The position numbers and the translations under genes were made by a program. Positions 1 to 64,000 of a stretch of 64,000 nucleotides of DNA are shown piece by piece. The stretch is from Nakazawaea peltata (taxonomy: Eukaryota; Ascomycota; Pichiomycetes; Alaninales; Pachysolenaceae): positions 1-64,000 of the forward strand of contig BCGQ01000009.1 in the NCBI GenBank assembly GCA_001599355.1, written 5' to 3'. Each line of letters opens with the position of its first letter. Within the stretch, counting starts at the first letter, position 1. The notes beneath the pieces are model-generated. The model searched no databases and had not been told where the DNA came from. It worked only from the letters and a program-made list of their open reading frames with translations.

Positions 1-84
1 AAACATCATAACACCAACACACCCAAGTAAACATCATAACACCAACACACCCAAGTAAACATCATAACACCAACACACCCAAGT
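1..84. repeat. Telomeric repeat array (three 28-bp units)
   Basis: Three perfect tandem copies of a 28-bp unit lie at 1-28, 29-56 and 57-84. A diverged continuation runs to about 120. The unit contains CATCATAACACCAAC and ACACCCAAGT; on the other strand this reads TTGGTGTTATGATGT. Known yeast telomere repeats, such as the 23-bp Candida albicans and 25-bp Kluyveromyces lactis units, share a TGGTGTACGGATG core that this resembles. The C-rich strand reads 5' to 3' inward from the window's left edge, as expected at a left chromosome end. The assignment is inference from pattern and position; only three copies are visible. Confidence 0.75.
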
Positions 85-120
85 AAACATCATGACACCA
101 GGACACCAATACACCAATGC

Positions 121-795
121 ATCACTTTAATGTAGAGTTATTGCTGTTTTTCTGGTTATATTAATTATATTTATGTATATCTGTATTTATTTATCTCTTT
201 TCTAGTTTTTTAATTAATTATAATTTATATGGTATATATAATTATTTAGGTATTAATTAAATGCTATTTAGTTGTAGAGTGGATGCAATTACTGATTAAA
301 AGACGTATCGTATCGAGATCGTTTTTTTTGTTATATTTAATTGTGTTTACTGGTGGTGACAATCAAATGCACTTCTTTAAATCCACCAACTCTATAATTA
401 TATTTGATAAATTGATGCAAGAATCGTAAAATGCTATGTTCTTCGCACTTTTTATGTGTTGTCTGCAATTTACAAATTTCTGTAGCTCATTAGGGAAAAT
501 TAGTATACTACACACAACTATTGTGAAATGGTTTCAATACATTACTACAAGAAGTTAATATAATATGATTTATTACTCAATAATAAGCCTCCAGAAGAAA
601 GGTTGAAAAATGCAGACAGTGAAGGCAAACAAAGCTTGACTTGAATTGCCTTGGCCGTATCTGCAGTACTAACGTTAAAAAAGGAGGTGATAACTTCACA
701 GCTATCACCAAAATCAAAAAGGGGAGGCTAGGGCAATGTCTAAACAAAACAATCAAAGCAATGTAGGCATTTAGGGGTAGATCAGTTCTCTGCTT
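121..795. other. AT-rich subtelomeric intergenic DNA
   Basis: The sequence between the terminal repeats and the adhesin stop codon is AT-rich with no supported gene. A box resembling a tRNA A-box near 485 lacks a matching T-arm. The last part is the 3' flank of the adhesin gene. No subtelomeric repeat family or mobile element was recognised. Confidence 0.5.
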
Positions 796-884
796 CTAGT
801 AGAAGAAGAGGAACAGGATCAAGGCAGCTAAGAGACCAGATTGGGCAGTCAAGGCGGAGGCGGCACCTTCGTACACAGTGGTAT

Positions 885-918
<34 letters not shown>

Positions 919-3900
919 ACCAGAAGAACCAGAACTTCCAGAGTTACCTGAGTTTCCAGAAGAACCTGAGTTGCCTGAGTTACCTGAGTTACCTGAGTTA
1001 CCTGAGTTTCCTGAGTTTCCAGAAGATCCCGAGTTTCCAGAAGATCCCGAGTTACCTGAGTTGCCTGAGCCTGACGAACCGGAGTTTCCAGAGTTTCCAG
1101 AGTTTCCAGAACCAGACCCGGAAGAACCACCACAAGCTGCAGATCCATCTTTGTTGAGAGTGGCAGTACACATAGTCGAAGTGATAGTGACTACATTGCC
1201 CTCAGAAGTACTTGGAGCACAGGTGATAAGTTCTACCACAGTGTTAGTGACATCAGCTTGAGTTTCGACTATAATGACTTTAGTACTGATGAATCCATTA
1301 GCAGGCAAAGTAGTTGTAGTAGTAGTGGCACCTGGAACATCGACGATAACAGTGACATCTCCGTTGTCAGGGTTAGTGGCCGTGGAAGTCTTGGTGTAAT
1401 CACCGGTCCACAACTCAGTGATTGTCTGAGTCTTGACAGGAGTTTCAACAATAGCTGTAACTACTCCATTATCTGGGTTGGTAACATACGAAGTAGAAGT
1501 ATATGGCTTGTCCCAAGGAGTGGTGAAAGTAACAGTGCTCATAGGGATTTCTACAATAGCAGTGACTACTCCATTGTCTGGGTTGGTGGCATAAGAGGTG
1601 GAGGTGTAAGGTTTATCCCAAGGAGTAGTCAAACTGATAGTCTGCCCCTTAGAAACTGGAGTCTCAACATAGACAACGACATCGCCATCTGGCTCCGTCG
1701 AAGAGGANGTCGTGGTNTACGACTTATCCCANGGAGTAGTNATGGTTGTAGTGGCTGGGGTNTGAGTTGGGGTCTCGATGTACTCTGTGACGTGACCATC
1801 TGGGCCGGTNGNATAACTTGTAACNGTATTNGTTCCAGTCCATCCGGTAGTGACAGTTTCAGTAGGGAATCCAGTTGGGGTTTCGATAATCTCAGTGATA
1901 TCACCGTCTGGCCCTGTAACAGTAGTGGTAGAAGTGACCGATCCAGTCCATCCACTAGTAGTGGTGACAGTGGAAGGAGTGTGGGTTGGGGTCTCAATGA
2001 TTTCGGTAACGTCACCGTCTGGGCCAGTAACAGTAGTGGTGGAGGTATCGGTTCCAGTCCAGCCACTAGTAGTTGTAACGGTGGATTTCTCAGGTGTCTC
2101 AACAATAACTGTGACATCACCACGCTCATCAGTAGTAGTGGTAGTGGAGGTGAACGTACCTGTCCAAGAGGTAGTTCTGGTGAGAGTGAATGGAGTGGAG
2201 GCTGGAGTATCGACTATGACAGTTACATCCCCATTAGAGCCAGTAGTAGTAGAGTAGGAAGTGGTAGTTCCAGTCCATGGCTCTGTTGTTGTGAGGGTAG
2301 AAGGGGTATGGGTTGGCGTCTCGACAAATTCTGTCACTTCACCGTTCGTTCCAGTGGTAGTACTTGTGATAGTACTTGATCCAGTCCAGCCACTAGTGGT
2401 GGTGACTGTTGATGGTGTGTGAGTTGGAGTTTCAACAAACTCGGTGACATCACCGTTCGTTCCGGTTGTAGTGCTGGTAATAGTGCTAGATCCAGTCCAG
2501 CCACTAGTGGTAGTAACAGTAGATGGAATGTGAGTTGGCATCTCAATAATAACAGTAACATCACCAAAAGAGTCAGTGGTAGTGGTAGTGGAGGTGAAAG
2601 TTTCACTCCAAGGTGTAGTTCTAGTGATGGTGAATGGGGTAGAAGCTGGAGTATCAACAATAACAGTCACGTCACCGTTGGAGGCAGTGGTAGTAGAGTA
2701 CGAAGTGTATGTACCTGTCCAAGGCTCAGTGGTGGTCGTAGTAATTGGAGTATGAGTTGGGGTCTCGACAAACTCAGTGACATCACCATTTGTACCCGTA
2801 GTGGTGCTTGTAGTAGTGTCAGTTCCGGTCCACCCAGTAGTTGTGGTAGTAGTATATGGAGCATCGGTTGGAGTCTCGACGAACTCGGTAACATCACCGT
2901 TTGTTCCAGTTGTAGTGCTGGTAATCGTACTGCTTCCACTCCATCCACTGGTAGTAGTTGTGGTATGAGGAGTGTGTGTTGGAGTCTCGACAAACTCAGT
3001 GACATCACCGTTTGTTCCGGTAGTGGTGCTTGTAGTAGTATCAGTTCCGGTCCACCCAGTAGTTGTGGTAGTAGTATGTGGAGCATCGGTTGGAGTCTCG
3101 ACGAACTCGGTAACATCACCGTTTGTTCCAGTTGTAGTGCTGGTAATCGTACTGCTTCCACTCCATCCGCTAGTAGTAGTTGTAGTGTGAGGGGTGTGTG
3201 TTGGAGTCTCAATAATGACAGTAACATCACCGAAGGAATCTGTGGTAGTGGTAGTTGAGGTGAAAGTTTCGCTCCATGGGGTAGTTCTAGTAATGGTGAA
3301 TGGGGTAGATGCTGGAGTATCAACAATAACTGTGACATCACCGTCGGAAGCAGTGGTAGTAGAGTACGAAGTATAAGTACCAGTCCAAGGTTCAGTTGTG
3401 GTTGTGGTGATTGGAGTATGAGTTGGGGTCTCAATGATAACAGTAACGTCTCCATCCGTGCCAGTAGTAGTGGTAGTAGATGTATCAGTTCCAGTCCAAG
3501 GTTCCGTAGTAGTAGTAGTAGTCATAGGTGTATCAGTTGGCGTCTCAATAATGACTGTTACGTCACCGTTTGAACCGGTGGTAGTGGTAGTTGAAGTATC
3601 GGTTCCACTCCATGGCTCAGTGGTAGTAGTGGTTATTGGAACGTCAGTAGGTGTCTCAATGATGACAGTGACATCACCACCTGTGCCAGTAGTTGTGGTG
3701 GTAGATGTATCAGTACCGGTCCATGGCTCAGTAGTGGTTGTAGTAATTGGGGCATCAGTAGGAGTCTCAATGATAACAGTAACATCACCGTTTGAACCGG
3801 TGGTAGTGGTAGTAGTGGTATCAGTTCCAGTCCATGGCTCCGTGGTAGTGGTAGTAACTGGCCCATCGGTCGGAGTCTCAATGATGACAGTAACATCACC

Positions 3901-5844
3901 AAAGGAGTCAGTGGTAGTGGTAGTTGAGGTGAACGTTTCGCTCCATGGGGTAGTTCTAGTAATTGTGAATGGGGTAGAGGCTGGAGTATCAACAATAACT
4001 GTGACATCACCATTGGAGGCAGTGGTAGTAGAGTACGAAGTGTAGGTACCAGTCCAAGGCTCTGTTGTTGTAGTAGTGATTGGAGTATGAGTTGGAGTTT
4101 CGACAAACTCAGTAACATCACCGTTTGTTCCCGTAGTAGTACTGGTAGTTGTATCACTTCCGGTCCAACCAGTAGTTGTGGTGGTAGTGTATGGTGCATC
4201 AGTTGGGGTCTCAATGATGACAGTAACATCACCGTTTGAACCGGTGGTAGTTGTAGTAGATGTTTCGGTTCCAGTCCAAGGAGTTGTGGTAGTAGTGGTT
4301 ATTGGTGCATCAGTAGGTGTCTCAATGATAACAGTAACATCACCAAATGAATCAGTCGTAGTGGTAGTTGAGGTGAACGTTTCGCTCCATGGGGTAGTTC
4401 TGGTAATGGTGAATGGGGTAGAAGCAGGAGTATCAACAATAACTGTAACATCACCGTCAGAAGCAGTGGTAGTAGAGTACGAAGTGTAAGTACCAGTCCA
4501 AGGTTCTGTGGTGGTCGTAGTTGATGGCTCATGAGTTGGGGTCTCAATGATAACAGTAACATCTCCATTAGAGCCAGTAGTGGTGGTAGTCGAAGTACCA
4601 GTACCACTCCAAGGTTCAGTGGTAGTAGTGGTTATTGGGGCATCAGTTGGGGTCTCAATGATGACAGTGACATCACCACCTGTGCCAGTAGTTGTGGTGG
4701 TAGATGTATCAGTACCGGTCCAGGGTTCAGTGGTGGTTGTAGTAATTGGGGCATCAGTAGGAGTCTCAATGATAACAGTAACATCACCGTTTGAACCGGT
4801 GGTAGTGGTAGTAGTGGTATCAGTTCCAGTCCAAGGTTCAGTGGTAGTGGTAGTAATTGGAGTTTCGGTAGGTGTCTCAATGATAACAGTGACATCTCCA
4901 GCAGAGTCTGTGGTAGTGGTAGTCGAGGTGAAGGTCTCACTCCAAGGAATAGTTGTTGTGACAGTTGCTGGTGGGAGGTTGACTATATCTGTAACATCAC
5001 CGTTGCTCAGAGTTGTCGTACTTGTGTAAGTGTACGATCCACTCCAATGCGTAGTAACCGTTGTTGTCTGAGGCGTTACAGTAACCTCAGAACATTTTCC
5101 AGCATCGTCGGTATCTAAAAATTGATATATCCACCCCTCATAGTCAGTGATCTCCACCCCAGAAGGGGTAATAATAGAGAAATTCAAACGTGCAATATCT
5201 ATTTGGTTAACATACACGATCCTTATTGGGTAATAATAACCAGCTTCTAGGTATAATGATGACGCAGAAGCTGTATAAGATTCTCCATCAGTGGTGATCT
5301 TATACGTGAAAAGCAAATAATCATCACTTGGATCCTCACTAATCACGTAGGCAGTTGAATCACAACATTCAAAAGCCGCCATTGAACCGAAGAAGACCAT
5401 ACAAGAGTCATCAGCTAATGGCATATCAAACTTGTAGTAACCGGACTCTGAAGCATGGAAATAACCAGTGAGTTGGACAACAAAATTAGATGTAATTGTG
5501 TATACTCCGTACAAATAGTCATATACCTCAGTATTCAGTTCAGCAGCTGGATAATAAACACTCTGATCTGTTAACCAAATAGTAGCATTCGTGACACCTG
5601 TTGTGTTAACTCTTTTTTCTCTGTCCATATATCCATAGGCCATGAAGTCGGCATCCTTAAAGGTAGTATCGTCGCCCTCAGTGTAATCGTAAAACTGAGC
5701 ATTGAATCCATCTGAAATAGATGACTCAGATACCAGGCAACCATAAGTATCTGAATCAACTGTATTGTTGTTCGTGGGAGCATCATCAGCCTTAGTAAAA
5801 GAGAACAAAAGGAAAACCTCTAATAAAAGTAGAAACCAGTGCAT
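796..5844 (-). CDS. GPI-anchored GLEYA/flocculin-type adhesin
   Basis: This 1682-residue cell-wall protein probably mediates adhesion or flocculation. It has a signal peptide (about residues 1-19), then a PA14/GLEYA-like ligand-binding domain (about 35-250, containing SESGYYKF and Cys pairs). About 34 Thr-rich tandem repeats of roughly 37 residues follow; most start with WTGT or WSET, carry GDVTVI and end in ETPT, and they resemble the Flo1 repeat (TTEPWTGTFTST). After a Cys-containing segment comes a Ser-Gly-Asn linker (about 1575-1645) and a hydrophobic GPI-anchor signal at the C terminus (LLAALILFLFFY). The sugar ligand cannot be read from sequence. Ambiguous bases lie between about 1700 and 1835 in the repeat region. 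It is the gene nearest the telomeric repeats, a typical place for fungal adhesins. Long frames on the opposite strand are by-products of the repeats. Confidence 0.85.
880..1125. repeat. Low-complexity repeats encoding Ser-Gly-Asn linker
   Basis: Short direct repeats of the type GAGTTTCCAGA, GAGTTACCT and GAGCCT fill this stretch. On the coding (minus) strand they encode runs of SGN, SGS and SG dipeptides between the adhesin repeats and the GPI signal. Such tracts usually vary in length between strains. Confidence 0.8.
1240..5070. repeat. Adhesin-coding minisatellite, about 111-bp units
   Basis: About 34 tandem units of roughly 111 bp each encode one 37-residue flocculin-like repeat. Units fall into subtypes. 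A pair, WTGTYTSYS followed by WSETFTSTT, recurs four times in near-identical form, so multi-unit blocks were probably duplicated together. The units nearest the C terminus (WDKPYTSTSY type) are the most diverged. Confidence 0.85.
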
Positions 5845-7609
5845 TATGTGAGAAGATAGCTGGTACTTTGACCGGAAAATAAATATTTCAAATAGTGGAA
5901 TTCTTCGGCTTTTATATGATTAAATCTTCTTTGAATGAAAATCACATGCAAAAGAATGGTTCATTTCTTTTGATCGAAAAGTTTTGGATGTCAATTTGAT
6001 ATGACTTAAATGGACCACCTCTGGAACATCATACTCACACACCACATCGATCCAAGAAAAATATCGGGCAAACCAAGTTTTTTTTATATTTTTTCGTAAG
6101 AAATTTTTTAACCCTTGTAGTTTTGGATTTGTGTGCGGCGCGCTCGTGGGATTTTCTTTTTCAGAACGAGACTGAAATGCCGTGGTTCACGTAGTTGACG
6201 CATACCCAACTATCTATAAGAGGTAAAAAAATGAAAAGCATCTATAAGGGGTAAAAAGATGAAAAGATACTCTTATGCATCGATATTATTGGAGGAATGT
6301 TTAGGAATATGATTAGCAATTCAAACAAGACATTATCTTTTGAGTAGATTATTGAGCAAATTCCCGGCAATCAAACAGCTCTAAAGTATACTTTCAGAGT
6401 ATTACGACTCTTTCTGTAGTTTATAGAAGGCATAAATAACCAGAGATGGATTATCTGAGCTGGATGAAACAAACTAGACCATACGATCTGGTGGTGCGTT
6501 AGAATATTTCACATTTCGCACTAAAAGTAAAAACACTGGCTACTCAATCCATGTAACCTTCGTGAAAGGCGGAGGATTTAATCCGTAAACTCCTTTCTTC
6601 TCTGAATCGCCTTGAGTGTCGAATTAGGTTAAAAAATACAAAGTAAAATTATTCGCAAAGAAATGACCAGGATCTCAAACAGAGTCTTCGAAGTACACAT
6701 TCAAGTAAAACAGACTCGTAAAAGAAAGGAAAGAAAAGCAATTGAACTTCGACTGAGACCAGAGACCATTGACTGGAGGGCTGATATTCGAAATTGACTG
6801 ACCTCTTAAACTTTTAGATAGCATTCCTTTTGTGAGCATACAGACCGCATGTCTAGTACTTCGACTTCTTCCAGAAACTTCATGCCAAAATGTGTTTGAA
6901 AAATAGACAAATCAATAGAGAGCTCTTGCTTTTTTTTTGACCTCTGTTCTTGGTCTGTATCACAGAAGTTGTAAATGAGTAAAACATAAATGTATGTAAA
7001 AGGCAAAAAAAAAGAAAAAAGCTGCCGATGTATTAAAAACAAGGGGAAAACGTAAAAATAGAGATTCCTAATGCTTTGCATAAGGACCAGCTATGACCTT
7101 CAAGCTCTCCTTCAACCACATCCGCAAGAGTAGTTGAACAATACCAGCCATTCAGGTTTCTGGGATCATATATGATTTAATATATATCTTCTTACCTGTT
7201 ACACGGCATCTGCTTACTTGCAGAAAACTAAATGACAAGGATTGTTACTTCGAAATAGAGAGCGAAAACGTAAAAATATCTTGATTTCTTTAAATGGAGG
7301 ACTGATAAATGAAACATTCTATTTGTGTTGCCTGTAATTAATTGAAGACAGTCCATTAAACTGAATTACTGATCAGCATGAAATTATTCTGCTGATCTTG
7401 TTTGACTCAAAAAAGACACGTAGCTCATTTTTCGCCCTAAAGATTCAACCGCATTTACTATAGAACAGGTGCTCCCAAATTCTTGATCTTTGTTCTCACC
7501 ATTAAATTCGAAAGATTTTTCGAGAGAACATTGTGTCTACAAAAGTCGACTTGTCAATAGTAAAATTGCCTTTTATTTTTTTCAATTGCACATAAAATGT
7601 TAGGACTGA
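5845..7609. other. Long intergenic region upstream of adhesin
   Basis: There is no supported gene in 1.76 kb. It should hold the adhesin promoter at its left end and the 3' flank of the GH105 gene at its right end. A tandem duplication of about 28 bp with two or three differences lies at about 6211-6267 (core ATCTATAAG, then GGTAAAAA, then ATGAAAAG). Long upstream regions are common for regulated yeast adhesin genes. Confidence 0.5.
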
Positions 7610-8734
7610 TCATAAATAGAGCTTATAAAATTCGACAAAAGCCATGATAGCCATAGCCTGACCATAAGGCATGGATGTCAAAGGAATATCTCTGTAGAAT
7701 TGAAGAGTATCACCCATTCCTGTTCCGAAAGAAGTGTTTAGCAATTCTCCTGTGGAATCAATTTGGGTAGTGACACCCTTGATCAGCTTAACAGCGGTTT
7801 CTCTGTAAGATTTCAGAATGTAGCCTTTTCTTACAGCCTTCAAGATTCCATAGGCAAATCCAGCGGATGCAGAACTTTCAAGATAAGAAGTCTTGTCATC
7901 TAAAAGAGTGTGCCATAATCCTGTATTTTCATCTTGCAACTCGACTAATTTGGATACTTGAGCCACCAAAGTCTCAATCAAGTACTCTCTGAGGAAATCT
8001 CCTGGTTTGAGGTCCAACAATTCAATGAACTCGGGAATCACAATTGTGATCCAAGAGTTACCTCTTGCCCACAACAGACCGGCGAAATTATGGTTTCCAT
8101 CAAAAGTATAGCCGTGGAACCAAAGTCCAGTCTTGGTATCTGTGAGATACTTAGTATGGAGAAGCATCTGTCTTTTCAGTTCCTCAACGTAATGAGGTCT
8201 GTCGAGCAAAAGACCAATTTTTGCTAAAGGCATAACAGTCATCATTAAAGTGTCATCCCATAATTGTTGGTAATTTGCAGTCAAATACGTTTCATGCTGG
8301 AATCCTCCACATTTGGTTCTAGCCAAATCATTAATTGCCCATTCAGCCCACACATCTAAGTAAGGAATATACTTGTGGCTCTGCTCTGGGAATCTCTCAG
8401 CAACATACAGCAAAGGAAGAAAAACTGCCATAGTGTTAATGTTTTTCGAAGTACTTCCATCTGGGCCAAATAATTGCAGCTCAAACCAATCGTGAATATG
8501 CTTCAATATTTCGGCTTCTCCCTTCAAATCATAGTAATGCCAAAGTCCATACAACCCAATTCCATGAGTCCATTCCCAGCCAGTGATCCAACCTTTGGTG
8601 TCAATGATACGACCCCCAGGGATCTCCATCAAGAATTCACCAGTCTCATCTCTGATATTGACTAAATTGTGGATCAACAAATCGATAAGTCCTTCAACTT
8701 CGGAGCTTGCAATATTTTCGTAATTCGAAGGCAT
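7610..8734 (-). CDS. GH105 unsaturated rhamnogalacturonyl hydrolase
   Basis: This 374-residue protein looks like a YteR/YesR-type glycoside hydrolase, family 105. The family removes the delta-4,5-unsaturated galacturonyl residue that pectate-lyase cleavage leaves on rhamnose. Seen here: WEWTHGIGLYGLW (about 53-65), N-x-NT (98-101), LWDDTLMM (159-165, which should hold the catalytic Asp), WARGNSW (family pattern W-x-R-G-N-x-W) and ESSASAGFAYG. There is no signal peptide, so it should act in the cytosol on imported oligosaccharide. Length is normal for the family. It heads a run of sugar-related genes that ends with an alpha-L-rhamnosidase. GH105 is uncommon in budding yeasts, so acquisition from filamentous fungi or bacteria is possible but untested. 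Confidence 0.82.
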   Translation of the reverse strand: MPSNYENIASSEVEGLIDLLIHNLVNIRDETGEFLMEIPGGRIIDTKGWITGWEWTHGIGLYGLWHYYDLKGEAEILKHIHDWFELQLFGPDGSTSKNINTMAVFLPLLYVAERFPEQSHKYIPYLDVWAEWAINDLARTKCGGFQHETYLTANYQQLWDDTLMMTVMPLAKIGLLLDRPHYVEELKRQMLLHTKYLTDTKTGLWFHGYTFDGNHNFAGLLWARGNSWITIVIPEFIELLDLKPGDFLREYLIETLVAQVSKLVELQDENTGLWHTLLDDKTSYLESSASAGFAYGILKAVRKGYILKSYRETAVKLIKGVTTQIDSTGELLNTSFGTGMGDTLQFYRDIPLTSMPYGQAMAIMAFVEFYKLYL

Positions 8735-9370
8735 TTTTTCCGTACAGTTTTTTTTCGACAGAAATATGGAGAAAGTTGACGCATTATAAATGGCTAAGAA
8801 AGTAGCGCACTCTACCCCACAATTTAGAAGGAAATGGCAGGTGCGTATAGTAAAAAGCTACCAAGTGAATTAATACGAGAATATGTGGGGGTCAGAAAGA
8901 GCCAGTGCCATTGCGTAGCAAGGTGATGGAGCCAAGGTATAGGTCATATGGGATGATCGAACCTTTGATCTTCCGAGATCGAAAAAAATGCGGGGGTAGT
9001 TAAGTGGTGTATTGTTAAGGAAAAACCTAAAAACACACATATAGACTGAAAGCAATGACTTCCCCGGAAGAAATTGCGCACCAAGTCTCGGCGCAACTTT
9101 TTTGTTACATCAAAATTGGACCCACGTTATAATTTTTTTAGCGGTGGGATGAGGGATAGTAGTGTCGATGCATAGTAACAAAGGTAGAGACTGGGGCGTA
9201 TGTCCGAGGATATTAGTCGACGAATTAATAAACCGAACATACCGATAGTCAGTCCAACTTCAAGGTATGAGTGATTTAATTCTTACAAAGTCCTGTTAAA
9301 GACCAAATTTGGTCATGATAAAATCATGTAATTCATATTTACTAAATAACCCATATATGCATAAATGTCG
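8735..9370. promoter_or_regulatory. GH105 promoter region with GGGGTA motifs
   Basis: This 636-bp gap is upstream of the GH105 gene and downstream of the anion-transporter stop. It holds GTGGGGTA on the minus strand (8813-8820) and GCGGGGGTAG on the plus strand (about 8990-8999). Similar words occur in the other promoters of this cluster. No gene is supported. Confidence 0.4.
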
Positions 9371-10936
9371 TTAATATTGGTACCTGAAATTAATATTCTC
9401 TCTGTCAGTCAAATCATCAAACGCATGTACTAAATTGCTATCAACATGCAGCAAACCAGCAGCTACAAGGTTGTCTTTTCTCCTATTCTCTTTCATCAAC
9501 CATAATCTCATCAAAATCAAAATTGTAATCAAGGCAGCGTAGCATCCCATATGAGTACCAAAAGCAGTAGGATATCTTGGATTCTCTCTAGATAAGAAGA
9601 CTTGTGGACCAACACAGTTGCCGACAGCCCAACCAACAAAATTTGCTGCGGTGCAGAAAGACTTCTTACTTTGACCAGCAACGTTTCTTGAAAGAAGAGA
9701 AAGTCCGAGGTTGGCAACCCCCCAGAAGGAAAGTGTCAAATAGTAACAGAAAAGAAGAGCCCCTGTTCTAAGTTTATATTGATAAGAGCCAACCTCGTAT
9801 TCTGAATAAGTAACGGTCATCAACACCACAGTTCCGACAATTGAAGGAATCACGTAACAAACCATGAAGAAGATATTCTGATGAAATCTCGAGGAGAAAT
9901 AGGCGGAACTTAAAAGAAGGACAATAAGATAAGCTCCAAGAACCATGGCCAATAATTGAGTCTGTAACACAGTAAATCCAAAGGATTGAATAATGATATT
10001 GGCGAACGCACCCAATCCAGAAGTTGGAAGAGATGTTAAAAGTTGAATGAAGAAGTAGCAGTACATTTGAGGATCTTTAAGCAGCTCAATGACTTGATAT
10101 CTCTTCCAATGCCTATTTTGTAAACCAGTTTGATTACTTCTGACTCTCTCAACCATAAGTTTCTTATCCTCCTCAGAGAAACATTTCAGGGTCATTGGGG
10201 AATCTGGGGTCCACCAGAGAACGAAAAATCCCCAAGCAACTGTAATACATCCATAAGTAAGGAACAAGATTTCCCAATTTCTTAACTCAGCATCATGAAT
10301 AAGAGAGAAACAATACAGCAAAAGACCTCCAACGATCTGTTGACCACCGTTCATCATATACCAAAGTGAAACTATTAATGCTTGTTCCTCACGCTTATAC
10401 CACATGGCAGACATCATGATGAAAATGGGTTGACAACAGCATTCAAAAAATCCAAGCATAGTTCTAACGATAACAAGAATCGTGAAATTCTTACCTAAGG
10501 CATGACACAGAAGTACAATACCCCAGCAAATGATATTGAACAGCAAATATTTGACAAGAGGAACTTTTTGAATAATAGTATTTGTTGGAAATTCCCAAAT
10601 AAGAACAGCAAGGAAAGTACAAGTTGTCAACCAGGAATATTCTTGTCCAACCAAATGAGCATCTTCTTTGATACCCATAATGGAAGAAAAAGAGAGGGTA
10701 CCTTTATCCAAAGCTTGCATAAAATAGGTGATAATCATAGTAGGAAGAATTCTTTTATTGATCATCGATCTAAGACGACGGTTAGTCTCTTCATCGATTT
10801 CAATAGCTTTTTCCTCCAGGTACGCCCCCACATCCTTATCGAGGTCAGCATGCGAAAAATCAGCATCTCTTTCTAAATCCCTCGATGGGAGTTCTTCAAT
10901 GTAGTCAACAGTAGGCTTAATATTGTCTTCAGGCAT
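9371..10936 (-). CDS. MFS anion transporter, Dal5/allantoate-permease type
   Basis: This 521-residue major facilitator transporter has a hydrophilic N terminus of about 75 residues followed by about 12 membrane segments. The sequence RTMLGFFECCCQPIFIMM in the first half, MWYKREEQA, then SLWYMMNGGQQ match the anion:cation symporter group of yeast (Dal5, Seo1, Tna1). Family substrates are small anions such as allantoate, nicotinate and dipeptides, so the exact cargo is not readable. Between GH105 and an aldo-keto reductase, it may import an acidic sugar such as an unsaturated uronyl-rhamnose; that is inference from neighbours. It shares a 668-bp divergent promoter region with the reductase, suggesting co-regulation. 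Confidence 0.8.
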   Translation of the reverse strand: MPEDNIKPTVDYIEELPSRDLERDADFSHADLDKDVGAYLEEKAIEIDEETNRRLRSMINKRILPTMIITYFMQALDKGTLSFSSIMGIKEDAHLVGQEYSWLTTCTFLAVLIWEFPTNTIIQKVPLVKYLLFNIICWGIVLLCHALGKNFTILVIVRTMLGFFECCCQPIFIMMSAMWYKREEQALIVSLWYMMNGGQQIVGGLLLYCFSLIHDAELRNWEILFLTYGCITVAWGFFVLWWTPDSPMTLKCFSEEDKKLMVERVRSNQTGLQNRHWKRYQVIELLKDPQMYCYFFIQLLTSLPTSGLGAFANIIIQSFGFTVLQTQLLAMVLGAYLIVLLLSSAYFSSRFHQNIFFMVCYVIPSIVGTVVLMTVTYSEYEVGSYQYKLRTGALLFCYYLTLSFWGVANLGLSLLSRNVAGQSKKSFCTAANFVGWAVGNCVGPQVFLSRENPRYPTAFGTHMGCYAALITILILMRLWLMKENRRKDNLVAAGLLHVDSNLVHAFDDLTDRENINFRYQY

Positions 10937-11604
10937 TATTACTGAAAATATTTCAATATGTATGGTGGGTAGATACTTAAAATAGCACCTCTACAAGTAT
11001 TTATATCTTTGTACCTGATTCACTAAAAATGACTAGAATGACCCTTAATGACCTTCCAAGAAGTTTCAAACTAATTTTAGTGCTCCGTTATTCCGTCTAG
11101 TGAGGCATCACCCCCACTCAGCAAACCCCCCAAGCAAAAAAATTCACGTTGCATTTAGACGTCTCCGCAAAAAAAAATACAACCCTTCGCTCTTATGCCA
11201 AGTCACTCGGGAAATCAATAGTGCATAAATTCCGCAGCAAATAATCAAAAATGCCTCGGGTTCTGCCATGAATGACGCGAAGCAACTTTAAGGGAAAAAG
11301 ATATTTTCTGGGGTACATTTGACGTGGGGCGCTTTTTCTGTGGCTGGAAGTGACCGCCCCTAGAGATTTACTACGCAGTGGTTCTGGAAAGCCGGGGATT
11401 GTGGGGTTCGACAAAACAATTCCCCGAAAGAGGAGAAGACGAGACCAAATGCATATCATTACCGGGTGGGTGTGGTATCATCGAAAATTGATTCCAGCGA
11501 GGTCCGGGATCATATATATATGAGTGTTGCAACCCCACTGGATATCAACCGTACCTTGAATTCTCCTTCCCATAATAAACAATTATAGAAAATATATATA
11601 CACA
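10937..11604. promoter_or_regulatory. Divergent promoter, anion transporter / aldo-keto reductase
   Basis: This is a bidirectional upstream region. CTGGGGTACAT at 11308-11318 matches the CGGGGTACAT words upstream of the rhamnosidase. An AT-rich TATA-like run (ATATATATA) at about 11513-11521 lies 85 bp before the reductase ATG. No gene is supported. Confidence 0.45.
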
Positions 11605-12534
11605 ATGTCTGCCATTTTGAAAAATTCAGACAAGCTTATGAAATTGAACAATGGTCAATCCATTCCAGCTTTGGGATTGGGTACGTGGCAATCAACTGAC
11701 CAAGAAGCCTATGACGCTGTCTTGGCCCTGTTGAAGGCTGGATACAAGCACATTGATACTGCTTGGTGTTACGGTAACGAGCTGCAAATCGGTAAGGCTA
11801 TCAAGGATTCTGGTGTCCCAAGATCTGAGATCTTCATCACTTCCAAGTTATGGGGTACTCATCACACTGACCCAGAAGGAGGTATTAAGAGAAGTTTGGA
11901 ACTTTTGGGTGTCGATTATTTGGACTTGTACTTGATGCACTGGCCAGTCACTTTGAACCCTAACGGTAACGATCCAAAATTCCCAACCAAACCAGATGGA
12001 TCCAGAGATCTTTTGGCTGACTGGAGTTTTGTCAAGACCTATGAATTGATGCAACCTTTGGTCGAGAAGGGATTGACTAAAGCCATTGGTATTTCTAACG
12101 TTTCTTTGAAGAATTTGAAGGTATTGTTAGATCTGCCAACTACCACTATTGTTCCTCTGGTCAACCAAGTCGAACTCCACCCATACTTGCCTCAACAAAA
12201 ATTGGTCGATTTCTGCAAGAGTAAAGGTATCGTAGTCACCGCTTACTCTCCATTAGGATCGACTGGATCTCCATTATTTGCTGACGAAACTTTGGTAGAA
12301 ATTGGTGAGAAATATGGAGTTTCCTCTGCCACAATCATGATCTCTTGGGCTATCTGGAGAGACACCGTTGTCTTGCCAAAATCTGTCAGTGCCAAAAGAA
12401 TCGAGTCCAACTTCAAAGTTGTCGACTTGAAGGATGAAGATGGTGAAAAAATTAACCAAATTAGCGTCAAGAAGGGCATCCAAAGAACTTGTCAACCAAA
12501 CTGGGGTGTTGTAGTCTTCAACGATGACGAATAA
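11605..12534 (+). CDS. Aldo-keto reductase (Gcy1/Ypr1-like)
   Basis: This 309-residue NADPH-dependent carbonyl reductase has the catalytic tetrad Asp51, Tyr56 (HIDTAWCYGNE), Lys81 (ITSKLWG) and His112 (LYLMHWP). The cofactor-binding PKS motif is at about residue 260 (VVLPKSVS). Size and motifs fit yeast Gcy1/Ypr1 and fungal sugar or uronate reductases; the substrate cannot be told from sequence. In this cluster it could reduce a released sugar, uronate or aglycone aldehyde. CTG codons at residues 42 and 185 sit in A-x-L-K-A-G and P-x-VNQ contexts where the family has Ala, part of the evidence for a CUG-Ala code. Codon use looks like that of a well-expressed gene. Confidence 0.9.
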   Translation: MSAILKNSDKLMKLNNGQSIPALGLGTWQSTDQEAYDAVLALLKAGYKHIDTAWCYGNELQIGKAIKDSGVPRSEIFITSKLWGTHHTDPEGGIKRSLELLGVDYLDLYLMHWPVTLNPNGNDPKFPTKPDGSRDLLADWSFVKTYELMQPLVEKGLTKAIGISNVSLKNLKVLLDLPTTTIVPLVNQVELHPYLPQQKLVDFCKSKGIVVTAYSPLGSTGSPLFADETLVEIGEKYGVSSATIMISWAIWRDTVVLPKSVSAKRIESNFKVVDLKDEDGEKINQISVKKGIQRTCQPNWGVVVFNDDE

Positions 12535-12609
12535 CTACTCAAAGGTAAGATATAAATAACAAATATTAAAGTTTATTTTTGGAACAATTATAACTAGACA
12601 TGAAAAAAA

Positions 12610-14304
12610 TCAAGCCAAAGAACGCTCGTCTGCACTTTCGATATGTTGAGCCTCCAGATCCTTAATGTCGTTGTTGAAAGCATTTTCGTTTTTAACAGTA
12701 GAACGACAAACGTATCCTTTGAACTTTCTTGGTGGAACACCGGTGATGTACATTTCGTCGATTTCTTCATAAGATCTGTTGGCAGTTTCTGGCAAGTAGA
12801 AGTAGAAGTATACGACGGACAACAGAGAGCAACCTCCGAAAATAAAGTTGATAGACGAACCCATGTCGGCTTGATCGGCATTGAACATATATGGCAAGAC
12901 AAATTGCCACATACATTGGAAGGCATAGTTGATGATAATAGCGGTAGAAATAGTCTTGGCTCTAAGACGAGAAGTTGGGTTTTCGGTGGCTAAAATATAA
13001 CTGATTGGACCAATACCAGAGTTGTAGAAGAAGTTGTACATACAAATGAACAGCGAGGAGGCAACCAGGTAAGGTTTCTCTTTCTTCAAACCAACACCGG
13101 CAGTGACAATGTTCAAAATAGTAAGGGAGATCATGGCATACAACATGACAGCACGTCTACCAAATCTATCGACAATGAACCAAGATGCAATAACACCACT
13201 AATGGATAACAGTTGAGCTCCACAACTGATTTGATAAGATTCTTGAGTGGAGAAACCGGCTAATTCATAGTAGTATGTGGAATAAGAACTGATATAAGAG
13301 ACACCAGACATTGGTTGCATGAAGAAAGGAGCAACAGCGGTGATGGTTCTCTTGATATTCAGAGATCTGAACAAATCCATGTAAGTACCTTCGATTTCAG
13401 AGGCAGATTGAGCTTCGACATAAGTTGTCTTAACAATAGCATATTGTTGTTGTGGTTCGACTTCTCCTCTGTACAATTTATGTAACAGAGCAAGAGCCTT
13501 TTCATCTTGACCACTCATGACAAGGTAGTATGGACTCTCTGGCATGAAAGGTAAGAAACAAAGGGAAGTGATACCGAAGATCCATTGTGGAATGAAAATA
13601 GATTGGTAAGACATTCTTGTGGTGTAAACAGAAGTGGTGTTGTTGATCAAGTAACAGATGAATGGACCAATACAAAGAGCCAAGTTAACGGAAGAAGATG
13701 CAACAGCTCTTAAAGCCAATGGAGTGATCTCACCGACATATGTAGTACCGGTACTGACAAGAACACCTAAGAAGAAACCGTTGAAGAATTTACCAATGAA
13801 GAAGACTTGAATGCTAGTGGCGACATACTCAATAGCAATACAAGGGATAGTCATGAGGGTAGCAAGGATAAGGATCCATTTTCTACCATACTTATCAGCA
13901 AAGTAAGAACCAACAAAGTTACCCAACAGCATAGTCAGAGATGGAGCACCACTGATAGCAGATTGCCATTTACTGTCAAGGACATAAGAACCTTCGTATT
14001 CATAACCGAAATCTTCTCTGAACTGAGGAATACTTAAGACCATACCACCGGCTTGACCATCGTAACCGACTAATACCATGACCCAAACAAGACCCAAGAT
14101 CCACATAGCAGTCTTTGGGTAGGCTTTAAGGGCTTGCCATTTGGTCAACTCATGCTCCAACTTTTGTTGGATTCTGGCAGTCTCTTCCAAGGCAGATAAA
14201 TCATGTTCAGTGATAGGCTTCTCTTTTAAAGCTTCCTGTACCATCAGGATATCTTGAGAGGTAACCTCGAGGTCAGCACTATGAATAGATGCTTGTGTGG
14301 TCAT
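12610..14304 (-). CDS. MFS sugar transporter, maltose-permease type
   Basis: This 564-residue sugar porter has about 12 membrane segments and a long acidic N terminus. It shows GYDGQ in the first membrane helix, DKYGRKW (loop 2-3), PESPYYL (after helix 6), DRFGRRA (loop 8-9) and PETANRSYEEIDEM (after helix 12). These fit the Mal31-like alpha-glucoside permeases rather than hexose transporters. It is convergent with the aldo-keto reductase, 75 bp apart. With intracellular-looking GH78 and GH105 enzymes nearby, it is the best candidate importer of intact rhamnosides or other glycosides. The substrate assignment is inference. Confidence 0.85.
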   Translation of the reverse strand: MTTQASIHSADLEVTSQDILMVQEALKEKPITEHDLSALEETARIQQKLEHELTKWQALKAYPKTAMWILGLVWVMVLVGYDGQAGGMVLSIPQFREDFGYEYEGSYVLDSKWQSAISGAPSLTMLLGNFVGSYFADKYGRKWILILATLMTIPCIAIEYVATSIQVFFIGKFFNGFFLGVLVSTGTTYVGEITPLALRAVASSSVNLALCIGPFICYLINNTTSVYTTRMSYQSIFIPQWIFGITSLCFLPFMPESPYYLVMSGQDEKALALLHKLYRGEVEPQQQYAIVKTTYVEAQSASEIEGTYMDLFRSLNIKRTITAVAPFFMQPMSGVSYISSYSTYYYELAGFSTQESYQISCGAQLLSISGVIASWFIVDRFGRRAVMLYAMISLTILNIVTAGVGLKKEKPYLVASSLFICMYNFFYNSGIGPISYILATENPTSRLRAKTISTAIIINYAFQCMWQFVLPYMFNADQADMGSSINFIFGGCSLLSVVYFYFYLPETANRSYEEIDEMYITGVPPRKFKGYVCRSTVKNENAFNNDIKDLEAQHIESADERSLA

Positions 14305-14909
14305 CTTTTTTTTTGGGAAATTATTCTAGGGATTGCAATAGGCAAGCAGAATATTGTTTGATTTGAAATTTTTTTTTAAAATCTGGGGAAATTGCTCCTT
14401 ATTTTATAGATGATTTGAAGACAAAGACATTACCCCGACATTATCAGGTTACTCCAGAAAAAAGAAGAATCATCAAATGCAAGTAGTGCATATCATTCTC
14501 ATGGGAATGCAGAATCAGGGCACCCCCACATTTTAAAAATCGGCTATTACCTTCGACCATATCCATGACAGACTTACTTCAATACTTGCTCGCACGTATC
14601 TTACCAAATTGGAATTTTTTCCTATACAAAAAAAAAAATTTCATAATGTTCCAAGCCTTTCGGTCCATTAATGTTTGCGAAGCTCGGCGCATCTTTGAGA
14701 TTGTGAGGGGGTGACCTCGGAACAATGATCGAAGAAAATCGTTTTTTCTCCATTGCTGCGGTGAAATAAAGAAAAGAATAATGAGATTGCAAGTGAAGAG
14801 AGCTAAATCTTGATCGGGGTCCTTGAGAGTAACATACGATCTGAACATATATATGAAGTAAATTGACGAGAGGAAACGAAGAAATCATCAAGTAAAGCGA
14901 ATTTTAACC
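14305..14909. promoter_or_regulatory. Divergent promoter, sugar transporter / unknown gene
   Basis: This 605-bp gap separates two divergent genes. TCGGGGTAATG occurs on the minus strand at 14428-14438, matching the cluster motif. A GGGGGTGACCTCGG stretch lies at about 14707-14720. No gene is supported. Confidence 0.4.
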
Positions 14910-15551
14910 ATGGAAGAACAGAAGAATATCATTGAGGAGTGAGTATTTACGCCTACAGAAAGTGTCATCTTGAACAGCACTAACAAGGATCTTATCAGAT
15001 GGAGTGTTTTGAAGGTGATGTATTTTCTCAAGTTGAGAAACATTACCCCTCCATTAGGACTCACCAAAGATGAGTTGATTGAATTTGCAGAGGGGAAGGC
15101 CTCAGTACCAATCACTTACGTACCGGTCACGAAATATATTTTGGAGAACTTGACTCATCAACAATTACTGAAATATTTGGAGCTGAGAGGCTACTGTGTA
15201 CTTGGTAAGGCCAAGGTTATGCCAGTGGTTTCCGACGAATTGACCCAAAGGCTGCAAACTTACCTTTTAGAGTTTGCTTTGAATGACTTCAAAGAAAATA
15301 TCGAGGGGAAGAATGAGGCCCAATTTCTGGATATCATCCCGAAGGTCATGGAATCTGAACTCGAACTGCCTATCACTTTGTTTAGAGAAGGTCAACCGTT
15401 CGACCAGTTCGATATTTGTTACAAAGAAATTCACTTGAATAGCCTAATCGAGCAGTTTAAGTCCGCCGATTCTAAATTATCGTCATTTTCGGATGACCAA
15501 AAAATAGAGTTTGCCAATAGATCTATCAGGTACCTCGTTCTGGGCAACTGA
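14910..15551 (+). CDS. Unrecognised protein, two exons, in glycoside cluster
   Basis: I do not recognise this 193-residue protein. Exon 1 is 14910-14938 (ATG, nine codons plus two bases). The intron is 14939-14998, with GTGAGT at its 5' end, CACTAAC as branch point and ATCAG at its 3' end. Exon 2 is 14999-15551. Splicing restores one frame (MEEQKNIIEEWSVLKVM), while the unspliced frame has no ATG near its start; the 5' site matches that of TUB1. The protein is hydrophilic with no signal peptide or membrane segment. Residues about 60-100 (LTHQQLLKYLELRGY) look faintly like a SAP-type helix-loop-helix, which is weak. It lies between the sugar transporter and the rhamnosidase, in the rhamnosidase orientation. 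Confidence 0.6.
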
Positions 15552-15896
15552 GATCAAATAACAAATTTTTGTCACCTCTTAACAACCAAGTATTGTAGGA
15601 ACATCATTTTCCCGGAGGCTATTACTAGTGCGGGGTACATTCCTTAGTAATAGTCAATTTTTTCGCGGGGTACATACATAATTTCATCCGATCGCCAAAT
15701 TTTCCGGAGAAGGAAATAAATTGAGCGCATGTATTTCATACGGAATAATCTTTGTCCGAGACCCCAAGGTATTGATCTCACCATTATTGCAGGTCCAAAG
15801 GCAAGTAGATGCGACGAAAAAGTATTCTCGATATATAATACAATATACGTTAGGAGTCATATTTCTGGGGTAGAAACCAATATTACCGAGTACAAG
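15552..15896 (+). promoter_or_regulatory. Rhamnosidase promoter with paired CGGGGTACAT boxes
   Basis: CGGGGTACAT occurs twice, at 15631-15640 and 15666-15675, with CTGGGGTAG at 15865-15873. The paired boxes are 35 bp apart. CGG/CCG words nearby (ATCCGATCG, TTCCGGAG) could serve a zinc-cluster regulator. The motif recurs in other promoters of the cluster. The bound factor is unknown. Confidence 0.45.
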
Positions 15897-17909
15897 ATGT
15901 CAAGATCCGATACCAAGTTCAAATCTTCGGTTATTAATGCCAGTCCCAACGAGGGACCATGGGAAGAATCCAAGTTCTCTCCAAAAGATCGTACTGTGTA
16001 CCCTACTTCTATCTATAGAACTGAAGGAATCGTGGAGAATGCCGAAGCCTTAATAGGTTTCGACAGCAGTTCCACCACTTATTTGAAGAGTTCCGTTGCC
16101 TCCATCACTTTGGATTTCGGTTTCAACACTTGTGGTGTCTATGCTATTGAGTTTGGATCTGATTCCACCGAGGATCAAACTATCCATATCTCTTTTGCCG
16201 AGTCCAAACAGTTCATTGATAGTGCTGAAAGTGACAGATCCATGGATTTCTTCATTGACGACAAAACTTTGGAAGTTCCAGTAAGAAGCGGCATTTACGT
16301 TGCTCCTCTGGAAAAGCAAAGAGGTGCCTTCACTTATATGACTATTTCCACCAGAAACTGTACTGGAAAGGTAGCTATTAAGACAGTTAAGACCACTATG
16401 AACTGTATGCCATCTTTGGGAGACGATTTGTCCAACTATTCCGGATACTTCCACTCCAGTGATGACTTCATCAACACTATTTGGTACGCTGGTGCTTACA
16501 CCGTTCAATTGGCTACTATTCCTACGAGAGCCGGAAGAACGATCGATTTCGTTATGCCAAAGACTGGTTGGTCCAACAAGGACACCTGTGGTTGTGGAGA
16601 GGAAGTATTGACTGACGGTGCCAGAAGAGACAGATCTGTTTGGTCCGGAGATCGTTTTGTCACTCAAACATCGGAAGCTATTGTGTTCAACTCTAAAGCC
16701 AGTCTTAATGGTGTTGATTGGATGCTTAAATTCCAAAATCCAAACGGTGAGTTCCCTTACGCTTGTCCTCCTATTCATGTATACGGATCTGACACATATA
16801 ACCTTTGGACCTTGGTTGACATTTATGATGTCTACTTGAGATTAGGTTTGAAAGACAGTGTCTGGATCAAAGAAGCTTGGCCACAATGGTTGAAATGTAT
16901 CGATTATCTGGCTGCTAAGGTCGATGAGAGAGGTCTTATGAAAGTTACAGGACCATTGGATTGGGGTAGACCTGTCTTGAGTGGACATCCTTTGTCTTTG
17001 AACTGTATTCTTTTCAAGCTGTTGAACTTGACTCTGGAATTAGCCACTAACGAGTTTGGTAACTCCAAATTGGCTTCTCAGTACCTCGAAAAAGCTGAGC
17101 TGTTGAAGAAGAGTATCAACTCGTCCTTATGGGATGAAAAAGCTGGTATGTACCTTGATACCGACGGTTCTGAGGTCCACCCACAAGACGGTAACTCTCT
17201 CGTTGTATTGTTTGGAGTTCTGCCAAAAGAAAGATATGATACTATTTCCGAGGGTCTTACCAAGAATTGGAATGAGTTTGGTGCCGTCAATATTGAAAGT
17301 GGGGGAATGATCTCTCCATTCCAATCTTCGATCGAATTGTATGCTCATTGTGCAGCTGGTCACCCAGAAAGATCTCTTGAGTTGATCAGACTTATGTGGG
17401 GTTACATCTGGAACTCTCCTTACAGTGTCAAGTCTTCTCTTATTGAGGGATACTTCAAGGACGGGTCCTGTAAATATCCATTTATCTTGTATGACCCATC
17501 TTATATTTCTCATGCCCATCCTTGGGCTTCTGGACCAACCACTTTAATGACCTATGACATTGTCGGTTTACAAGTCAATGACCCAACTCATAAGACATGG
17601 ACCTTCAAGCCTCATGGTGTCTTCTGCAAAGATGGTCTTGAATTCGCTCAAACCGGTTTTACCACCAACATTTTAGGCTTTATTTCGGCTGGTTGGAATA
17701 AAATCAATGACAGCACTTTACAATTGGTCATTAACGCTCCTCAAGGTCTGAAGGGTTCTATCTACGTTCCAAAATCTTCAAAACCAGTCAAGGAAATATT
17801 TATAGATAATAAGGTATTGGAATTAGGATCCCTTGTCGAAGAAGAGGAATATTATGTCATCTCGGACGTCTCTGCTGGTGCCAGAGAAGTCATCGCTGTA
17901 TATGCTTAA
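15897..17909 (+). CDS. GH78 alpha-L-rhamnosidase, intracellular
   Basis: This is a 670-residue glycoside hydrolase, family 78, which releases terminal alpha-L-rhamnose from glycosides. Residues about 239-252 (TDGARRDRSVWSGD) match the GH78 catalytic-region signature. Further family-like (alpha/alpha)6 features are GPLDWGRP (about 352-359), a KKSINSSLWDE helix and RSLELIRLMWGY. A beta-sandwich domain precedes the barrel and a short beta domain ends it. I chose ATG 15897 because an upstream in-frame ATG at 15729 adds 56 residues unlike the family, rich in promoter-type sequence. No signal peptide is visible, so the enzyme should be cytosolic and need glycoside import. CTG codons at 17019, 17034 and 17100 fall where related helices usually have Ala. 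Confidence 0.88.
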   Translation: MSRSDTKFKSSVINASPNEGPWEESKFSPKDRTVYPTSIYRTEGIVENAEALIGFDSSSTTYLKSSVASITLDFGFNTCGVYAIEFGSDSTEDQTIHISFAESKQFIDSAESDRSMDFFIDDKTLEVPVRSGIYVAPLEKQRGAFTYMTISTRNCTGKVAIKTVKTTMNCMPSLGDDLSNYSGYFHSSDDFINTIWYAGAYTVQLATIPTRAGRTIDFVMPKTGWSNKDTCGCGEEVLTDGARRDRSVWSGDRFVTQTSEAIVFNSKASLNGVDWMLKFQNPNGEFPYACPPIHVYGSDTYNLWTLVDIYDVYLRLGLKDSVWIKEAWPQWLKCIDYLAAKVDERGLMKVTGPLDWGRPVLSGHPLSLNCILFKLLNLTLELATNEFGNSKLASQYLEKAELLKKSINSSLWDEKAGMYLDTDGSEVHPQDGNSLVVLFGVLPKERYDTISEGLTKNWNEFGAVNIESGGMISPFQSSIELYAHCAAGHPERSLELIRLMWGYIWNSPYSVKSSLIEGYFKDGSCKYPFILYDPSYISHAHPWASGPTTLMTYDIVGLQVNDPTHKTWTFKPHGVFCKDGLEFAQTGFTTNILGFISAGWNKINDSTLQLVINAPQGLKGSIYVPKSSKPVKEIFIDNKVLELGSLVEEEEYYVISDVSAGAREVIAVYA

Positions 17910-18229
17910 GAATATATAGGAGAATAAATAGAAAATATGGTGTGACTATGTGTCCATATCCCACAAATCCTTGTACTTAAAAGTAAAATGTTATGTCTCT
18001 CTCTACTAGATCAGGTTCTGGACTTCAAACATGGCAATGACAGGCCAGTTCCATCAACTCAACTAACCCCCCTTACCCTCGCCCTGAATGCACGACCTTT
18101 TTTTATCTAATCGGTCAAACAAACCCTCGATGCGCGAACTTAACCGTTTTAGGCAAGAAAGATCTCGTTTAAACTTTAAATATTGACTGACTAGCAATAG
18201 TAGGGATACAGACCATTGTGGAAGAGGTT
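17910..18229. other. Intergenic region, rhamnosidase to KHA1
   Basis: A 320-bp tandem-gene spacer contains the rhamnosidase 3' end and the KHA1 promoter. No gene or clear motif was recognised. It marks the right edge of the glycoside cluster. Confidence 0.5.
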
Positions 18230-20536
18230 ATGGCTGTTGAAACATCTTCTGTAGCAGGGATCACTGCTGGCAGGAATCCATTGACTTACGATGCATCCAA
18301 TCCAATTACTTTGTTTTTATTTCAAGCCGTTGTCATCATCACAGTATGCCAGATTATTCATTATCCGCTTTCGAAGATGAACCAACCGAAGGTGATTGCT
18401 GAGGTCATCACCGGTATTATCTTGGGTCCCTCAGTTATGGGACATATCCCACATTTCACGAGCACTGTTTTCCCCACTTCTTCTCTCCAAGGAATTTCAT
18501 TAGTCTCTAATTTTGGCTTAATTCTTTTCTTATTTATTGTGGGGATGGAAGTTGACATACAATTTGTTAGGAAGAACTTGAGAACCGCTTTGACGGTCGG
18601 TATGATCAATATGGCGGTCCCATTCGGATTGGGGTGTCTCTTGGCTATAGGATTGTACAATGATTATGCCCAAGATAGTGGTATTAAGTTCTCCACATAT
18701 CTTGTCTTTATTGCTGTCGCCATGTGTATTACTGCGTTCCCCGTCTTGGCACGTATCTTGACTGAATTGAGATTGTTGCAAGATAAAATAGGTACAATTG
18801 TGTTGGCAGCTGGTATAACCAATGATGTGGTTGGTTGGATGTTATTGGCTTTGAGTGTCACCTTGGCCAATGCCGAAAGTGGTGTCAATACTGTGTATAT
18901 TTTACTCTTAATGCTTGGCTGGCTTTTGTTCATCTGTTTCCCTATCAGGTATACCTTACGATGGGCTCTTGTACGTACAGAAGAATTAACCCACGGGCCA
19001 TCTCAATCCTTCACTTGTGCCATTTTGCTCGTCACTTTCATATCTGCATTCTACACCGATATTATCGGAATTCATCCGATTTTCGGAGCTTTCTTAATGG
19101 GTACTATTATTCCACGTGATAACGGATACGTGGTTAAATTAACAGAAAAGATTGAAGACTTGGTATCTGCAGTAATTATTCCATTGTATTTCACTTTGGC
19201 TGGTTTGAAGTGTGATTTATCTTCTTTGAATAAGGGAAGAGATTGGGGATACGTGATTGGAATTATCGTTATTGCCATGGTTGGTAAGATTGTAGCTGGA
19301 ACTGCGGCTGCCAAACTCAATAAGTTATTTTGGAGGGAAGCTGTCTCTGTTGGTGTCTTAATGTCATGTAAAGGTATCGTTGAGATTGTTGTGTTAACGA
19401 CTGGTTTGAATGCAGGAATCATTACTGAAAAAGTGTTTTCCATGTTCATTGTCATGGCTTTGGTTTGTACCTTCTTAACCTCCCCTTTGACCATGTTGGT
19501 TTATCCAGTAGCTTACAGAGAGAAGGTGAGAAGCTATCGTAATGGCGAGATCGACTGGGATGGCAACAAACGTATCAAGGATGAAGACAAATCTTTATCT
19601 GACATTGATCTCAATTTCAACATCCAAAGAATTATTCCTGTTGTGGAAAGCTCCAAAGATGTAAGTGATATTATCAGAGTCTTGCATCTGATTGGTGATG
19701 GTACCAAAATATCCACATTTGCTGTTTCATTGAAGAAGTTAACTCAAAGATTAACTGATATCATCGCCGCTTCTAGTCAAATTGGGGATATCGATGAAGA
19801 TAAGAAACATTCTCATTATTCAGATTCCTTACTTTTAATTCTTAAAGTGTTCTGCGAGTTCAACGGGACCATATTTGATTCAGCATTGAGAATGTATTCT
19901 GAGGGAAGCAAAGTGTCCACTGTATCTGATTTATCTCACAGCTTGTACGATTTGTTGTTATTACCTATTTCTAGTTCTGTAGATAAGGTCGAGATATCAC
20001 AGTTGATCAAGAGTATTAGATGCAATTTGGCCTTATTCATGAACAATCTGAATCCAGTTCTTGTCGATAATTCCGATATTGAATCCAATGAAGATGACAC
20101 CCTCCATTCTGTGATTTCAAGTACTTCTAACTCATCTGGTTATGACAAGATGATACTTGTATTATCACAAGAAAATGCCTCCGTAGACATGCTTGCAGCT
20201 CACATTTTTATTCAAGTTTACCGTTCATTGGCAAAACTAGTAGAAGTTGAAATTCATATCATGTCCCCAAGAGATCTGATACCACCAGAGAACATTCGAA
20301 GCATTAAATTATTGGAGAAAGAGTTCCCTGAGGTTGAACTTCTGTTCTCAAATGAGCTTGACACCAATTTCGTAAACTCCATTTTTGAAAACGGTAAAGG
20401 AACTACTAGCTCATCTTGTTTGGTGGTAAGTAACATTTTTACCTCAAATGTGAATAACAACTTTTCACTTCTTTCTAAATGTCAGCAGAGACATTGGAAT
20501 CTGTTACTTTGCCATAATAATTTCAATAAGGAATGA
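18230..20536 (+). CDS. KHA1: K+/H+ antiporter, Kha1 family
   Basis: This 768-residue CPA2-type cation/proton exchanger is probably in Golgi or endosomal membranes, as Kha1 is in Saccharomyces. About 12 membrane segments span residues 20-430 (including QPKVIAEVITGIILGPSVMG and LFLFIVGMEVD near the N terminus and CKGIVEIVVL later), followed by a soluble C-terminal domain of about 330 residues with Ser-rich linkers. The start is ATG 18230; the frame upstream begins only with a non-ATG codon. It is slightly shorter than Saccharomyces Kha1 in the tail. It is not obviously related to the glycoside cluster. Confidence 0.88.
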   Translation: MAVETSSVAGITAGRNPLTYDASNPITLFLFQAVVIITVCQIIHYPLSKMNQPKVIAEVITGIILGPSVMGHIPHFTSTVFPTSSLQGISLVSNFGLILFLFIVGMEVDIQFVRKNLRTALTVGMINMAVPFGLGCLLAIGLYNDYAQDSGIKFSTYLVFIAVAMCITAFPVLARILTELRLLQDKIGTIVLAAGITNDVVGWMLLALSVTLANAESGVNTVYILLLMLGWLLFICFPIRYTLRWALVRTEELTHGPSQSFTCAILLVTFISAFYTDIIGIHPIFGAFLMGTIIPRDNGYVVKLTEKIEDLVSAVIIPLYFTLAGLKCDLSSLNKGRDWGYVIGIIVIAMVGKIVAGTAAAKLNKLFWREAVSVGVLMSCKGIVEIVVLTTGLNAGIITEKVFSMFIVMALVCTFLTSPLTMLVYPVAYREKVRSYRNGEIDWDGNKRIKDEDKSLSDIDLNFNIQRIIPVVESSKDVSDIIRVLHLIGDGTKISTFAVSLKKLTQRLTDIIAASSQIGDIDEDKKHSHYSDSLLLILKVFCEFNGTIFDSALRMYSEGSKVSTVSDLSHSLYDLLLLPISSSVDKVEISQLIKSIRCNLALFMNNLNPVLVDNSDIESNEDDTLHSVISSTSNSSGYDKMILVLSQENASVDMLAAHIFIQVYRSLAKLVEVEIHIMSPRDLIPPENIRSIKLLEKEFPEVELLFSNELDTNFVNSIFENGKGTTSSSCLVVSNIFTSNVNNNFSLLSKCQQRHWNLLLCHNNFNKE

Positions 20537-20629
20537 GCTTCAACGGTTTACAAACGCTCAGAACAGCGATGAATTAACTTTAAAGGTATTTCTATTGATG
20601 CTTTATCTATAAACAAGGTATATCTCTAA

Positions 20630-22093
20630 TCAAAGTTCTTCTGCACTTAAATCCCTCTTAATCTTGAAAGGTTTACCTCTCCAATCAATACTATGACCAC
20701 ACATGGCAGAAATCCAGATAGGCAATGCTAAACATTCTCTATATATCCAGAACTTTGTAAATTGGCCAATTGCCTTGGGGGTTTGACCTGAAAATTTCCT
20801 AGATAATTCTAAATATTGGTGTCTATCGATACAGAACCAGAATAAGACATGAAGGATGAAGAATTTCAAACTGAAATTCGAGTTGAAAAAGAGTGTCGAC
20901 ACCGCAAAGGATCCATAAACACCACTTAAAAGACATTCAGTCGTGGGTTCTAATAATGTAGCAGCCAAAACCATATATTTACGTACTCTCAACCATCTTA
21001 TTCTCCTGTCACAATAATCGCGCACAGTATTACAACCCCCCAAAGGTTGAATAACCAGATCACCGGTCATAGCAGTTCTACTTTGACAGTGGTCCCAAAG
21101 GGCTATTCCGATCATGTTATCCTCACCAATGTATCTGGAAAATAATCTCAACCCATTTCCGGGATTTTGCGAGTAAAAAGCCGCATCCGATTCAAGATTC
21201 CCAGATTTCCCATCTTGACTAGGAGAATGACCTTCACCGATCTTGGCGACGGCAAAATCCAAGTCAGACTTTCTATAGAGATTGGATTTACCATTTACAC
21301 ACGGTCTAAGGTTCACCTTATTAATGGCGACATAAAATTTGGAATGGGATGTGAGCATGAACATTTCATCACAATGTGATCCGTGATTAGAAGGTTGTTG
21401 CTCAATAGTGGCTACAGCCAACGGCAAGTGATGGACCAAAGTGACCTTTTTATTGGTCTTCCGTCCATTATCAGTGCCATTGACCAAAGCACTAACAGAA
21501 CGAGCCAAAGTGCCAGGACGAACCTTGACATTTGAATCCAATACCCAAACTATATCGAACTTCAGCTTAGAATACCCCTTCAGCAAATTATTAATTTTAG
21601 GATTAGGCCCATAATGATCCCTACCGATAAGTATCGAGGAAGAGATGTGGGGGTACTTAGCACACAAGTCCTTGACCAACGGAATACATGGATCATTATC
21701 TTCGGCAATACAAAATATGATCTCGAATTTGTCCCGTGGATATTCTTGTAAAAAACTACTCTCCAAACATAACTGCATTTGGGGGTCTATTCCTTTCAAT
21801 GGTCTAAGGATAGACACGCCCTCACATGATTTAATGGCCATTTCTTCCAGATCCAGATCTTCCACAGCTCCGACTTCCAAATCTCCTTCATTATTCGTAA
21901 ACTTCCATATTATCTCGGTGAACCCATACATAGATAACGATATCACCACTATATATAGCACAAGACACGCTATGGCGGCAAGCAACAACCAGCTGTTTTG
22001 GCGCAAATAATCCTCTTCTTCTCCCATCTCTATCACACTGCACCTTATCGCCCCAATATAATACCCCAAATACGTCAAGATATCCACTATCAT
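20630..22093 (-). CDS. HSX11: Ceramide glucosyltransferase
   Basis: This 487-residue enzyme of glucosylceramide synthesis uses UDP-glucose and ceramide at the Golgi/ER membrane. It has an N-terminal membrane anchor (about 33-60), a GT21 glycosyltransferase domain with SILRPLKGID, EIIFCIAEDNDP, PNPKINNL and VWVLDSNV, a later Asp motif (IGEDNMIG), an RxxRW motif (RRIRWLRVRK), and C-terminal hydrophobic segments. Saccharomyces cerevisiae lacks this enzyme, whereas most other budding yeasts have it. A CTG in K-x-KFDIVW would read Ala under the CUG-Ala code. The gene converges on KHA1 with 93 bp between them. Confidence 0.9.
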   Translation of the reverse strand: MIVDILTYLGYYIGAIRCSVIEMGEEEDYLRQNSWLLLAAIACLVLYIVVISLSMYGFTEIIWKFTNNEGDLEVGAVEDLDLEEMAIKSCEGVSILRPLKGIDPQMQLCLESSFLQEYPRDKFEIIFCIAEDNDPCIPLVKDLCAKYPHISSSILIGRDHYGPNPKINNLLKGYSKLKFDIVWVLDSNVKVRPGTLARSVSALVNGTDNGRKTNKKVTLVHHLPLAVATIEQQPSNHGSHCDEMFMLTSHSKFYVAINKVNLRPCVNGKSNLYRKSDLDFAVAKIGEGHSPSQDGKSGNLESDAAFYSQNPGNGLRLFSRYIGEDNMIGIALWDHCQSRTAMTGDLVIQPLGGCNTVRDYCDRRIRWLRVRKYMVLAATLLEPTTECLLSGVYGSFAVSTLFFNSNFSLKFFILHVLFWFCIDRHQYLELSRKFSGQTPKAIGQFTKFWIYRECLALPIWISAMCGHSIDWRGKPFKIKRDLSAEEL

Positions 22094-22275
22094 CTCTGCC
22101 TACGGTCCAGTGCTCTTCCCTCTGGTTCCTTAAAACCCCAGCAGGTGAAAAAAAAATTTCAACGTGTCTTCGAGGTAATTTTTTCGCTTAATAAACCGAA
22201 GAGATCTCGTATGAAACGAGGCTTATTACGGGGACTAAATAAATATCATCACGATTCATTATATAAAGGTATATA

Positions 22276-24426
22276 TCAATGCAATTGGAGCTCAAGACCG
22301 GCCTTGAACTCTCTAATTTCGTTAGGGATCTCCACATAGTAATTGGTCAAGTCGTCCAACTCGGTGTACAACGACTCGTAACAAGACCGTAATTTGGACT
22401 CGAAACCAGGGGAGTTTTCGTATTCTGCTAAGGACTCACGATGAGCCCAGATGTGGTTGAATACCTTATAGATGGAATAAATATTGTCGTTAACCAACGA
22501 GTAATTGTCGATGGCATGTTTGAATGAAGGTTCACAGATCAATCTGGTGTAGTATTTGGTTGGAACAACATCAATGATGGAGCTCATGTAGGTGTTAATT
22601 TTGGTACCGGATAATTTGAAAGCTTGATTATCGATCACTTTTAAGGCCAAACCGGGTAAATCACAATTGAATAAAAATCTTACTAACTCAAGGAGTAAAG
22701 GAGTTTCCAATTTCAATGATTCCTTAAGTAAAGTTTCTTTGGCCAATCTCACCAAATTAGTCTTGTCTCCATACATGAAAGATAATTGGACTAATTTGGC
22801 GAATGTCAATGTCGTCTCGACAGAAGACACATTACTGATCAAATTTACTAAATTGGAGTCGGTATGGATAATACTAGAATCGAAATCTTTTCTAACCAGA
22901 GCGAAATACCAAAATTTGTGGGCGAGTTCGATCTCATTAGCGTCACACAGCTTGTCTACAAGGATCATGATCGAATTCACAGGTAATTTAGGCATCCATG
23001 GGATGGCATCGAATTTCTCCATTGTTTGGTAAGCATTTCTGATTAATCCAATCTCTGCTAAACCAACAATAAACGAGGAAATTAATGGCTGAATATCCTT
23101 CTCCATACCAGATTCAGATCTAATGCTAAGAATGACTTGGTCCAAGATCTTAGAAGCAGTTTCGACTTGATTACAAGCGACCAAAGTTCTAATCAACGAA
23201 GAATAAACTTGGAGTTGATGTTTCATGAGAGATGATCCAGCTACCGACTTGAATTGAGAATAAAGTTCAATGGCAAGACCAGCATCTCGGGAATGTCTGC
23301 ATAAGTTGATCATTCCCAAGTAGTATAAAATATTATTATGACCCAATTTACCAGCCATTAACTGCGAGAATGACTTCAAGTTTTCATGGCCAGCATATTT
23401 GACCAAATTTTGACAAACCAACAACTTCTCATACAACTTTTCGTCAAAGTTATAGTTTTTAGAACTACTAACGTTGAATAATTCATTAGCAATCTTGAAA
23501 TATTGCTCAGCTTGAATGGAATCCTTGGCCAAATGAGATTTAATACTTCCGTTAAGTAACGGTAAGATTGTTCTTTCTAAAGTCTTTTGATTTGGAGTCA
23601 CACTATTGGCCAACATATCAGAATAAACATTCATCAATAAGGTCAAGTTTTCCTCGGTAGTCTCGTTGACATTTGTACGTAATGGAATGGATTCTAATAC
23701 CACGTTGTAAGTGGCCAAAGTAGGTACTATTTCTTTGGATTTGAGACGGTTGTATAATGCTAAAATTTCGTTATTTCTACCTTGAGATTGGAGATGAGTC
23801 ATGGTCAGATGGCTGAAAGTGAGAGTGTCTTCGGCAGACATAGGAATATCTTCTATTTCAGCCTCCAGATCAGCTGCCAGATCGACAGCCAGATCAGCAC
23901 AAACCTCAACAGCTTGTAAAACCCCAGTCTCATCACCTTCCTTCACCTCCTCCATCTTTACAAGTTCCAGTCTCAGTCTCTGGAAATTAGCCTTAATAAA
24001 CTCATCACTCTTGATCTTAATGGTCTTAGTAGTATTGGTGTTCGATCTACGTAAAGTCAACGTCGTGAACTGATCGGTAATACTATCAATACTAATATTA
24101 ACATGACCATTCTTATTCACCTTATGAGCCGCCTTCTTCAACCAGATTCTTGACTCCTTGTCAGTCTGATCAGCCGACTGGTTGCTATTATTATTGTTGG
24201 TGTTGTGTAAAAACGAAGGATCAAACACTATAAAACTGCTCGAAGACGAAGTAAGGTTAGGAAACAGCTGAGCTGTCGATGACGACCTTCTCGAACTAGC
24301 GCCTAAAATGCCATCAAACACAACAATCTTCTGCTGACCCATATAACTAGGGTCGAAGAACGAGTGAGATGCATTCGTCTTTGTAGTCGAGTATCTAGAG
24401 AAGCTTGTTAACGTCTTGAATACCAT
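22276..24426 (-). CDS. CCM1: Mitochondrial PPR protein, probably Ccm1
   Basis: This 716-residue protein has a basic, Ser/Thr-rich N terminus typical of mitochondrial import and pentatricopeptide-like helical repeats from about residue 205 onward (GRNNEILALYNRLKSKEIVPTLATYN written in two parts: GRNNEILALYNRLKS, then KEIVPTLATYN). The repeat order and the MTHLQSQGR lead-in resemble yeast Ccm1, which binds and stabilises mitochondrial 15S rRNA. Other mitochondrial PPR proteins remain possible, so the name is moderate. An acidic insert (EEVKEGDE to EAEIEDIP, about 158-195) separates the presequence from the repeats. It is divergent from TUB1. Confidence 0.6.
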   Translation of the reverse strand: MVFKTLTSFSRYSTTKTNASHSFFDPSYMGQQKIVVFDGILGASSRRSSSTAQLFPNLTSSSSSFIVFDPSFLHNTNNNNSNQSADQTDKESRIWLKKAAHKVNKNGHVNISIDSITDQFTTLTLRRSNTNTTKTIKIKSDEFIKANFQRLRLELVKMEEVKEGDETGVLQAVEVCADLAVDLAADLEAEIEDIPMSAEDTLTFSHLTMTHLQSQGRNNEILALYNRLKSKEIVPTLATYNVVLESIPLRTNVNETTEENLTLLMNVYSDMLANSVTPNQKTLERTILPLLNGSIKSHLAKDSIQAEQYFKIANELFNVSSSKNYNFDEKLYEKLLVCQNLVKYAGHENLKSFSQLMAGKLGHNNILYYLGMINLCRHSRDAGLAIELYSQFKSVAGSSLMKHQLQVYSSLIRTLVACNQVETASKILDQVILSIRSESGMEKDIQPLISSFIVGLAEIGLIRNAYQTMEKFDAIPWMPKLPVNSIMILVDKLCDANEIELAHKFWYFALVRKDFDSSIIHTDSNLVNLISNVSSVETTLTFAKLVQLSFMYGDKTNLVRLAKETLLKESLKLETPLLLELVRFLFNCDLPGLALKVIDNQAFKLSGTKINTYMSSIIDVVPTKYYTRLICEPSFKHAIDNYSLVNDNIYSIYKVFNHIWAHRESLAEYENSPGFESKLRSCYESLYTELDDLTNYYVEIPNEIREFKAGLELQLH

Positions 24427-24838
24427 GTTTTCTTACTCTTCAGTATAAATCACTTAGACTAAGGGGTGTAAATATATTCAATTTTTCAAAACCCTTTGCA
24501 AAACGCGGGACAAGATGGGCTTTGGACGAGCTTTACTATTTAACGAGCTGTGATTGGCTGAAATTTCTGCGCAAATTTTTATAACTATAACTTCCACAAC
24601 AGGAAACTACCTCTTTAAGTAAACATATATCCTAACCTCATTCTGCCATTACGTGCCAATAATCTTTCTCGATTAAGTAATTGTAAACAAATCTTCTGCA
24701 ACAAAAATGTAAACAAATCTTTAGAAATGGATCAGGCGCCCATCTTGGAAATTTTTTTTTCCTCCTTTAATTCTTGAATTGAATTGATCTTTTGGAGAGA
24801 TACAATTGATATTGATATTGAGAGATAGTTAATCGATC
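24427..24838. other. Divergent promoter region, CCM1 / TUB1
   Basis: A 412-bp gap between divergent starts. It is AT-rich with T-tracts near 24749-24760 that are typical of nucleosome-free yeast promoters. No further gene was seen. Confidence 0.45.
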
Positions 24839-26287
24839 ATGAGAGAAGTTATTAGTGTTAACAGTGAGTAATGAGATGATTTGTGAAAGAGCGCCGTTGA
24901 TTGGACTGATGGTTCTTCTTCCACCTCACCCCTTACCAAGTTACTAACGCGTTATTTAGTCGGACAAGCCGGTTGTCAAATTGGTAACTCGTGCTGGGAG
25001 TTGTACTCTTTAGAGCACGGTATTGGAGCCGATGGATATTTACAAGAAGGTTTGACCAAACCAAAGGGAGGTGAGGAAGGTTTCTCCACCTTTTTCAGCG
25101 AGACCGGTTCAGGTAAATATGTTCCAAGAGCTTTATACGTTGATTTGGAACCAAATGTAGTAGACGAAGTTAGAACTGGTAAATACAAGAACTTCTTCCA
25201 CCCTGAGCAGTTGATCACCGGTAAGGAAGATGCTGCTAACAATTATGCCAGAGGTCATTACACCGTAGGTAGAGAATTAATCGATGAGACTTTGGAAAGA
25301 TTGAGAAAGATGTCCGACCAATGTGAAGGTTTACAAGGTTTCATCTTCTCTCATTCTTTGGGTGGTGGTACCGGTTCCGGTTTCGGTTCCTTATTATTGG
25401 AGCAATTATCTATTGATTTCGGTAAGAAATCTAAGTTGGAATTTGCCGTTTACCCAGGTCCAAAGATGTCCACTTCCGTTGTCGAGCCATATAACACTGT
25501 CTTGACCACTCATACCACTTTGGAACACGCTGACTGTACATTCATGGTCGACAATGAGGCTATTTATGACATGTGCCGTAAGAATTTGGATATCCCAAGA
25601 CCAGGTTTCAGCAATTTGAACAAATTAATCGCTCAAGTTGTTTCCAGTGTCACTGCTTCTTTGAGATTTGACGGTTCTTTGAACGTTGATTTGAACGAAT
25701 TCCAAACTAACTTGGTCCCATACCCAAGAATCCATTTCCCATTGGTTTCTTACGCTCCAGTTTCATCCAAGAGTAAATCTAACCATGAAGCTCACTCTGT
25801 TTCCGAGATCACTGCTGCTTGTTTCGAACCAGGAAACCAAATGGTCAAATGTGATCCAAGAAACGGTAAATACATGGCTACTTGTTTGTTGTACCGTGGT
25901 GACGTTGTCAACAGAGATGTTCAACAAGCCGTTGCCACCATCAAGGCCAAGAAGACTGTTCAATTGGTCGATTGGTGTCCAACTGGTTTCAAGATTGGTA
26001 TTTGTTTCCAACCACCAACCTACGTTCCTGATGCCGACATGGCCCAAACTTCAAGAGCTCTTTGTGCTTTGTCCAACACCACTGCCATTGCATCTGCTTG
26101 GTCTCACATTAATGCCAAGTTCGACTTGATGTACAAGAAGAGAGCTTTCGTTCATTGGTACGTTGGAGAAGGTATGGAAGAAGGTGAATTTACCGAAGCC
26201 AGAGAAGATTTGGCCGCTTTGGAGCAAGATTACTTAGAAGTTGGTGCCGACTCCTATGATGACGAGATGGAAGGTGCTGAATATTAA
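24839..26287 (+). CDS. TUB1: Alpha-tubulin, two exons
   Basis: Alpha-tubulin forms microtubules with beta-tubulin. Exon 1 is 24839-24863 (MREVISVN plus one base); the intron is 24864-24959, with GTGAGT, TACTAAC at 24942-24948 and TTTAG; exon 2 is 24960-26287. The spliced protein has 450 residues and reads [18 protein letters not shown]. The tubulin signature GGGTGSG and the GTP-binding N terminus are present, and the protein ends in EMEGAEY with the usual C-terminal Tyr. Strong codon bias and absence of in-frame CTG fit high expression. The early intron position resembles that of other yeast alpha-tubulin genes. Confidence 0.97.
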
Positions 26288-27507
26288 GCATACTTTCAAT
26301 TCTGTTTGATTTTTTTTATTAGTTTTTGGGAATGAGGTCTAATTTCTTCCATATCTTTTTCTATTATTATACCTTTTTTTGTTGTGCTTGATTTTACTTT
26401 GGTTTTATCTTAGTACTGTATGAATATATATACAGATTTTAAATGATGTAGTTGAAAAGAGAGTAGTGAGAGTAGTTAGACTAGTCAATGCAGTAGTCAG
26501 ACTAGTCAGACTAGTCATATAGTCAATATAGTCAATGTGGCAGTGTAGTAAATGAAGTCAATATGGTAGTTCAGTGTGGCCAATGGTGAATACAGCTATT
26601 GTGGCACTAGTCTAGTGGTGTTTGCGCTCAGCCCCACTCACCACAATCAATCTCCATTTAATCTCTCAACGGTCCAGCCCTTCCTTCTGCTCACCGTTAA
26701 TGCGCGTTTTTAAGATAACGAAAACGAACTTGCCCTTTTCTTTATCTTGTGCCGCACATTTGCCCTTGTTGCTCAACAAATACGAAAACCAGAAGATGCG
26801 GCTCTTTTATACTGGTGCTTTTTCATTTGACAGTGATGAGTCATACCTGCGGGTTAGTATATAAATTCATGGGATCCATGTACCGCAATTAGCCGCGCTC
26901 TGCACCGTATATAAAAGAAGCCAATTTCGCAAATCCAATATCTTTTAATATCTCTTGATATCTATAGTTTATTCTTGCCACATTGCTATCAGGTATTACA
27001 TAACAAGGTGGTGAAATTGAAGAGCTTGATGGAATTTGAATGAGCTCCTCCGTCAACTCCATCAACATCCTTTACTCGTAGAACGTAGACTAACAAGGTT
27101 ACTGCTCCTGGTACATTCAGCCGCATTACCTTGCTTCTTTGCTCCACTATTTCCGGTTCAATTGAGCCTAAAACCGGTTTTTTTTCCTTACACCTTTTAT
27201 CTTTTGACATTTATGCACAGAAAGGGCAGATCTCAATAAGGAAAGTTTTTCGTGCCCCTCTTTGCATTCTTTCTTCCCCCCTTTTCACCTCACCTTTTCC
27301 CCCCTTTTCCCATATATAAGAAGAAAAACCCCTTTTCAAACTCTTTCACTTAAAGACTTCAACTATCATCAATTAAACAACACGTAAAAATTATATACTA
27401 ATTTTTACAACCAGATCATAGTAACTAAGAGCTCACTGCCAACTCCACCACTCACCATTCGGACATTTTTTAATGAATCCTTAAGTTTGAAATCAGCAAA
27501 TAAAAAA
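26288..27507. other. Long intergenic region, TUB1 to BUL
   Basis: 1.2 kb without a supported gene. A short repeat field of AGACTAGTC and AGTCAATAT words lies at about 26460-26575. Near the right end are C/T-rich tracts, CCCCT words (about 27255 and 27330, the Msn2/4 stress-element core) and a TATA-like CATATATAAG at about 27310-27319, about 190 bp before the BUL start. Confidence 0.45.
26460..26575. repeat. Degenerate short repeats (AGTCAGACTAGTC type)
   Basis: Repeated ACTAGTCA, AGTCAGACT and AGTCAATAT words occur in the TUB1 3' flank. They are partly palindromic (ACTAGT). They look like a decayed simple tandem array; no function is apparent. Confidence 0.55.
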
Positions 27508-29745
27508 ATGAATTTCAACGTTGAAATAGACGACAGGGACCCCCTGTCTGGGTCTTGCACCAGGACAGCAAGTACCATTAGCAGTGCTATCCAATCCAAT
27601 GTGACTAGAGAATCGTCAATTTCAGGTTTCTCATCTCTTTCCAACGAATCCTCGATCTCATGGGGTTCTATTTATAACCAACAAGGCCGTAGCGCCAGTT
27701 ACGATATTTTACCGTCGTACCAAATGCATCAAAATATATTGAACAGACCACTTAGTTCATCTAGTGAAGAGGATCTTTCTTCTGATATGCTCCCTTCATA
27801 TTCACTCACCAGCGCTTCCAGTGTTTCCACTCCATCGGAGGAGTCAAATTTCGTAGACTTACACGAAGGCTCTGTGTTGAACAATATCCATTCCATTCCA
27901 GTCATCATGTCTCGTAAGGAGATTAAGATATCTATTGATATCGAAGGTGACGCACCATATTATACCAACAACGATTTGATTAGAGGTTCGGTTACTATCG
28001 AAAACTTATCAAACGTTGATATATCTTTTAGCATGTTTTATGTCACTTTTGAAGGTGAAACAACCAGAAACAGACTTGATAATTCCGATTTATCTCGCCT
28101 GAATAAAGTTGAAACTTTCTTAAGAATGGTTGACCTCGGAGCCGGCTGGACCGACGCTGACGCTAGCTCTTTGTCTCACCATTATGACCCAGCATCCAAA
28201 ACCATCATTGGTTTACCTAGTGATCGTATTTTAAGACCCCACCTGAAATATCAAAAGCAATTCCACTTTACTGTGCCGCAATCTGCTATTCATTGTGGGG
28301 CCTGTGTAAACTCTCATTTCGATTTACCTCCTACCTTCGGTTCTGAAAAATTAAGATCCGATGATTCTGTTTTATCCGATAAATTGTACAAAAAATTCCA
28401 ATACGAAGATCTTGCGGGAAATTCGCATTCTATTAGTTATTCTGTTAATGCTAGATTGCTCGTCTTATCTAAGACTGTCGACAGAAAGTACATGATCAAG
28501 GGATCTTCTAAAAACACAATCAGATTGATCCCAAGAAAACAAGAACAGGAGCTGTATGAAGAATTCAAAGTTTCACCAGCTTATCAAATACGTCACCTTC
28601 TGTCTAGAATCAAGAATGATTTGAGAGACACCCAAAACACAATCGACGCTCTTTCACAAGATGGTCGTTTATTGGTTTATGATCGACCCTATTCAGACTC
28701 GTCTGGGGCGGCGACTGGAGAGGGGGAGAGTAGAAGAAAGTTTGATGATTCAAAATCGCGAAACCTTTATGTGGAGCGATGTCTACAAGAAGCATCAGAC
28801 ACTTCTGGAAGTACTTTAGATATCGATGAAATGCGTTTGAAGGCAACTCTGGAGAAAGATTATCGATTCTTCCGAAGGAAGAAAAAGAAATCGACTTTGT
28901 TCCCTAAATTACGTGCTTCAAAGTCTAGTTCTTCCACTTGTTCTTCTTCCTCCTCTGCCTCTAACGCCTCCCTGGACGGCGATCCTGCAAGATTACGCAA
29001 TTCCACGGATAGTGATCCGGAATCGTATTCTTTCAGATTGTCCAGCGATTTGAATACTCCTTTGGTTATTGATTTTGACCTGTTAAAATCCTCGTTTTCG
29101 ACGAAGCCACGACAAGTCTCTATCCCATTAACCTTGGATTTCAATTTAATCAAGCCATCGTGGTCTGATTTGGATTCATCTTTCCTAGATCAACTTTGTA
29201 AAACAGACCCAGAAGTAGATTTATATGTTGTAAATGTTTATTCTCGAGATGCACCAATTCCTGTCGAATTAGATCCGGGTTGGTTTGAATCAAAAGCCAT
29301 CTTTGCAGATAAAATACAAAAACAATTCAGAGAATTCGCAAGAGATATAGGTCGACTTCCGAAAGGAACTCAAATGTCAGGTGACACACTTCGACAATTA
29401 AAAGGTATGAACCAAATGTCATTTGATTTAGGGGCAATCCATAAACTGTTCAAAGTTGAAGCTTCTCATAGGTCCAAACAAGATCTTGATAAATCAATTT
29501 CCAGTTTAAAAATGCATCTTAAATTAAACCTTGACCCATCGGCTCTAAAATCTAAAGTCTTATTACCTGATTTCCAGAGTTGCTATTCAAGTAGACTCTA
29601 TTTCTTGAGACTCAAATTTTCTACATCCAATTTGCCTAGCGAATATGATATCGATTATGATTCCCAGACAAACGATGTGCTTAAATCATTAGAAGGAAAT
29701 TACAAATTTTATTTGGATGTTCCTATTAGTATTAAGAAGATGTGA
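27508..29745 (+). CDS. BUL1: Bul1/Bul2-type arrestin, Rsp5 ubiquitin-ligase adaptor
   Basis: This 745-residue adaptor should bring the HECT ligase Rsp5 to membrane permeases. Two LPxY (PY-type) motifs, LPSYQ at 68-71 and LPSYS at 95-98, sit in a Ser-rich N terminus and fit WW-domain binding. An arrestin-like domain follows (EIKISIDIEGDAPYYTNNDL, then GSVTIENLS, then SYSVNARLLVLSKTVD), then a basic Ser-rich linker and a second conserved C-terminal region, as in Bul1/2. The start is ATG 27508; the longer frame begins with TTG. Saccharomyces has two paralogues and only one is in this window. Confidence 0.85.
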   Translation: MNFNVEIDDRDPLSGSCTRTASTISSAIQSNVTRESSISGFSSLSNESSISWGSIYNQQGRSASYDILPSYQMHQNILNRPLSSSSEEDLSSDMLPSYSLTSASSVSTPSEESNFVDLHEGSVLNNIHSIPVIMSRKEIKISIDIEGDAPYYTNNDLIRGSVTIENLSNVDISFSMFYVTFEGETTRNRLDNSDLSRLNKVETFLRMVDLGAGWTDADASSLSHHYDPASKTIIGLPSDRILRPHLKYQKQFHFTVPQSAIHCGACVNSHFDLPPTFGSEKLRSDDSVLSDKLYKKFQYEDLAGNSHSISYSVNARLLVLSKTVDRKYMIKGSSKNTIRLIPRKQEQELYEEFKVSPAYQIRHLLSRIKNDLRDTQNTIDALSQDGRLLVYDRPYSDSSGAATGEGESRRKFDDSKSRNLYVERCLQEASDTSGSTLDIDEMRLKATLEKDYRFFRRKKKKSTLFPKLRASKSSSSTCSSSSSASNASLDGDPARLRNSTDSDPESYSFRLSSDLNTPLVIDFDLLKSSFSTKPRQVSIPLTLDFNLIKPSWSDLDSSFLDQLCKTDPEVDLYVVNVYSRDAPIPVELDPGWFESKAIFADKIQKQFREFARDIGRLPKGTQMSGDTLRQLKGMNQMSFDLGAIHKLFKVEASHRSKQDLDKSISSLKMHLKLNLDPSALKSKVLLPDFQSCYSSRLYFLRLKFSTSNLPSEYDIDYDSQTNDVLKSLEGNYKFYLDVPISIKKM

Positions 29746-30716
29746 ACGGTTTCGGTCCCAATTCTATCTTTTTATTACTAACAAAGTGTACAAATTAGAG
29801 GTTTATCCCTAATGTATACGCAATCCCTTCAGTTAAAAATGAATTCAACATGAATCATTTTAGCTTGAATCAATTCACTTCATAGAATTCAATTTCTTGA
29901 AGTTCAGCTTAGAGCTCAGCTAATCGGCTAATAGCTCAATCAAACCACAAGTTTATCAGAAAATTACAAAAAGCCCAAAAAAACTGAAAAATCACTAAAA
30001 ACCCCTAAAAAAAGTTATACTATGCGTTATTATATACATTTTATTTGATATTTATATGGATCAGATTTACGATGGAAAGCACAATTATGATACTCTGAAT
30101 CTAACGTTGCAGAGTATTTACGTACTTCTCGGTTGTGTCTCTGATAAGTCAGATACTATTCTCTCCAGAGTGGTCCTGGAGCATGAGATCTTAGTAATAG
30201 ATATTTGACTATTAATTATTGTAGGAAGTAGAGTCCAGTAGAAAGAGAAGAAGAGGGGAGAAGAGAGGAGAGGGGGAGAGTTATTGTGATGTCAGAGTAG
30301 TAGCTCACTGGTATTCATACACCCAGCTGTTACTGCTCTAATTTTCTCTACTCTACGCAGCTGTCAGAGCTCTACCTTATACTTAGCTCTACCTACTTGC
30401 TGCCCAAACAAAGTGTTGAGCACAGCTTAAAGAGTATGCGCAGAAAACCCATACTAATTATTTCTTGCATACAAAATTTCAATATATTTCACTACATAGC
30501 GCGCGCAAATTGTACTGAGTACGGCTAAGTAAATCTAAGCTAAGCTTTACTAACATTAGCTAGCAAATAACAAGACCACCTCACAACAGAAGTAGGCACC
30601 AACAAACCCTTAACAAATCAATTGGATCATCTACTTTACCATCCAGTTCATTATTGGAGTGCCGTGTCAATGTCTTACCCATTCTGTAATCCCTGTTAGC
30701 CCTGTAAGCCCACTGT

Positions 30717-30782
30717 GTACTCCCTATTAAATTCCCTATTAATTCCCCTATTAATTCCCCTATTAATTCCCTTATTAGCTTC
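30717..30782. repeat. 12-bp tandem repeat upstream of POL1
   Basis: About five copies of CCCCTATTAATT with small length changes lie about 200-260 bp before the POL1 ATG. The unit is CT/AT biased and could act as a promoter element or be a simple expansion. Confidence 0.75.
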
Positions 30783-30915
30783 CCTCTCAATCCCTGTCCT
30801 CTATTTTCCTACCCCTTTCCTTTTTTCGTTCCCCTTTCTTCATTTTTGCTACCTCTGTTTGTTTTTTCGTATTTTGCCACAACCGCGTCTCGCGTTAACC
30901 TATGAAAAAAATAAA

Positions 30916-30921
30916 ACGCGT
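30916..30921. promoter_or_regulatory. MCB box (ACGCGT), POL1 promoter
   Basis: ACGCGT lies 58 bp before the POL1 ATG, with a CCGCGTCTCGCG stretch about 30 bp further upstream. In yeasts MBF binds MCB boxes and drives DNA-replication genes at G1/S; POL1 is a classic target. Confidence 0.65.
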
Positions 30922-30978
30922 TCAACCCCCTTTAACATCCTCCTCTCGAGCTAATTGACTCGATTCAATCCATACGCC

Positions 30979-33900
30979 ATGGCTAAAAAATCAGATAAAT
31001 TCGCCAGGTTCAAAGCCGCGAGAGCTGCAAAGTCCAGTCTCGCCGTTTATGAAGACGATCAATACGGTGCCGAAGACTATAACTTATATGATGAGGTAGA
31101 TGAAGACGAATACCGAAAACATAAAAGAGATCAATTATTAAAGGATGATTTCGTGGTGGATGACAACGGTGAAGGTTATGTCGACAATGGAGTTGATGAA
31201 TGGGCTACAAATCACAACTATTTCAGCGATGAGGACGATGACGCCGATGTTTCTAAAGACGGGGGCGATGACGGCGCTAACGCCAAAAAGAAGGAGAGGA
31301 AAGTGAAAAAGGCCGGCGGTTCAATTAACCTGCTTCTTAAATCAAGCGCCGAGAATCAGGAGAAGAAAAGAGTCGATACTTCCACTGTAGATGACATTTT
31401 GAACGATTTCGACTTGAAACCAGTCGTTTCCAAGTCGACTTTCACCGGCGGTTCTTCTGTCAAGAAAAGTAAAAACAATATTTTCAGCTCTTTCCATACT
31501 TCCGCGGAAAAGAAGAGACCAATCAATATGTTTAGTAGAGAACTTCAAGATGAAGATGATCTTTCCAGTAAAAAGCTGAAATTGAGTTCTGATCTGGACT
31601 ATTCTAATGATTATTCGATGATGTCTGATGATCTCCCACCTTCATCTCCTACTAAGGCCGTTCTTTCTACTAAAAAACAGCCTTCTTCACCTCTTAAAGC
31701 CGAGCCAATGGATTTGGATGAAGAAGAAGATGAAGAGGAGGAAGTTTTAGTCAGTAGAAGACCAAGAGCTGCTGCTGCCAATGTCTCGAGAACTGTCAAT
31801 TTGTCCGCTACTAAAGAAGTCAAGAAAGAACCACTTAGTGATACTTCATTCGACCAAAGTTCACCAGAAAAGATCTCCCCAACTACTACTACTCAGAAAA
31901 TCTCACCAGAAGACATTGTAGAATTGGATGAGGATGAAGAAAACCCATCTTTCAAATTCTTCTGGCTCGATTACGCAGAAGTTGATCATTCTTTACTTTT
32001 ATTCGGTAAAATTTTGACCAAGAACAATGAGTTGGTCTCGGGAATGGTCCAAGTTAACAATTTAGCCAGGGAATTGTACTTCCTTCCAAGAAAATACCGT
32101 AAATCCATGGATGAGGACGACGATGAGAGTGAGGATCAAGAAGAAGTGGGACCTATGGATGTTCATAAGGAAATTGTTCCTTTGATTTTGGCCAAATATG
32201 GTTTGAATTCGATCAGACTGAAACCAGAAGTAAAGAAATATGCTTTCGAACTCCCTGGGATCCCAAGAGGTGAGACCGAGTACTTGAAATTGTTATTACC
32301 ATACAAGACCCCAAAGAATTCTAGAATAACATTGCCTGCTGATTTAGAAGGTGAGACTTTCAGCCATGTCTTTGGTTCGAACACCAATATTTTTGAATCC
32401 TTTGTGTTACAAAAGAATGTAATGGGTCCATGTTGGTTGGAGGTTAAGAATGGTGATTTCGAGAGATTACAAAACACTTCCCATTCCAAGGTTGAAGTCG
32501 CCATTGACAATACCAACAACATTCAAGTCTTAAAGAGTCAATTACCACCTCCTGCTTTGAATGCAATGAGTCTTCACGTTGAAAAATGTTTGAATACCAA
32601 AGAAAACAAACAAGAAATTGCCGCTGTTTCTTTGGCCATCTATAACGACTTGCCACAGGATGCTCCAATTCCAGAAGATATTGAACCAGATCAAATCATC
32701 ACTTTAGCAAGAACAATCAACGGTGTTTTCCCTCCAGGTTTGGTCCCATTGGCTAAGAAGCAAAACTTCCCATTGAGAACTTTCAACAACGAGAAGACTT
32801 TACTCAACTGTCTTTCTGCCTTGGTCAAGGTACATGATCCAGATCTCTTCATTGGCCATAAATTAGAATCTATTTCATTGGATTTATTGGTCCATAGATT
32901 GCATGATTTACAGATCTCCACTTGGTCTTGCTTTGGTAGAAGAAACAGAAAGACTTGGCCAGACAGATTTGGTTACCAAAAGAATTTAAACACTCTTCAA
33001 ATCAGAGAGATTTTCCAAGGTAGATTGTTATGTGACATTGCCAACGAATTAGGTCAATCTTTGACTCCGAAATGTCAATCGTGGGATCTTCTTGAGATGT
33101 ATGAAGTTGTTTGTAAGAAGAAATGTATCAGTTTGGAAGTCAACTTCAATAACCCAAAGGTCACAGAAGATGCCAACACATTCATGATCCACTTACAAGA
33201 AGTTCTGAGTACTTCTTTGAGATCTGCCGAGATCGCCTTCTCCACTCAAATCTTGTCTCTTTCGAAACAATTGACAAACCTTGCTGGTAATTCTTGGTCT
33301 CATACTTTAGGTGGTACACGTGCTGGTAGAAATGAGTACATTCTTTTACACGAGTTCTCCAGAAATGGATATATAGCCCCAGATAAAGAATCTCGTTACA
33401 CCAAGAATGCCACCAAAGAAATCAATGAGAATGAGGAAGATGATTCCACTGCCACTTCTAACAAAAAGGCAAAGTATCAAGGTGGTTTGGTGTTCGAACC
33501 AGAGAAAGGTTTACACAAGAACTACATTTTAGTGATGGATTTCAACTCTTTGTACCCAAGTATCATTCAGGAGTTCAATATCTGTTTCACCACTGTTGAG
33601 AGATCATTGACTAACCCAGATGAGTTGCCAAATGTCCCAGATCATGAGGCTTCTCAAGGTGTCTTGCCTAAATTGTTGGCTACTTTAGTTAGTAGACGTC
33701 GTGAGGTCAAGAAATTACTTAAAGATCCAAAGGCCTCTGCCTTTGAGAAGGCTCAATATGATATCAAGCAACAAGCTTTGAAATTGACGGCCAACTCGAT
33801 GTATGGTTGTTTGGGTTATATTTATTCGAGATTCTATGCTAAGCCATTGCTGATGTTGGTCACCAACAAAGGTAGAGAAATCTTGATGGATACCAGACAA

Positions 33901-35364
33901 TTGGCTGAAAGTTTGGGATTACGTGTTGTGTATGGTGATACCGATTCTGTCATGATTGATACCGGATCTCAAGATTTCAAAGAGCTGTTAAGAATTGGTG
34001 ATGATTTCAAACTCAAGGTTAATGAACGTTACAGATTATTGGAGATCGACATTGATAACGTTTTCAAGAGAATCTTGCTTCATCTGAAAAAGAAGTACGC
34101 TGCCATGAACGTCTCTTACGTTGATGGTAAAGAAGTGACTACTTTAGAGGTTAAGGGTTTGGATATGAGAAGAAGAGAATATTGTCAACTTTCCAAAGAA
34201 GTGTCCACATTCATTTTGAATAAATTATTATTAGATGAGGACGATGAAGAGACTCTGAATCAAATTTATTCATACTTGGAGGACGTGACTGCCAAAGTAA
34301 AACTGAACGAGTATAGAGTGGACAAATTTGCCATTAATACTCGTTTATCAAAGGATCCTAAGCAGTATGCTGCTCTGAAATCTATGCCTGCAGTACAGCT
34401 GGCTTTGAGATTGAGGGAACAAGGTAAGATCGTAAAGGCTGGTTCTGTGATTACTTTTGTTATCTCGAAAGGTGATGACGATAACGTCCCAGCAGCAGAA
34501 AGAGCAAGACTGTTGCAAGAGATGATGTCCAATAAGCTGTTACAAATTGACCCTGAATATTACTTGGAGAAACAAATCTACGCTCCAGTAGAAAGATTGG
34601 TAGAGAAAATTGAAGGTATTGATCTTGTAAGAATTGCCACTTCATTAGGTCTTGACTTTAGAAAATATGAACAGCGTGCTCGTTTATCTTCAAATGATCC
34701 TCTGAACAAGTTACAGCCTTTAGAATCGACTATTTCAGACCTGGAGAGATTCAGAGACCTGCAATTCTTGGAATTACAATGTGGTTGTGGATCGAAATTC
34801 AAATTTGGAGGTATCATGAGCTCCAAAGATTACCAAATAACCCACCGTGGAATCCAATGTAGTAGATGTTCTCATGATTTGAGTTCTTTAAGAGTGAATT
34901 CGCAATTGGAAAGAGTCATCAGAGCCCATATCTCCATGTACTACTCTGGATGGCTTGTATGTGATGACTCGACTTGTGGAATTTCCACCAGACAAATCTC
35001 CGTTTATGGAAGACGTTGTATCGGTGTAAGTGGTAAGGCCCATGGCTGTAAAGGTATCATGAGATATAGATATTCCGATAAACTGTTGTACAATCAATTA
35101 CTCTATTTCGATTCCATCTTTGATGTCGAGAAGGCCAAAAAGAAGGAATTAAAACCTTTACAAGAATTGTCCGAGGAAGAGTTGAACGAGTCAAAGGAGA
35201 ATATCAAACAACCATTGAGCGATGCTCAATTGGCTCTGCTAACAGAACTGAATAGAGACAACTTCAACATCTCTAGAGGGGTTGTTGAGAAGTATTTGAA
35301 CGACTGTGGTCGTCGTTATGTCGATATGGGTGGAATTTTCAGTTTCATAACAACTTCTAAATAG
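30979..35364 (+). CDS. POL1: DNA polymerase alpha catalytic subunit
   Basis: This 1461-residue replicative B-family polymerase extends the RNA primer made by primase. ATG 30979 begins MAKKSDKFARFKAARAAK; the longer frame starts with TTG. After an acidic N-terminal region come the inactive exonuclease-like domain, then DFNSLYPSIIQEFN (about 854-867), KLTANSMYGCLGY, YGDTDS (985-990, two metal-binding Asp) and KKKYAA. The C terminus has two Cys-rich zinc sites (CGCGSKFKF with CSRC, then CDDSTCG with CIGVSGKAHGC). CTG at 33850 sits in KPL-x-MLVT, where yeast and human enzymes have Ala, and CTG at 34084 in LLH-x-KKKYAA, also a typical Ala site. Confidence 0.97.
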   Translation: MAKKSDKFARFKAARAAKSSLAVYEDDQYGAEDYNLYDEVDEDEYRKHKRDQLLKDDFVVDDNGEGYVDNGVDEWATNHNYFSDEDDDADVSKDGGDDGANAKKKERKVKKAGGSINLLLKSSAENQEKKRVDTSTVDDILNDFDLKPVVSKSTFTGGSSVKKSKNNIFSSFHTSAEKKRPINMFSRELQDEDDLSSKKLKLSSDLDYSNDYSMMSDDLPPSSPTKAVLSTKKQPSSPLKAEPMDLDEEEDEEEEVLVSRRPRAAAANVSRTVNLSATKEVKKEPLSDTSFDQSSPEKISPTTTTQKISPEDIVELDEDEENPSFKFFWLDYAEVDHSLLLFGKILTKNNELVSGMVQVNNLARELYFLPRKYRKSMDEDDDESEDQEEVGPMDVHKEIVPLILAKYGLNSIRLKPEVKKYAFELPGIPRGETEYLKLLLPYKTPKNSRITLPADLEGETFSHVFGSNTNIFESFVLQKNVMGPCWLEVKNGDFERLQNTSHSKVEVAIDNTNNIQVLKSQLPPPALNAMSLHVEKCLNTKENKQEIAAVSLAIYNDLPQDAPIPEDIEPDQIITLARTINGVFPPGLVPLAKKQNFPLRTFNNEKTLLNCLSALVKVHDPDLFIGHKLESISLDLLVHRLHDLQISTWSCFGRRNRKTWPDRFGYQKNLNTLQIREIFQGRLLCDIANELGQSLTPKCQSWDLLEMYEVVCKKKCISLEVNFNNPKVTEDANTFMIHLQEVLSTSLRSAEIAFSTQILSLSKQLTNLAGNSWSHTLGGTRAGRNEYILLHEFSRNGYIAPDKESRYTKNATKEINENEEDDSTATSNKKAKYQGGLVFEPEKGLHKNYILVMDFNSLYPSIIQEFNICFTTVERSLTNPDELPNVPDHEASQGVLPKLLATLVSRRREVKKLLKDPKASAFEKAQYDIKQQALKLTANSMYGCLGYIYSRFYAKPLLMLVTNKGREILMDTRQLAESLGLRVVYGDTDSVMIDTGSQDFKELLRIGDDFKLKVNERYRLLEIDIDNVFKRILLHLKKKYAAMNVSYVDGKEVTTLEVKGLDMRRREYCQLSKEVSTFILNKLLLDEDDEETLNQIYSYLEDVTAKVKLNEYRVDKFAINTRLSKDPKQYAALKSMPAVQLALRLREQGKIVKAGSVITFVISKGDDDNVPAAERARLLQEMMSNKLLQIDPEYYLEKQIYAPVERLVEKIEGIDLVRIATSLGLDFRKYEQRARLSSNDPLNKLQPLESTISDLERFRDLQFLELQCGCGSKFKFGGIMSSKDYQITHRGIQCSRCSHDLSSLRVNSQLERVIRAHISMYYSGWLVCDDSTCGISTRQISVYGRRCIGVSGKAHGCKGIMRYRYSDKLLYNQLLYFDSIFDVEKAKKKELKPLQELSEEELNESKENIKQPLSDAQLALLTELNRDNFNISRGVVEKYLNDCGRRYVDMGGIFSFITTSK

Positions 35365-35534
35365 AAATAATAAAAATTAGCTACCATTGAATAGCCATGT
35401 ATCCCCAATTTAGTATCTACATCAATTTAAAATCAAACCAAACTGAAATAAATTAAATTTTACCTATATAAGAGAATGTGTACTCAACACAATTATAAAA
35501 TGACAAAAAACATGGAGGATTAGAGTCCGACAAC

Positions 35535-37259
35535 TTAGACCTTGTCAGAGGCATCAGCAGAAGAGTTGAGTTGCTCATCGAGGTTGTTGATGTTGTTGAA
35601 GTTTTGCTTAGATGGGTCAACTTCACCGTGGTACTTCTCGGAGATCTCTTCCAAGGTCATTCTCTTGGTTTCTGGGATCAACAAGGTGGTGAAACAACCG
35701 ATCAACATGAACAAAGCAAAGATTTCCATGACGTGAGGCAAGAAACAGTTCTTGTCGTCAGCGGCACAACCGTGGTTGATCAAAGTACCAATGGCAGTTT
35801 GGGCAATGATGGCACCAACCTTACCGGAAGCAGCAGAGATACCGTGAGCAGTAGATCTGTATCTGGTTGGGAAACATTCACCTGGAACGATGAAAGTGGT
35901 GGTGTTTGGACCAAAGTTTTGGAAGAATTGGGCCAAGATATACAAGGCCAACAAACCCTTTTCACCCAACTTGTGGTAAGCGAAACCAATGACACAGAAG
36001 ATGACGGTCAAAAGAATGAAACCCATCAATTGAATTGGCTTTCTACCAACAGTGTCAAGAGTAGCAACAGAGAACCAGTAGCCTGGGATAGTACCAGCAC
36101 AAACCAAAATCAAGTTACCAGCAGCAGAGTTGTACAAAGAGTGGTAAACGTTCTTGGAAGACAGGTAACCAATAGTTTGCAAAATAGTGGCAGAGTTCAA
36201 ACCCAAACCGTAGTAAGCAACATCCAAAGTGAACCAAGACAAAGCAGTACCAATCAAGATTCTCATGTGCTTCCATTGGTTGAAGTGATGAGTGAAATCA
36301 GCCCAAGAAGCCTTTGGCAAGGATGGAATATCGTTGATAGAACCAATAGAAGCAATGTCTCTCAAGACCTCAATGTCCTCTTGGTCAGCATTACCGAACT
36401 TACCGGAAACGAACTTACCAGTGTCAGCAGAAGCCTTGTTGATGTCCAGCTCAACATCCAAAGTATATCTTGGGGATTCTGGGATGGTCAATCTGAAGTA
36501 CAAAGCAATAACACCTGGAACACAACCGAAACCGATCAAAATTCTCCACATTTGGTCACAGGCCTTGATACAAGCTGGACCACACTCAGCGGCGGTGTTA
36601 GCGTCGATCAAAGAAGATTTGTAACCTCTAACAGAGATAATGGCAACGATACCGGCAAGCAATTGACCCCAACCTTGGTTGGCGAAAACAGCACCCATAA
36701 TGGCACCTCTCCACTTGGTGGTAGAGAACTCAGAAGTGATAATAGAAGACAATGGGTAGTCACCACCGATACCAATACCCATGATGATTCTGCAGAAAGT
36801 GAAGATAGCAACAAAGTTGATACCAGCAGACTCACCAACACAACATTGAATAATAGTAGCACAAATCATAATAATCAATTCCAAACCGTAAATTCTCTTA
36901 CGTCCAACGTAATCGGCCAACCAACCGAAACCAACTTGACCAATGACGGTACCAACAGAAGTGGAAACCTTCAACAAGGTGCTGGTGGAAGATGGCATAG
37001 AACCAGCCCAGTAGACGTAAGTCATCATGGTGACAGCCAAGTTAATAGCAAAGATATCGTAAGCATCGGTCATGAAACCAACACCAGCAACACAAATGGC
37101 TCTGACATGGTACCAACCAAAGTGGGCATTGTCAATTTTTTCCAAAGCCAATCTTCTTCTTTCCAATGGGTCATGGACATCGGCGAAATCGTTGATGTAG
37201 TTGTGGAAAGCGGCGTTACCACCAGCAGTCTTCTCGATAGGACCTACTTGAGCAGACAT
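35535..37259 (-). CDS. PHO84: High-affinity phosphate:H+ symporter
   Basis: This 574-residue plasma-membrane MFS phosphate importer has about 12 membrane segments. Diagnostic pieces are GVGFMTDAYDIFAINL (helix 1), GIGIGGDYPLSSIITSEF (helix 4), PESPRYTLDVE in the central loop and FIVPGECFPTRYRSTAHG. Phosphate starvation should induce it through Pho4; the upstream region has CACGTG boxes. Strong codon bias creates a long open frame of similar length on the opposite strand, which is a shadow. It converges on POL1 with 170 bp between. Confidence 0.96.
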   Translation of the reverse strand: MSAQVGPIEKTAGGNAAFHNYINDFADVHDPLERRRLALEKIDNAHFGWYHVRAICVAGVGFMTDAYDIFAINLAVTMMTYVYWAGSMPSSTSTLLKVSTSVGTVIGQVGFGWLADYVGRKRIYGLELIIMICATIIQCCVGESAGINFVAIFTFCRIIMGIGIGGDYPLSSIITSEFSTTKWRGAIMGAVFANQGWGQLLAGIVAIISVRGYKSSLIDANTAAECGPACIKACDQMWRILIGFGCVPGVIALYFRLTIPESPRYTLDVELDINKASADTGKFVSGKFGNADQEDIEVLRDIASIGSINDIPSLPKASWADFTHHFNQWKHMRILIGTALSWFTLDVAYYGLGLNSATILQTIGYLSSKNVYHSLYNSAAGNLILVCAGTIPGYWFSVATLDTVGRKPIQLMGFILLTVIFCVIGFAYHKLGEKGLLALYILAQFFQNFGPNTTTFIVPGECFPTRYRSTAHGISAASGKVGAIIAQTAIGTLINHGCAADDKNCFLPHVMEIFALFMLIGCFTTLLIPETKRMTLEEISEKYHGEVDPSKQNFNNINNLDEQLNSSADASDKV

Positions 37260-37567
37260 TGTTATGCGAAACTAGTTATATACAGTGAATAACTTGAAGA
37301 CTTAAAGAAAATATAATTAGGTTCCAATGGGTCTATGGCAATGTATTTATATGAGGAGTTTTCTGCAACTGCAGCATCGGAATCTATACTACACCTAAAA
37401 AATTTCCAATTAATTTGTAACAATAGCAGCCACATAGAAGTATCGGATGGGTCTTTAATTAACAAACCCTACTAATTTGGGGGGCTAGGGCCCCTACAAC
37501 GCACGCACGCACGCTTTCCCACTAGGAATATGCAGCTTTGGGTTTTTTCTTTTTCCCTTTTGGCACA

Positions 37568-37573
37568 CACGTG
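37568..37573. promoter_or_regulatory. Pho4-type CACGTG box
   Basis: CACGTG lies 309 bp before the PHO84 ATG. Pho4 binds CACGTG in phosphate-regulated yeast promoters. The 5' flanking base is not T, which favours Pho4 over Cbf1 in Saccharomyces. Confidence 0.65.
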
Positions 37574-37960
37574 CACCCCTTTTAAGACGAAAATAAAGGC
37601 TACAAACTGTAGGCAGCCTAAGTTAATACGGTAATACGAGAGAGTAAAGTAAGAGAGCCTTTTGCCTGGTTTTTATTGCAGAAGTCTGTTAAATATGGGG
37701 ATGATGTGGACTGTTTTTAGTCAAAGTGCCATATCTCTTGGAAGCTTGGAAAAGCTTCTTATTGCTAACACTTCTTGTCAATCCAAGAGTTTAGACATTA
37801 AAATTGCATGGCAAACGTCTTAGTTACAGAATACCAAGATATTTGCACATCTACCTTTTCTTGGTCGTATCACACTAACCTATGTAGTAGTTATCCTCCC
37901 GCGGCTCCTCAGATTATAGTGGGGTGCACAACCTAATCGAGTGAAAAAATATTCATCGCA

Positions 37961-37966
37961 CACGTG
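37961..37966. promoter_or_regulatory. Second CACGTG box upstream of PHO84
   Basis: A CGCACACGTGGATC context about 700 bp upstream of the PHO84 ATG. It could serve as a distal Pho4 site. The distance is larger than usual, so function is less certain. Confidence 0.45.
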
Positions 37967-38255
37967 GATCGGAACTTAGTATGGAAAAAAATTCATCCTG
38001 TCACACGAGCGATAGCGCACGTTTTCCATCCTTGGTTAATGCGCAGCTTTACGTTCACCTACAGTATTCTCATGTGATGAGAATTTTGGTAAAACGGCGT
38101 ACGAAAGCTAATATCCGTAATAATGCCGCTGGAAACCAATGAAAAGACCCTTAGGCTTCTACACGTGTGTGGAAAGAGGTTCATCATTATTATAACATTA
38201 ATTTTTCATTTTAACTTTATACCCAGTTAACCCAAGAAAAGCAATAGGGGCTTAC

Positions 38256-38969
38256 TTAGATCTTGCGTCTTTTGTTCTCATCACTTATTTTTTCCGCTTT
38301 TCTCTTGAGTGGACCTGTGTTCAATTTCACCTTGCTTTTCGCCTTCTTCGGCTTTCTTGTTTTGAGATTGTGATGCATTTTAAGCTCGGACAAAAGCCCG
38401 ATCCTATTGGAGTTCTCAATGCTCCCACCACTCGCTGTCAATCCTACCCGATCACGCACAAGCGTCGCTTCGTTGCACTCGGGACAGTTAAAATGGTCGG
38501 CTTCTTTTTCTAAATGTATTAATTCTTCCACGAGCTTAGATCTCACAATATGCCCACATGGAACAAGATAGCAGTACTTTTCCTGATAACTCCGTATGTT
38601 CTGTTGTTCTTTTGATATTTCATGGAAATTCACTAATTCTACCACATCATTGATCGATTTAATATGTGAAAAATCATTCTTAGTCTCCCCTCCTAACAAA
38701 TATTCGATTACCAGCTCTTTATCGAACATATCACCTCGATAATCACTCACAACGCTACTCAGATCTTTCAACTTATTCCCACTCATCTTACAATAATTCC
38801 ATCGTATCTGTCTATTGGACTCATCTATCACGTCTTTGGACTCTTGTCTTTCCTTTGTTCTACCATCAAGGTGGAGAATTTCACGTCTTGTTGGGATGGT
38901 TCCACCGTCATTCTATATCCGTTAGTACTTATTCATTCATCAAAGCATGGTAAACATACTTACACCCAT
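38256..38969 (-). CDS. RTF2: Rtf2-type RING protein, two exons
   Basis: This 220-residue homologue of Rtf2 acts at stalled replication forks in fission yeast and mammals. Exon 1 is only 38964-38969 (ATG GGT). The intron is 38913-38963 (GTAAGT, TACTAAC, TATAG) and exon 2 is 38256-38912. Splicing gives the family's hallmark N terminus MGNDGGTIPTRREIL. Then come RWNYCKMS, SDYRGDMFDKELVIEYLL, a KSINDVVEL segment, and an atypical RING (CYLVPCGHIV, then FNCPECNEA). The C terminus is Lys/Arg-rich with KRKAEK and KRRKI, likely nuclear signals. Family function is known from other organisms; in this yeast it is inferred. The 51-bp intron and 6-bp exon make the start easy to miss. Confidence 0.88.
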
Positions 38970-39116
38970 GATGACCTTCTCACCTATACAATATATACAA
39001 GTCTCAAAAGCCTTGTACTATAATTTTGACCAGATATAAAAGTTGATATTTTATACACGACAATTTCCGAACTAACAAAATAAATACATTAAAGTATAGA
39101 AATATATACAGGGGAA

Positions 39117-39405
39117 TCAGTTACCGCCCTTGGCGATCTCTTGAGCCTTTCTGACCAGATCGTCTCTGGCCTCTTGGGCCTCTTGCTGTTGCAGCAGAGT
39201 TAATCTCAGCTCATTACGCTTACCAGTATTGTAAATAGTGTAAGTAACGTTGGCGGTCATATAAACTAAAAATGATGTGTTAGTCAGGGTGCCAAAAGGG
39301 TATTAAAAACATATTTTACTTACGAGTAAATCCAGCCAAACCGACAACAGTCAATCTATGAACGATGTCAGTAGCTCTGGTATACCATGGGTAGTAGCCG
39401 GCCAT
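39117..39405 (-). CDS. COX14: Cox14 cytochrome oxidase assembly factor, two exons
   Basis: This 76-residue mitochondrial inner-membrane protein, Cox14, stabilises newly made Cox1 and couples its translation to assembly. Exon 1 is 39324-39405 and exon 2 is 39117-39265. The intron 39266-39323 has GTAAGT, CTAAC and TTTTTAG. The spliced protein reads MAGYYPWYTRATDIVHRLTV, then VGLAGFTLYMTANVTYTIYN. The family pattern YxWYTRxTDxxHRLTV, a single membrane segment with LYM, and a polar Gln/Glu-rich tail match Saccharomyces Cox14. It is too short and split to show as a long open frame. Confidence 0.9.
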
Positions 39406-40324
39406 CTTGATTGTACTTCTTCTTAAGGCTTTACTGGCGTCTCAGTTAAATTGGGTAAAATTTTTCCTATTTTATTAGAACTTTATTGGTAAGAAATACA
39501 CGACTCAAATTTAAAGCCCGAAGTTGTGAATTTAAAGAATTAAAGCAACTTTGAAGGCGAGATATTCGTAGAGCTCACTTAGTCATATACGAGTAGTTAT
39601 GATGTCAATATCCAAATCGGTTCAAAAAAAACACAAATCTTCAAACTCCTCTACCCAACTAGCCCCGTTCATTTATTTTGCGGGCTTCGCACAACTTCGC
39701 CTGGCTTCCCTAATTATCTCCTTTCAGCATACTATAGAAAGATGCCAGACAAGAAATTGCGGAACGCCAACTGAGTGCTAGCGTGCATTGGAATCTGCGC
39801 GCGTTCTAGAACGCTTATTGTTGAATGCTACATGACATAACTGATAGGCTTCTCTGACATCAGGGATGTGCCTGTGAGGCGGTCACTACGTAAAGATTAG
39901 ATTGGCTGTTCATTGCTTTAATAACTTGAAACTCTTGAAGTAAACAAATTATTAGCCTATGTAATTTCCTTCTTCCGTAGCCGCGTTCTAGCCCCGTCAA
40001 GTGAGCTGTTTTTTTGTTGTCCCTTTTGGGACTTGAGGCTATCTCAAAACAGAAAAATTGTCTCCAAACCTTAAAAATATGGCCCTAAAAGTGCCCATCT
40101 TTCCCCAATACGGGGTACTTACAGGAAAAAATACTCACACAAATTCATTGCGTATATAAAACGAGCTGGTGATTCCCCTGTTGGGCAAACTTGTCTCTTA
40201 TTTGTTTACTACATAGTTATTTGAGACACTATCTTTTGTTTTTGTAAATATTTATTCCCGCTGTCAGCTGAACACATCCACGACTATATTAGGGCCGCTC
40301 CCGTCGTTATCTTGAGTTGATACA
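39406..40324. other. Divergent intergenic region, COX14 / membrane protein
   Basis: A 919-bp gap with no supported gene. The only frame (39599-39781) is Ser-rich and unlike any family. CGGGGTACTT at 40111-40120 resembles the rhamnoside-cluster motif but is far from it, and is probably chance. Confidence 0.45.
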
Positions 40325-41221
40325 ATGTCTATTGACGAAGACAAAATGAGCTCCAGCTTGCAAGAGAAAATGGATTTGGAGGCACAATTGAGGAGACAGA
40401 AACGTCCCTCAAAAGTGTTAAAGACTGATATTCTGTTGGTGGTTTGTCTAATCGCTTCACTTTTATTCCTGAGTTACGTGTTTATTGTCCCGCTTGTGGA
40501 GCAAATGACACATTCGCAACGGTTATGTGGGAATGCCGATAGCTCGTTGAATCCTCCTTGGTGTGAAGATGTTAATGTTAGATCTACAGAACCACTGCCT
40601 TCACAATTAGGTCAAGAAATCCCAAACCCTGAATCGTTATCGAGACCTGCTTTAGACACAGTACCAGTTACAAACAAAAATACCCTCATGGTTCTGGAAC
40701 CACCTAAAAATCCCATCAGACCAATAAAGAAATCTGGTGCTCCGGACGCCGATATTAACGATGAATATAAACTGATTGTACTGTTAGCCCCGGTGATTAT
40801 TATTTCATGGGACGATGATACTCAGGATATCCCGGTTTCGACTACATTGACTAACAGAGACACAGAGGATCTGATGAATGGCGGGTCTATCTCAAATCCT
40901 TCACTGCAAGAAGAAACAGTCTCTGATTACGAAACTTCAAGGACTTTAAAAACTCTCTTGACAAAGAATTACCAGATTCTCCCTCAACCCCAAATTTTAT
41001 CCATCAATAAACACCCACACTACTTAAAATTGATCGGACTCATCATGCAAAAAGTGGAGAAAATGGGTATATCAAAAAAATCCAACTTCCTCCCCGGGTT
41101 GATCATTAATGGCCGTCCAGTTGCAAGTGCTAAACTGTTAGAGCAATTGCACGCCAGTGGGAAATTGTTAGACTACTTAAAAAGTTGGGGCGAAGGTGTT
41201 ATTAGTGTCGAGAAGGCCTGA
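40325..41221 (+). CDS. Type II membrane protein with Grx-like C-terminal fold
   Basis: I do not recognise an orthologue for this 298-residue protein. A single membrane segment at about 39-60 (ILLVVCLIASLLFLSYVFIV) follows a charged N terminus, giving a probable lumenal C terminus. A low-complexity linker follows. Residues about 145-292 resemble a glutaredoxin/thioredoxin-like fold: a hydrophobic strand (YKLIVLLAPVIIIS) and a C-terminal part LPGLIINGRPVAS, then LLEQLHASGKLLDYLKSWG, matching the P-x-hydrophobic-ING and LHxxGKL pattern of glutaredoxins. There is no CxxC or CxxS after the first strand, so redox activity is unlikely. Saccharomyces Grx6/Grx7 share the topology but keep the active Cys. 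The fold call is inference. Confidence 0.65.
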   Translation: MSIDEDKMSSSLQEKMDLEAQLRRQKRPSKVLKTDILLVVCLIASLLFLSYVFIVPLVEQMTHSQRLCGNADSSLNPPWCEDVNVRSTEPLPSQLGQEIPNPESLSRPALDTVPVTNKNTLMVLEPPKNPIRPIKKSGAPDADINDEYKLIVLLAPVIIISWDDDTQDIPVSTTLTNRDTEDLMNGGSISNPSLQEETVSDYETSRTLKTLLTKNYQILPQPQILSINKHPHYLKLIGLIMQKVEKMGISKKSNFLPGLIINGRPVASAKLLEQLHASGKLLDYLKSWGEGVISVEKA

Positions 41222-41328
41222 AGATAGCCCTTATTTGTAATGACTTGATGATTCTTTTCTACCCGTTTAAAGGGCTCTCTTTATATTGAAATTTAACGAA
41301 TTTATCTCTATTTCCCCATGTAGTAAAA

Positions 41329-41337
41329 GTCACGTGA
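41329..41337. promoter_or_regulatory. Cbf1-type box (GTCACGTGA) upstream of BOL2
   Basis: GTCACGTGA lies about 90 bp before the BOL2 ATG. RTCACRTG is the Cbf1 consensus in yeasts. The same octamer GTCACGTG occurs in the TSR1 and RPS1 promoters in this window. Confidence 0.5.
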
Positions 41338-41427
41338 TTTTTGACAAGCATACATGGTGATTTTTTTGTAGGGTATTTCCAATCGAGTCATATATTCATT
41401 CGTAGTAAATAGAGATAATAGAAGAAA

Positions 41428-41691
41428 ATGGCTTTGACTTCAGAAGGATTGGAACAAATAATAAAAGAAAGATTGGAGGCACCAATAGTGCAAGTGCAAG
41501 ATATGTCAGGAGGTTGTGGACAACTGTTTGCCGTAATAATAGTGACCGATCTTTTCAAGAACAAGAACAAATTGATGAGACATCGATTGGTCAACAATTC
41601 ATTGAAGGAGGAGATTAGTGCTATTCATGCTTTTACTCAGAAGGGTTATACATTAGATGAGTGGGAAATTGCAAAGAGCGAATATCTGTGA
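41428..41691 (+). CDS. BOL2: BolA-like iron-sulfur protein, Bol2/Fra2
   Basis: This 87-residue BolA protein in yeast partners with Grx3/Grx4 in cytosolic iron-sulfur signalling and restrains the iron regulon. It contains SGGCGQ-x-F (conserved Cys ligand region), KNKLMRHRLVN, LKEEISAIHAF and KGYTLDEW, matching Bol2/Fra2 rather than the mitochondrial Bol1/Bol3. No presequence is present. The CTG in GCGQ-x-F reads Ala under the CUG-Ala code, close to the Ser or Ala common in relatives. The iron permease gene FTR1 lies about 1 kb away. Confidence 0.88.
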   Translation: MALTSEGLEQIIKERLEAPIVQVQDMSGGCGQLFAVIIVTDLFKNKNKLMRHRLVNNSLKEEISAIHAFTQKGYTLDEWEIAKSEYL

Positions 41692-42652
41692 ATAGGATAT
41701 ACTCTCGCTACTCTCTAACTCTTGTCATTACATATTTGCTACTAGATACTTCATAATGTACTCATGAAATTTAATTAATTGACTACAGATATTGTAGGGG
41801 GGATTAGAGAGTTTTTGTCAATCATTGAGACCAGTACCTATCAGTACAGTGTCAGGACAGTGTCAGAACAGTTCTTGTATGTTTTTTTGCCATAATTGTC
41901 TTGTTATATTCCCACAACTTTCTCTCTTCATTAGACCTATCTCGCTCTCTTTGTCTTTTCGATCTCTCCAAGCAGCGAATAAAATTTTTGCAGAACGTAA
42001 GCAATTTTCCCACTGAAGGAAATTAATTAAAAAAAATAAGTTATATCCGATATTTTCAATTAGCATTAAGGGGGTGCTACAACGAAACTACGTAGGGGAT
42101 CATTACAGAGAAATATATTGAAATAAAGCAATAAGGTAGAAAGAATAGTGTTAAGGTTAAATTAGTTTATTGCCAATCTGCCTTGGCACCTCCTTCCTAC
42201 ACTCCATATATTAGGTAGAAACAACGACGGTCATATAATAACAGTAAACCAAAATTAAAACTAGATCTGATGACTTGTTGATGTTGATCAAATAGATAAT
42301 TGGGAAAAATAATTAGAGATTTAAATTTGGGTGTGTGTGTGTGTGTGTGTGCCAAATTAAAACTCTAATTATTATTCACCCTCCACGACTGTGTGTGTGT
42401 GTGTGTGCAGAGTATTATCATATCGACCAACAATCTGAAGCAACCAAACCCAGTTCAGATTATTATCATAAAATATTAAAAAAATTGGGGAGGGGGGCTA
42501 AAAAATGGAAGTATTAATTTCCATTGCAGACTTGAATATCTTTGGGGGTCAGTTCACTCAATTTATTTCCATAGATTCATCAGTCTTTTCTTCGTTCAGT
42601 TACATTAAAGAACAAGCAAACAAGTAAAACATATTGTGGTGGTCAATTAGAT
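41692..42652. other. Convergent intergenic region, BOL2 / FTR1
   Basis: About 960 bp between two gene 3' ends with no supported gene. It holds two TG microsatellites (about 42329-42351 and 42390-42407) separated by about 40 bp, and AT-rich tails. No snoRNA or tRNA pattern was found. Confidence 0.5.
42329..42407. repeat. Two (TG)n microsatellites
   Basis: About 10 and 8 TG dinucleotides, separated by a 40-bp spacer, lie in the 3' intergenic region. Such tracts can form Z-DNA and vary in length. Confidence 0.9.
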
Positions 42653-43813
42653 TTAGTTCTTGACCAGGGCTTCGTCAATAGCTTCTTTGGTCTCGGTAAC
42701 TTCCTCAGATTCGTTACCAGTCAGGAACTTTTGTTGAACCTTGTCGAACAACTCAGTCTTTTGGGATTCGGTCAACTCGTCCTTCTTCTTGTTCTTCAAC
42801 CAGTACATTGGGTTCAAGTGTCTCAATCTCAAAGACTTGAAACCTGGCAAGTGACCATGTCTCTCTTCGAACAACATAAGCAACAAGATACAGATGACGA
42901 AAATCCAGTAGACGTTGTAAGAAATGACCGAACCGTAAGTGGCAGAGTTTTGCCATCCCAACAAGGAGTTGAAGACATCCCAACCGTTGTCCAATTCTGG
43001 GTTACAACAGTTAACGTGCCAAACACTCTTGGAGATATCGTAAGAACCTGGTCCGTCACCACTTTCGGAAGCGTCACCACCAGTCAGTTTGTTGAAAGCA
43101 TTGGTCTCAAAGTCCCAAACAGCTCTGGAGAACAAACCAGCAGAGATCAAATACAAGATAGAAGTAGAGATACACAAGAAGATTTGCAAAGAAGATCTGG
43201 AACCACCGTAGTAAAGCAGAACACCGACAAGCAAACCAGCGATCAAACCAACAACGACTGGAAGTGGGTAAGCAGTAGCAGAAGATGGGTTAGAGATACC
43301 AACACCACCGACGAAAACAACGGCTTCCAAACCTTCTCTCAAACAGGTAATGAATGGCAAGATGAACATGGCATATTTCTTAGTCAAGTAACCAAGCTTG
43401 AAACGACCCAGAGCAGTACTTGGCTCCAGGATCAACAGCTTGGCAATTTTAACTCTCCACTTTTCCTTCATCTTGTTAATTCTCAACATGGCAATACCCA
43501 TGACTGTAATCAAAACGGTAGCAATAACACAGAAGACACCCTCCCAGATGTCTTCAGAGTTGGACCAAATATCATTACCCAAACTGTAGTAAGCTCCAAT
43601 GAAACCAGCACCAATACACAAACAGATAAATACACCTAAAGCCAGACCTAGATAAACTTGTTTCCTCAATCGTTTATAAACGGTCGGATCTTGTGCACTG
43701 GCAGCTCCCAAACCTTGTTTCAAGAAGGCCAACAAGACGGAAACGACAATGACGGCTTCAAGACATTCTCTGAAGACGATGAAGAAAACGGTAACGTTAA
43801 AAACATCAACCAT
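42653..43813 (-). CDS. FTR1: High-affinity iron permease Ftr1
   Basis: This 386-residue plasma-membrane permease takes up Fe(III) with the multicopper oxidase Fet3. It has seven membrane segments, RECLE at 15-19 in helix 1 and REGLE at 159-163 in helix 4 (the iron-binding Arg-Glu motifs), and a late ectodomain Cys pair (HVNCCNPELDNGW). The C-terminal tail is charged and cytosolic. Strong codon bias implies high expression. I found no clear Aft-type or GATA-type iron element upstream. No FET3-like gene lies in the window. Confidence 0.95.
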   Translation of the reverse strand: MVDVFNVTVFFIVFRECLEAVIVVSVLLAFLKQGLGAASAQDPTVYKRLRKQVYLGLALGVFICLCIGAGFIGAYYSLGNDIWSNSEDIWEGVFCVIATVLITVMGIAMLRINKMKEKWRVKIAKLLILEPSTALGRFKLGYLTKKYAMFILPFITCLREGLEAVVFVGGVGISNPSSATAYPLPVVVGLIAGLLVGVLLYYGGSRSSLQIFLCISTSILYLISAGLFSRAVWDFETNAFNKLTGGDASESGDGPGSYDISKSVWHVNCCNPELDNGWDVFNSLLGWQNSATYGSVISYNVYWIFVICILLLMLFEERHGHLPGFKSLRLRHLNPMYWLKNKKKDELTESQKTELFDKVQQKFLTGNESEEVTETKEAIDEALVKN

Positions 43814-45157
43814 TTTGGATATTGATAATTGTTAATGTAAAATATCAATTAAATACACCAATATCTCTTATTTTGGTTTTATTTCCCTGTAGTATAACCA
43901 ATTCCCAATATTTAATAGACCGGGCCTTGATTAGAAGGGATGGAAAGAAAGAAGAAACTAGATGAAAAAATTGAGTGAAAAGTCTCCAAAGATCTCACAA
44001 AAAGGCTTAATACGCAGGACAGGTCTTCATTTATATATCTAATTTGGTGGACGACAAAGCGATGGGACAAGAGCGAACCTCCGATGATGAATACATTTTT
44101 CAGTCTGTATGGGCAATTAGCGATTCTTCAATAAACATTTGCCCTTTGTACTTCCTAATTAGGACACTTGCAGGAGTGTAACTAGTGATTTTGCAGAATC
44201 TTTTCCATCATGCATATTCATTTTGTCGTGGAGAATTCTCAGTTAGAGAGGCTTCTCACGAATATTTTCGAGAGTTTAAAGCACCGGCACCTTGTCATGT
44301 TCAATTAAGTCTTGCCTCTGTTCCTGCAAAATCCCGCTGCAAAATGGGCAAGCGATGCTCTCACTGGTTGAAAAAAATTTTCTTCTAGGAGAAACTGATG
44401 GTTTTGATAATTGTAGACGCTTGATCGATGCCGAGAATTTTACTTGGCGGAAGGGTCGAGGTTAGGCTTAAATTAAGGGTGAAAAGTGACCCCTACTGAA
44501 AACCAAGAATTCTTAGATCTTGGAGGTATGTTATTTAGTGATAGTTTCAATTTAGTCAAACGGGTGTTATAGTTCCCCATTTCTTTTCAATTGAGCACTT
44601 CCTCACTCTAAATATTTATTGATTTTTCTGAAATTGGACAGAAAATTGTAAGGCACCGACAAAATGTTGGTGAGAAAAAATTTTAATAAGTTAAAAAAGA
44701 AATAAGCACTAAGGCCGCGGGATAGCTTGCTGGGTTGCAGGAACCTCCCATAAAGCCTTGACTGTCGAACCATTCCTAAAAACCACGCAGCCAATAGTAA
44801 ATCGTCTCTGCATCATTGCCTATACGTTGAGTTAAAGGGACATACATAAAATATCTCCTGAGGAATTAATACGGCGTCGGTCGTTCATCTGGCAATTTTT
44901 ACGGTGCAGAGGGGAAATAAGTCCGACCAAATTTGGGCGGGATTTTTTTTATCATAAAAATCTATTCTTATACAAGGGGCAAATGGAGAAAGAAAAAACA
45001 TTACTGGATGAACAGCACGTTTGCTGCACAATAGACAACAAGAAGGGCAGAATTTGTCCTTCTAATGTAAGCTTTTTTAAAAAACTCAATAGACGGGCAG
45101 CTTTTCTGTCTTGGCCTTTTAGATAAAAAAGATCAGCAGGATCGCGATATGATTGGT
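43814..45157. other. Long intergenic region upstream of FTR1
   Basis: 1.34 kb without a supported gene; it includes the FTR1 promoter. A CGATGATGAA box at about 44082-44091 resembles a snoRNA C box but no D box follows at a fitting distance. No iron-responsive motif was recognised. Confidence 0.45.
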
Positions 45158-47515
45158 CTATTTCTCCTGAATTGTGAAAATCGGGTCGTTTCTTCTGCTA
45201 AGCAAACTTTTCAATGAGTTAAATAATAAATCACTAACACCGTTAAACTTAGTTTTGGTGTCTATTTGCTTTAAAATTAAAATTTTGAAATCTTCCAATT
45301 TATCAATTCCGGGAATCCATCGATTATTCCCCATGTCGTCCGACTGCAAGTCTCGTATAAATGCATAAAAATTCTCCTCGTCGATGGGGCCCAGGTATCT
45401 AATTGTACAGTTCGTGGTATCTTCTAAGTCTCTTACGATGGACACCACTGTGTTTTGGAACAGTGGGTGAATCACCACACTGAAAGATTTCTTGAAGTAC
45501 TGTTCCACCTGAAGATCATCTTCCACCCCCATTGTTAAATTTTGTAATTGAGTAGTGTATTGTACAGGCAATAAAAGCAGTTTAGAAGATGAGTTCTCTT
45601 GATACAGGAACAGTTTGTTTCTCCAGAGCAAGTTACAGAAGTCCATCACATATGAGTTATGGAGGTTCTTGAATTGGTTGTATCTTTCAGCTTCCAATGG
45701 GTCTTCAATAGCCTGTACAATTTCCATATAACTTTCGGCAAAATACTTCTTTGTAAAACTGATATGCTTACAAAGTTCTGAGATAATCGCAGCATTGTTC
45801 GAGAGTAACAAGAAATAACACAATGTTGGTGGTAGAATCAAATTAGAAATCTCAATATCTTTGAAGCTCAATTTCTCAATTGATCTTATGAAGGAAATAG
45901 CCTCCAATTCTAAAGATACTCTTCCCCTCTCGAGTCTATATAGAAGGTCTGTAATCATCAGAACAGTCTTGCTGTAGATACGATTCACCTCCAGTTCACT
46001 TTTCCCTTCAGATATATGGTTAGAAATACATTCTGTGATACTGGAGAGCACCGAGACTGTCAGAGAAACACTTCTCTGCTTGGGTCCTAAAAGGTTTTCC
46101 AAGCAGTCCTCTATTTTTACAAGTGACAATTGTCTCAAGAAATCAGAAGGTTTGAAAACTTTGGAATCTTCTACAAGTATATCTCCCTTGAGAATGCGAT
46201 ATACCAATTGGTATACATGCCCTGTGAGCATTTGAATATTAAGCAACCCACTGAACAACTTCTCAACTAACTTGAAATTGGATTTGTTCACCTGGATCAA
46301 ACTATTCTGGTCTACCATAACAACTTCACACCATGAATCAATCTTGTGATGAAGATTGCTCAATTGGAAAAGATATTGGTAAATTGTAGTATCTACAGTA
46401 GGAACTTCCATTGTGTCACCTATCTTAACGATAAACTGACCTAAAGTGGAGAATTTTAAAATGACCTGACCTATTTGAGCAGGATCAGAAGGGGATTGAC
46501 GGAATTCTTCTATGAAATCAGCCATTGTTATCTGTTTCTCAGCATCATCAAAATCCGCATTATAGCTTTTAGAACTCATCAGACTAAGTAAATCAGTTAG
46601 GATCGATTCCTGATCTTGCACGTCTCGTTTTCTCTTCTTATTCATTAACAAATCATGGAGAGACTCAAATACTTGGAAACTACACAGCAAATTCTCTACA
46701 AATTGATCGTCTAAATCCAACGATCCTTGCTTGTTAGTGGACTTCACTTCCAATAAATGTTTCAAATACTTCAAATCTGGATATTGAAACACATCCAATC
46801 GTTGTTGTCTGATCAATTTTGACAGCTTCCATTTGAAACTCAAATTGTCATTTTTAGAAGACAGCATAAACTCCTCAAATAACACCACTAACAGTAATAA
46901 ATATGGATTGTTCTCGATCTTGTTATTCAAATCAAATAATAACTGAAGTCTCCACTGTTTCATCATTTGGCTTACGAATCTCCGGTCGTGTTTGAATTGA
47001 ACAATAATCTTGATGACCGTCAACAGGACCCATTGAGTGACAAATTCAACGTTAACTAAGTTGAAAATCATAGGCAGAAGTAACTTAAGTACCCTTACCC
47101 CATCTATATAGTTAATTGATATGTTCATATAAAGCCATTTCATCAACTCATTCTGTAAAACATGGGGTAAAAATTGCTTGGAGCTCCTAGTGGGAGAATT
47201 AATCCCAATAGATCCCAAGATCATCACTACCACATCACTTCCAACAGGGTTCACAGGGATTAAAGACCGTATCAACTGAAGTTTGAGACGAGTATTCAAT
47301 TGCCTGTTATTTCCTGGTCGTAATAAAATCTCCATCAATTGACTCATTACCTTCTCAGTCAACCCGTACACAAGGGAAATCCTACAGATTTCCTCCACAG
47401 TGTCAGCGACTATCAGATCATTAGACTCATTTTCTCCACGGAACTCGGTCAATTCTGCAAGATATTCAGTCTTCTTTTCAACTGCCAGGTGATATTTGTG
47501 CACTTTGGAGCTCAT
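45158..47515 (-). CDS. CTF3: Inner kinetochore protein Ctf3/CENP-I (Mis6 family)
   Basis: This 785-residue, largely helical protein matches the Mis6/CENP-I layout. The N-terminal part has RLKLQLIRSLIPVNPVGSDV, then LPHVLQNELMKWLYM, then a hydrophobic helical stretch (VRVLKLLLPMIFNLVNVEFV). CENP-I anchors part of the CCAN at centromeres. Later regions are helical and weakly conserved, as usual in this family. An E2F/SBF-like ACGCGAAAA element upstream suggests cell-cycle control. Distant HEAT-repeat proteins are the alternative. Confidence 0.65.
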   Translation of the reverse strand: MSSKVHKYHLAVEKKTEYLAELTEFRGENESNDLIVADTVEEICRISLVYGLTEKVMSQLMEILLRPGNNRQLNTRLKLQLIRSLIPVNPVGSDVVVMILGSIGINSPTRSSKQFLPHVLQNELMKWLYMNISINYIDGVRVLKLLLPMIFNLVNVEFVTQWVLLTVIKIIVQFKHDRRFVSQMMKQWRLQLLFDLNNKIENNPYLLLLVVLFEEFMLSSKNDNLSFKWKLSKLIRQQRLDVFQYPDLKYLKHLLEVKSTNKQGSLDLDDQFVENLLCSFQVFESLHDLLMNKKRKRDVQDQESILTDLLSLMSSKSYNADFDDAEKQITMADFIEEFRQSPSDPAQIGQVILKFSTLGQFIVKIGDTMEVPTVDTTIYQYLFQLSNLHHKIDSWCEVVMVDQNSLIQVNKSNFKLVEKLFSGLLNIQMLTGHVYQLVYRILKGDILVEDSKVFKPSDFLRQLSLVKIEDCLENLLGPKQRSVSLTVSVLSSITECISNHISEGKSELEVNRIYSKTVLMITDLLYRLERGRVSLELEAISFIRSIEKLSFKDIEISNLILPPTLCYFLLLSNNAAIISELCKHISFTKKYFAESYMEIVQAIEDPLEAERYNQFKNLHNSYVMDFCNLLWRNKLFLYQENSSSKLLLLPVQYTTQLQNLTMGVEDDLQVEQYFKKSFSVVIHPLFQNTVVSIVRDLEDTTNCTIRYLGPIDEENFYAFIRDLQSDDMGNNRWIPGIDKLEDFKILILKQIDTKTKFNGVSDLLFNSLKSLLSRRNDPIFTIQEK

Positions 47516-47637
47516 TATACCTACCCTTTCATATATGATACTGCTATGGTTCTCTCCTATCGCTACTAACCTTGGCTCATCGTGGCTCTTATGAGCTTTA
47601 GATTTTTTTTCGCGCTGCGTCGCGCAGAGTCGCGCAG

Positions 47638-47646
47638 ACGCGAAAA
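47638..47646. promoter_or_regulatory. SBF/MBF-like site ACGCGAAAA upstream of CTF3
   Basis: ACGCGAAAA lies about 125 bp before the CTF3 ATG, next to two direct copies of GTCGCGCAGA. CGCGAAA is the Swi4 (SCB) core and ACGCG the Mbp1 core. G1/S control would fit a kinetochore gene. Confidence 0.5.
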
Positions 47647-47746
47647 GTTAAGCAAATAATTCGTATCTTGCTCGTTTATTTTACAAGGTCAATTGACTAG
47701 TTTTAATTATTCGTATATTGCTCATTATAGACTACTTATTAGATTC

Positions 47747-50310
47747 TCACTTGGTCTCGGTAAACCCCTTGAGTCCAAAAGAACGACCACTAAGCTTCTT
47801 CACAAGCCCATCTCGGATCTCGATACCTGGACCTGATCTCAGACCAGAGTCATTGACAGCCTCGTAAAATCTAGGGTTAGAAGAGTCGGTGATCACATCA
47901 AGATAACTTTCATTATGAAGCTTATTCTTTTTATTCTTTAATTGCAATTGCTGTTTGGACCATTGCTCATTCTTGAAGATTTCATGCTGTCTTTGAACTT
48001 TCCTAAACTTCTCTAACATCTCCTGAGTCCATTTCCGAGAAATTTTCAGTTGACTACTAGAAGATTGTTTCTGTTGTAACTGCAGTTGTTGAGGGACAGA
48101 AGAATTCAATGTAGGAAAACTTGAAAGGCTATTCAATCTATTCTGTAAAGTAGTGAATGCTGAAGATTGCGGCAAGATCATGAGAATTCCTTGAAGACAT
48201 TTGAACAAGTAAGGATATTTGTCCACTTCTAATAATTGCAACCTAAGTCTGGTGAACACTGGACTTTCTAATAATTGGACCAAAATATCTAATTGCACAA
48301 ATAAATTTACAGTGATTTCAAACTCCACGAACTCATTTAAAATAGCATAAGCCAATTCATAGTTTTGTGAAAATAAACACAATGACAATGCCAGTGGAGG
48401 GTTATGACACCAAGTCTTGAAAAGAGTCGAAAAGAATTGCAACTGCTCATTTGATGTAGGAGCCTGTTGCGAAATGTTTAATGATACCAATTTACGTCTT
48501 AATTTGGAGATCTCTGGGGCTGTTAATAAGTTATTGTTCAAGATCTGAATCATGATACTAATGAAATTGATGTCCTTTTCATTCTCTAAAACCTCAGCCA
48601 ATGATGCATATACTCTTTCCGGATTCAATGAGATACACATTGTTCTCAAGATGAAGTTTCCTCTTGTTTCCAATAACTTACGGTCATTCCTGAATAATCC
48701 AAGTAAATCGGTCATAAATAAGTTGAAGTAAGTATCATCACTCTCATTGGATATTTTAGTCAATAATTCCAACAGCTTATTGATCACATCTTCACTTGGG
48801 TCACTGAGGGCCTTCAAAAGAGTAATAAATAACTTCTCTCCATGCTCCAATAACTGCCTGGCATTCTTTGTATGCAACATAATCAACCAATCAATGGCCG
48901 ATACCCTTGTTACTTCCTTTTCATTGGTGAAATGCAAAATCAAAGTGTTGACAACAGAGGAATAGTTCAAAGTAGATTCCTGTTCCGGTGTCAATTTCAT
49001 TACAAACTCCGATAAGGCTTCATTTACTAAAACAGCCTTCTCACGTAACAAATCACTTTCACTGGCCATGGTTTGTAATAATACCATTAAAAGTTTTGGG
49101 AAGAACTCTATAAAACTACGAGGTGAGATCACCAATAACGATTCGATCCACGAAAGCACCACCATTTGAATCTCCTCTTCTGAAGAGTCCAAATGTGAGA
49201 TCAAGATATCAATAATCTTCGGGTAATCTAACTCCACTTCCTGACCAGAAACGTATAACCCATCTTCAGAGATAAAACTAGTAGAATTGGTAAGATCCAG
49301 TCTTTTGTTATCAAGAACGATAGAATTTGATTGACTTTTAGAATCTTCTGTCTTACCTTTAACAGAGCTCTGATCTTCGGTCTGCCTTCCTTGCTCAATG
49401 AACTCTTTGATCTCAGCAATTCTTTTCACCTCACTCAAAAACTGGTCCAATAAATTATGAGTTACTACACGCACATCTCTATGAGTGTCACTCAAAAATG
49501 TGATGAGCCCTCCTAAAAATGTAGGTAAATAAGATATCAATTGCAAATCAGGAATCGAATCTAACAACTTTATCCAACTCACTAAGAAAATTCTAGTGAA
49601 AGGATTAATAACAAAGATTCTTTCGGTCAATAATGGAATAAATTTCTGTAAATCAAACAGAGTAGGATCCTGAGGTTCATTCGCCTGTAAAGTCTTACCA
49701 TTTGCATCAACAATTGTTCCCTTGGGTAATTGCAGAACAGGATCCTGAGTCTGTAATACCGAAACATAAGTGGAAGCCTTTTCGGCCACGATATCCTTTA
49801 TCAAACGATCCAATAAATCGGCACCTTTCTTAACACTCATCTCTGAATCGGCCGACAATTTGCATAACACGTCAAATATCTGGTTGAAATACAACAATAT
49901 CTCACCCTTTGCCACCTTAGATATATTATATAACAGTTCACATGCATAATACCTGACTCTGGCATCTTGATCACCAAAGCAGGCCAAGACTGGATGAATG
50001 ATCTCTTCGAGGAATTGGGCAACCTCATTTTGACCCAAGGCAATGGCAGTAGCAGCCAATCCTATCAACCCTCCATTTCTAGCATTCGGCTGATGGACAG
50101 CATATGCATACTCTCTACAAAGTTGCTTGATGATTTCTGAGATTTCTTTGGCGTTTCCATCACTTAAATTCTTCTTGATGACTCTTTCTAATTCGAAGGC
50201 GGCTGCCTTACGTTTCTCATAGAGTCGATCATGTAAACCTTTGGCGATTGATTTTTCTGTACATAGTTAGTGAATGGACTGATGAGAGATTGGATGAGAT
50301 ACATACCCAT
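47747..50310 (-). CDS. VAC14: Vac14, PIKfyve/Fab1 complex scaffold, two exons
   Basis: This 837-residue HEAT-repeat scaffold for Fab1 kinase and Fig4 phosphatase controls PI(3,5)P2 on the vacuole. Exon 1 is just 50307-50310 (ATGG). The intron 50257-50306 has GTATGT, CTAAC and TACAG; exon 2 is 47747-50256. Splicing gives MEKSIAKGLHDRLYEKRKAA, nearly the same as other Vac14 N termini. Conserved pieces include GGLIGLAATAIALG, FGDQDARVRYYACELLYNI, PEISKLRRKLV and a conserved C-terminal block. Saccharomyces Vac14 is about 880 residues, so length fits. Confidence 0.93.
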
Positions 50311-51016
50311 TTTATGTTAGAGTTATCAACAGCGCCTACTCAATAGCGACTACTCGATAGCGCCCAGGGAATGTTGTGATTAGATAAAAACAATAAATTG
50401 AGCACGTTAGACGCGTTTCTCGATATGGAAATAGGGGCTGTGAAGAGATGAGCAGAGCGGTAGTAGAGCGGAAGCAGAGCACTTGGGATTGTATTTCCCG
50501 ATACGGTAATTGGGGCTGCCAATCAATAACAAGAGACTACACCAAAGGTATGGGGCTCTAGAGGTACCAGATTCTAGAGGAACTAGGCACTAGAGGTAAT
50601 AGAGACTACACCGTACAGATCTAGACTCAGATTGACGACTACATCCAAAAGGACTGAAAACCAAAGAGGTCCAAATCCCATTTACTCTACTCTCTTACAT
50701 ATGTCACCCATCTATCGACATTCAAGGTTTATCTTATCAACTCCTCAAACTTCCTATCAGGGTTAAATTCAGTCTCGGGGATGTTTAAATCAGACTTTGC
50801 AGGTCTGTCCTTAATATGGCAACGAGTGTAGCTTGACAATCTACGCTAGCCCGTCGTGGCAAATACCCCCTGAAATAAAATACTTTTTGATTAAAGAAAG
50901 TAGACAGATAATTAAAAGCACATTTTTCCTTACTTTTTTTATACTACGCAGAAAATTTTTCCTAAGAAAAAATCACAGGGGTTACCCTGCTTGAATGTAT
51001 TAAAACTATGCTAAGA
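50311..51016. other. Intergenic region, VAC14 / REI1
   Basis: About 700 bp with no supported gene; it contains the VAC14 promoter and REI1 3' flank. An imperfect direct repeat (TTTCTCGATATGG and TTTCCCGATACGG, each before GGGGCTG, about 75-85 bp apart) is at about 50418-50519. An ACGCGT lies at about 50411-50416. Confidence 0.45.
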
Positions 51017-52267
51017 TCATTGTAACATCTCATCTCTGAAATGTTTTTGGAAGTTGACACCTTGTTTGGATGAATGCAGTTGTCTTCTGATCTCCACGTT
51101 ACGAGCTTTCTGCTCTTCTTGTTTGATCTTCTTTTCCATCTTATTCACCTCTCTCAAAGTTAATCCATTATTCAATCTTCTATCGACTAACAGCATGGTT
51201 TTCTTGCTTTCTTCTATGTGAACTAATTCTGTTGACAGACTTGGTCTGGAACGTATTACGCTTCTATGACCGATTCTAGATCCATTAGGAAGTACCAATT
51301 CAGTTCCGGTTTCATTTACTACACCAGATTCTTCTGACTCATCATCGGATCCCTCATCATCGTCATCCCTCTCCTCATAATCGTAAAATCTACGGAATAA
51401 TTCACGGTCTTCTTTGTCTTCATAAGGTAATTTACAATGTCCTTTAGCAATCATATGTTGTTGAACACTCTGTACTCCTCTTCCAAAGAACCCACAATAT
51501 AAACATTCATTTCCAATCGAGATGATTTCACTCAAAAATTCCAATAATCCTTCCAAATCTTTAACATTTTGCTTATCAGGAATATAAAGTCCATGGCTCT
51601 TGAACATATGATCACAATTCAGTTCGACATCGTCACTTTTATGATTGCAATAGAAACATGAGGTGATCGGCAAGATTTCGAATTCTTCATCGGAAGAAAC
51701 ATCATCGGAATCGGCATCGGAATCACTAGCATCGGCCTTCTGTAATACTTCATAATCATCAAAATCATCATCCGTAGTATATAACAGACCTCCTTCAGAA
51801 TGAGTCTCATAGTCCGAATCAGAAGCAGCAAGAGGATCAGCTAAAGAGAAATCGGAAAATTTAGTAGACAGTGGACTCAAATCTCTCGTCACATCTTCTC
51901 CATCCTTAATTCCAATGACCAAATTATTACGTCCTCTAGCTAAAGCCTTCTGATGTCTTTGCAACAGCTTCTTCACCAACTGAGTCTTTGGTCCACCAAC
52001 CTTAACTTTACGATAAACAGTGAATCCATACTCGTCTTCACCCTCTGCTTCTTCATTATTCTGGGAATTAGCAAATTTCTCTGCAAATAATTCAGCATCA
52101 ACCGGTGGCAATTGAGCAACTCTTCTCTTCAAATTATATCTATGCCAGTCGGTCTTCATATGAAGTCTTTGAAGGTCTGCACTGATGAAACGAATCCCAC
52201 ATGAGTTACATGTGAAAGACGAGGTCAGAGGGTTCTGACTATGCGAAATAACTGATGGCGCTGACAT
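51017..52267 (-). CDS. REI1: Rei1/Reh1 cytosolic pre-60S maturation factor
   Basis: This 416-residue C2H2 zinc-finger protein, in yeast, releases Arx1/Alb1 from the 60S subunit and probes the exit tunnel. Finger 1 is FTCNSCGIRFISADLQRLHMKTDWH; its key residues are Cys18, Cys21 and two His near residues 36-42. Two later fingers (SCFYCNHKSDDVELNCDHMF and CLYCGFFGRG) lie in the middle. The basic C terminus (REVNKMEKKIKQEEQ) enters the tunnel in Rei1. Only one member of the Rei1/Reh1 pair is visible. The promoter has telomere-like and TTAGGGG motifs. Confidence 0.92.
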   Translation of the reverse strand: MSAPSVISHSQNPLTSSFTCNSCGIRFISADLQRLHMKTDWHRYNLKRRVAQLPPVDAELFAEKFANSQNNEEAEGEDEYGFTVYRKVKVGGPKTQLVKKLLQRHQKALARGRNNLVIGIKDGEDVTRDLSPLSTKFSDFSLADPLAASDSDYETHSEGGLLYTTDDDFDDYEVLQKADASDSDADSDDVSSDEEFEILPITSCFYCNHKSDDVELNCDHMFKSHGLYIPDKQNVKDLEGLLEFLSEIISIGNECLYCGFFGRGVQSVQQHMIAKGHCKLPYEDKEDRELFRRFYDYEERDDDDEGSDDESEESGVVNETGTELVLPNGSRIGHRSVIRSRPSLSTELVHIEESKKTMLLVDRRLNNGLTLREVNKMEKKIKQEEQKARNVEIRRQLHSSKQGVNFQKHFRDEMLQ

Positions 52268-52394
52268 TACTGTATTATTAAGTAGTCTTAGTAATATGAG
52301 AATATTAATATGGGATATTTTCGCTTAATAGGGGGTGATAATCGTATTTTGCTGAGGATATGACTATTCGTATTATGCTGTGAAATTGGGGGTG

Positions 52395-52465
52395 TTGGTG
52401 TAATGATGTTAGGGGTTAGTTAGGGGGTTAGTTAGGGGGGTTATAGTTAGGGGTTTATTAATGTT
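52395..52465. promoter_or_regulatory. Telomere-like box plus TTAGGGG array, REI1 promoter
   Basis: TTGGTGTAATGATGT at 52395-52409 differs by one base from the terminal repeat core (TTGGTGTTATGATGT). It is followed by four TTAGGGG-type words to about 52465. It lies 130-200 bp upstream of the REI1 ATG. In yeasts Rap1 binds the first type and Tbf1 binds TTAGGG-like words, and both activate ribosome genes. Confidence 0.6.
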
Positions 52466-52547
52466 TCTTACAGAAGGGTCAAACAGATATAACATTATGC
52501 AATTAATATACAAAAACTAGTCCAATGAACAATATCTCAGCCATATC

Positions 52548-54863
52548 TCATCCACTCCACATGAATGAAGGTCTTGGCCAAATTCTCTTATACAATGCCA
52601 TAGCAATAGTATCTTGAGCACTCAATTTACCATCGAAAGAGGCCTTGAAATAACCATGAGTACCCAAACTTTCTTTAATAAATCCAGATCTTCCAGATTT
52701 GGTGAATAATGGAATATCACGGAAGTGACTGATATCTTCAGGGCTGAAGAACATGTATCTAATAGTGACGACTCTCTTATGGATCTTAAGTGGGTGACCA
52801 GTAAGAACAATTCTCTTAGCAAGTACTCTGGAATGATCACAATTGAGGTAAGTTCCATGACCTAATAATTCGATCTTTCCACTCTCGGCACTTTGTTTGA
52901 AGAAGATCAGAGGAGCGTTACTGAAAGTCACAGGAGCAATGGCAGAAGCAATAGCAACGTTACCTGGATGCAAGAATCTCTCATATTTATGGACATTGTT
53001 TGCGTTATTAGAGTTAGAGCTGAACACTGGGTTGATAACCTGTCTTCTAGCTCCATATTGTACAATAATAGTGTCCTTAGATGGGATTGGCTCTTCATAA
53101 CCTTCCCAAGATTGGATAGAGAAGTTAGCAACGGCCAATTTATGCTCATGTTGCAACAAGCCGTAAACACAAAATGGTACAACCTTAGGATTGGAGATTC
53201 TCTCGGAGATATAATATGGAGCTCTGATGAACATTTTAACTCTGGCACCCGCTTGAGCTTGAGATTCTTGTTGAGCCTCTTTCAAGATCTTATTTCTAGT
53301 AGCTTTGAAATTAGAGACTCTCAATAATCTGGTGAAATCACTTGGAGTCTTATCATCGAACTCATTCCAAGCCCAGTCACAATTACCCAAAGATTTCACA
53401 CCTCTGTATCTCTTTAATCTCTCTATACCACTTTCGTTAGGGTCGAGTTCTATCTCATCAGGGAATTCTAAATCATCTTTTACTCTTTGTTGGTATTGTT
53501 CTAATTGTCTGGCTTCTTCTTCTGGAGATAATTCTACAAACATTTCAGATTTCAGATACTCAGTAGCAGCATCTGTCTCAACATCCATATCTCCTTCCAT
53601 TTCTTCATCTGATAAACCTGTGAATTCTTCTTCATCATCGTCTTCCTCACCTAACTCGTCTACAAGTTCGTCCAAATCATCGTCCAAGAACCATCTAGAT
53701 TGGTACTCCGACATACCTCTTGGAAGTTTTCTTGAACCATTGGAAGATCCAAAGGCTCCCGAAGCAAATCCGGAACTCATTTGGTTGCTCATCTCATCCA
53801 TATCAAACTCATCATCTTCCATATCAGACATAGAAACTTCATTTGGTGCTAATTCTTCTAATGATTCTTGTAAATCTGGAGAAGTAGTGAAAACGGTCTC
53901 GTCCATCTCAATATCTCTCTTGGAAGAAGAAGCTGGTACAATTTCCAATTTCTCCAATTGGTAATCTCCAAAGCCTGGAATATGAACTAATCTGTTGACG
54001 TTGAAACCAACACCTCTGACGGTACCTTCGACTACCAACTGGCCTGAGATTTGGTTATTTGGGTCCGACCAGTAAACGTCATCGGCAACAAGGTATCCTC
54101 TTTGATCTCTCCAAGTCACAGTCTTAGGGAACTTTTGACATACTGCTCTAATGGCATTAAGAGAATCAGATTGTTGCTCCAAATTGTAAAGCTTCTCAAG
54201 AGCTGGGAAGAAATGTTGTACATAAGAAGTCAACGATCTTAAAATGTCCAATTGTAAATTTCTCTTAGGGTAAGCAGTCTCCAAGTTTGGAATCACCAGC
54301 ATCACACTGGAGATAGCTTGTAATTCAATAGCCCTAATGATCTGTTCTCCTACAGTTGGGTCGATTTCTTCAGTAGCAGAGAATCCCAAAATGACAAAAT
54401 CTGATACTTTACAGGCATCCAAGATGGAAATGAAATTGGACTGATCTGGGATTATCACCTTCAATGTAGATTTGAACCTACTTACTTTGATTTTGTTCAC
54501 AGATGGAGTCTCAAATTGAGGCAATTCCTTATCTTGAGGATCTTTACAACTGTTTAACATCTTCTCAATGATATCGGTAGCGGAGATATCTGAGGTCAAA
54601 GTCAAGACAGTGACGATCTTTTCAGCAGCGGATGATCCACTGAACAATTTACGCTCAATAGTCTTGGCCAAAACCTTTTGTTTCTTCATCTGATTAGCCA
54701 GATTCTTTCTATCGATCTTGGAGACCACTTTGAGTGCCTTACCATTTCCTTGGGTCTTCTCGACTTTACCTTTATGTTGATTTTTAAGCAGACCTTTTGA
54801 GGAATGCTTGGTCTTGAAAGGCTTATGAGACCCTTTCAACGTCGTTCTATGAGAATGTCCCAT
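52548..54863 (-). CDS. TSR1: Tsr1, 40S ribosome assembly GTPase-like factor
   Basis: This 771-residue Bms1/Tsr1-family protein in late pre-40S particles blocks early translation-factor binding. The basic N terminus (MGHSHRTTLKGSHKPFKTKH) is followed by a degenerate GTPase-like domain, an acidic insert (Asp/Glu-rich, about 345-450), and C-terminal beta domains with APYYISERISN, VTFSNAPLIFFK and LGTHGYFKASFDGKL. As in other Tsr1 proteins, a complete P-loop is absent. The promoter shares an ordered module with RPS1. Confidence 0.94.
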   Translation of the reverse strand: MGHSHRTTLKGSHKPFKTKHSSKGLLKNQHKGKVEKTQGNGKALKVVSKIDRKNLANQMKKQKVLAKTIERKLFSGSSAAEKIVTVLTLTSDISATDIIEKMLNSCKDPQDKELPQFETPSVNKIKVSRFKSTLKVIIPDQSNFISILDACKVSDFVILGFSATEEIDPTVGEQIIRAIELQAISSVMLVIPNLETAYPKRNLQLDILRSLTSYVQHFFPALEKLYNLEQQSDSLNAIRAVCQKFPKTVTWRDQRGYLVADDVYWSDPNNQISGQLVVEGTVRGVGFNVNRLVHIPGFGDYQLEKLEIVPASSSKRDIEMDETVFTTSPDLQESLEELAPNEVSMSDMEDDEFDMDEMSNQMSSGFASGAFGSSNGSRKLPRGMSEYQSRWFLDDDLDELVDELGEEDDDEEEFTGLSDEEMEGDMDVETDAATEYLKSEMFVELSPEEEARQLEQYQQRVKDDLEFPDEIELDPNESGIERLKRYRGVKSLGNCDWAWNEFDDKTPSDFTRLLRVSNFKATRNKILKEAQQESQAQAGARVKMFIRAPYYISERISNPKVVPFCVYGLLQHEHKLAVANFSIQSWEGYEEPIPSKDTIIVQYGARRQVINPVFSSNSNNANNVHKYERFLHPGNVAIASAIAPVTFSNAPLIFFKQSAESGKIELLGHGTYLNCDHSRVLAKRIVLTGHPLKIHKRVVTIRYMFFSPEDISHFRDIPLFTKSGRSGFIKESLGTHGYFKASFDGKLSAQDTIAMALYKRIWPRPSFMWSG

Positions 54864-55764
54864 CTTCTTGATCTCCCTATTACCCTCTTCATCATCTATA
54901 TAAATTTTTCACTTATAAAATTTTTTACCTCCTCATCTTGCATATAGGGCTCATCGAGAATTTGAGTCACGTGTATGGCTTTAGGGTATTGCATCATAAC
55001 ACCAACTGCGCAACTTCACAGTCACACATTTTGAATACTCTGATTTTTCTAATCTGGTTTTTCTTCCCTTGCGCGCTCCCTAGGCCAGAAATTAGGTAGC
55101 TCAAAAATGTTATATTGTCCACGACTTTCCTTAAGTATGGGAAAATTTTCACGTTCAACAAGAATTTTCTCTTTTTTCCTTTTGGTGAAAAAATTTTAAT
55201 ACACTTTTAAATATTTAATTGTATATTCTAGTTTTGATTCTTATACATTATAGATCAATAGATTAATAAGTAAGTAATGATAGCATGAATAAGGAGTGAT
55301 CAGGATGGATAATAGAAGTGGAAAGTGTTCAAATGGAAGTTTTATCGATGTTCAGTGGTATCAGAGTTGGCGCCACGCTGACAGTAATTGGTGAAGAATA
55401 GAAAGAGTAGAGGGATTAGTATTCAAGGGTAGAAAAGTGAAAGAATTATTAGATGTGAGAATACGACAGTACATGAGTAATCAAACATGAGGAGATGTGT
55501 TGTCATATTAGTGGTTAGCCAGTGATACAGGTACATGATAGACTGGTACATCGATATATTGGTATACTAATATTGAGAGGGGAGTATCAGTAACGCTGTG
55601 TCCAACTAACCATATTACAATAACATGAACCACATTGAAGACTTTTCATTATCTTGCTAATAAGTTTGTCTTCTGTTTCATTTCACTACATTTGAACCTT
55701 CAATATCACCTAGTCACCACCTCCCCCATCCCCTTAACATAATACTAACTCGTCCCAGTTCAAT
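54864..55764. other. Divergent promoter region, TSR1 / RPS29
   Basis: 900 bp between two ribosome-related genes. The left part carries RRPE-like AAAATTTTTT, a PAC-like CTCATCG and the CACGTG/TAGGGT/telomere-core module. The right part may hold a 5'-UTR intron of RPS29 (GTAAGT at 55270, TACTAAT at 55565, CAG at 55588-55590), which cannot be confirmed without RNA data. Confidence 0.4.
54917..55006. promoter_or_regulatory. Ribosome-biogenesis promoter module upstream of TSR1
   Basis: In order: AAAATTTTTT (54917-54926, RRPE-like), CTCATCG (54950-54956, PAC-like), GTCACGTG (54966-54973, Cbf1 type), TTAGGGT (54981-54987, Tbf1 type) and CATCATAACACCAAC (54992-55006), which is identical to 15 bases of the terminal repeat unit. 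The last three occur in the same order and strand before RPS1. Confidence 0.7.
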
Positions 55765-55935
55765 ATGGCTCACGAATCAGTTTGGTTTTCCCACCCAAGA
55801 AACTTCGGTAAAGGTTCTAGACAATGTCGTGTCTGTTCCTCCCACTCCGGTTTAATCAGAAAGTACGGTTTGAACATCTGTCGTCAATGTTTCAGAGAAA
55901 AGGCTAACGACATTGGTTTCCACAAGTACCGTTAA
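55765..55935 (+). CDS. RPS29: 40S ribosomal protein S29 (uS14)
   Basis: This 56-residue zinc-binding small-subunit protein reads [20 protein letters not shown], then [15 protein letters not shown], then [21 protein letters not shown]. Four zinc ligands are Cys21, Cys24, Cys39 and Cys42. Length and sequence match fungal S29. No intron lies in the coding part. The codon use is highly biased, as expected for ribosomal genes. Confidence 0.97.
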
Positions 55936-56440
55936 AATTATAACACCAGAAAAGAACGCGGTTTGATTTACTCAATCCAAGATGATGATTATTATGTAAA
56001 TCTATCTAGTTTATTTCACCTATAATATACAAAATTAAAATTTAATGAGTGTAGTGTGGTTGGTGTGACGATGTAGGATATATTTGGTTAACTATGAAGT
56101 TTCCTCCTAATTATGTGTTTTTCTTACTATGAGTTTTCTTAACTATGAGTTTTCTTAACTATGAGTTTCTTACTATGTATTTCTTACTATGTATTTCTTA
56201 CTATGTATTTCTTACTATGTAGTCTTAACTATGTAGTCTTAACTATGTACTTTCTACTATGAAATTTGTAGTGTGTGCTTTTCTTAACTATGTAACCCTC
56301 TAAACTGTACACTTTTTCTTAACTACGTACTTCAGTTGCGATTTTAACTATGTGCCTTTATTTTCTTATCTACTTTTCTTAACTATACGCTTCATTAGCA
56401 CTTTTATCACATACCCACTATACACCCTATAGTCTCGCAA
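55936..56440. other. Convergent intergenic region, RPS29 / VPS35
   Basis: 505 bp between gene 3' ends. It carries a telomere-core-like TTGGTGTGACGATGTA (56060-56075) and a TTCTTAACTATG minisatellite (56118-56395). No gene is supported. Confidence 0.5.
56118..56395. repeat. Minisatellite, TTCTTAACTATG / TTCTTACTATG units
   Basis: About 14 or more degenerate units of 13-17 bp share TTCTTA(A)CTATG with variable tails (AGTT, TATT, TAG). Central units are nearly identical and edge units diverge, as expected for slippage growth from the middle. It lies between two convergent genes. Confidence 0.8.
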
Positions 56441-58999
56441 TCATGCATTAATATCTTCAAATCTCTTATCAATATCCTTTTGAACCCGGATATACGCCAA
56501 AGTCCTATCAAAATGTTTCTCGGCCTCGACAAATCCATCAACTTCATCGTCATCTCCATCTTCATTATCTGAGTCTGCTCCTCCATTATCATTTGCCTGC
56601 GCGGATCTGCTGTGTTTGATTTTCTGTAAATTGTTCTGGATCAACTCGATCAACCCATTGATATACTGTAAATTAATCACCTCATTACCGTGAATAAAGT
56701 AGTATAAACAACGGTTCAAGATCTCGATGAACAATTCTAAACTAACTACATTATCCAAACAAGTATCGGCAATTCTCAACGATTTTTGAAGACATTCCAA
56801 AACTCTCTTATTATCCTTCTTAATAGGTTGTAACATTTCCTTGTCTTCTTCTTCTACGATCCACCATAAATGTGATGCCAAATAAACACCTCTACATTGG
56901 TCGGTCTTTTTCAATAATTTGGACCCATATAATGCTGTTTTGGTGATTAAGTTGTCGTAATTCTCCGGGGAGTTGGAAATAAGGTAATGAGCTTGGTGTA
57001 ATTTGCCGATAATAGATAAAATCAGTTGATATTGCAGTCTGGAGTCGATAATACTCTCTTCATAGATGACAAATGATTGAATGAAGAATTCGTTAGCAAT
57101 GTCTGCCAATTGTACCTGGTCGGCAACTTGTGCACTGATCAAGTTCAAATTCAAACATAACGTTGGGGTGGTAGCAGAAACCGTATATAATTCTTGGATA
57201 CATTGACTAATGAACTTGAAAATCGATTTAACTTGAAGAACGCTATCATTGTCTTCGATATCGATCTTCTTCAAAAGTTGAAGTTTCCTGACCAACTTCA
57301 AAGTGAGTTGAATCAACACTGGGAAAGTATATTTGATCTTATGTCCACCTTTAGCTAAGAATTGTTTGGCAGCCTCATAAAGCTCAAAGTTAACTATAGG
57401 ATCTTTGTTATAGATCAAATGGATGATTTTACTGACTTTTTCTTGTTGAAGAACTGCATCGGCACTGACGGATTCGGCATCTCCATTGGTTTCCGATCCC
57501 GATCCAAATAAAATACTTTTAGTTTTCTTCTTACCCTTCAGCTCATCTTTAATCACAAATGAAAGTAATTGGAATATCTTGGATACCTCATCTGTTGTGG
57601 TAATCTTACTATTCATCGATAATAACTTATCGACAATCTCAACAGAGACACTCTTTTGTAATGTAGATTGTTGCAAAGACAAGAATCCATGGTAATTAGC
57701 AATCTGTAAGAGGTCTACTAACTTAGTAAAGCGTCCAATTGGAGACAATAATAACAGTTTCCAGTTATCTTGGATATCCTCCGAAGTTTCTGTGGCATTC
57801 TGCAATTTCTGAATAGCATACCCGTAGATAACATCAAGGTTAGTGAAATTTGAAGGGAAATAAGTGATCGATAATTGGACAACAGAATCTAATATGCTTG
57901 AGAAATCAGCTAAAGGAATATCCGGATGAGTCTTATCCAATTGTTGAACATAATTCCAAATCTTATCAAAGAGATTAACTGGAGTTTCTTTATCGTCGGT
58001 CTCACCGGCCTTTTTATTGACATTGTCGCTCAATTTCAAATCATTTAAAACCTTAATCACTTCCTCCTCTTCACCACGTTGCTTGAATCCAATAAGTCTC
58101 TTAATCAAATTATAAAAAATCTTATCAAGACTAACATTTGGATGTAAATACAAAGTAGCCTCCAAAAAGTCATCTAAAGTACAAAGATGGAACTCATCAG
58201 GGAATACTTGAATGATAACATCCAATAAATACTCTTGAACAAGTACATCTTTGCATTGAATGATCTGCTCCAACACAACTGGTAGTATATTAGCCTTATA
58301 ATACTCCTTATCCACATGTTCCAATTGCGATAACCTAACCAAATTGGTACCAACAAGAATCTGCAACTCTTTCCTCTCTTGTAATCTCTTTTGACGTTCA
58401 CTTGAATGGCCTTGATGTTGTAATCTGACCCACAATTTGTTCATCTCAATGAAATTCGTAATAATGAATTGGACCGAGTCCTCCAATGATCCCTTCATAT
58501 CATCACCTTCAAATTCAGTAGGCAACAAATCTTTAGTCCGCTGATTCATATAGTACCTCAAGAACAAACCTCTAATAGGATGCTGAACACCACGAGCCAT
58601 ATCCATAAGATCCTTCATGACCTCCTTCACTGGAGCTCCCGGAATTGAGATGTAAACGGTCCCCACAGTCACCATCAAGTACAATCTCGGAATGATATTC
58701 CCGGCATATTGCACCAATTCATACAAATCGGCCAAATGGTTGTTCAAATGGGTCTCTTTCAAGTACACCGAGAGGTAATTCAACCCATCAAACAGCAAGA
58801 TGTACAACTCGTAGTACTGTTTAGGCGTCAACACATTCGTACGCAATTCCGATAAGAACGTGGAGGCGTGCTTCAAGGCATCCATCAAGCGGTTCTTCTT
58901 GTGCTTTACGTCTAGACATTTTCTCATCAATTGAACTTGTTGTTTGATGACGGCGCTTGACTTCTCCAAGGCCTCTTTTTGCTCCAGAGTGGCTGACAT
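56441..58999 (-). CDS. VPS35: Vps35, retromer core subunit
   Basis: This 852-residue alpha-solenoid subunit of the retromer (with Vps26 and Vps29) recycles cargo from endosomes to the Golgi. The N-terminal PRLYLMVTVG motif, which binds Vps26, is at about 106-115. RGVQHPIRGLFLRYY, EMNKLWVRLQHQG and VGTNLVRLSQL follow. The C-terminal half is helical (for Vps29) and ends with an acidic Asn/Asp tract (NDNGGADSDNEDGDDDE). Full length for the family. Confidence 0.96.
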   Translation of the reverse strand: MSATLEQKEALEKSSAVIKQQVQLMRKCLDVKHKKNRLMDALKHASTFLSELRTNVLTPKQYYELYILLFDGLNYLSVYLKETHLNNHLADLYELVQYAGNIIPRLYLMVTVGTVYISIPGAPVKEVMKDLMDMARGVQHPIRGLFLRYYMNQRTKDLLPTEFEGDDMKGSLEDSVQFIITNFIEMNKLWVRLQHQGHSSERQKRLQERKELQILVGTNLVRLSQLEHVDKEYYKANILPVVLEQIIQCKDVLVQEYLLDVIIQVFPDEFHLCTLDDFLEATLYLHPNVSLDKIFYNLIKRLIGFKQRGEEEEVIKVLNDLKLSDNVNKKAGETDDKETPVNLFDKIWNYVQQLDKTHPDIPLADFSSILDSVVQLSITYFPSNFTNLDVIYGYAIQKLQNATETSEDIQDNWKLLLLSPIGRFTKLVDLLQIANYHGFLSLQQSTLQKSVSVEIVDKLLSMNSKITTTDEVSKIFQLLSFVIKDELKGKKKTKSILFGSGSETNGDAESVSADAVLQQEKVSKIIHLIYNKDPIVNFELYEAAKQFLAKGGHKIKYTFPVLIQLTLKLVRKLQLLKKIDIEDNDSVLQVKSIFKFISQCIQELYTVSATTPTLCLNLNLISAQVADQVQLADIANEFFIQSFVIYEESIIDSRLQYQLILSIIGKLHQAHYLISNSPENYDNLITKTALYGSKLLKKTDQCRGVYLASHLWWIVEEEDKEMLQPIKKDNKRVLECLQKSLRIADTCLDNVVSLELFIEILNRCLYYFIHGNEVINLQYINGLIELIQNNLQKIKHSRSAQANDNGGADSDNEDGDDDEVDGFVEAEKHFDRTLAYIRVQKDIDKRFEDINA

Positions 59000-59823
59000 G
59001 TTGAATTGATCAGTTCCTTAGTCAGTTCACTCCCGTAAGACTTAACCGCCGTCACTTGTTATCTGCGCCAGGCAAATTTGGGGGGCAGGAAGAAATATGG
59101 TCGTGTATTTTGGCTCAAATCAGAAAGAAGCTCTAAGAAAAAAAAATTTTTTACTGGGAAAAATTTTCCCAGCATATAAAAAGGGGCAAGATCCTCCTTT
59201 AGGGGGTAAATATATAGAGACACCGACGATGAGGTAATTGAGACTAGTTTTTTGGTTGAGATCAGATATATAGTTGATATTAGTTCATTGTCGTGTCTTG
59301 GTTGGAACAGTTTTGGTGTGTATGATATTCTTAGTGAAGTTATCTGGACACTGATGCTGGTTCAATCTCAAGTAGTGTAACACTATTTGAAAAGGGGGGG
59401 TAGGCAGCTTTCGTGTGAATGGATAACATGTCATTTGTGTTTCATTTGTATTTGAATTTTATTGATTTTTCTTTTTTCTTTTTTTTTCCACCAAGAATTT
59501 ACTACCGACTATGAGGTTGATGTGTTGTTGATTTTTATGATGAGATAAAGTTTACTTCTTTCCCAGTCCGACTCGACTATGACGACAGGGTTGAAAAACG
59601 TCTTCATCAGGTGTTAAAGGGGTCAAATCCTTTAGCATTTAGGTGTGCATAGACTTATACTTGCCAGTATTTTAGCATTTCTGACCCTTCAAATTCACCA
59701 ATACTTCATATTGTCGGTGGTAATTTCGTGTTTACAAATATGATAGTCATCGTATTTATTCATTCACAAAGCTACTCACCCTTAACATATTTGCAATTTG
59801 TCATTTTCATTTTATTCAATCCA
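59000..59823. other. Intergenic region upstream of VPS35 and U14 snoRNA
   Basis: About 820 bp. No protein gene is supported. A possible second C/D snoRNA (ATGATGA at 59537-59543, CTGA at 59681-59684) precedes U14 but has a weak terminal stem. A TTTAGGGGG word lies at about 59199. Confidence 0.4.
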
Positions 59824-59947
59824 GGTTCTAGATGATGAAATTTATTCTCTAACATTCGCAGTTTCCTCGGTAGCATACGCTAAGAACCCATCTTTGTATG
59901 CCGGTGACCGCCCTGAGACCTTCCATGGATGTCTGATTACAAGAACC
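59824..59947 (+). ncRNA. SNR128: U14 C/D box snoRNA (snR128)
   Basis: This box C/D snoRNA is needed for 18S pre-rRNA processing and guides 18S C414 methylation in yeast. The C box ATGATGA is at 59832-59838 and the D box CTGA at 59933-59936. A perfect 6-bp terminal stem joins GGTTCT (59824-59829) with AGAACC (59942-59947). Domain A, ACATTCGCAGTTTCC (59852-59866), is complementary to the 18S GGAAACTGCGAATG-type region and matches Saccharomyces U14. The sequence just before the D box, CCTTCCATGGATGT, is the known 18S guide with one or two changes. A Y-domain hairpin (GCATAC pairing with GTATGC) is also present. Ends are set from the terminal stem. Confidence 0.92.
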
Positions 59948-60036
59948 AATTGGATAAGATTAAAATGATCGATTGTAATTATGAATCTGTTGTTCGAAAG
60001 GTTTCGTCAATTTATTCATAGACTCTATTAAATACT

Positions 60037-61347
60037 CTATATAGGATGCCCAAATGGGATTGGCTTCCAATCTTTCTTCTGTCTCCATAACACTGTATTG
60101 CCTTTGGATTGATCGATTCGTTTGGCCTCTTGTTGTGATTTGAATCTCTTTTTCAAATTCTCCAAATCCAGACTCATGTCGTCCACTGGCTGTCGCTTCT
60201 TATTGTCATCATAGATTTCAAGATCTTTAAGTGGAATCGTCTCTATATGGAACTTCTTCATCAAACTATGTCTTTGTTTAATCTTGGATTGTATCTCAGG
60301 ACTGTAAATATCAAGAGTAGACATCATCTCTAATAATTTGAGTCGACCATTAGTATTCTGTTTAGATATTACTGAAATTATGCTCTCAATAGAGTCTATA
60401 TCAACTAAAGGTCCGGTCTGGAAGTTGAGCTGATTCGTTACAATGAACTCACACCAGTTGCAAGCTTGGGTTGAAACACTTTGACTCGATTCATCGTTAA
60501 TCCCCTGCCAATCTATGAGCAGGTCCAATAAATTCAATATGAATTCCTTACCTAACTCTTCAAGTAATGGTCTATATAACAATCTTATTCCTTTAGTCTT
60601 TCCTTCATTCAATTCTGTCTCCATAATTAAGACCCTATTCTGTAATAAAGTGTTAATGAACTGCTTCTCATTTGACTCATATAATTTCTTCAATTCCTTG
60701 ATACATTTCCAATAGACCAGACCTTGCTCTGAAGTATCACCGAACTTGAACATTTTGTTCAAATTAAGCTTACGGATCTTCTTATAAGTACGTAGTTGCG
60801 ATTTTATCTCGTTCTTGAAACTATTCAACTCGTCCTCACTCATCTCAACGGACGGCTGTTGCAACACCGATGAGCTCGTCTTATCAATAACAGACCAATA
60901 ATGATCGTAAAGCCATTGTAACAGCTTACGGGCCATATCACGTAGAATATCAATTGAAGGTAAGAACTCATGAGTACCACAGTGTCGGAGTTCAACGAAC
61001 GAACTAGGGAGCTCCAAATAATTGGCTAAAGTATGCAATGGAATAGCGTAACTTGACTGCTGGTAGGGATCTAGAAGTCCGTTGACGAACTTGATGATCA
61101 CCATAGTGTATGATAACTTCAAAACAGCTTCATCTTCATATTTATGCTCTTCCTCTGACAATATAATGCTAGTTATCAAAGAAGTTGACTCGATCGAATG
61201 AGGGAGATGACTCTTGGTGAGGTATGCTGAGGTTCTGGCGACGGCTTGTTTCCGTCTGTCGTTACTCTTTGTATCATAAAACCATTCTCGAAGGTCTAGG
61301 AGGTCTTGGTGAGACTTAAATGGGACAAAATGAGGGTTTTTATTCAT
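60037..61347 (-). CDS. LAS1: Las1, pre-rRNA ITS2 endonuclease
   Basis: This 436-residue HEPN-type nuclease, with Grc3, cuts ITS2 in 60S ribosome maturation. The HEPN motif R-x4-H is visible as RHCGTH (Arg121 to His126) in ELRHCGTHEFLPS, and the N terminus (WFYDTKSNDRRKQAVARTSAY) matches the Las1 family. The C terminus is basic and ends with LWRQKKDWKPIPFGHPI, a tail like that which contacts Grc3. It is shorter than the Saccharomyces protein (about 500 residues). It sits in a run of ribosome-related genes. Confidence 0.92.
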   Translation of the reverse strand: MNKNPHFVPFKSHQDLLDLREWFYDTKSNDRRKQAVARTSAYLTKSHLPHSIESTSLITSIILSEEEHKYEDEAVLKLSYTMVIIKFVNGLLDPYQQSSYAIPLHTLANYLELPSSFVELRHCGTHEFLPSIDILRDMARKLLQWLYDHYWSVIDKTSSSVLQQPSVEMSEDELNSFKNEIKSQLRTYKKIRKLNLNKMFKFGDTSEQGLVYWKCIKELKKLYESNEKQFINTLLQNRVLIMETELNEGKTKGIRLLYRPLLEELGKEFILNLLDLLIDWQGINDESSQSVSTQACNWCEFIVTNQLNFQTGPLVDIDSIESIISVISKQNTNGRLKLLEMMSTLDIYSPEIQSKIKQRHSLMKKFHIETIPLKDLEIYDDNKKRQPVDDMSLDLENLKKRFKSQQEAKRIDQSKGNTVLWRQKKDWKPIPFGHPI

Positions 61348-61708
61348 GATAACCCGATTATCTGGCCATGAACTGCTCTTGTGGTTCTCTTCTCATCTTA
61401 AGCAGAGTTTTAGGTGAGAAATGGATAGAAATGCACTACTTTTTAGAGATGTTACAAATTGGTATTTTGCTCTGTTAGTATGGCGGGGATAGGAAATTAG
61501 TAATATGCTCTGTTAATTGGACGGGGATTGATGGAGAGGTGTTTGAAGTGGAGTTAGGGATGAGCTGACGAAGCTGAAGAAGCTGAGACGTCACTCTGAG
61601 ACATCCAGAGCTCACTACTCTACTCCCATTTACCTCTACTACCATATAAAACATAAATATTATTATCATTATAGAAAGAATATTGAGCATGCCTACTCTA
61701 ACGGGGAC
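61348..61708. other. Intergenic region, LAS1 / peroxiredoxin
   Basis: 361 bp holding the LAS1 promoter and the peroxiredoxin 3' end. It has degenerate CTGTTAGTATGG / CTGTTAATTGGACGGGG repeats near 61471-61528. No gene is supported. Confidence 0.45.
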
Positions 61709-62383
61709 CTACTCTAATGGAGCAAGTCTTAAGTAAGGCTTGATAATTCTGAATTTAGGGAACAAAGTTTTAGCTTCATCATCGGAAACAGAAGGATGAA
61801 CGATGACATCATCTCCTGGTACCCAATTAATAGGTGTAGTACATCTATATTTATCACCAGTCTGTAACGAGTCGACAACCCTCAAAATCTCGGCAGTATT
61901 TCTACCAGTAGAAGCAGGGTATGCCAAGGTTAATCTAATCTTTTTGGCCGGGTCGATAATAAATACAGATCTGATTGTCAATTGAGCTCCCTTATCATCT
62001 AAATTAGTAGCATCTTGATAATCCAACATATCAAATAAGACGGCGATTTTTCTATCGTAGTCTCCAATGATTGGGAAAGTCAAATTGGAACCTGTCACTT
62101 CATTGATATCTTTAATCCACTCGTGATGTCTCTCAACAGTATTAGCAGACAATCCGATCAATTTAACGTTTCTTTTCTCGAATTCTGGTTGTAATTTGGC
62201 AAACGCTCCCAACTCGGTAGTACAAACAGGAGTAAAATCGTCTGGATGACTGAAGATAATACACCATGAACCCTCGATATATTTATGGAACGAGTCGATA
62301 TGTCCACGAGAAGTATCAGCTTCGAAATCTGGAGCTATTGAGCCCAATCTCAAGCGAGGTGGTTCCTGATTAGTCTGGGTCAT
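61709..62383 (-). CDS. PRX1: 1-Cys peroxiredoxin (Prx6/Prx1 type)
   Basis: This 224-residue thiol peroxidase has the peroxidatic Cys54 in FTPVCTTELG. Thr51 and a distal Arg complete the active site, and the long C-terminal domain (INWVPGDDVIVHPSVSDDEA) is typical of the Prx6 group. No resolving Cys in the 2-Cys position is evident. Saccharomyces Prx1 is mitochondrial with a presequence. Here the protein starts right at MTQTNQEPPRLRLGSIAPDF, with an in-frame stop seven codons upstream, so it is probably cytosolic unless an upstream exon exists. Confidence 0.9.
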   Translation of the reverse strand: MTQTNQEPPRLRLGSIAPDFEADTSRGHIDSFHKYIEGSWCIIFSHPDDFTPVCTTELGAFAKLQPEFEKRNVKLIGLSANTVERHHEWIKDINEVTGSNLTFPIIGDYDRKIAVLFDMLDYQDATNLDDKGAQLTIRSVFIIDPAKKIRLTLAYPASTGRNTAEILRVVDSLQTGDKYRCTTPINWVPGDDVIVHPSVSDDEAKTLFPKFRIIKPYLRLAPLE

Positions 62384-62879
62384 CGTCTTACGCTTGGTCT
62401 CTCAATTAATCTCAACGATTTTACTCATTGGTTTCTTTTGAGTTTTTTAAAGCGCATTTTTTCTTTGCTCATCCACAGTTTAAGGTGAGCGTGGCGAGTG
62501 TGGAACTGAGGGGAGGACTGGGGCAAAGCTGAGGGGAGAGCTGAGGGCAAAGATGAGGGCAACGCTGAGGGGGGTTACTGGGGGATTTTCTAGGGGGTTT
62601 CCAGAAGTGCTACTAGAGGTGCTACTAGGGTAGGGGTAATAAGGGAGGGTGCACTAGGAGTTACTAGGGGTACTGACTGTTACTGCCGGGCACAGGCACA
62701 AACTGCCGGGCACAAATTTATGGACATAAACGTATATTATATTATATAACCCAAGTGAAGTGACAAACAGAAACGATAATTAAACAAAATGAAATAAAAG
62801 AAAATTGGGGAACAAGATAAAATAAAATGTGATCATAATTTACAGAACCCCCTTTTCAAATTCTTCTAGACAAATTCGT
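62384..62879. other. G-rich intergenic region, peroxiredoxin / RPS1
   Basis: 496 bp. Repeated GCTGAGGGCAA and GAGGGG words fill 62505-62600 and CTACTAGGGG words fill 62600-62665, giving a G-rich plus strand. A CTGCCGGGCACA direct repeat is at about 62681-62712. No gene is supported. Confidence 0.5.
62505..62715. repeat. G-rich short-repeat tract
   Basis: Clusters of GAGGGGAGAGCTGAGGG, GATGAGGGCAA and GGTGCTACTAGGGG words give runs of G on the plus strand. The tract could form G-quadruplex structures. It lies upstream of the peroxiredoxin gene and downstream of RPS1. Confidence 0.55.
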
Positions 62880-63650
62880 TTAAACAGTTTCCAAGACGAC
62901 ATCCTTGAAGTCAGTCTTGACCTTCTTACCCTTCTCTTCGGTAGAACCCTCACCGTGCAAGGACAATAAGGCACCCAAGTCGAACTTTGGTTGTTTCAAC
63001 AACTTAACCTTTCTAATGTGGACGTTTTGCAATGGGTAGATAGATTGGGTAGACTTCTCAATCTCTCTGGAGATAACCTCTGGGATCAACTTAGAAGTCA
63101 ATTGGGACAAAGTAGAAGTAGAAGCCTCTCTGGTCATGATCTCGATCATCTTCTTTCTAACTTCTCTCAATTGGGAAGATTGAGCGTATGTGGTCTTCTT
63201 GATTTGGTTAGCTTGTCTCTTGGTGAAGGCAATGGCGAAAATTCTGATAACGTAGTCGTCAGCAGTCTTAACGGTNACATTAGCCTCGACCAAAGATTGC
63301 CATTTTCTTACTAAAGATCTAACCTTGTCNGAGGTGAAGTCGAAACCGTGGAAGTTGGTCAACAAGTTCTTACCTTGAACCTCATCAACTCTCAACTTAA
63401 CCTTCTTGAAAGAGTGGTCCTCAGAACCTTGCAAGTCAGCCAAACTAACTTCGAAGACTCTACCCTTCAAACCATCGGCAGCGTTCTTCAAACCGGTGGA
63501 TCTGTTGATCAAAGTCTTACCAACGTTTCTGTTCTCAAAGGTGGATGGAGCCTTGATGTCGAACCAATCCTTTCTGGTGAATGGGTCTACGACCTTCTTC
63601 TTGATACCTTTCTTACCCTTGGAGAGTCTCTTGTTCTTTCCTACAGCCAT
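62880..63650 (-). CDS. RPS1: 40S ribosomal protein S1 (eS1)
   Basis: This 256-residue small-subunit protein starts [20 protein letters not shown] and includes [26 protein letters not shown] and TREAST, matching fungal eS1 throughout. Two ambiguous bases (63276 and 63330) are in third codon positions: GTN is Val125 and TCN is Ser107, so the protein is not affected. Upstream lies a CACGTG/TAGGGT/telomere-like module. No coding intron is seen. Confidence 0.97.
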
Positions 63651-64000
63651 GTTGATTTGCCTTTCAGATAGTTACCTTTAAAAATCCTCTTAAAACACCT
63701 ATATTAAATGAAGTGAAAAAAAAGACGAAAAACGGAAAAAATTGAAGCCGTGAAAATTTTTGCTTTTGGGATATTTTCTAGGGTTTCTTTTAGCGGATAA
63801 CGTCACGTGAATGCGCATAGGGTTATTTGCATCGGCACACCAAAAAATATTCACACACTCACGTTCTCTTCCTTTCTCATATTCAACCCCTTTACACTAA
63901 ATCACCACCTCACTTTAACCCCTACATCATCTACATCTCAATTATAATTATGATTGTGAACTTGTTTATTCAGTTAAACAATAATGTTCATGCTATATAT
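63651..64000. other. RPS1 upstream region to window end
   Basis: 350 bp containing the RPS1 promoter and the start of an AT-rich flank. No gene is supported before the window ends. A plus-strand ATG near the end (about 63950) has too little sequence to judge. Confidence 0.5.
63779..63843. promoter_or_regulatory. Ribosomal promoter module upstream of RPS1
   Basis: TAGGGTTT (63779-63786), GTCACGTG (63802-63809), TAGGGTTA (63818-63825) and CATCGGCACACCAA (63830-63843). CACGTG to TAGGG start spacing is 14 bp, the same as in the TSR1 promoter. These look like Tbf1, Cbf1, Tbf1 and Rap1/telomere-type sites. RRPE-like TGAAAATTTTTG is nearby at about 63751-63762. Confidence 0.7.

Follow-up and report, generated by a model that had tools for sequence, protein, structure and literature searches.

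Which amino acid does Nakazawaea peltata insert where its genes carry CTG? The question arises in the window, by which we mean the whole 64,000-nt stretch of contig BCGQ01000009.1 analysed here, where CTG makes up 154 of the 14594 codons in the 23 ORFs counted. A sequence-only reading had proposed alanine rather than leucine or serine, citing eight CTGs at sites where protein families were said to have Ala or a small residue. Translation of CUG as alanine is NCBI table 26. Judging from sequence comparisons, we find it very probable (about 0.96) that CUG codes for alanine in the nuclear genome, read by a CAG tRNA bearing an alanine acceptor stem.

CTG codons at conserved protein sites

All eight cited codons are CTG, each in frame. 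They lie in the following places.

33850..33852, plus strand: POL1 codon 958, CTG as Ala in KPL-A-MLVT
34084..34086, plus strand: POL1 codon 1036, CTG as Ala in LLH-A-KKKYAA
11728..11730, plus strand: aldo-keto reductase codon 42, CTG as Ala
12157..12159, plus strand: aldo-keto reductase codon 185, CTG as Ala in P-A-VNQ
17019..17102, plus strand: three rhamnosidase CTGs (17019, 17034, 17100), uninformative
41524..41526, plus strand: BOL2 codon 33, CTG

The best PDB relative has Ala at four of the eight sites; at the other four it has Val, Ile, Arg and Ser. At POL1 codon 958, each of the five Pol alpha chains shown has Ala, both animal chains included. At POL1 codon 1036, Ala is found in the best relative and in all three yeast chains, but the two animal chains have Lys. 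Both aldo-keto reductase positions held up: the aldose reductase chains shown, among them the best PDB relative, have Ala there. The rhamnosidase codons did not: they face Val, Ile and Arg in the best relative, 8iwd, and Val, Gln and Gly in a second, 8hmm, and we dropped them as evidence for Ala on the 8iwd residues. At BOL2 codon 33 the relatives shown mostly have Ser (5y4b, 2mm9, 2mma), and one, 3o2e, has Ala. Taken as stated, the eight-site observation is partly confirmed, and its interpretation, CTG as alanine, is supported by the broader comparisons below.

We submitted 51 CTGs from eight window proteins to PDB comparison, 48 of which aligned to the best relative; residues were read by eye off the printed alignments. 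Ala was the most frequent residue (16), followed by Ser, Thr and Val (4 each), Asn, Ile and Glu (3 each), Gln, Gly, Lys and Arg (2 each), and Leu, Asp and Pro (1 each). A non-Ala residue therefore faces CTG in about two thirds of these columns, which counts against alanine, as do REI1 (Ala at none of six aligned CTGs), the rhamnosidase (one of five) and BOL2 (none of one). Four other genes contributed as follows.

7610..8734, minus strand: GH105-like gene, the most telling; four of six CTGs on Ala in the best relative, the others on Asp and Glu
30979..35364, plus strand: POL1, 20 CTGs; 15 of them fall within the C-terminal 562 residues, where the best relative shows Ala at 5, Leu at 1 and Ser at 0
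56441..58999, minus strand: VPS35, 6 CTGs; codons 655 and 659 on Ala in all four chains shown
52548..54863, minus strand: TSR1, 5 CTGs; codons 25 and 652 on Ala in the best relative, the others on Lys, Gly and Glu

Paralogue and Pfam comparisons

Paralogues within the genome favour alanine by a wide margin. At 86 CTG positions (85 distinct, as one gene end is present twice in the overlapping loci L110 and L111), Ala is the best assignment, 44.8 bits ahead of Ser, 81.8 ahead of Val and 153.3 ahead of Leu; we rejected Val as the main meaning on this test. The closest paralogue has Ala at 23 positions, Val at 8, Ser at 7 and Leu at 3, and in 1999 of 2000 bootstrap replicates Ala came first. Kinases (48 positions, from 20 domains hand-chosen among the first 29 of 112 matches) and sugar transporters (38 positions) each yield Ala separately. 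As controls, 47 of 48 codons were assigned correctly, the sole failure being TGT, which was called Ala. A first version of the test used all partners and placed Ala 21.9 bits over Ser; it assigned AGC to Ser by only 0.7 bits, and its codon counts come from a 200-ORF set in which some loci overlap and some ORFs may be spurious.

Pfam scores point the same way. Reading CTG as Ala beats both Ser and Leu in seven of seven domains, with summed gains of 21.1 bits over Ser and 46.6 over Leu. Glyco_hydro_88 in the GH105-like gene scores 286.0 bits with Ala, 283.6 with Ser and 278.5 with Leu; the VPS35 domain scores 914.3, 911.8 and 906.1, respectively. Against alanine, the overlapping MFS_1 model slightly prefers Leu in a sugar transporter (84.8, against 84.0 for Ala). 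Together, the paralogue test and the Pfam scores show CTG columns that are alanine-like beyond what chance would be expected to give. Dominance of Leu or Ser, which would have spoken against alanine, is not seen in these columns: Leu occupies 1 of 48 PDB and 3 of 86 paralogue positions, and Ser 4 of 48 and 7 of 86.

A tRNA with anticodon CAG and an alanine acceptor stem

The alanine reading implies a CAG tRNA with a G3-U70 pair, and we found one such gene in the genome (G000:C4:81426-81498). It was called by ARAGORN and scores 50.9 bits (E 1.2e-10) with the Rfam tRNA covariance model. These two methods carry its cloverleaf; free folding gives none (z 0.15). It is the sole CAG gene among the 29 pattern places examined. 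Its variable arm is short, and its acceptor stem has G1-C72, G2-C71, G3:U70, C4-G69, a U6xU67 mismatch and A73, acceptor features common to the genome's own tRNA-Ala(TGC) and tRNA-Ala(AGC). G3-U70 is the determinant listed for eukaryal Ala (PMC9976931), and this pair together with the lack of a long variable arm suggests alanine identity. The gene has an A box and a B box, and a T10 run, a terminator, begins 8 bases past its end.

Some features count against the alanine reading. In a full-length comparison among 22 tRNAs, the gene resembles tRNA-Val(TAC) (70%) more than tRNA-Ala(AGC) (67%). Its A35, G37 and A73 are cited as determinants of leucine identity in yeast (PMC8629427).

Alanyl-tRNA synthetase is described as requiring no specific anticodon bases (PMC5951914). 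Because of this, and because the acceptor stem is of the alanine type (G3:U70, A73), the enzyme would be predicted to charge tRNA(CAG) with Ala. If expressed, the tRNA would pair with CUG by Watson-Crick and place alanine in the proteins.

A leucine or serine tRNA with anticodon CAG, named beforehand as the finding that would speak against alanine, had no match in three pattern scans. Neither a tRNA-Leu(CAG), of which a strongly divergent gene could escape the patterns, nor a tRNA-Ser(CAG) with a long variable arm was detected by these scans of the genome, which are less than an exhaustive tRNA scan. The 16 places matching the Leu/Ser D-arm pattern carry the Leu anticodons CAA, TAA, TAG and AAG and the Ser anticodons AGA, TGA, GCT and CGA. 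The ancestral tRNA-Leu(CAG) has apparently been lost. An Rfam search of the genome gave 608 candidates, of which 63 were scored and listed; this list cannot prove absence, because it lacks His, Phe, Tyr and Ile tRNAs as well as tRNA(CAG) itself. Rfam's fast filter and gathering mode missed tRNA(CAG), and may have missed other tRNAs likewise. ARAGORN found 0 tRNAs in the 64,000-nt window.

Alternative meanings of CUG

Under the standard code, tRNA-Leu(UAG) would read CUG as Leu by wobble, the way Saccharomyces does, and chance would account for the Ala sites. That tRNA gene is present and most CTG columns are non-Ala, but we consider this explanation extremely improbable given the 153.3-bit deficit of Leu among paralogues, the single Leu in 48 best PDB relatives, its lower score in all seven Pfam domains, and a CAG tRNA with G3:U70 and without a long variable arm. 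Hardly more credible is serine, as in the CUG-Ser1 or CUG-Ser2 code. Ser outscores Leu in six of seven Pfam domains, as a small residue might, and occurs in three of the four BOL2 relatives shown; it nonetheless trails Ala in all seven domains and in both versions of the paralogue test, A73 and the short variable arm of the CAG tRNA speak against it, and the pattern scans found no tRNA-Ser(CAG). On the Pfam scores, the paralogues and the PDB tally, we rejected both Leu and Ser as the principal reading of CUG.

An ambiguous code, with CUG mainly Ala plus a minor share of Leu (from a mis-leucylated CAG tRNA or wobble of tRNA-Leu(UAG)) or of Val, is unlikely but deserves more weight. The leucine determinants noted above would favour it, A35 and A73 are also listed among eukaryal Val determinants (PMC9976931), and tRNA-Leu(UAG) is present. 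On the other side, two features listed for eukaryal Leu, a large variable region and a C3-G70 pair, are missing from the CAG tRNA, and A35 is described as having little weight for leucylation in vivo (PMC9976931). Our column statistics are blind to a minor residue share. Krassowski et al. reported the major CUG products by LC-MS/MS and did not rule out low levels of others (PMC5951914).

The only tRNA-Leu(UAG) found contains a 120-nt structured intron, possibly a new feature. It resembles the tRNA-Leu(CAG) introns of Leu1-clade yeasts, 134-318 nt in length (PMC5951914), being likewise long, strongly structured and part of a CUN-box tRNA-Leu, but differs in its length, in lying in tRNA-Leu(UAG) and in occurring in a CUG-Ala genome. 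We regard it as speculative and unlikely, slightly more so than ambiguity in general, that a dual identity of tRNA(CAG) (Ala acceptor stem; A35/G37/A73) gives mostly Ala with a small programmed Leu share, and that the folded intron is an adaptation restraining a tRNA that could misread CUG as Leu.

Relation to known CUG codes

The preferred reading, CUG as alanine, is a confirmation and not a new code, as the CUG-Ala code has been published for Nakazawaea, Peterozyma and Pachysolen (Krassowski 2018, PMC5951914). Our genome shares with these yeasts a CAG tRNA with alanine features (likened by description, not sequence), an apparent loss of tRNA-Leu(CAG), and alanine-like CUG columns. From the published distribution of the code (PMC5951914), it would follow that the genome belongs to the Pachysolen/Nakazawaea clade. 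The Nakazawaea ambrosiae genome paper makes no mention of CUG or the genetic code in its main text (PMC10106607). CUG-Ser1 and CUG-Ser2 yeasts (Candida; Ascoidea and Saccharomycopsis) are alike in that the same codon was reassigned by a CAG-anticodon tRNA whose synthetase has no need of anticodon bases. Unlike theirs, the tRNA here combines G3:U70 and A73 with a short variable arm, and columns favour Ala over Ser.

CUG-Ala yeasts are described as one of three lineages with a changed CUG meaning (PMC5951914). Applying the standard code to this genome yields protein predictions that are in error at their CTG codons. The code to use is now fixed, and the genome provides further material on how codon reassignment happens.

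Results

Comparisons among paralogues favor alanine as the meaning of CTG. The test used 200 open reading frames (ORFs) of at least 120 codons, taken from the window and from extracted loci of at least 700 bases. With CTG masked, BLASTP gave 427 directed pairs (28–95% identity), and CTG was scored at locally conserved columns only, against substitution profiles learned from the remaining codons. Eighty-six CTG positions (85 distinct) had a partner, and those listed all came from kinase domains or sugar transporters. Alanine was best both when all partners were averaged (Ser 21.9 and Leu 131.4 bits behind) and with the closest paralogue alone, where Ser trailed by 44.8 bits, Val by 81.8, and Leu by 153.3. 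In this closest-paralogue version it won 1,999 of 2,000 bootstrap replicates, Ser taking the other one, and was the outcome among kinases (48 positions) and among the rest (38). Control codons were called correctly in 47 of 48 cases, TGT being the sole failure.

The genome comprises 11.63 Mb in 11 contigs, and the window is the initial 64 kb of contig C9. Its genes include POL1, VPS35, TSR1, VAC14, FTR1, and a REI1/REH1 relative, a set suggestive of a budding yeast; it contains 11 N bases. CTG makes up 154 of 14,594 codons in the 23 ORFs counted. Three of these (25001–26287, 61709–62383, and 62880–63650) have no CTG; judged by their N-terminal sequences they encode tubulin, peroxiredoxin, and RPS1, and they are likely highly expressed. 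A GH105-like hydrolase (489.5 bits against PDB 3qwt), an MFS transporter, an aldo-keto reductase, a sugar transporter, and an alpha-L-rhamnosidase adjoin one another at 7610–17909, in what looks like a cluster for rhamnose or pectin-fragment utilization.

Alanine is also the residue most often found opposite CTG in proteins of known structure. We searched the PDB with eight window proteins or parts, placing X at every CTG, so that sites were unselected by residue. Among 51 CTGs submitted, 48 aligned in the best match (the exceptions being BOL2 codon 87 and REI1 codons 14 and 161). Read by eye, the opposing residues were 16 Ala; four each of Ser, Thr, and Val; three each of Asn, Ile, and Glu; two each of Gln, Gly, Lys, and Arg; and one each of Leu, Asp, and Pro. 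In addition, whole-protein Pfam scores were compared with CTG as Leu, Ala, or Ser for seven domains of six proteins, picked since their Pfam domains hold several CTGs. The summed advantage of Ala was 46.6 bits over Leu and 21.1 over Ser. One contrary case is the overlapping MFS_1 model on the sugar transporter, which scored 84.8 (Leu), 84.0 (Ala), and 80.8 (Ser). Scores of the POL1 exonuclease and N-terminal domains were nearly unchanged by the meaning of CTG.

Table. CTG codons in PDB relatives and Pfam domains (protein; CTGs submitted; Ala in best PDB relative; Pfam bits, Ala over Leu; Ala over Ser)
POL1; 15 of 20 (C-terminal 562 residues); 5/15; +9.1, +9.3 (two domains); +1.6, +1.8
Aldo-keto reductase; 4; 2/4; +5.8; +4.1
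VPS35; 6; 2/6; +8.2; +2.5
GH105; 6; 4/6; +7.5; +2.4
TSR1; 5; 2/5; –; –
Rhamnosidase, middle part; 5 of 7; 1/5; –; –
BOL2; 2 (1 aligned); 0/1; –; –
REI1; 8 (6 aligned); 0/6; –; –
Sugar transporter; –; –; +4.2; +6.3
FTR1; –; –; +2.5; +2.4

The sequence-only reading had cited eight CTGs in favor of alanine. All eight are in frame at the coordinates given, and this selected list is half right, with Ala in the best PDB relative at four: aldo-keto reductase 11728 and 12157, and POL1 33850 and 34084. At 34084, two other Pol alpha chains have Lys; Ala is confined to what we take to be yeast Pol1 chains, the Lys chains being presumably frog and human, since the search output gives molecule names only. 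The three rhamnosidase sites (17019, 17034, and 17100) did not hold, facing Val, Ile, and Arg in 8iwd and Val, Gln, and Gly in a second relative, 8hmm. At BOL2 41524 the opposing residue is Ser in three relatives (5y4b, 2mm9, and 2mma) and Ala in a fourth, 3o2e.

A tRNA with anticodon CAG and a G3:U70 pair, which the same reading had proposed to look for, was found as one gene. Scans for CAG anticodons gave 26 places with a short-variable-arm pattern and three with a long-arm pattern, and ARAGORN found one tRNA among these 29 loci. The tRNA genes discussed here are:

G000:C4:81426-81498 (L078:1469-1541), CAG tRNA
G000:C4:804518-804725 (L104 1318-1525), minus strand, tRNA-Leu(UAG), the sole one found
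L107:1494-1599, printed by ARAGORN as tRNA-Val(CAC) with an intron

The Leu label that ARAGORN gives the CAG tRNA follows its anticodon. Positions along the acceptor stem are G1-C72, G2-C71, G3:U70, C4-G69, U5-A68, U6xU67, and A7-U66, with A73; both tRNA-Ala sequences compared from this genome agree with it at pairs 1 to 4, in the mismatch U6xU67, and at A73. The eukaryal determinants listed in PMC9976931 include G3-U70 for Ala and a large variable region for Leu and Ser. The CAG tRNA also carries A35, G37, and A73, which PMC8629427 names as yeast leucine determinants. Both promoter boxes, A and B, are present in the gene, and a T10 run begins 8 bases downstream. The Rfam tRNA model scored it at 50.9 bits under permissive filters; fast filters missed it, at L078 and genome-wide. 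Against tRNA-Ala(AGC) it has 24 differences in 73 positions, and its nearest overall match among the 22 tRNAs compared is tRNA-Val(TAC) (52/74, 70%). Its D-arm resembles that of tRNA-Val/Gln.

A tRNA-Leu/Ser(CAG), which had been proposed as evidence against alanine, did not appear among the 16 places matching a Leu/Ser D-arm pattern. These carry the Leu anticodons CAA (5, including L107), TAA (2), TAG (1), and AAG (1), and the Ser anticodons AGA (3), GCT (2), TGA (1), and CGA (1). A looser pattern matched at two places, and ARAGORN called no tRNA at either one. With no CAG tRNA of the Leu or Ser type from either scan, these patterns support a loss of tRNA-Leu(CAG). The arms at L107 fit this genome's tRNA-Leu(CAA), and the Val(CAC) call is likely a misplaced intron, the gene being better read as CAA with an intron.

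The tRNA-Leu(UAG) gene contains a 120-nt intron that folds as a long hairpin. The 208-nt precursor has a folding energy of -74.4 kcal/mol (z -6.25), and none of 200 shuffles was equally stable. This intron recalls the tRNA-Leu(CAG) introns of some Leu1 yeasts, which span 134–318 nt and are called the largest canonical tRNA introns known (PMC5951914). Literature-search listings showed no published report of such a tRNA-Leu(UAG) intron, which is weak evidence as listings alone were scanned.

Discussion

Our column tests follow the same logic as Codetta, which infers codon meaning from aligned Pfam columns (PMC8629427). The CUG-Ala code is already known, because it has been published for Nakazawaea, Peterozyma, and Pachysolen, which Krassowski et al. 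2018 (PMC5951914) assign to the Ala clade. According to that paper, the CAG tRNA of the clade arose by anticodon mutation of a tRNA-Ala, and a review agrees on both the clade and this origin (PMC11415595).
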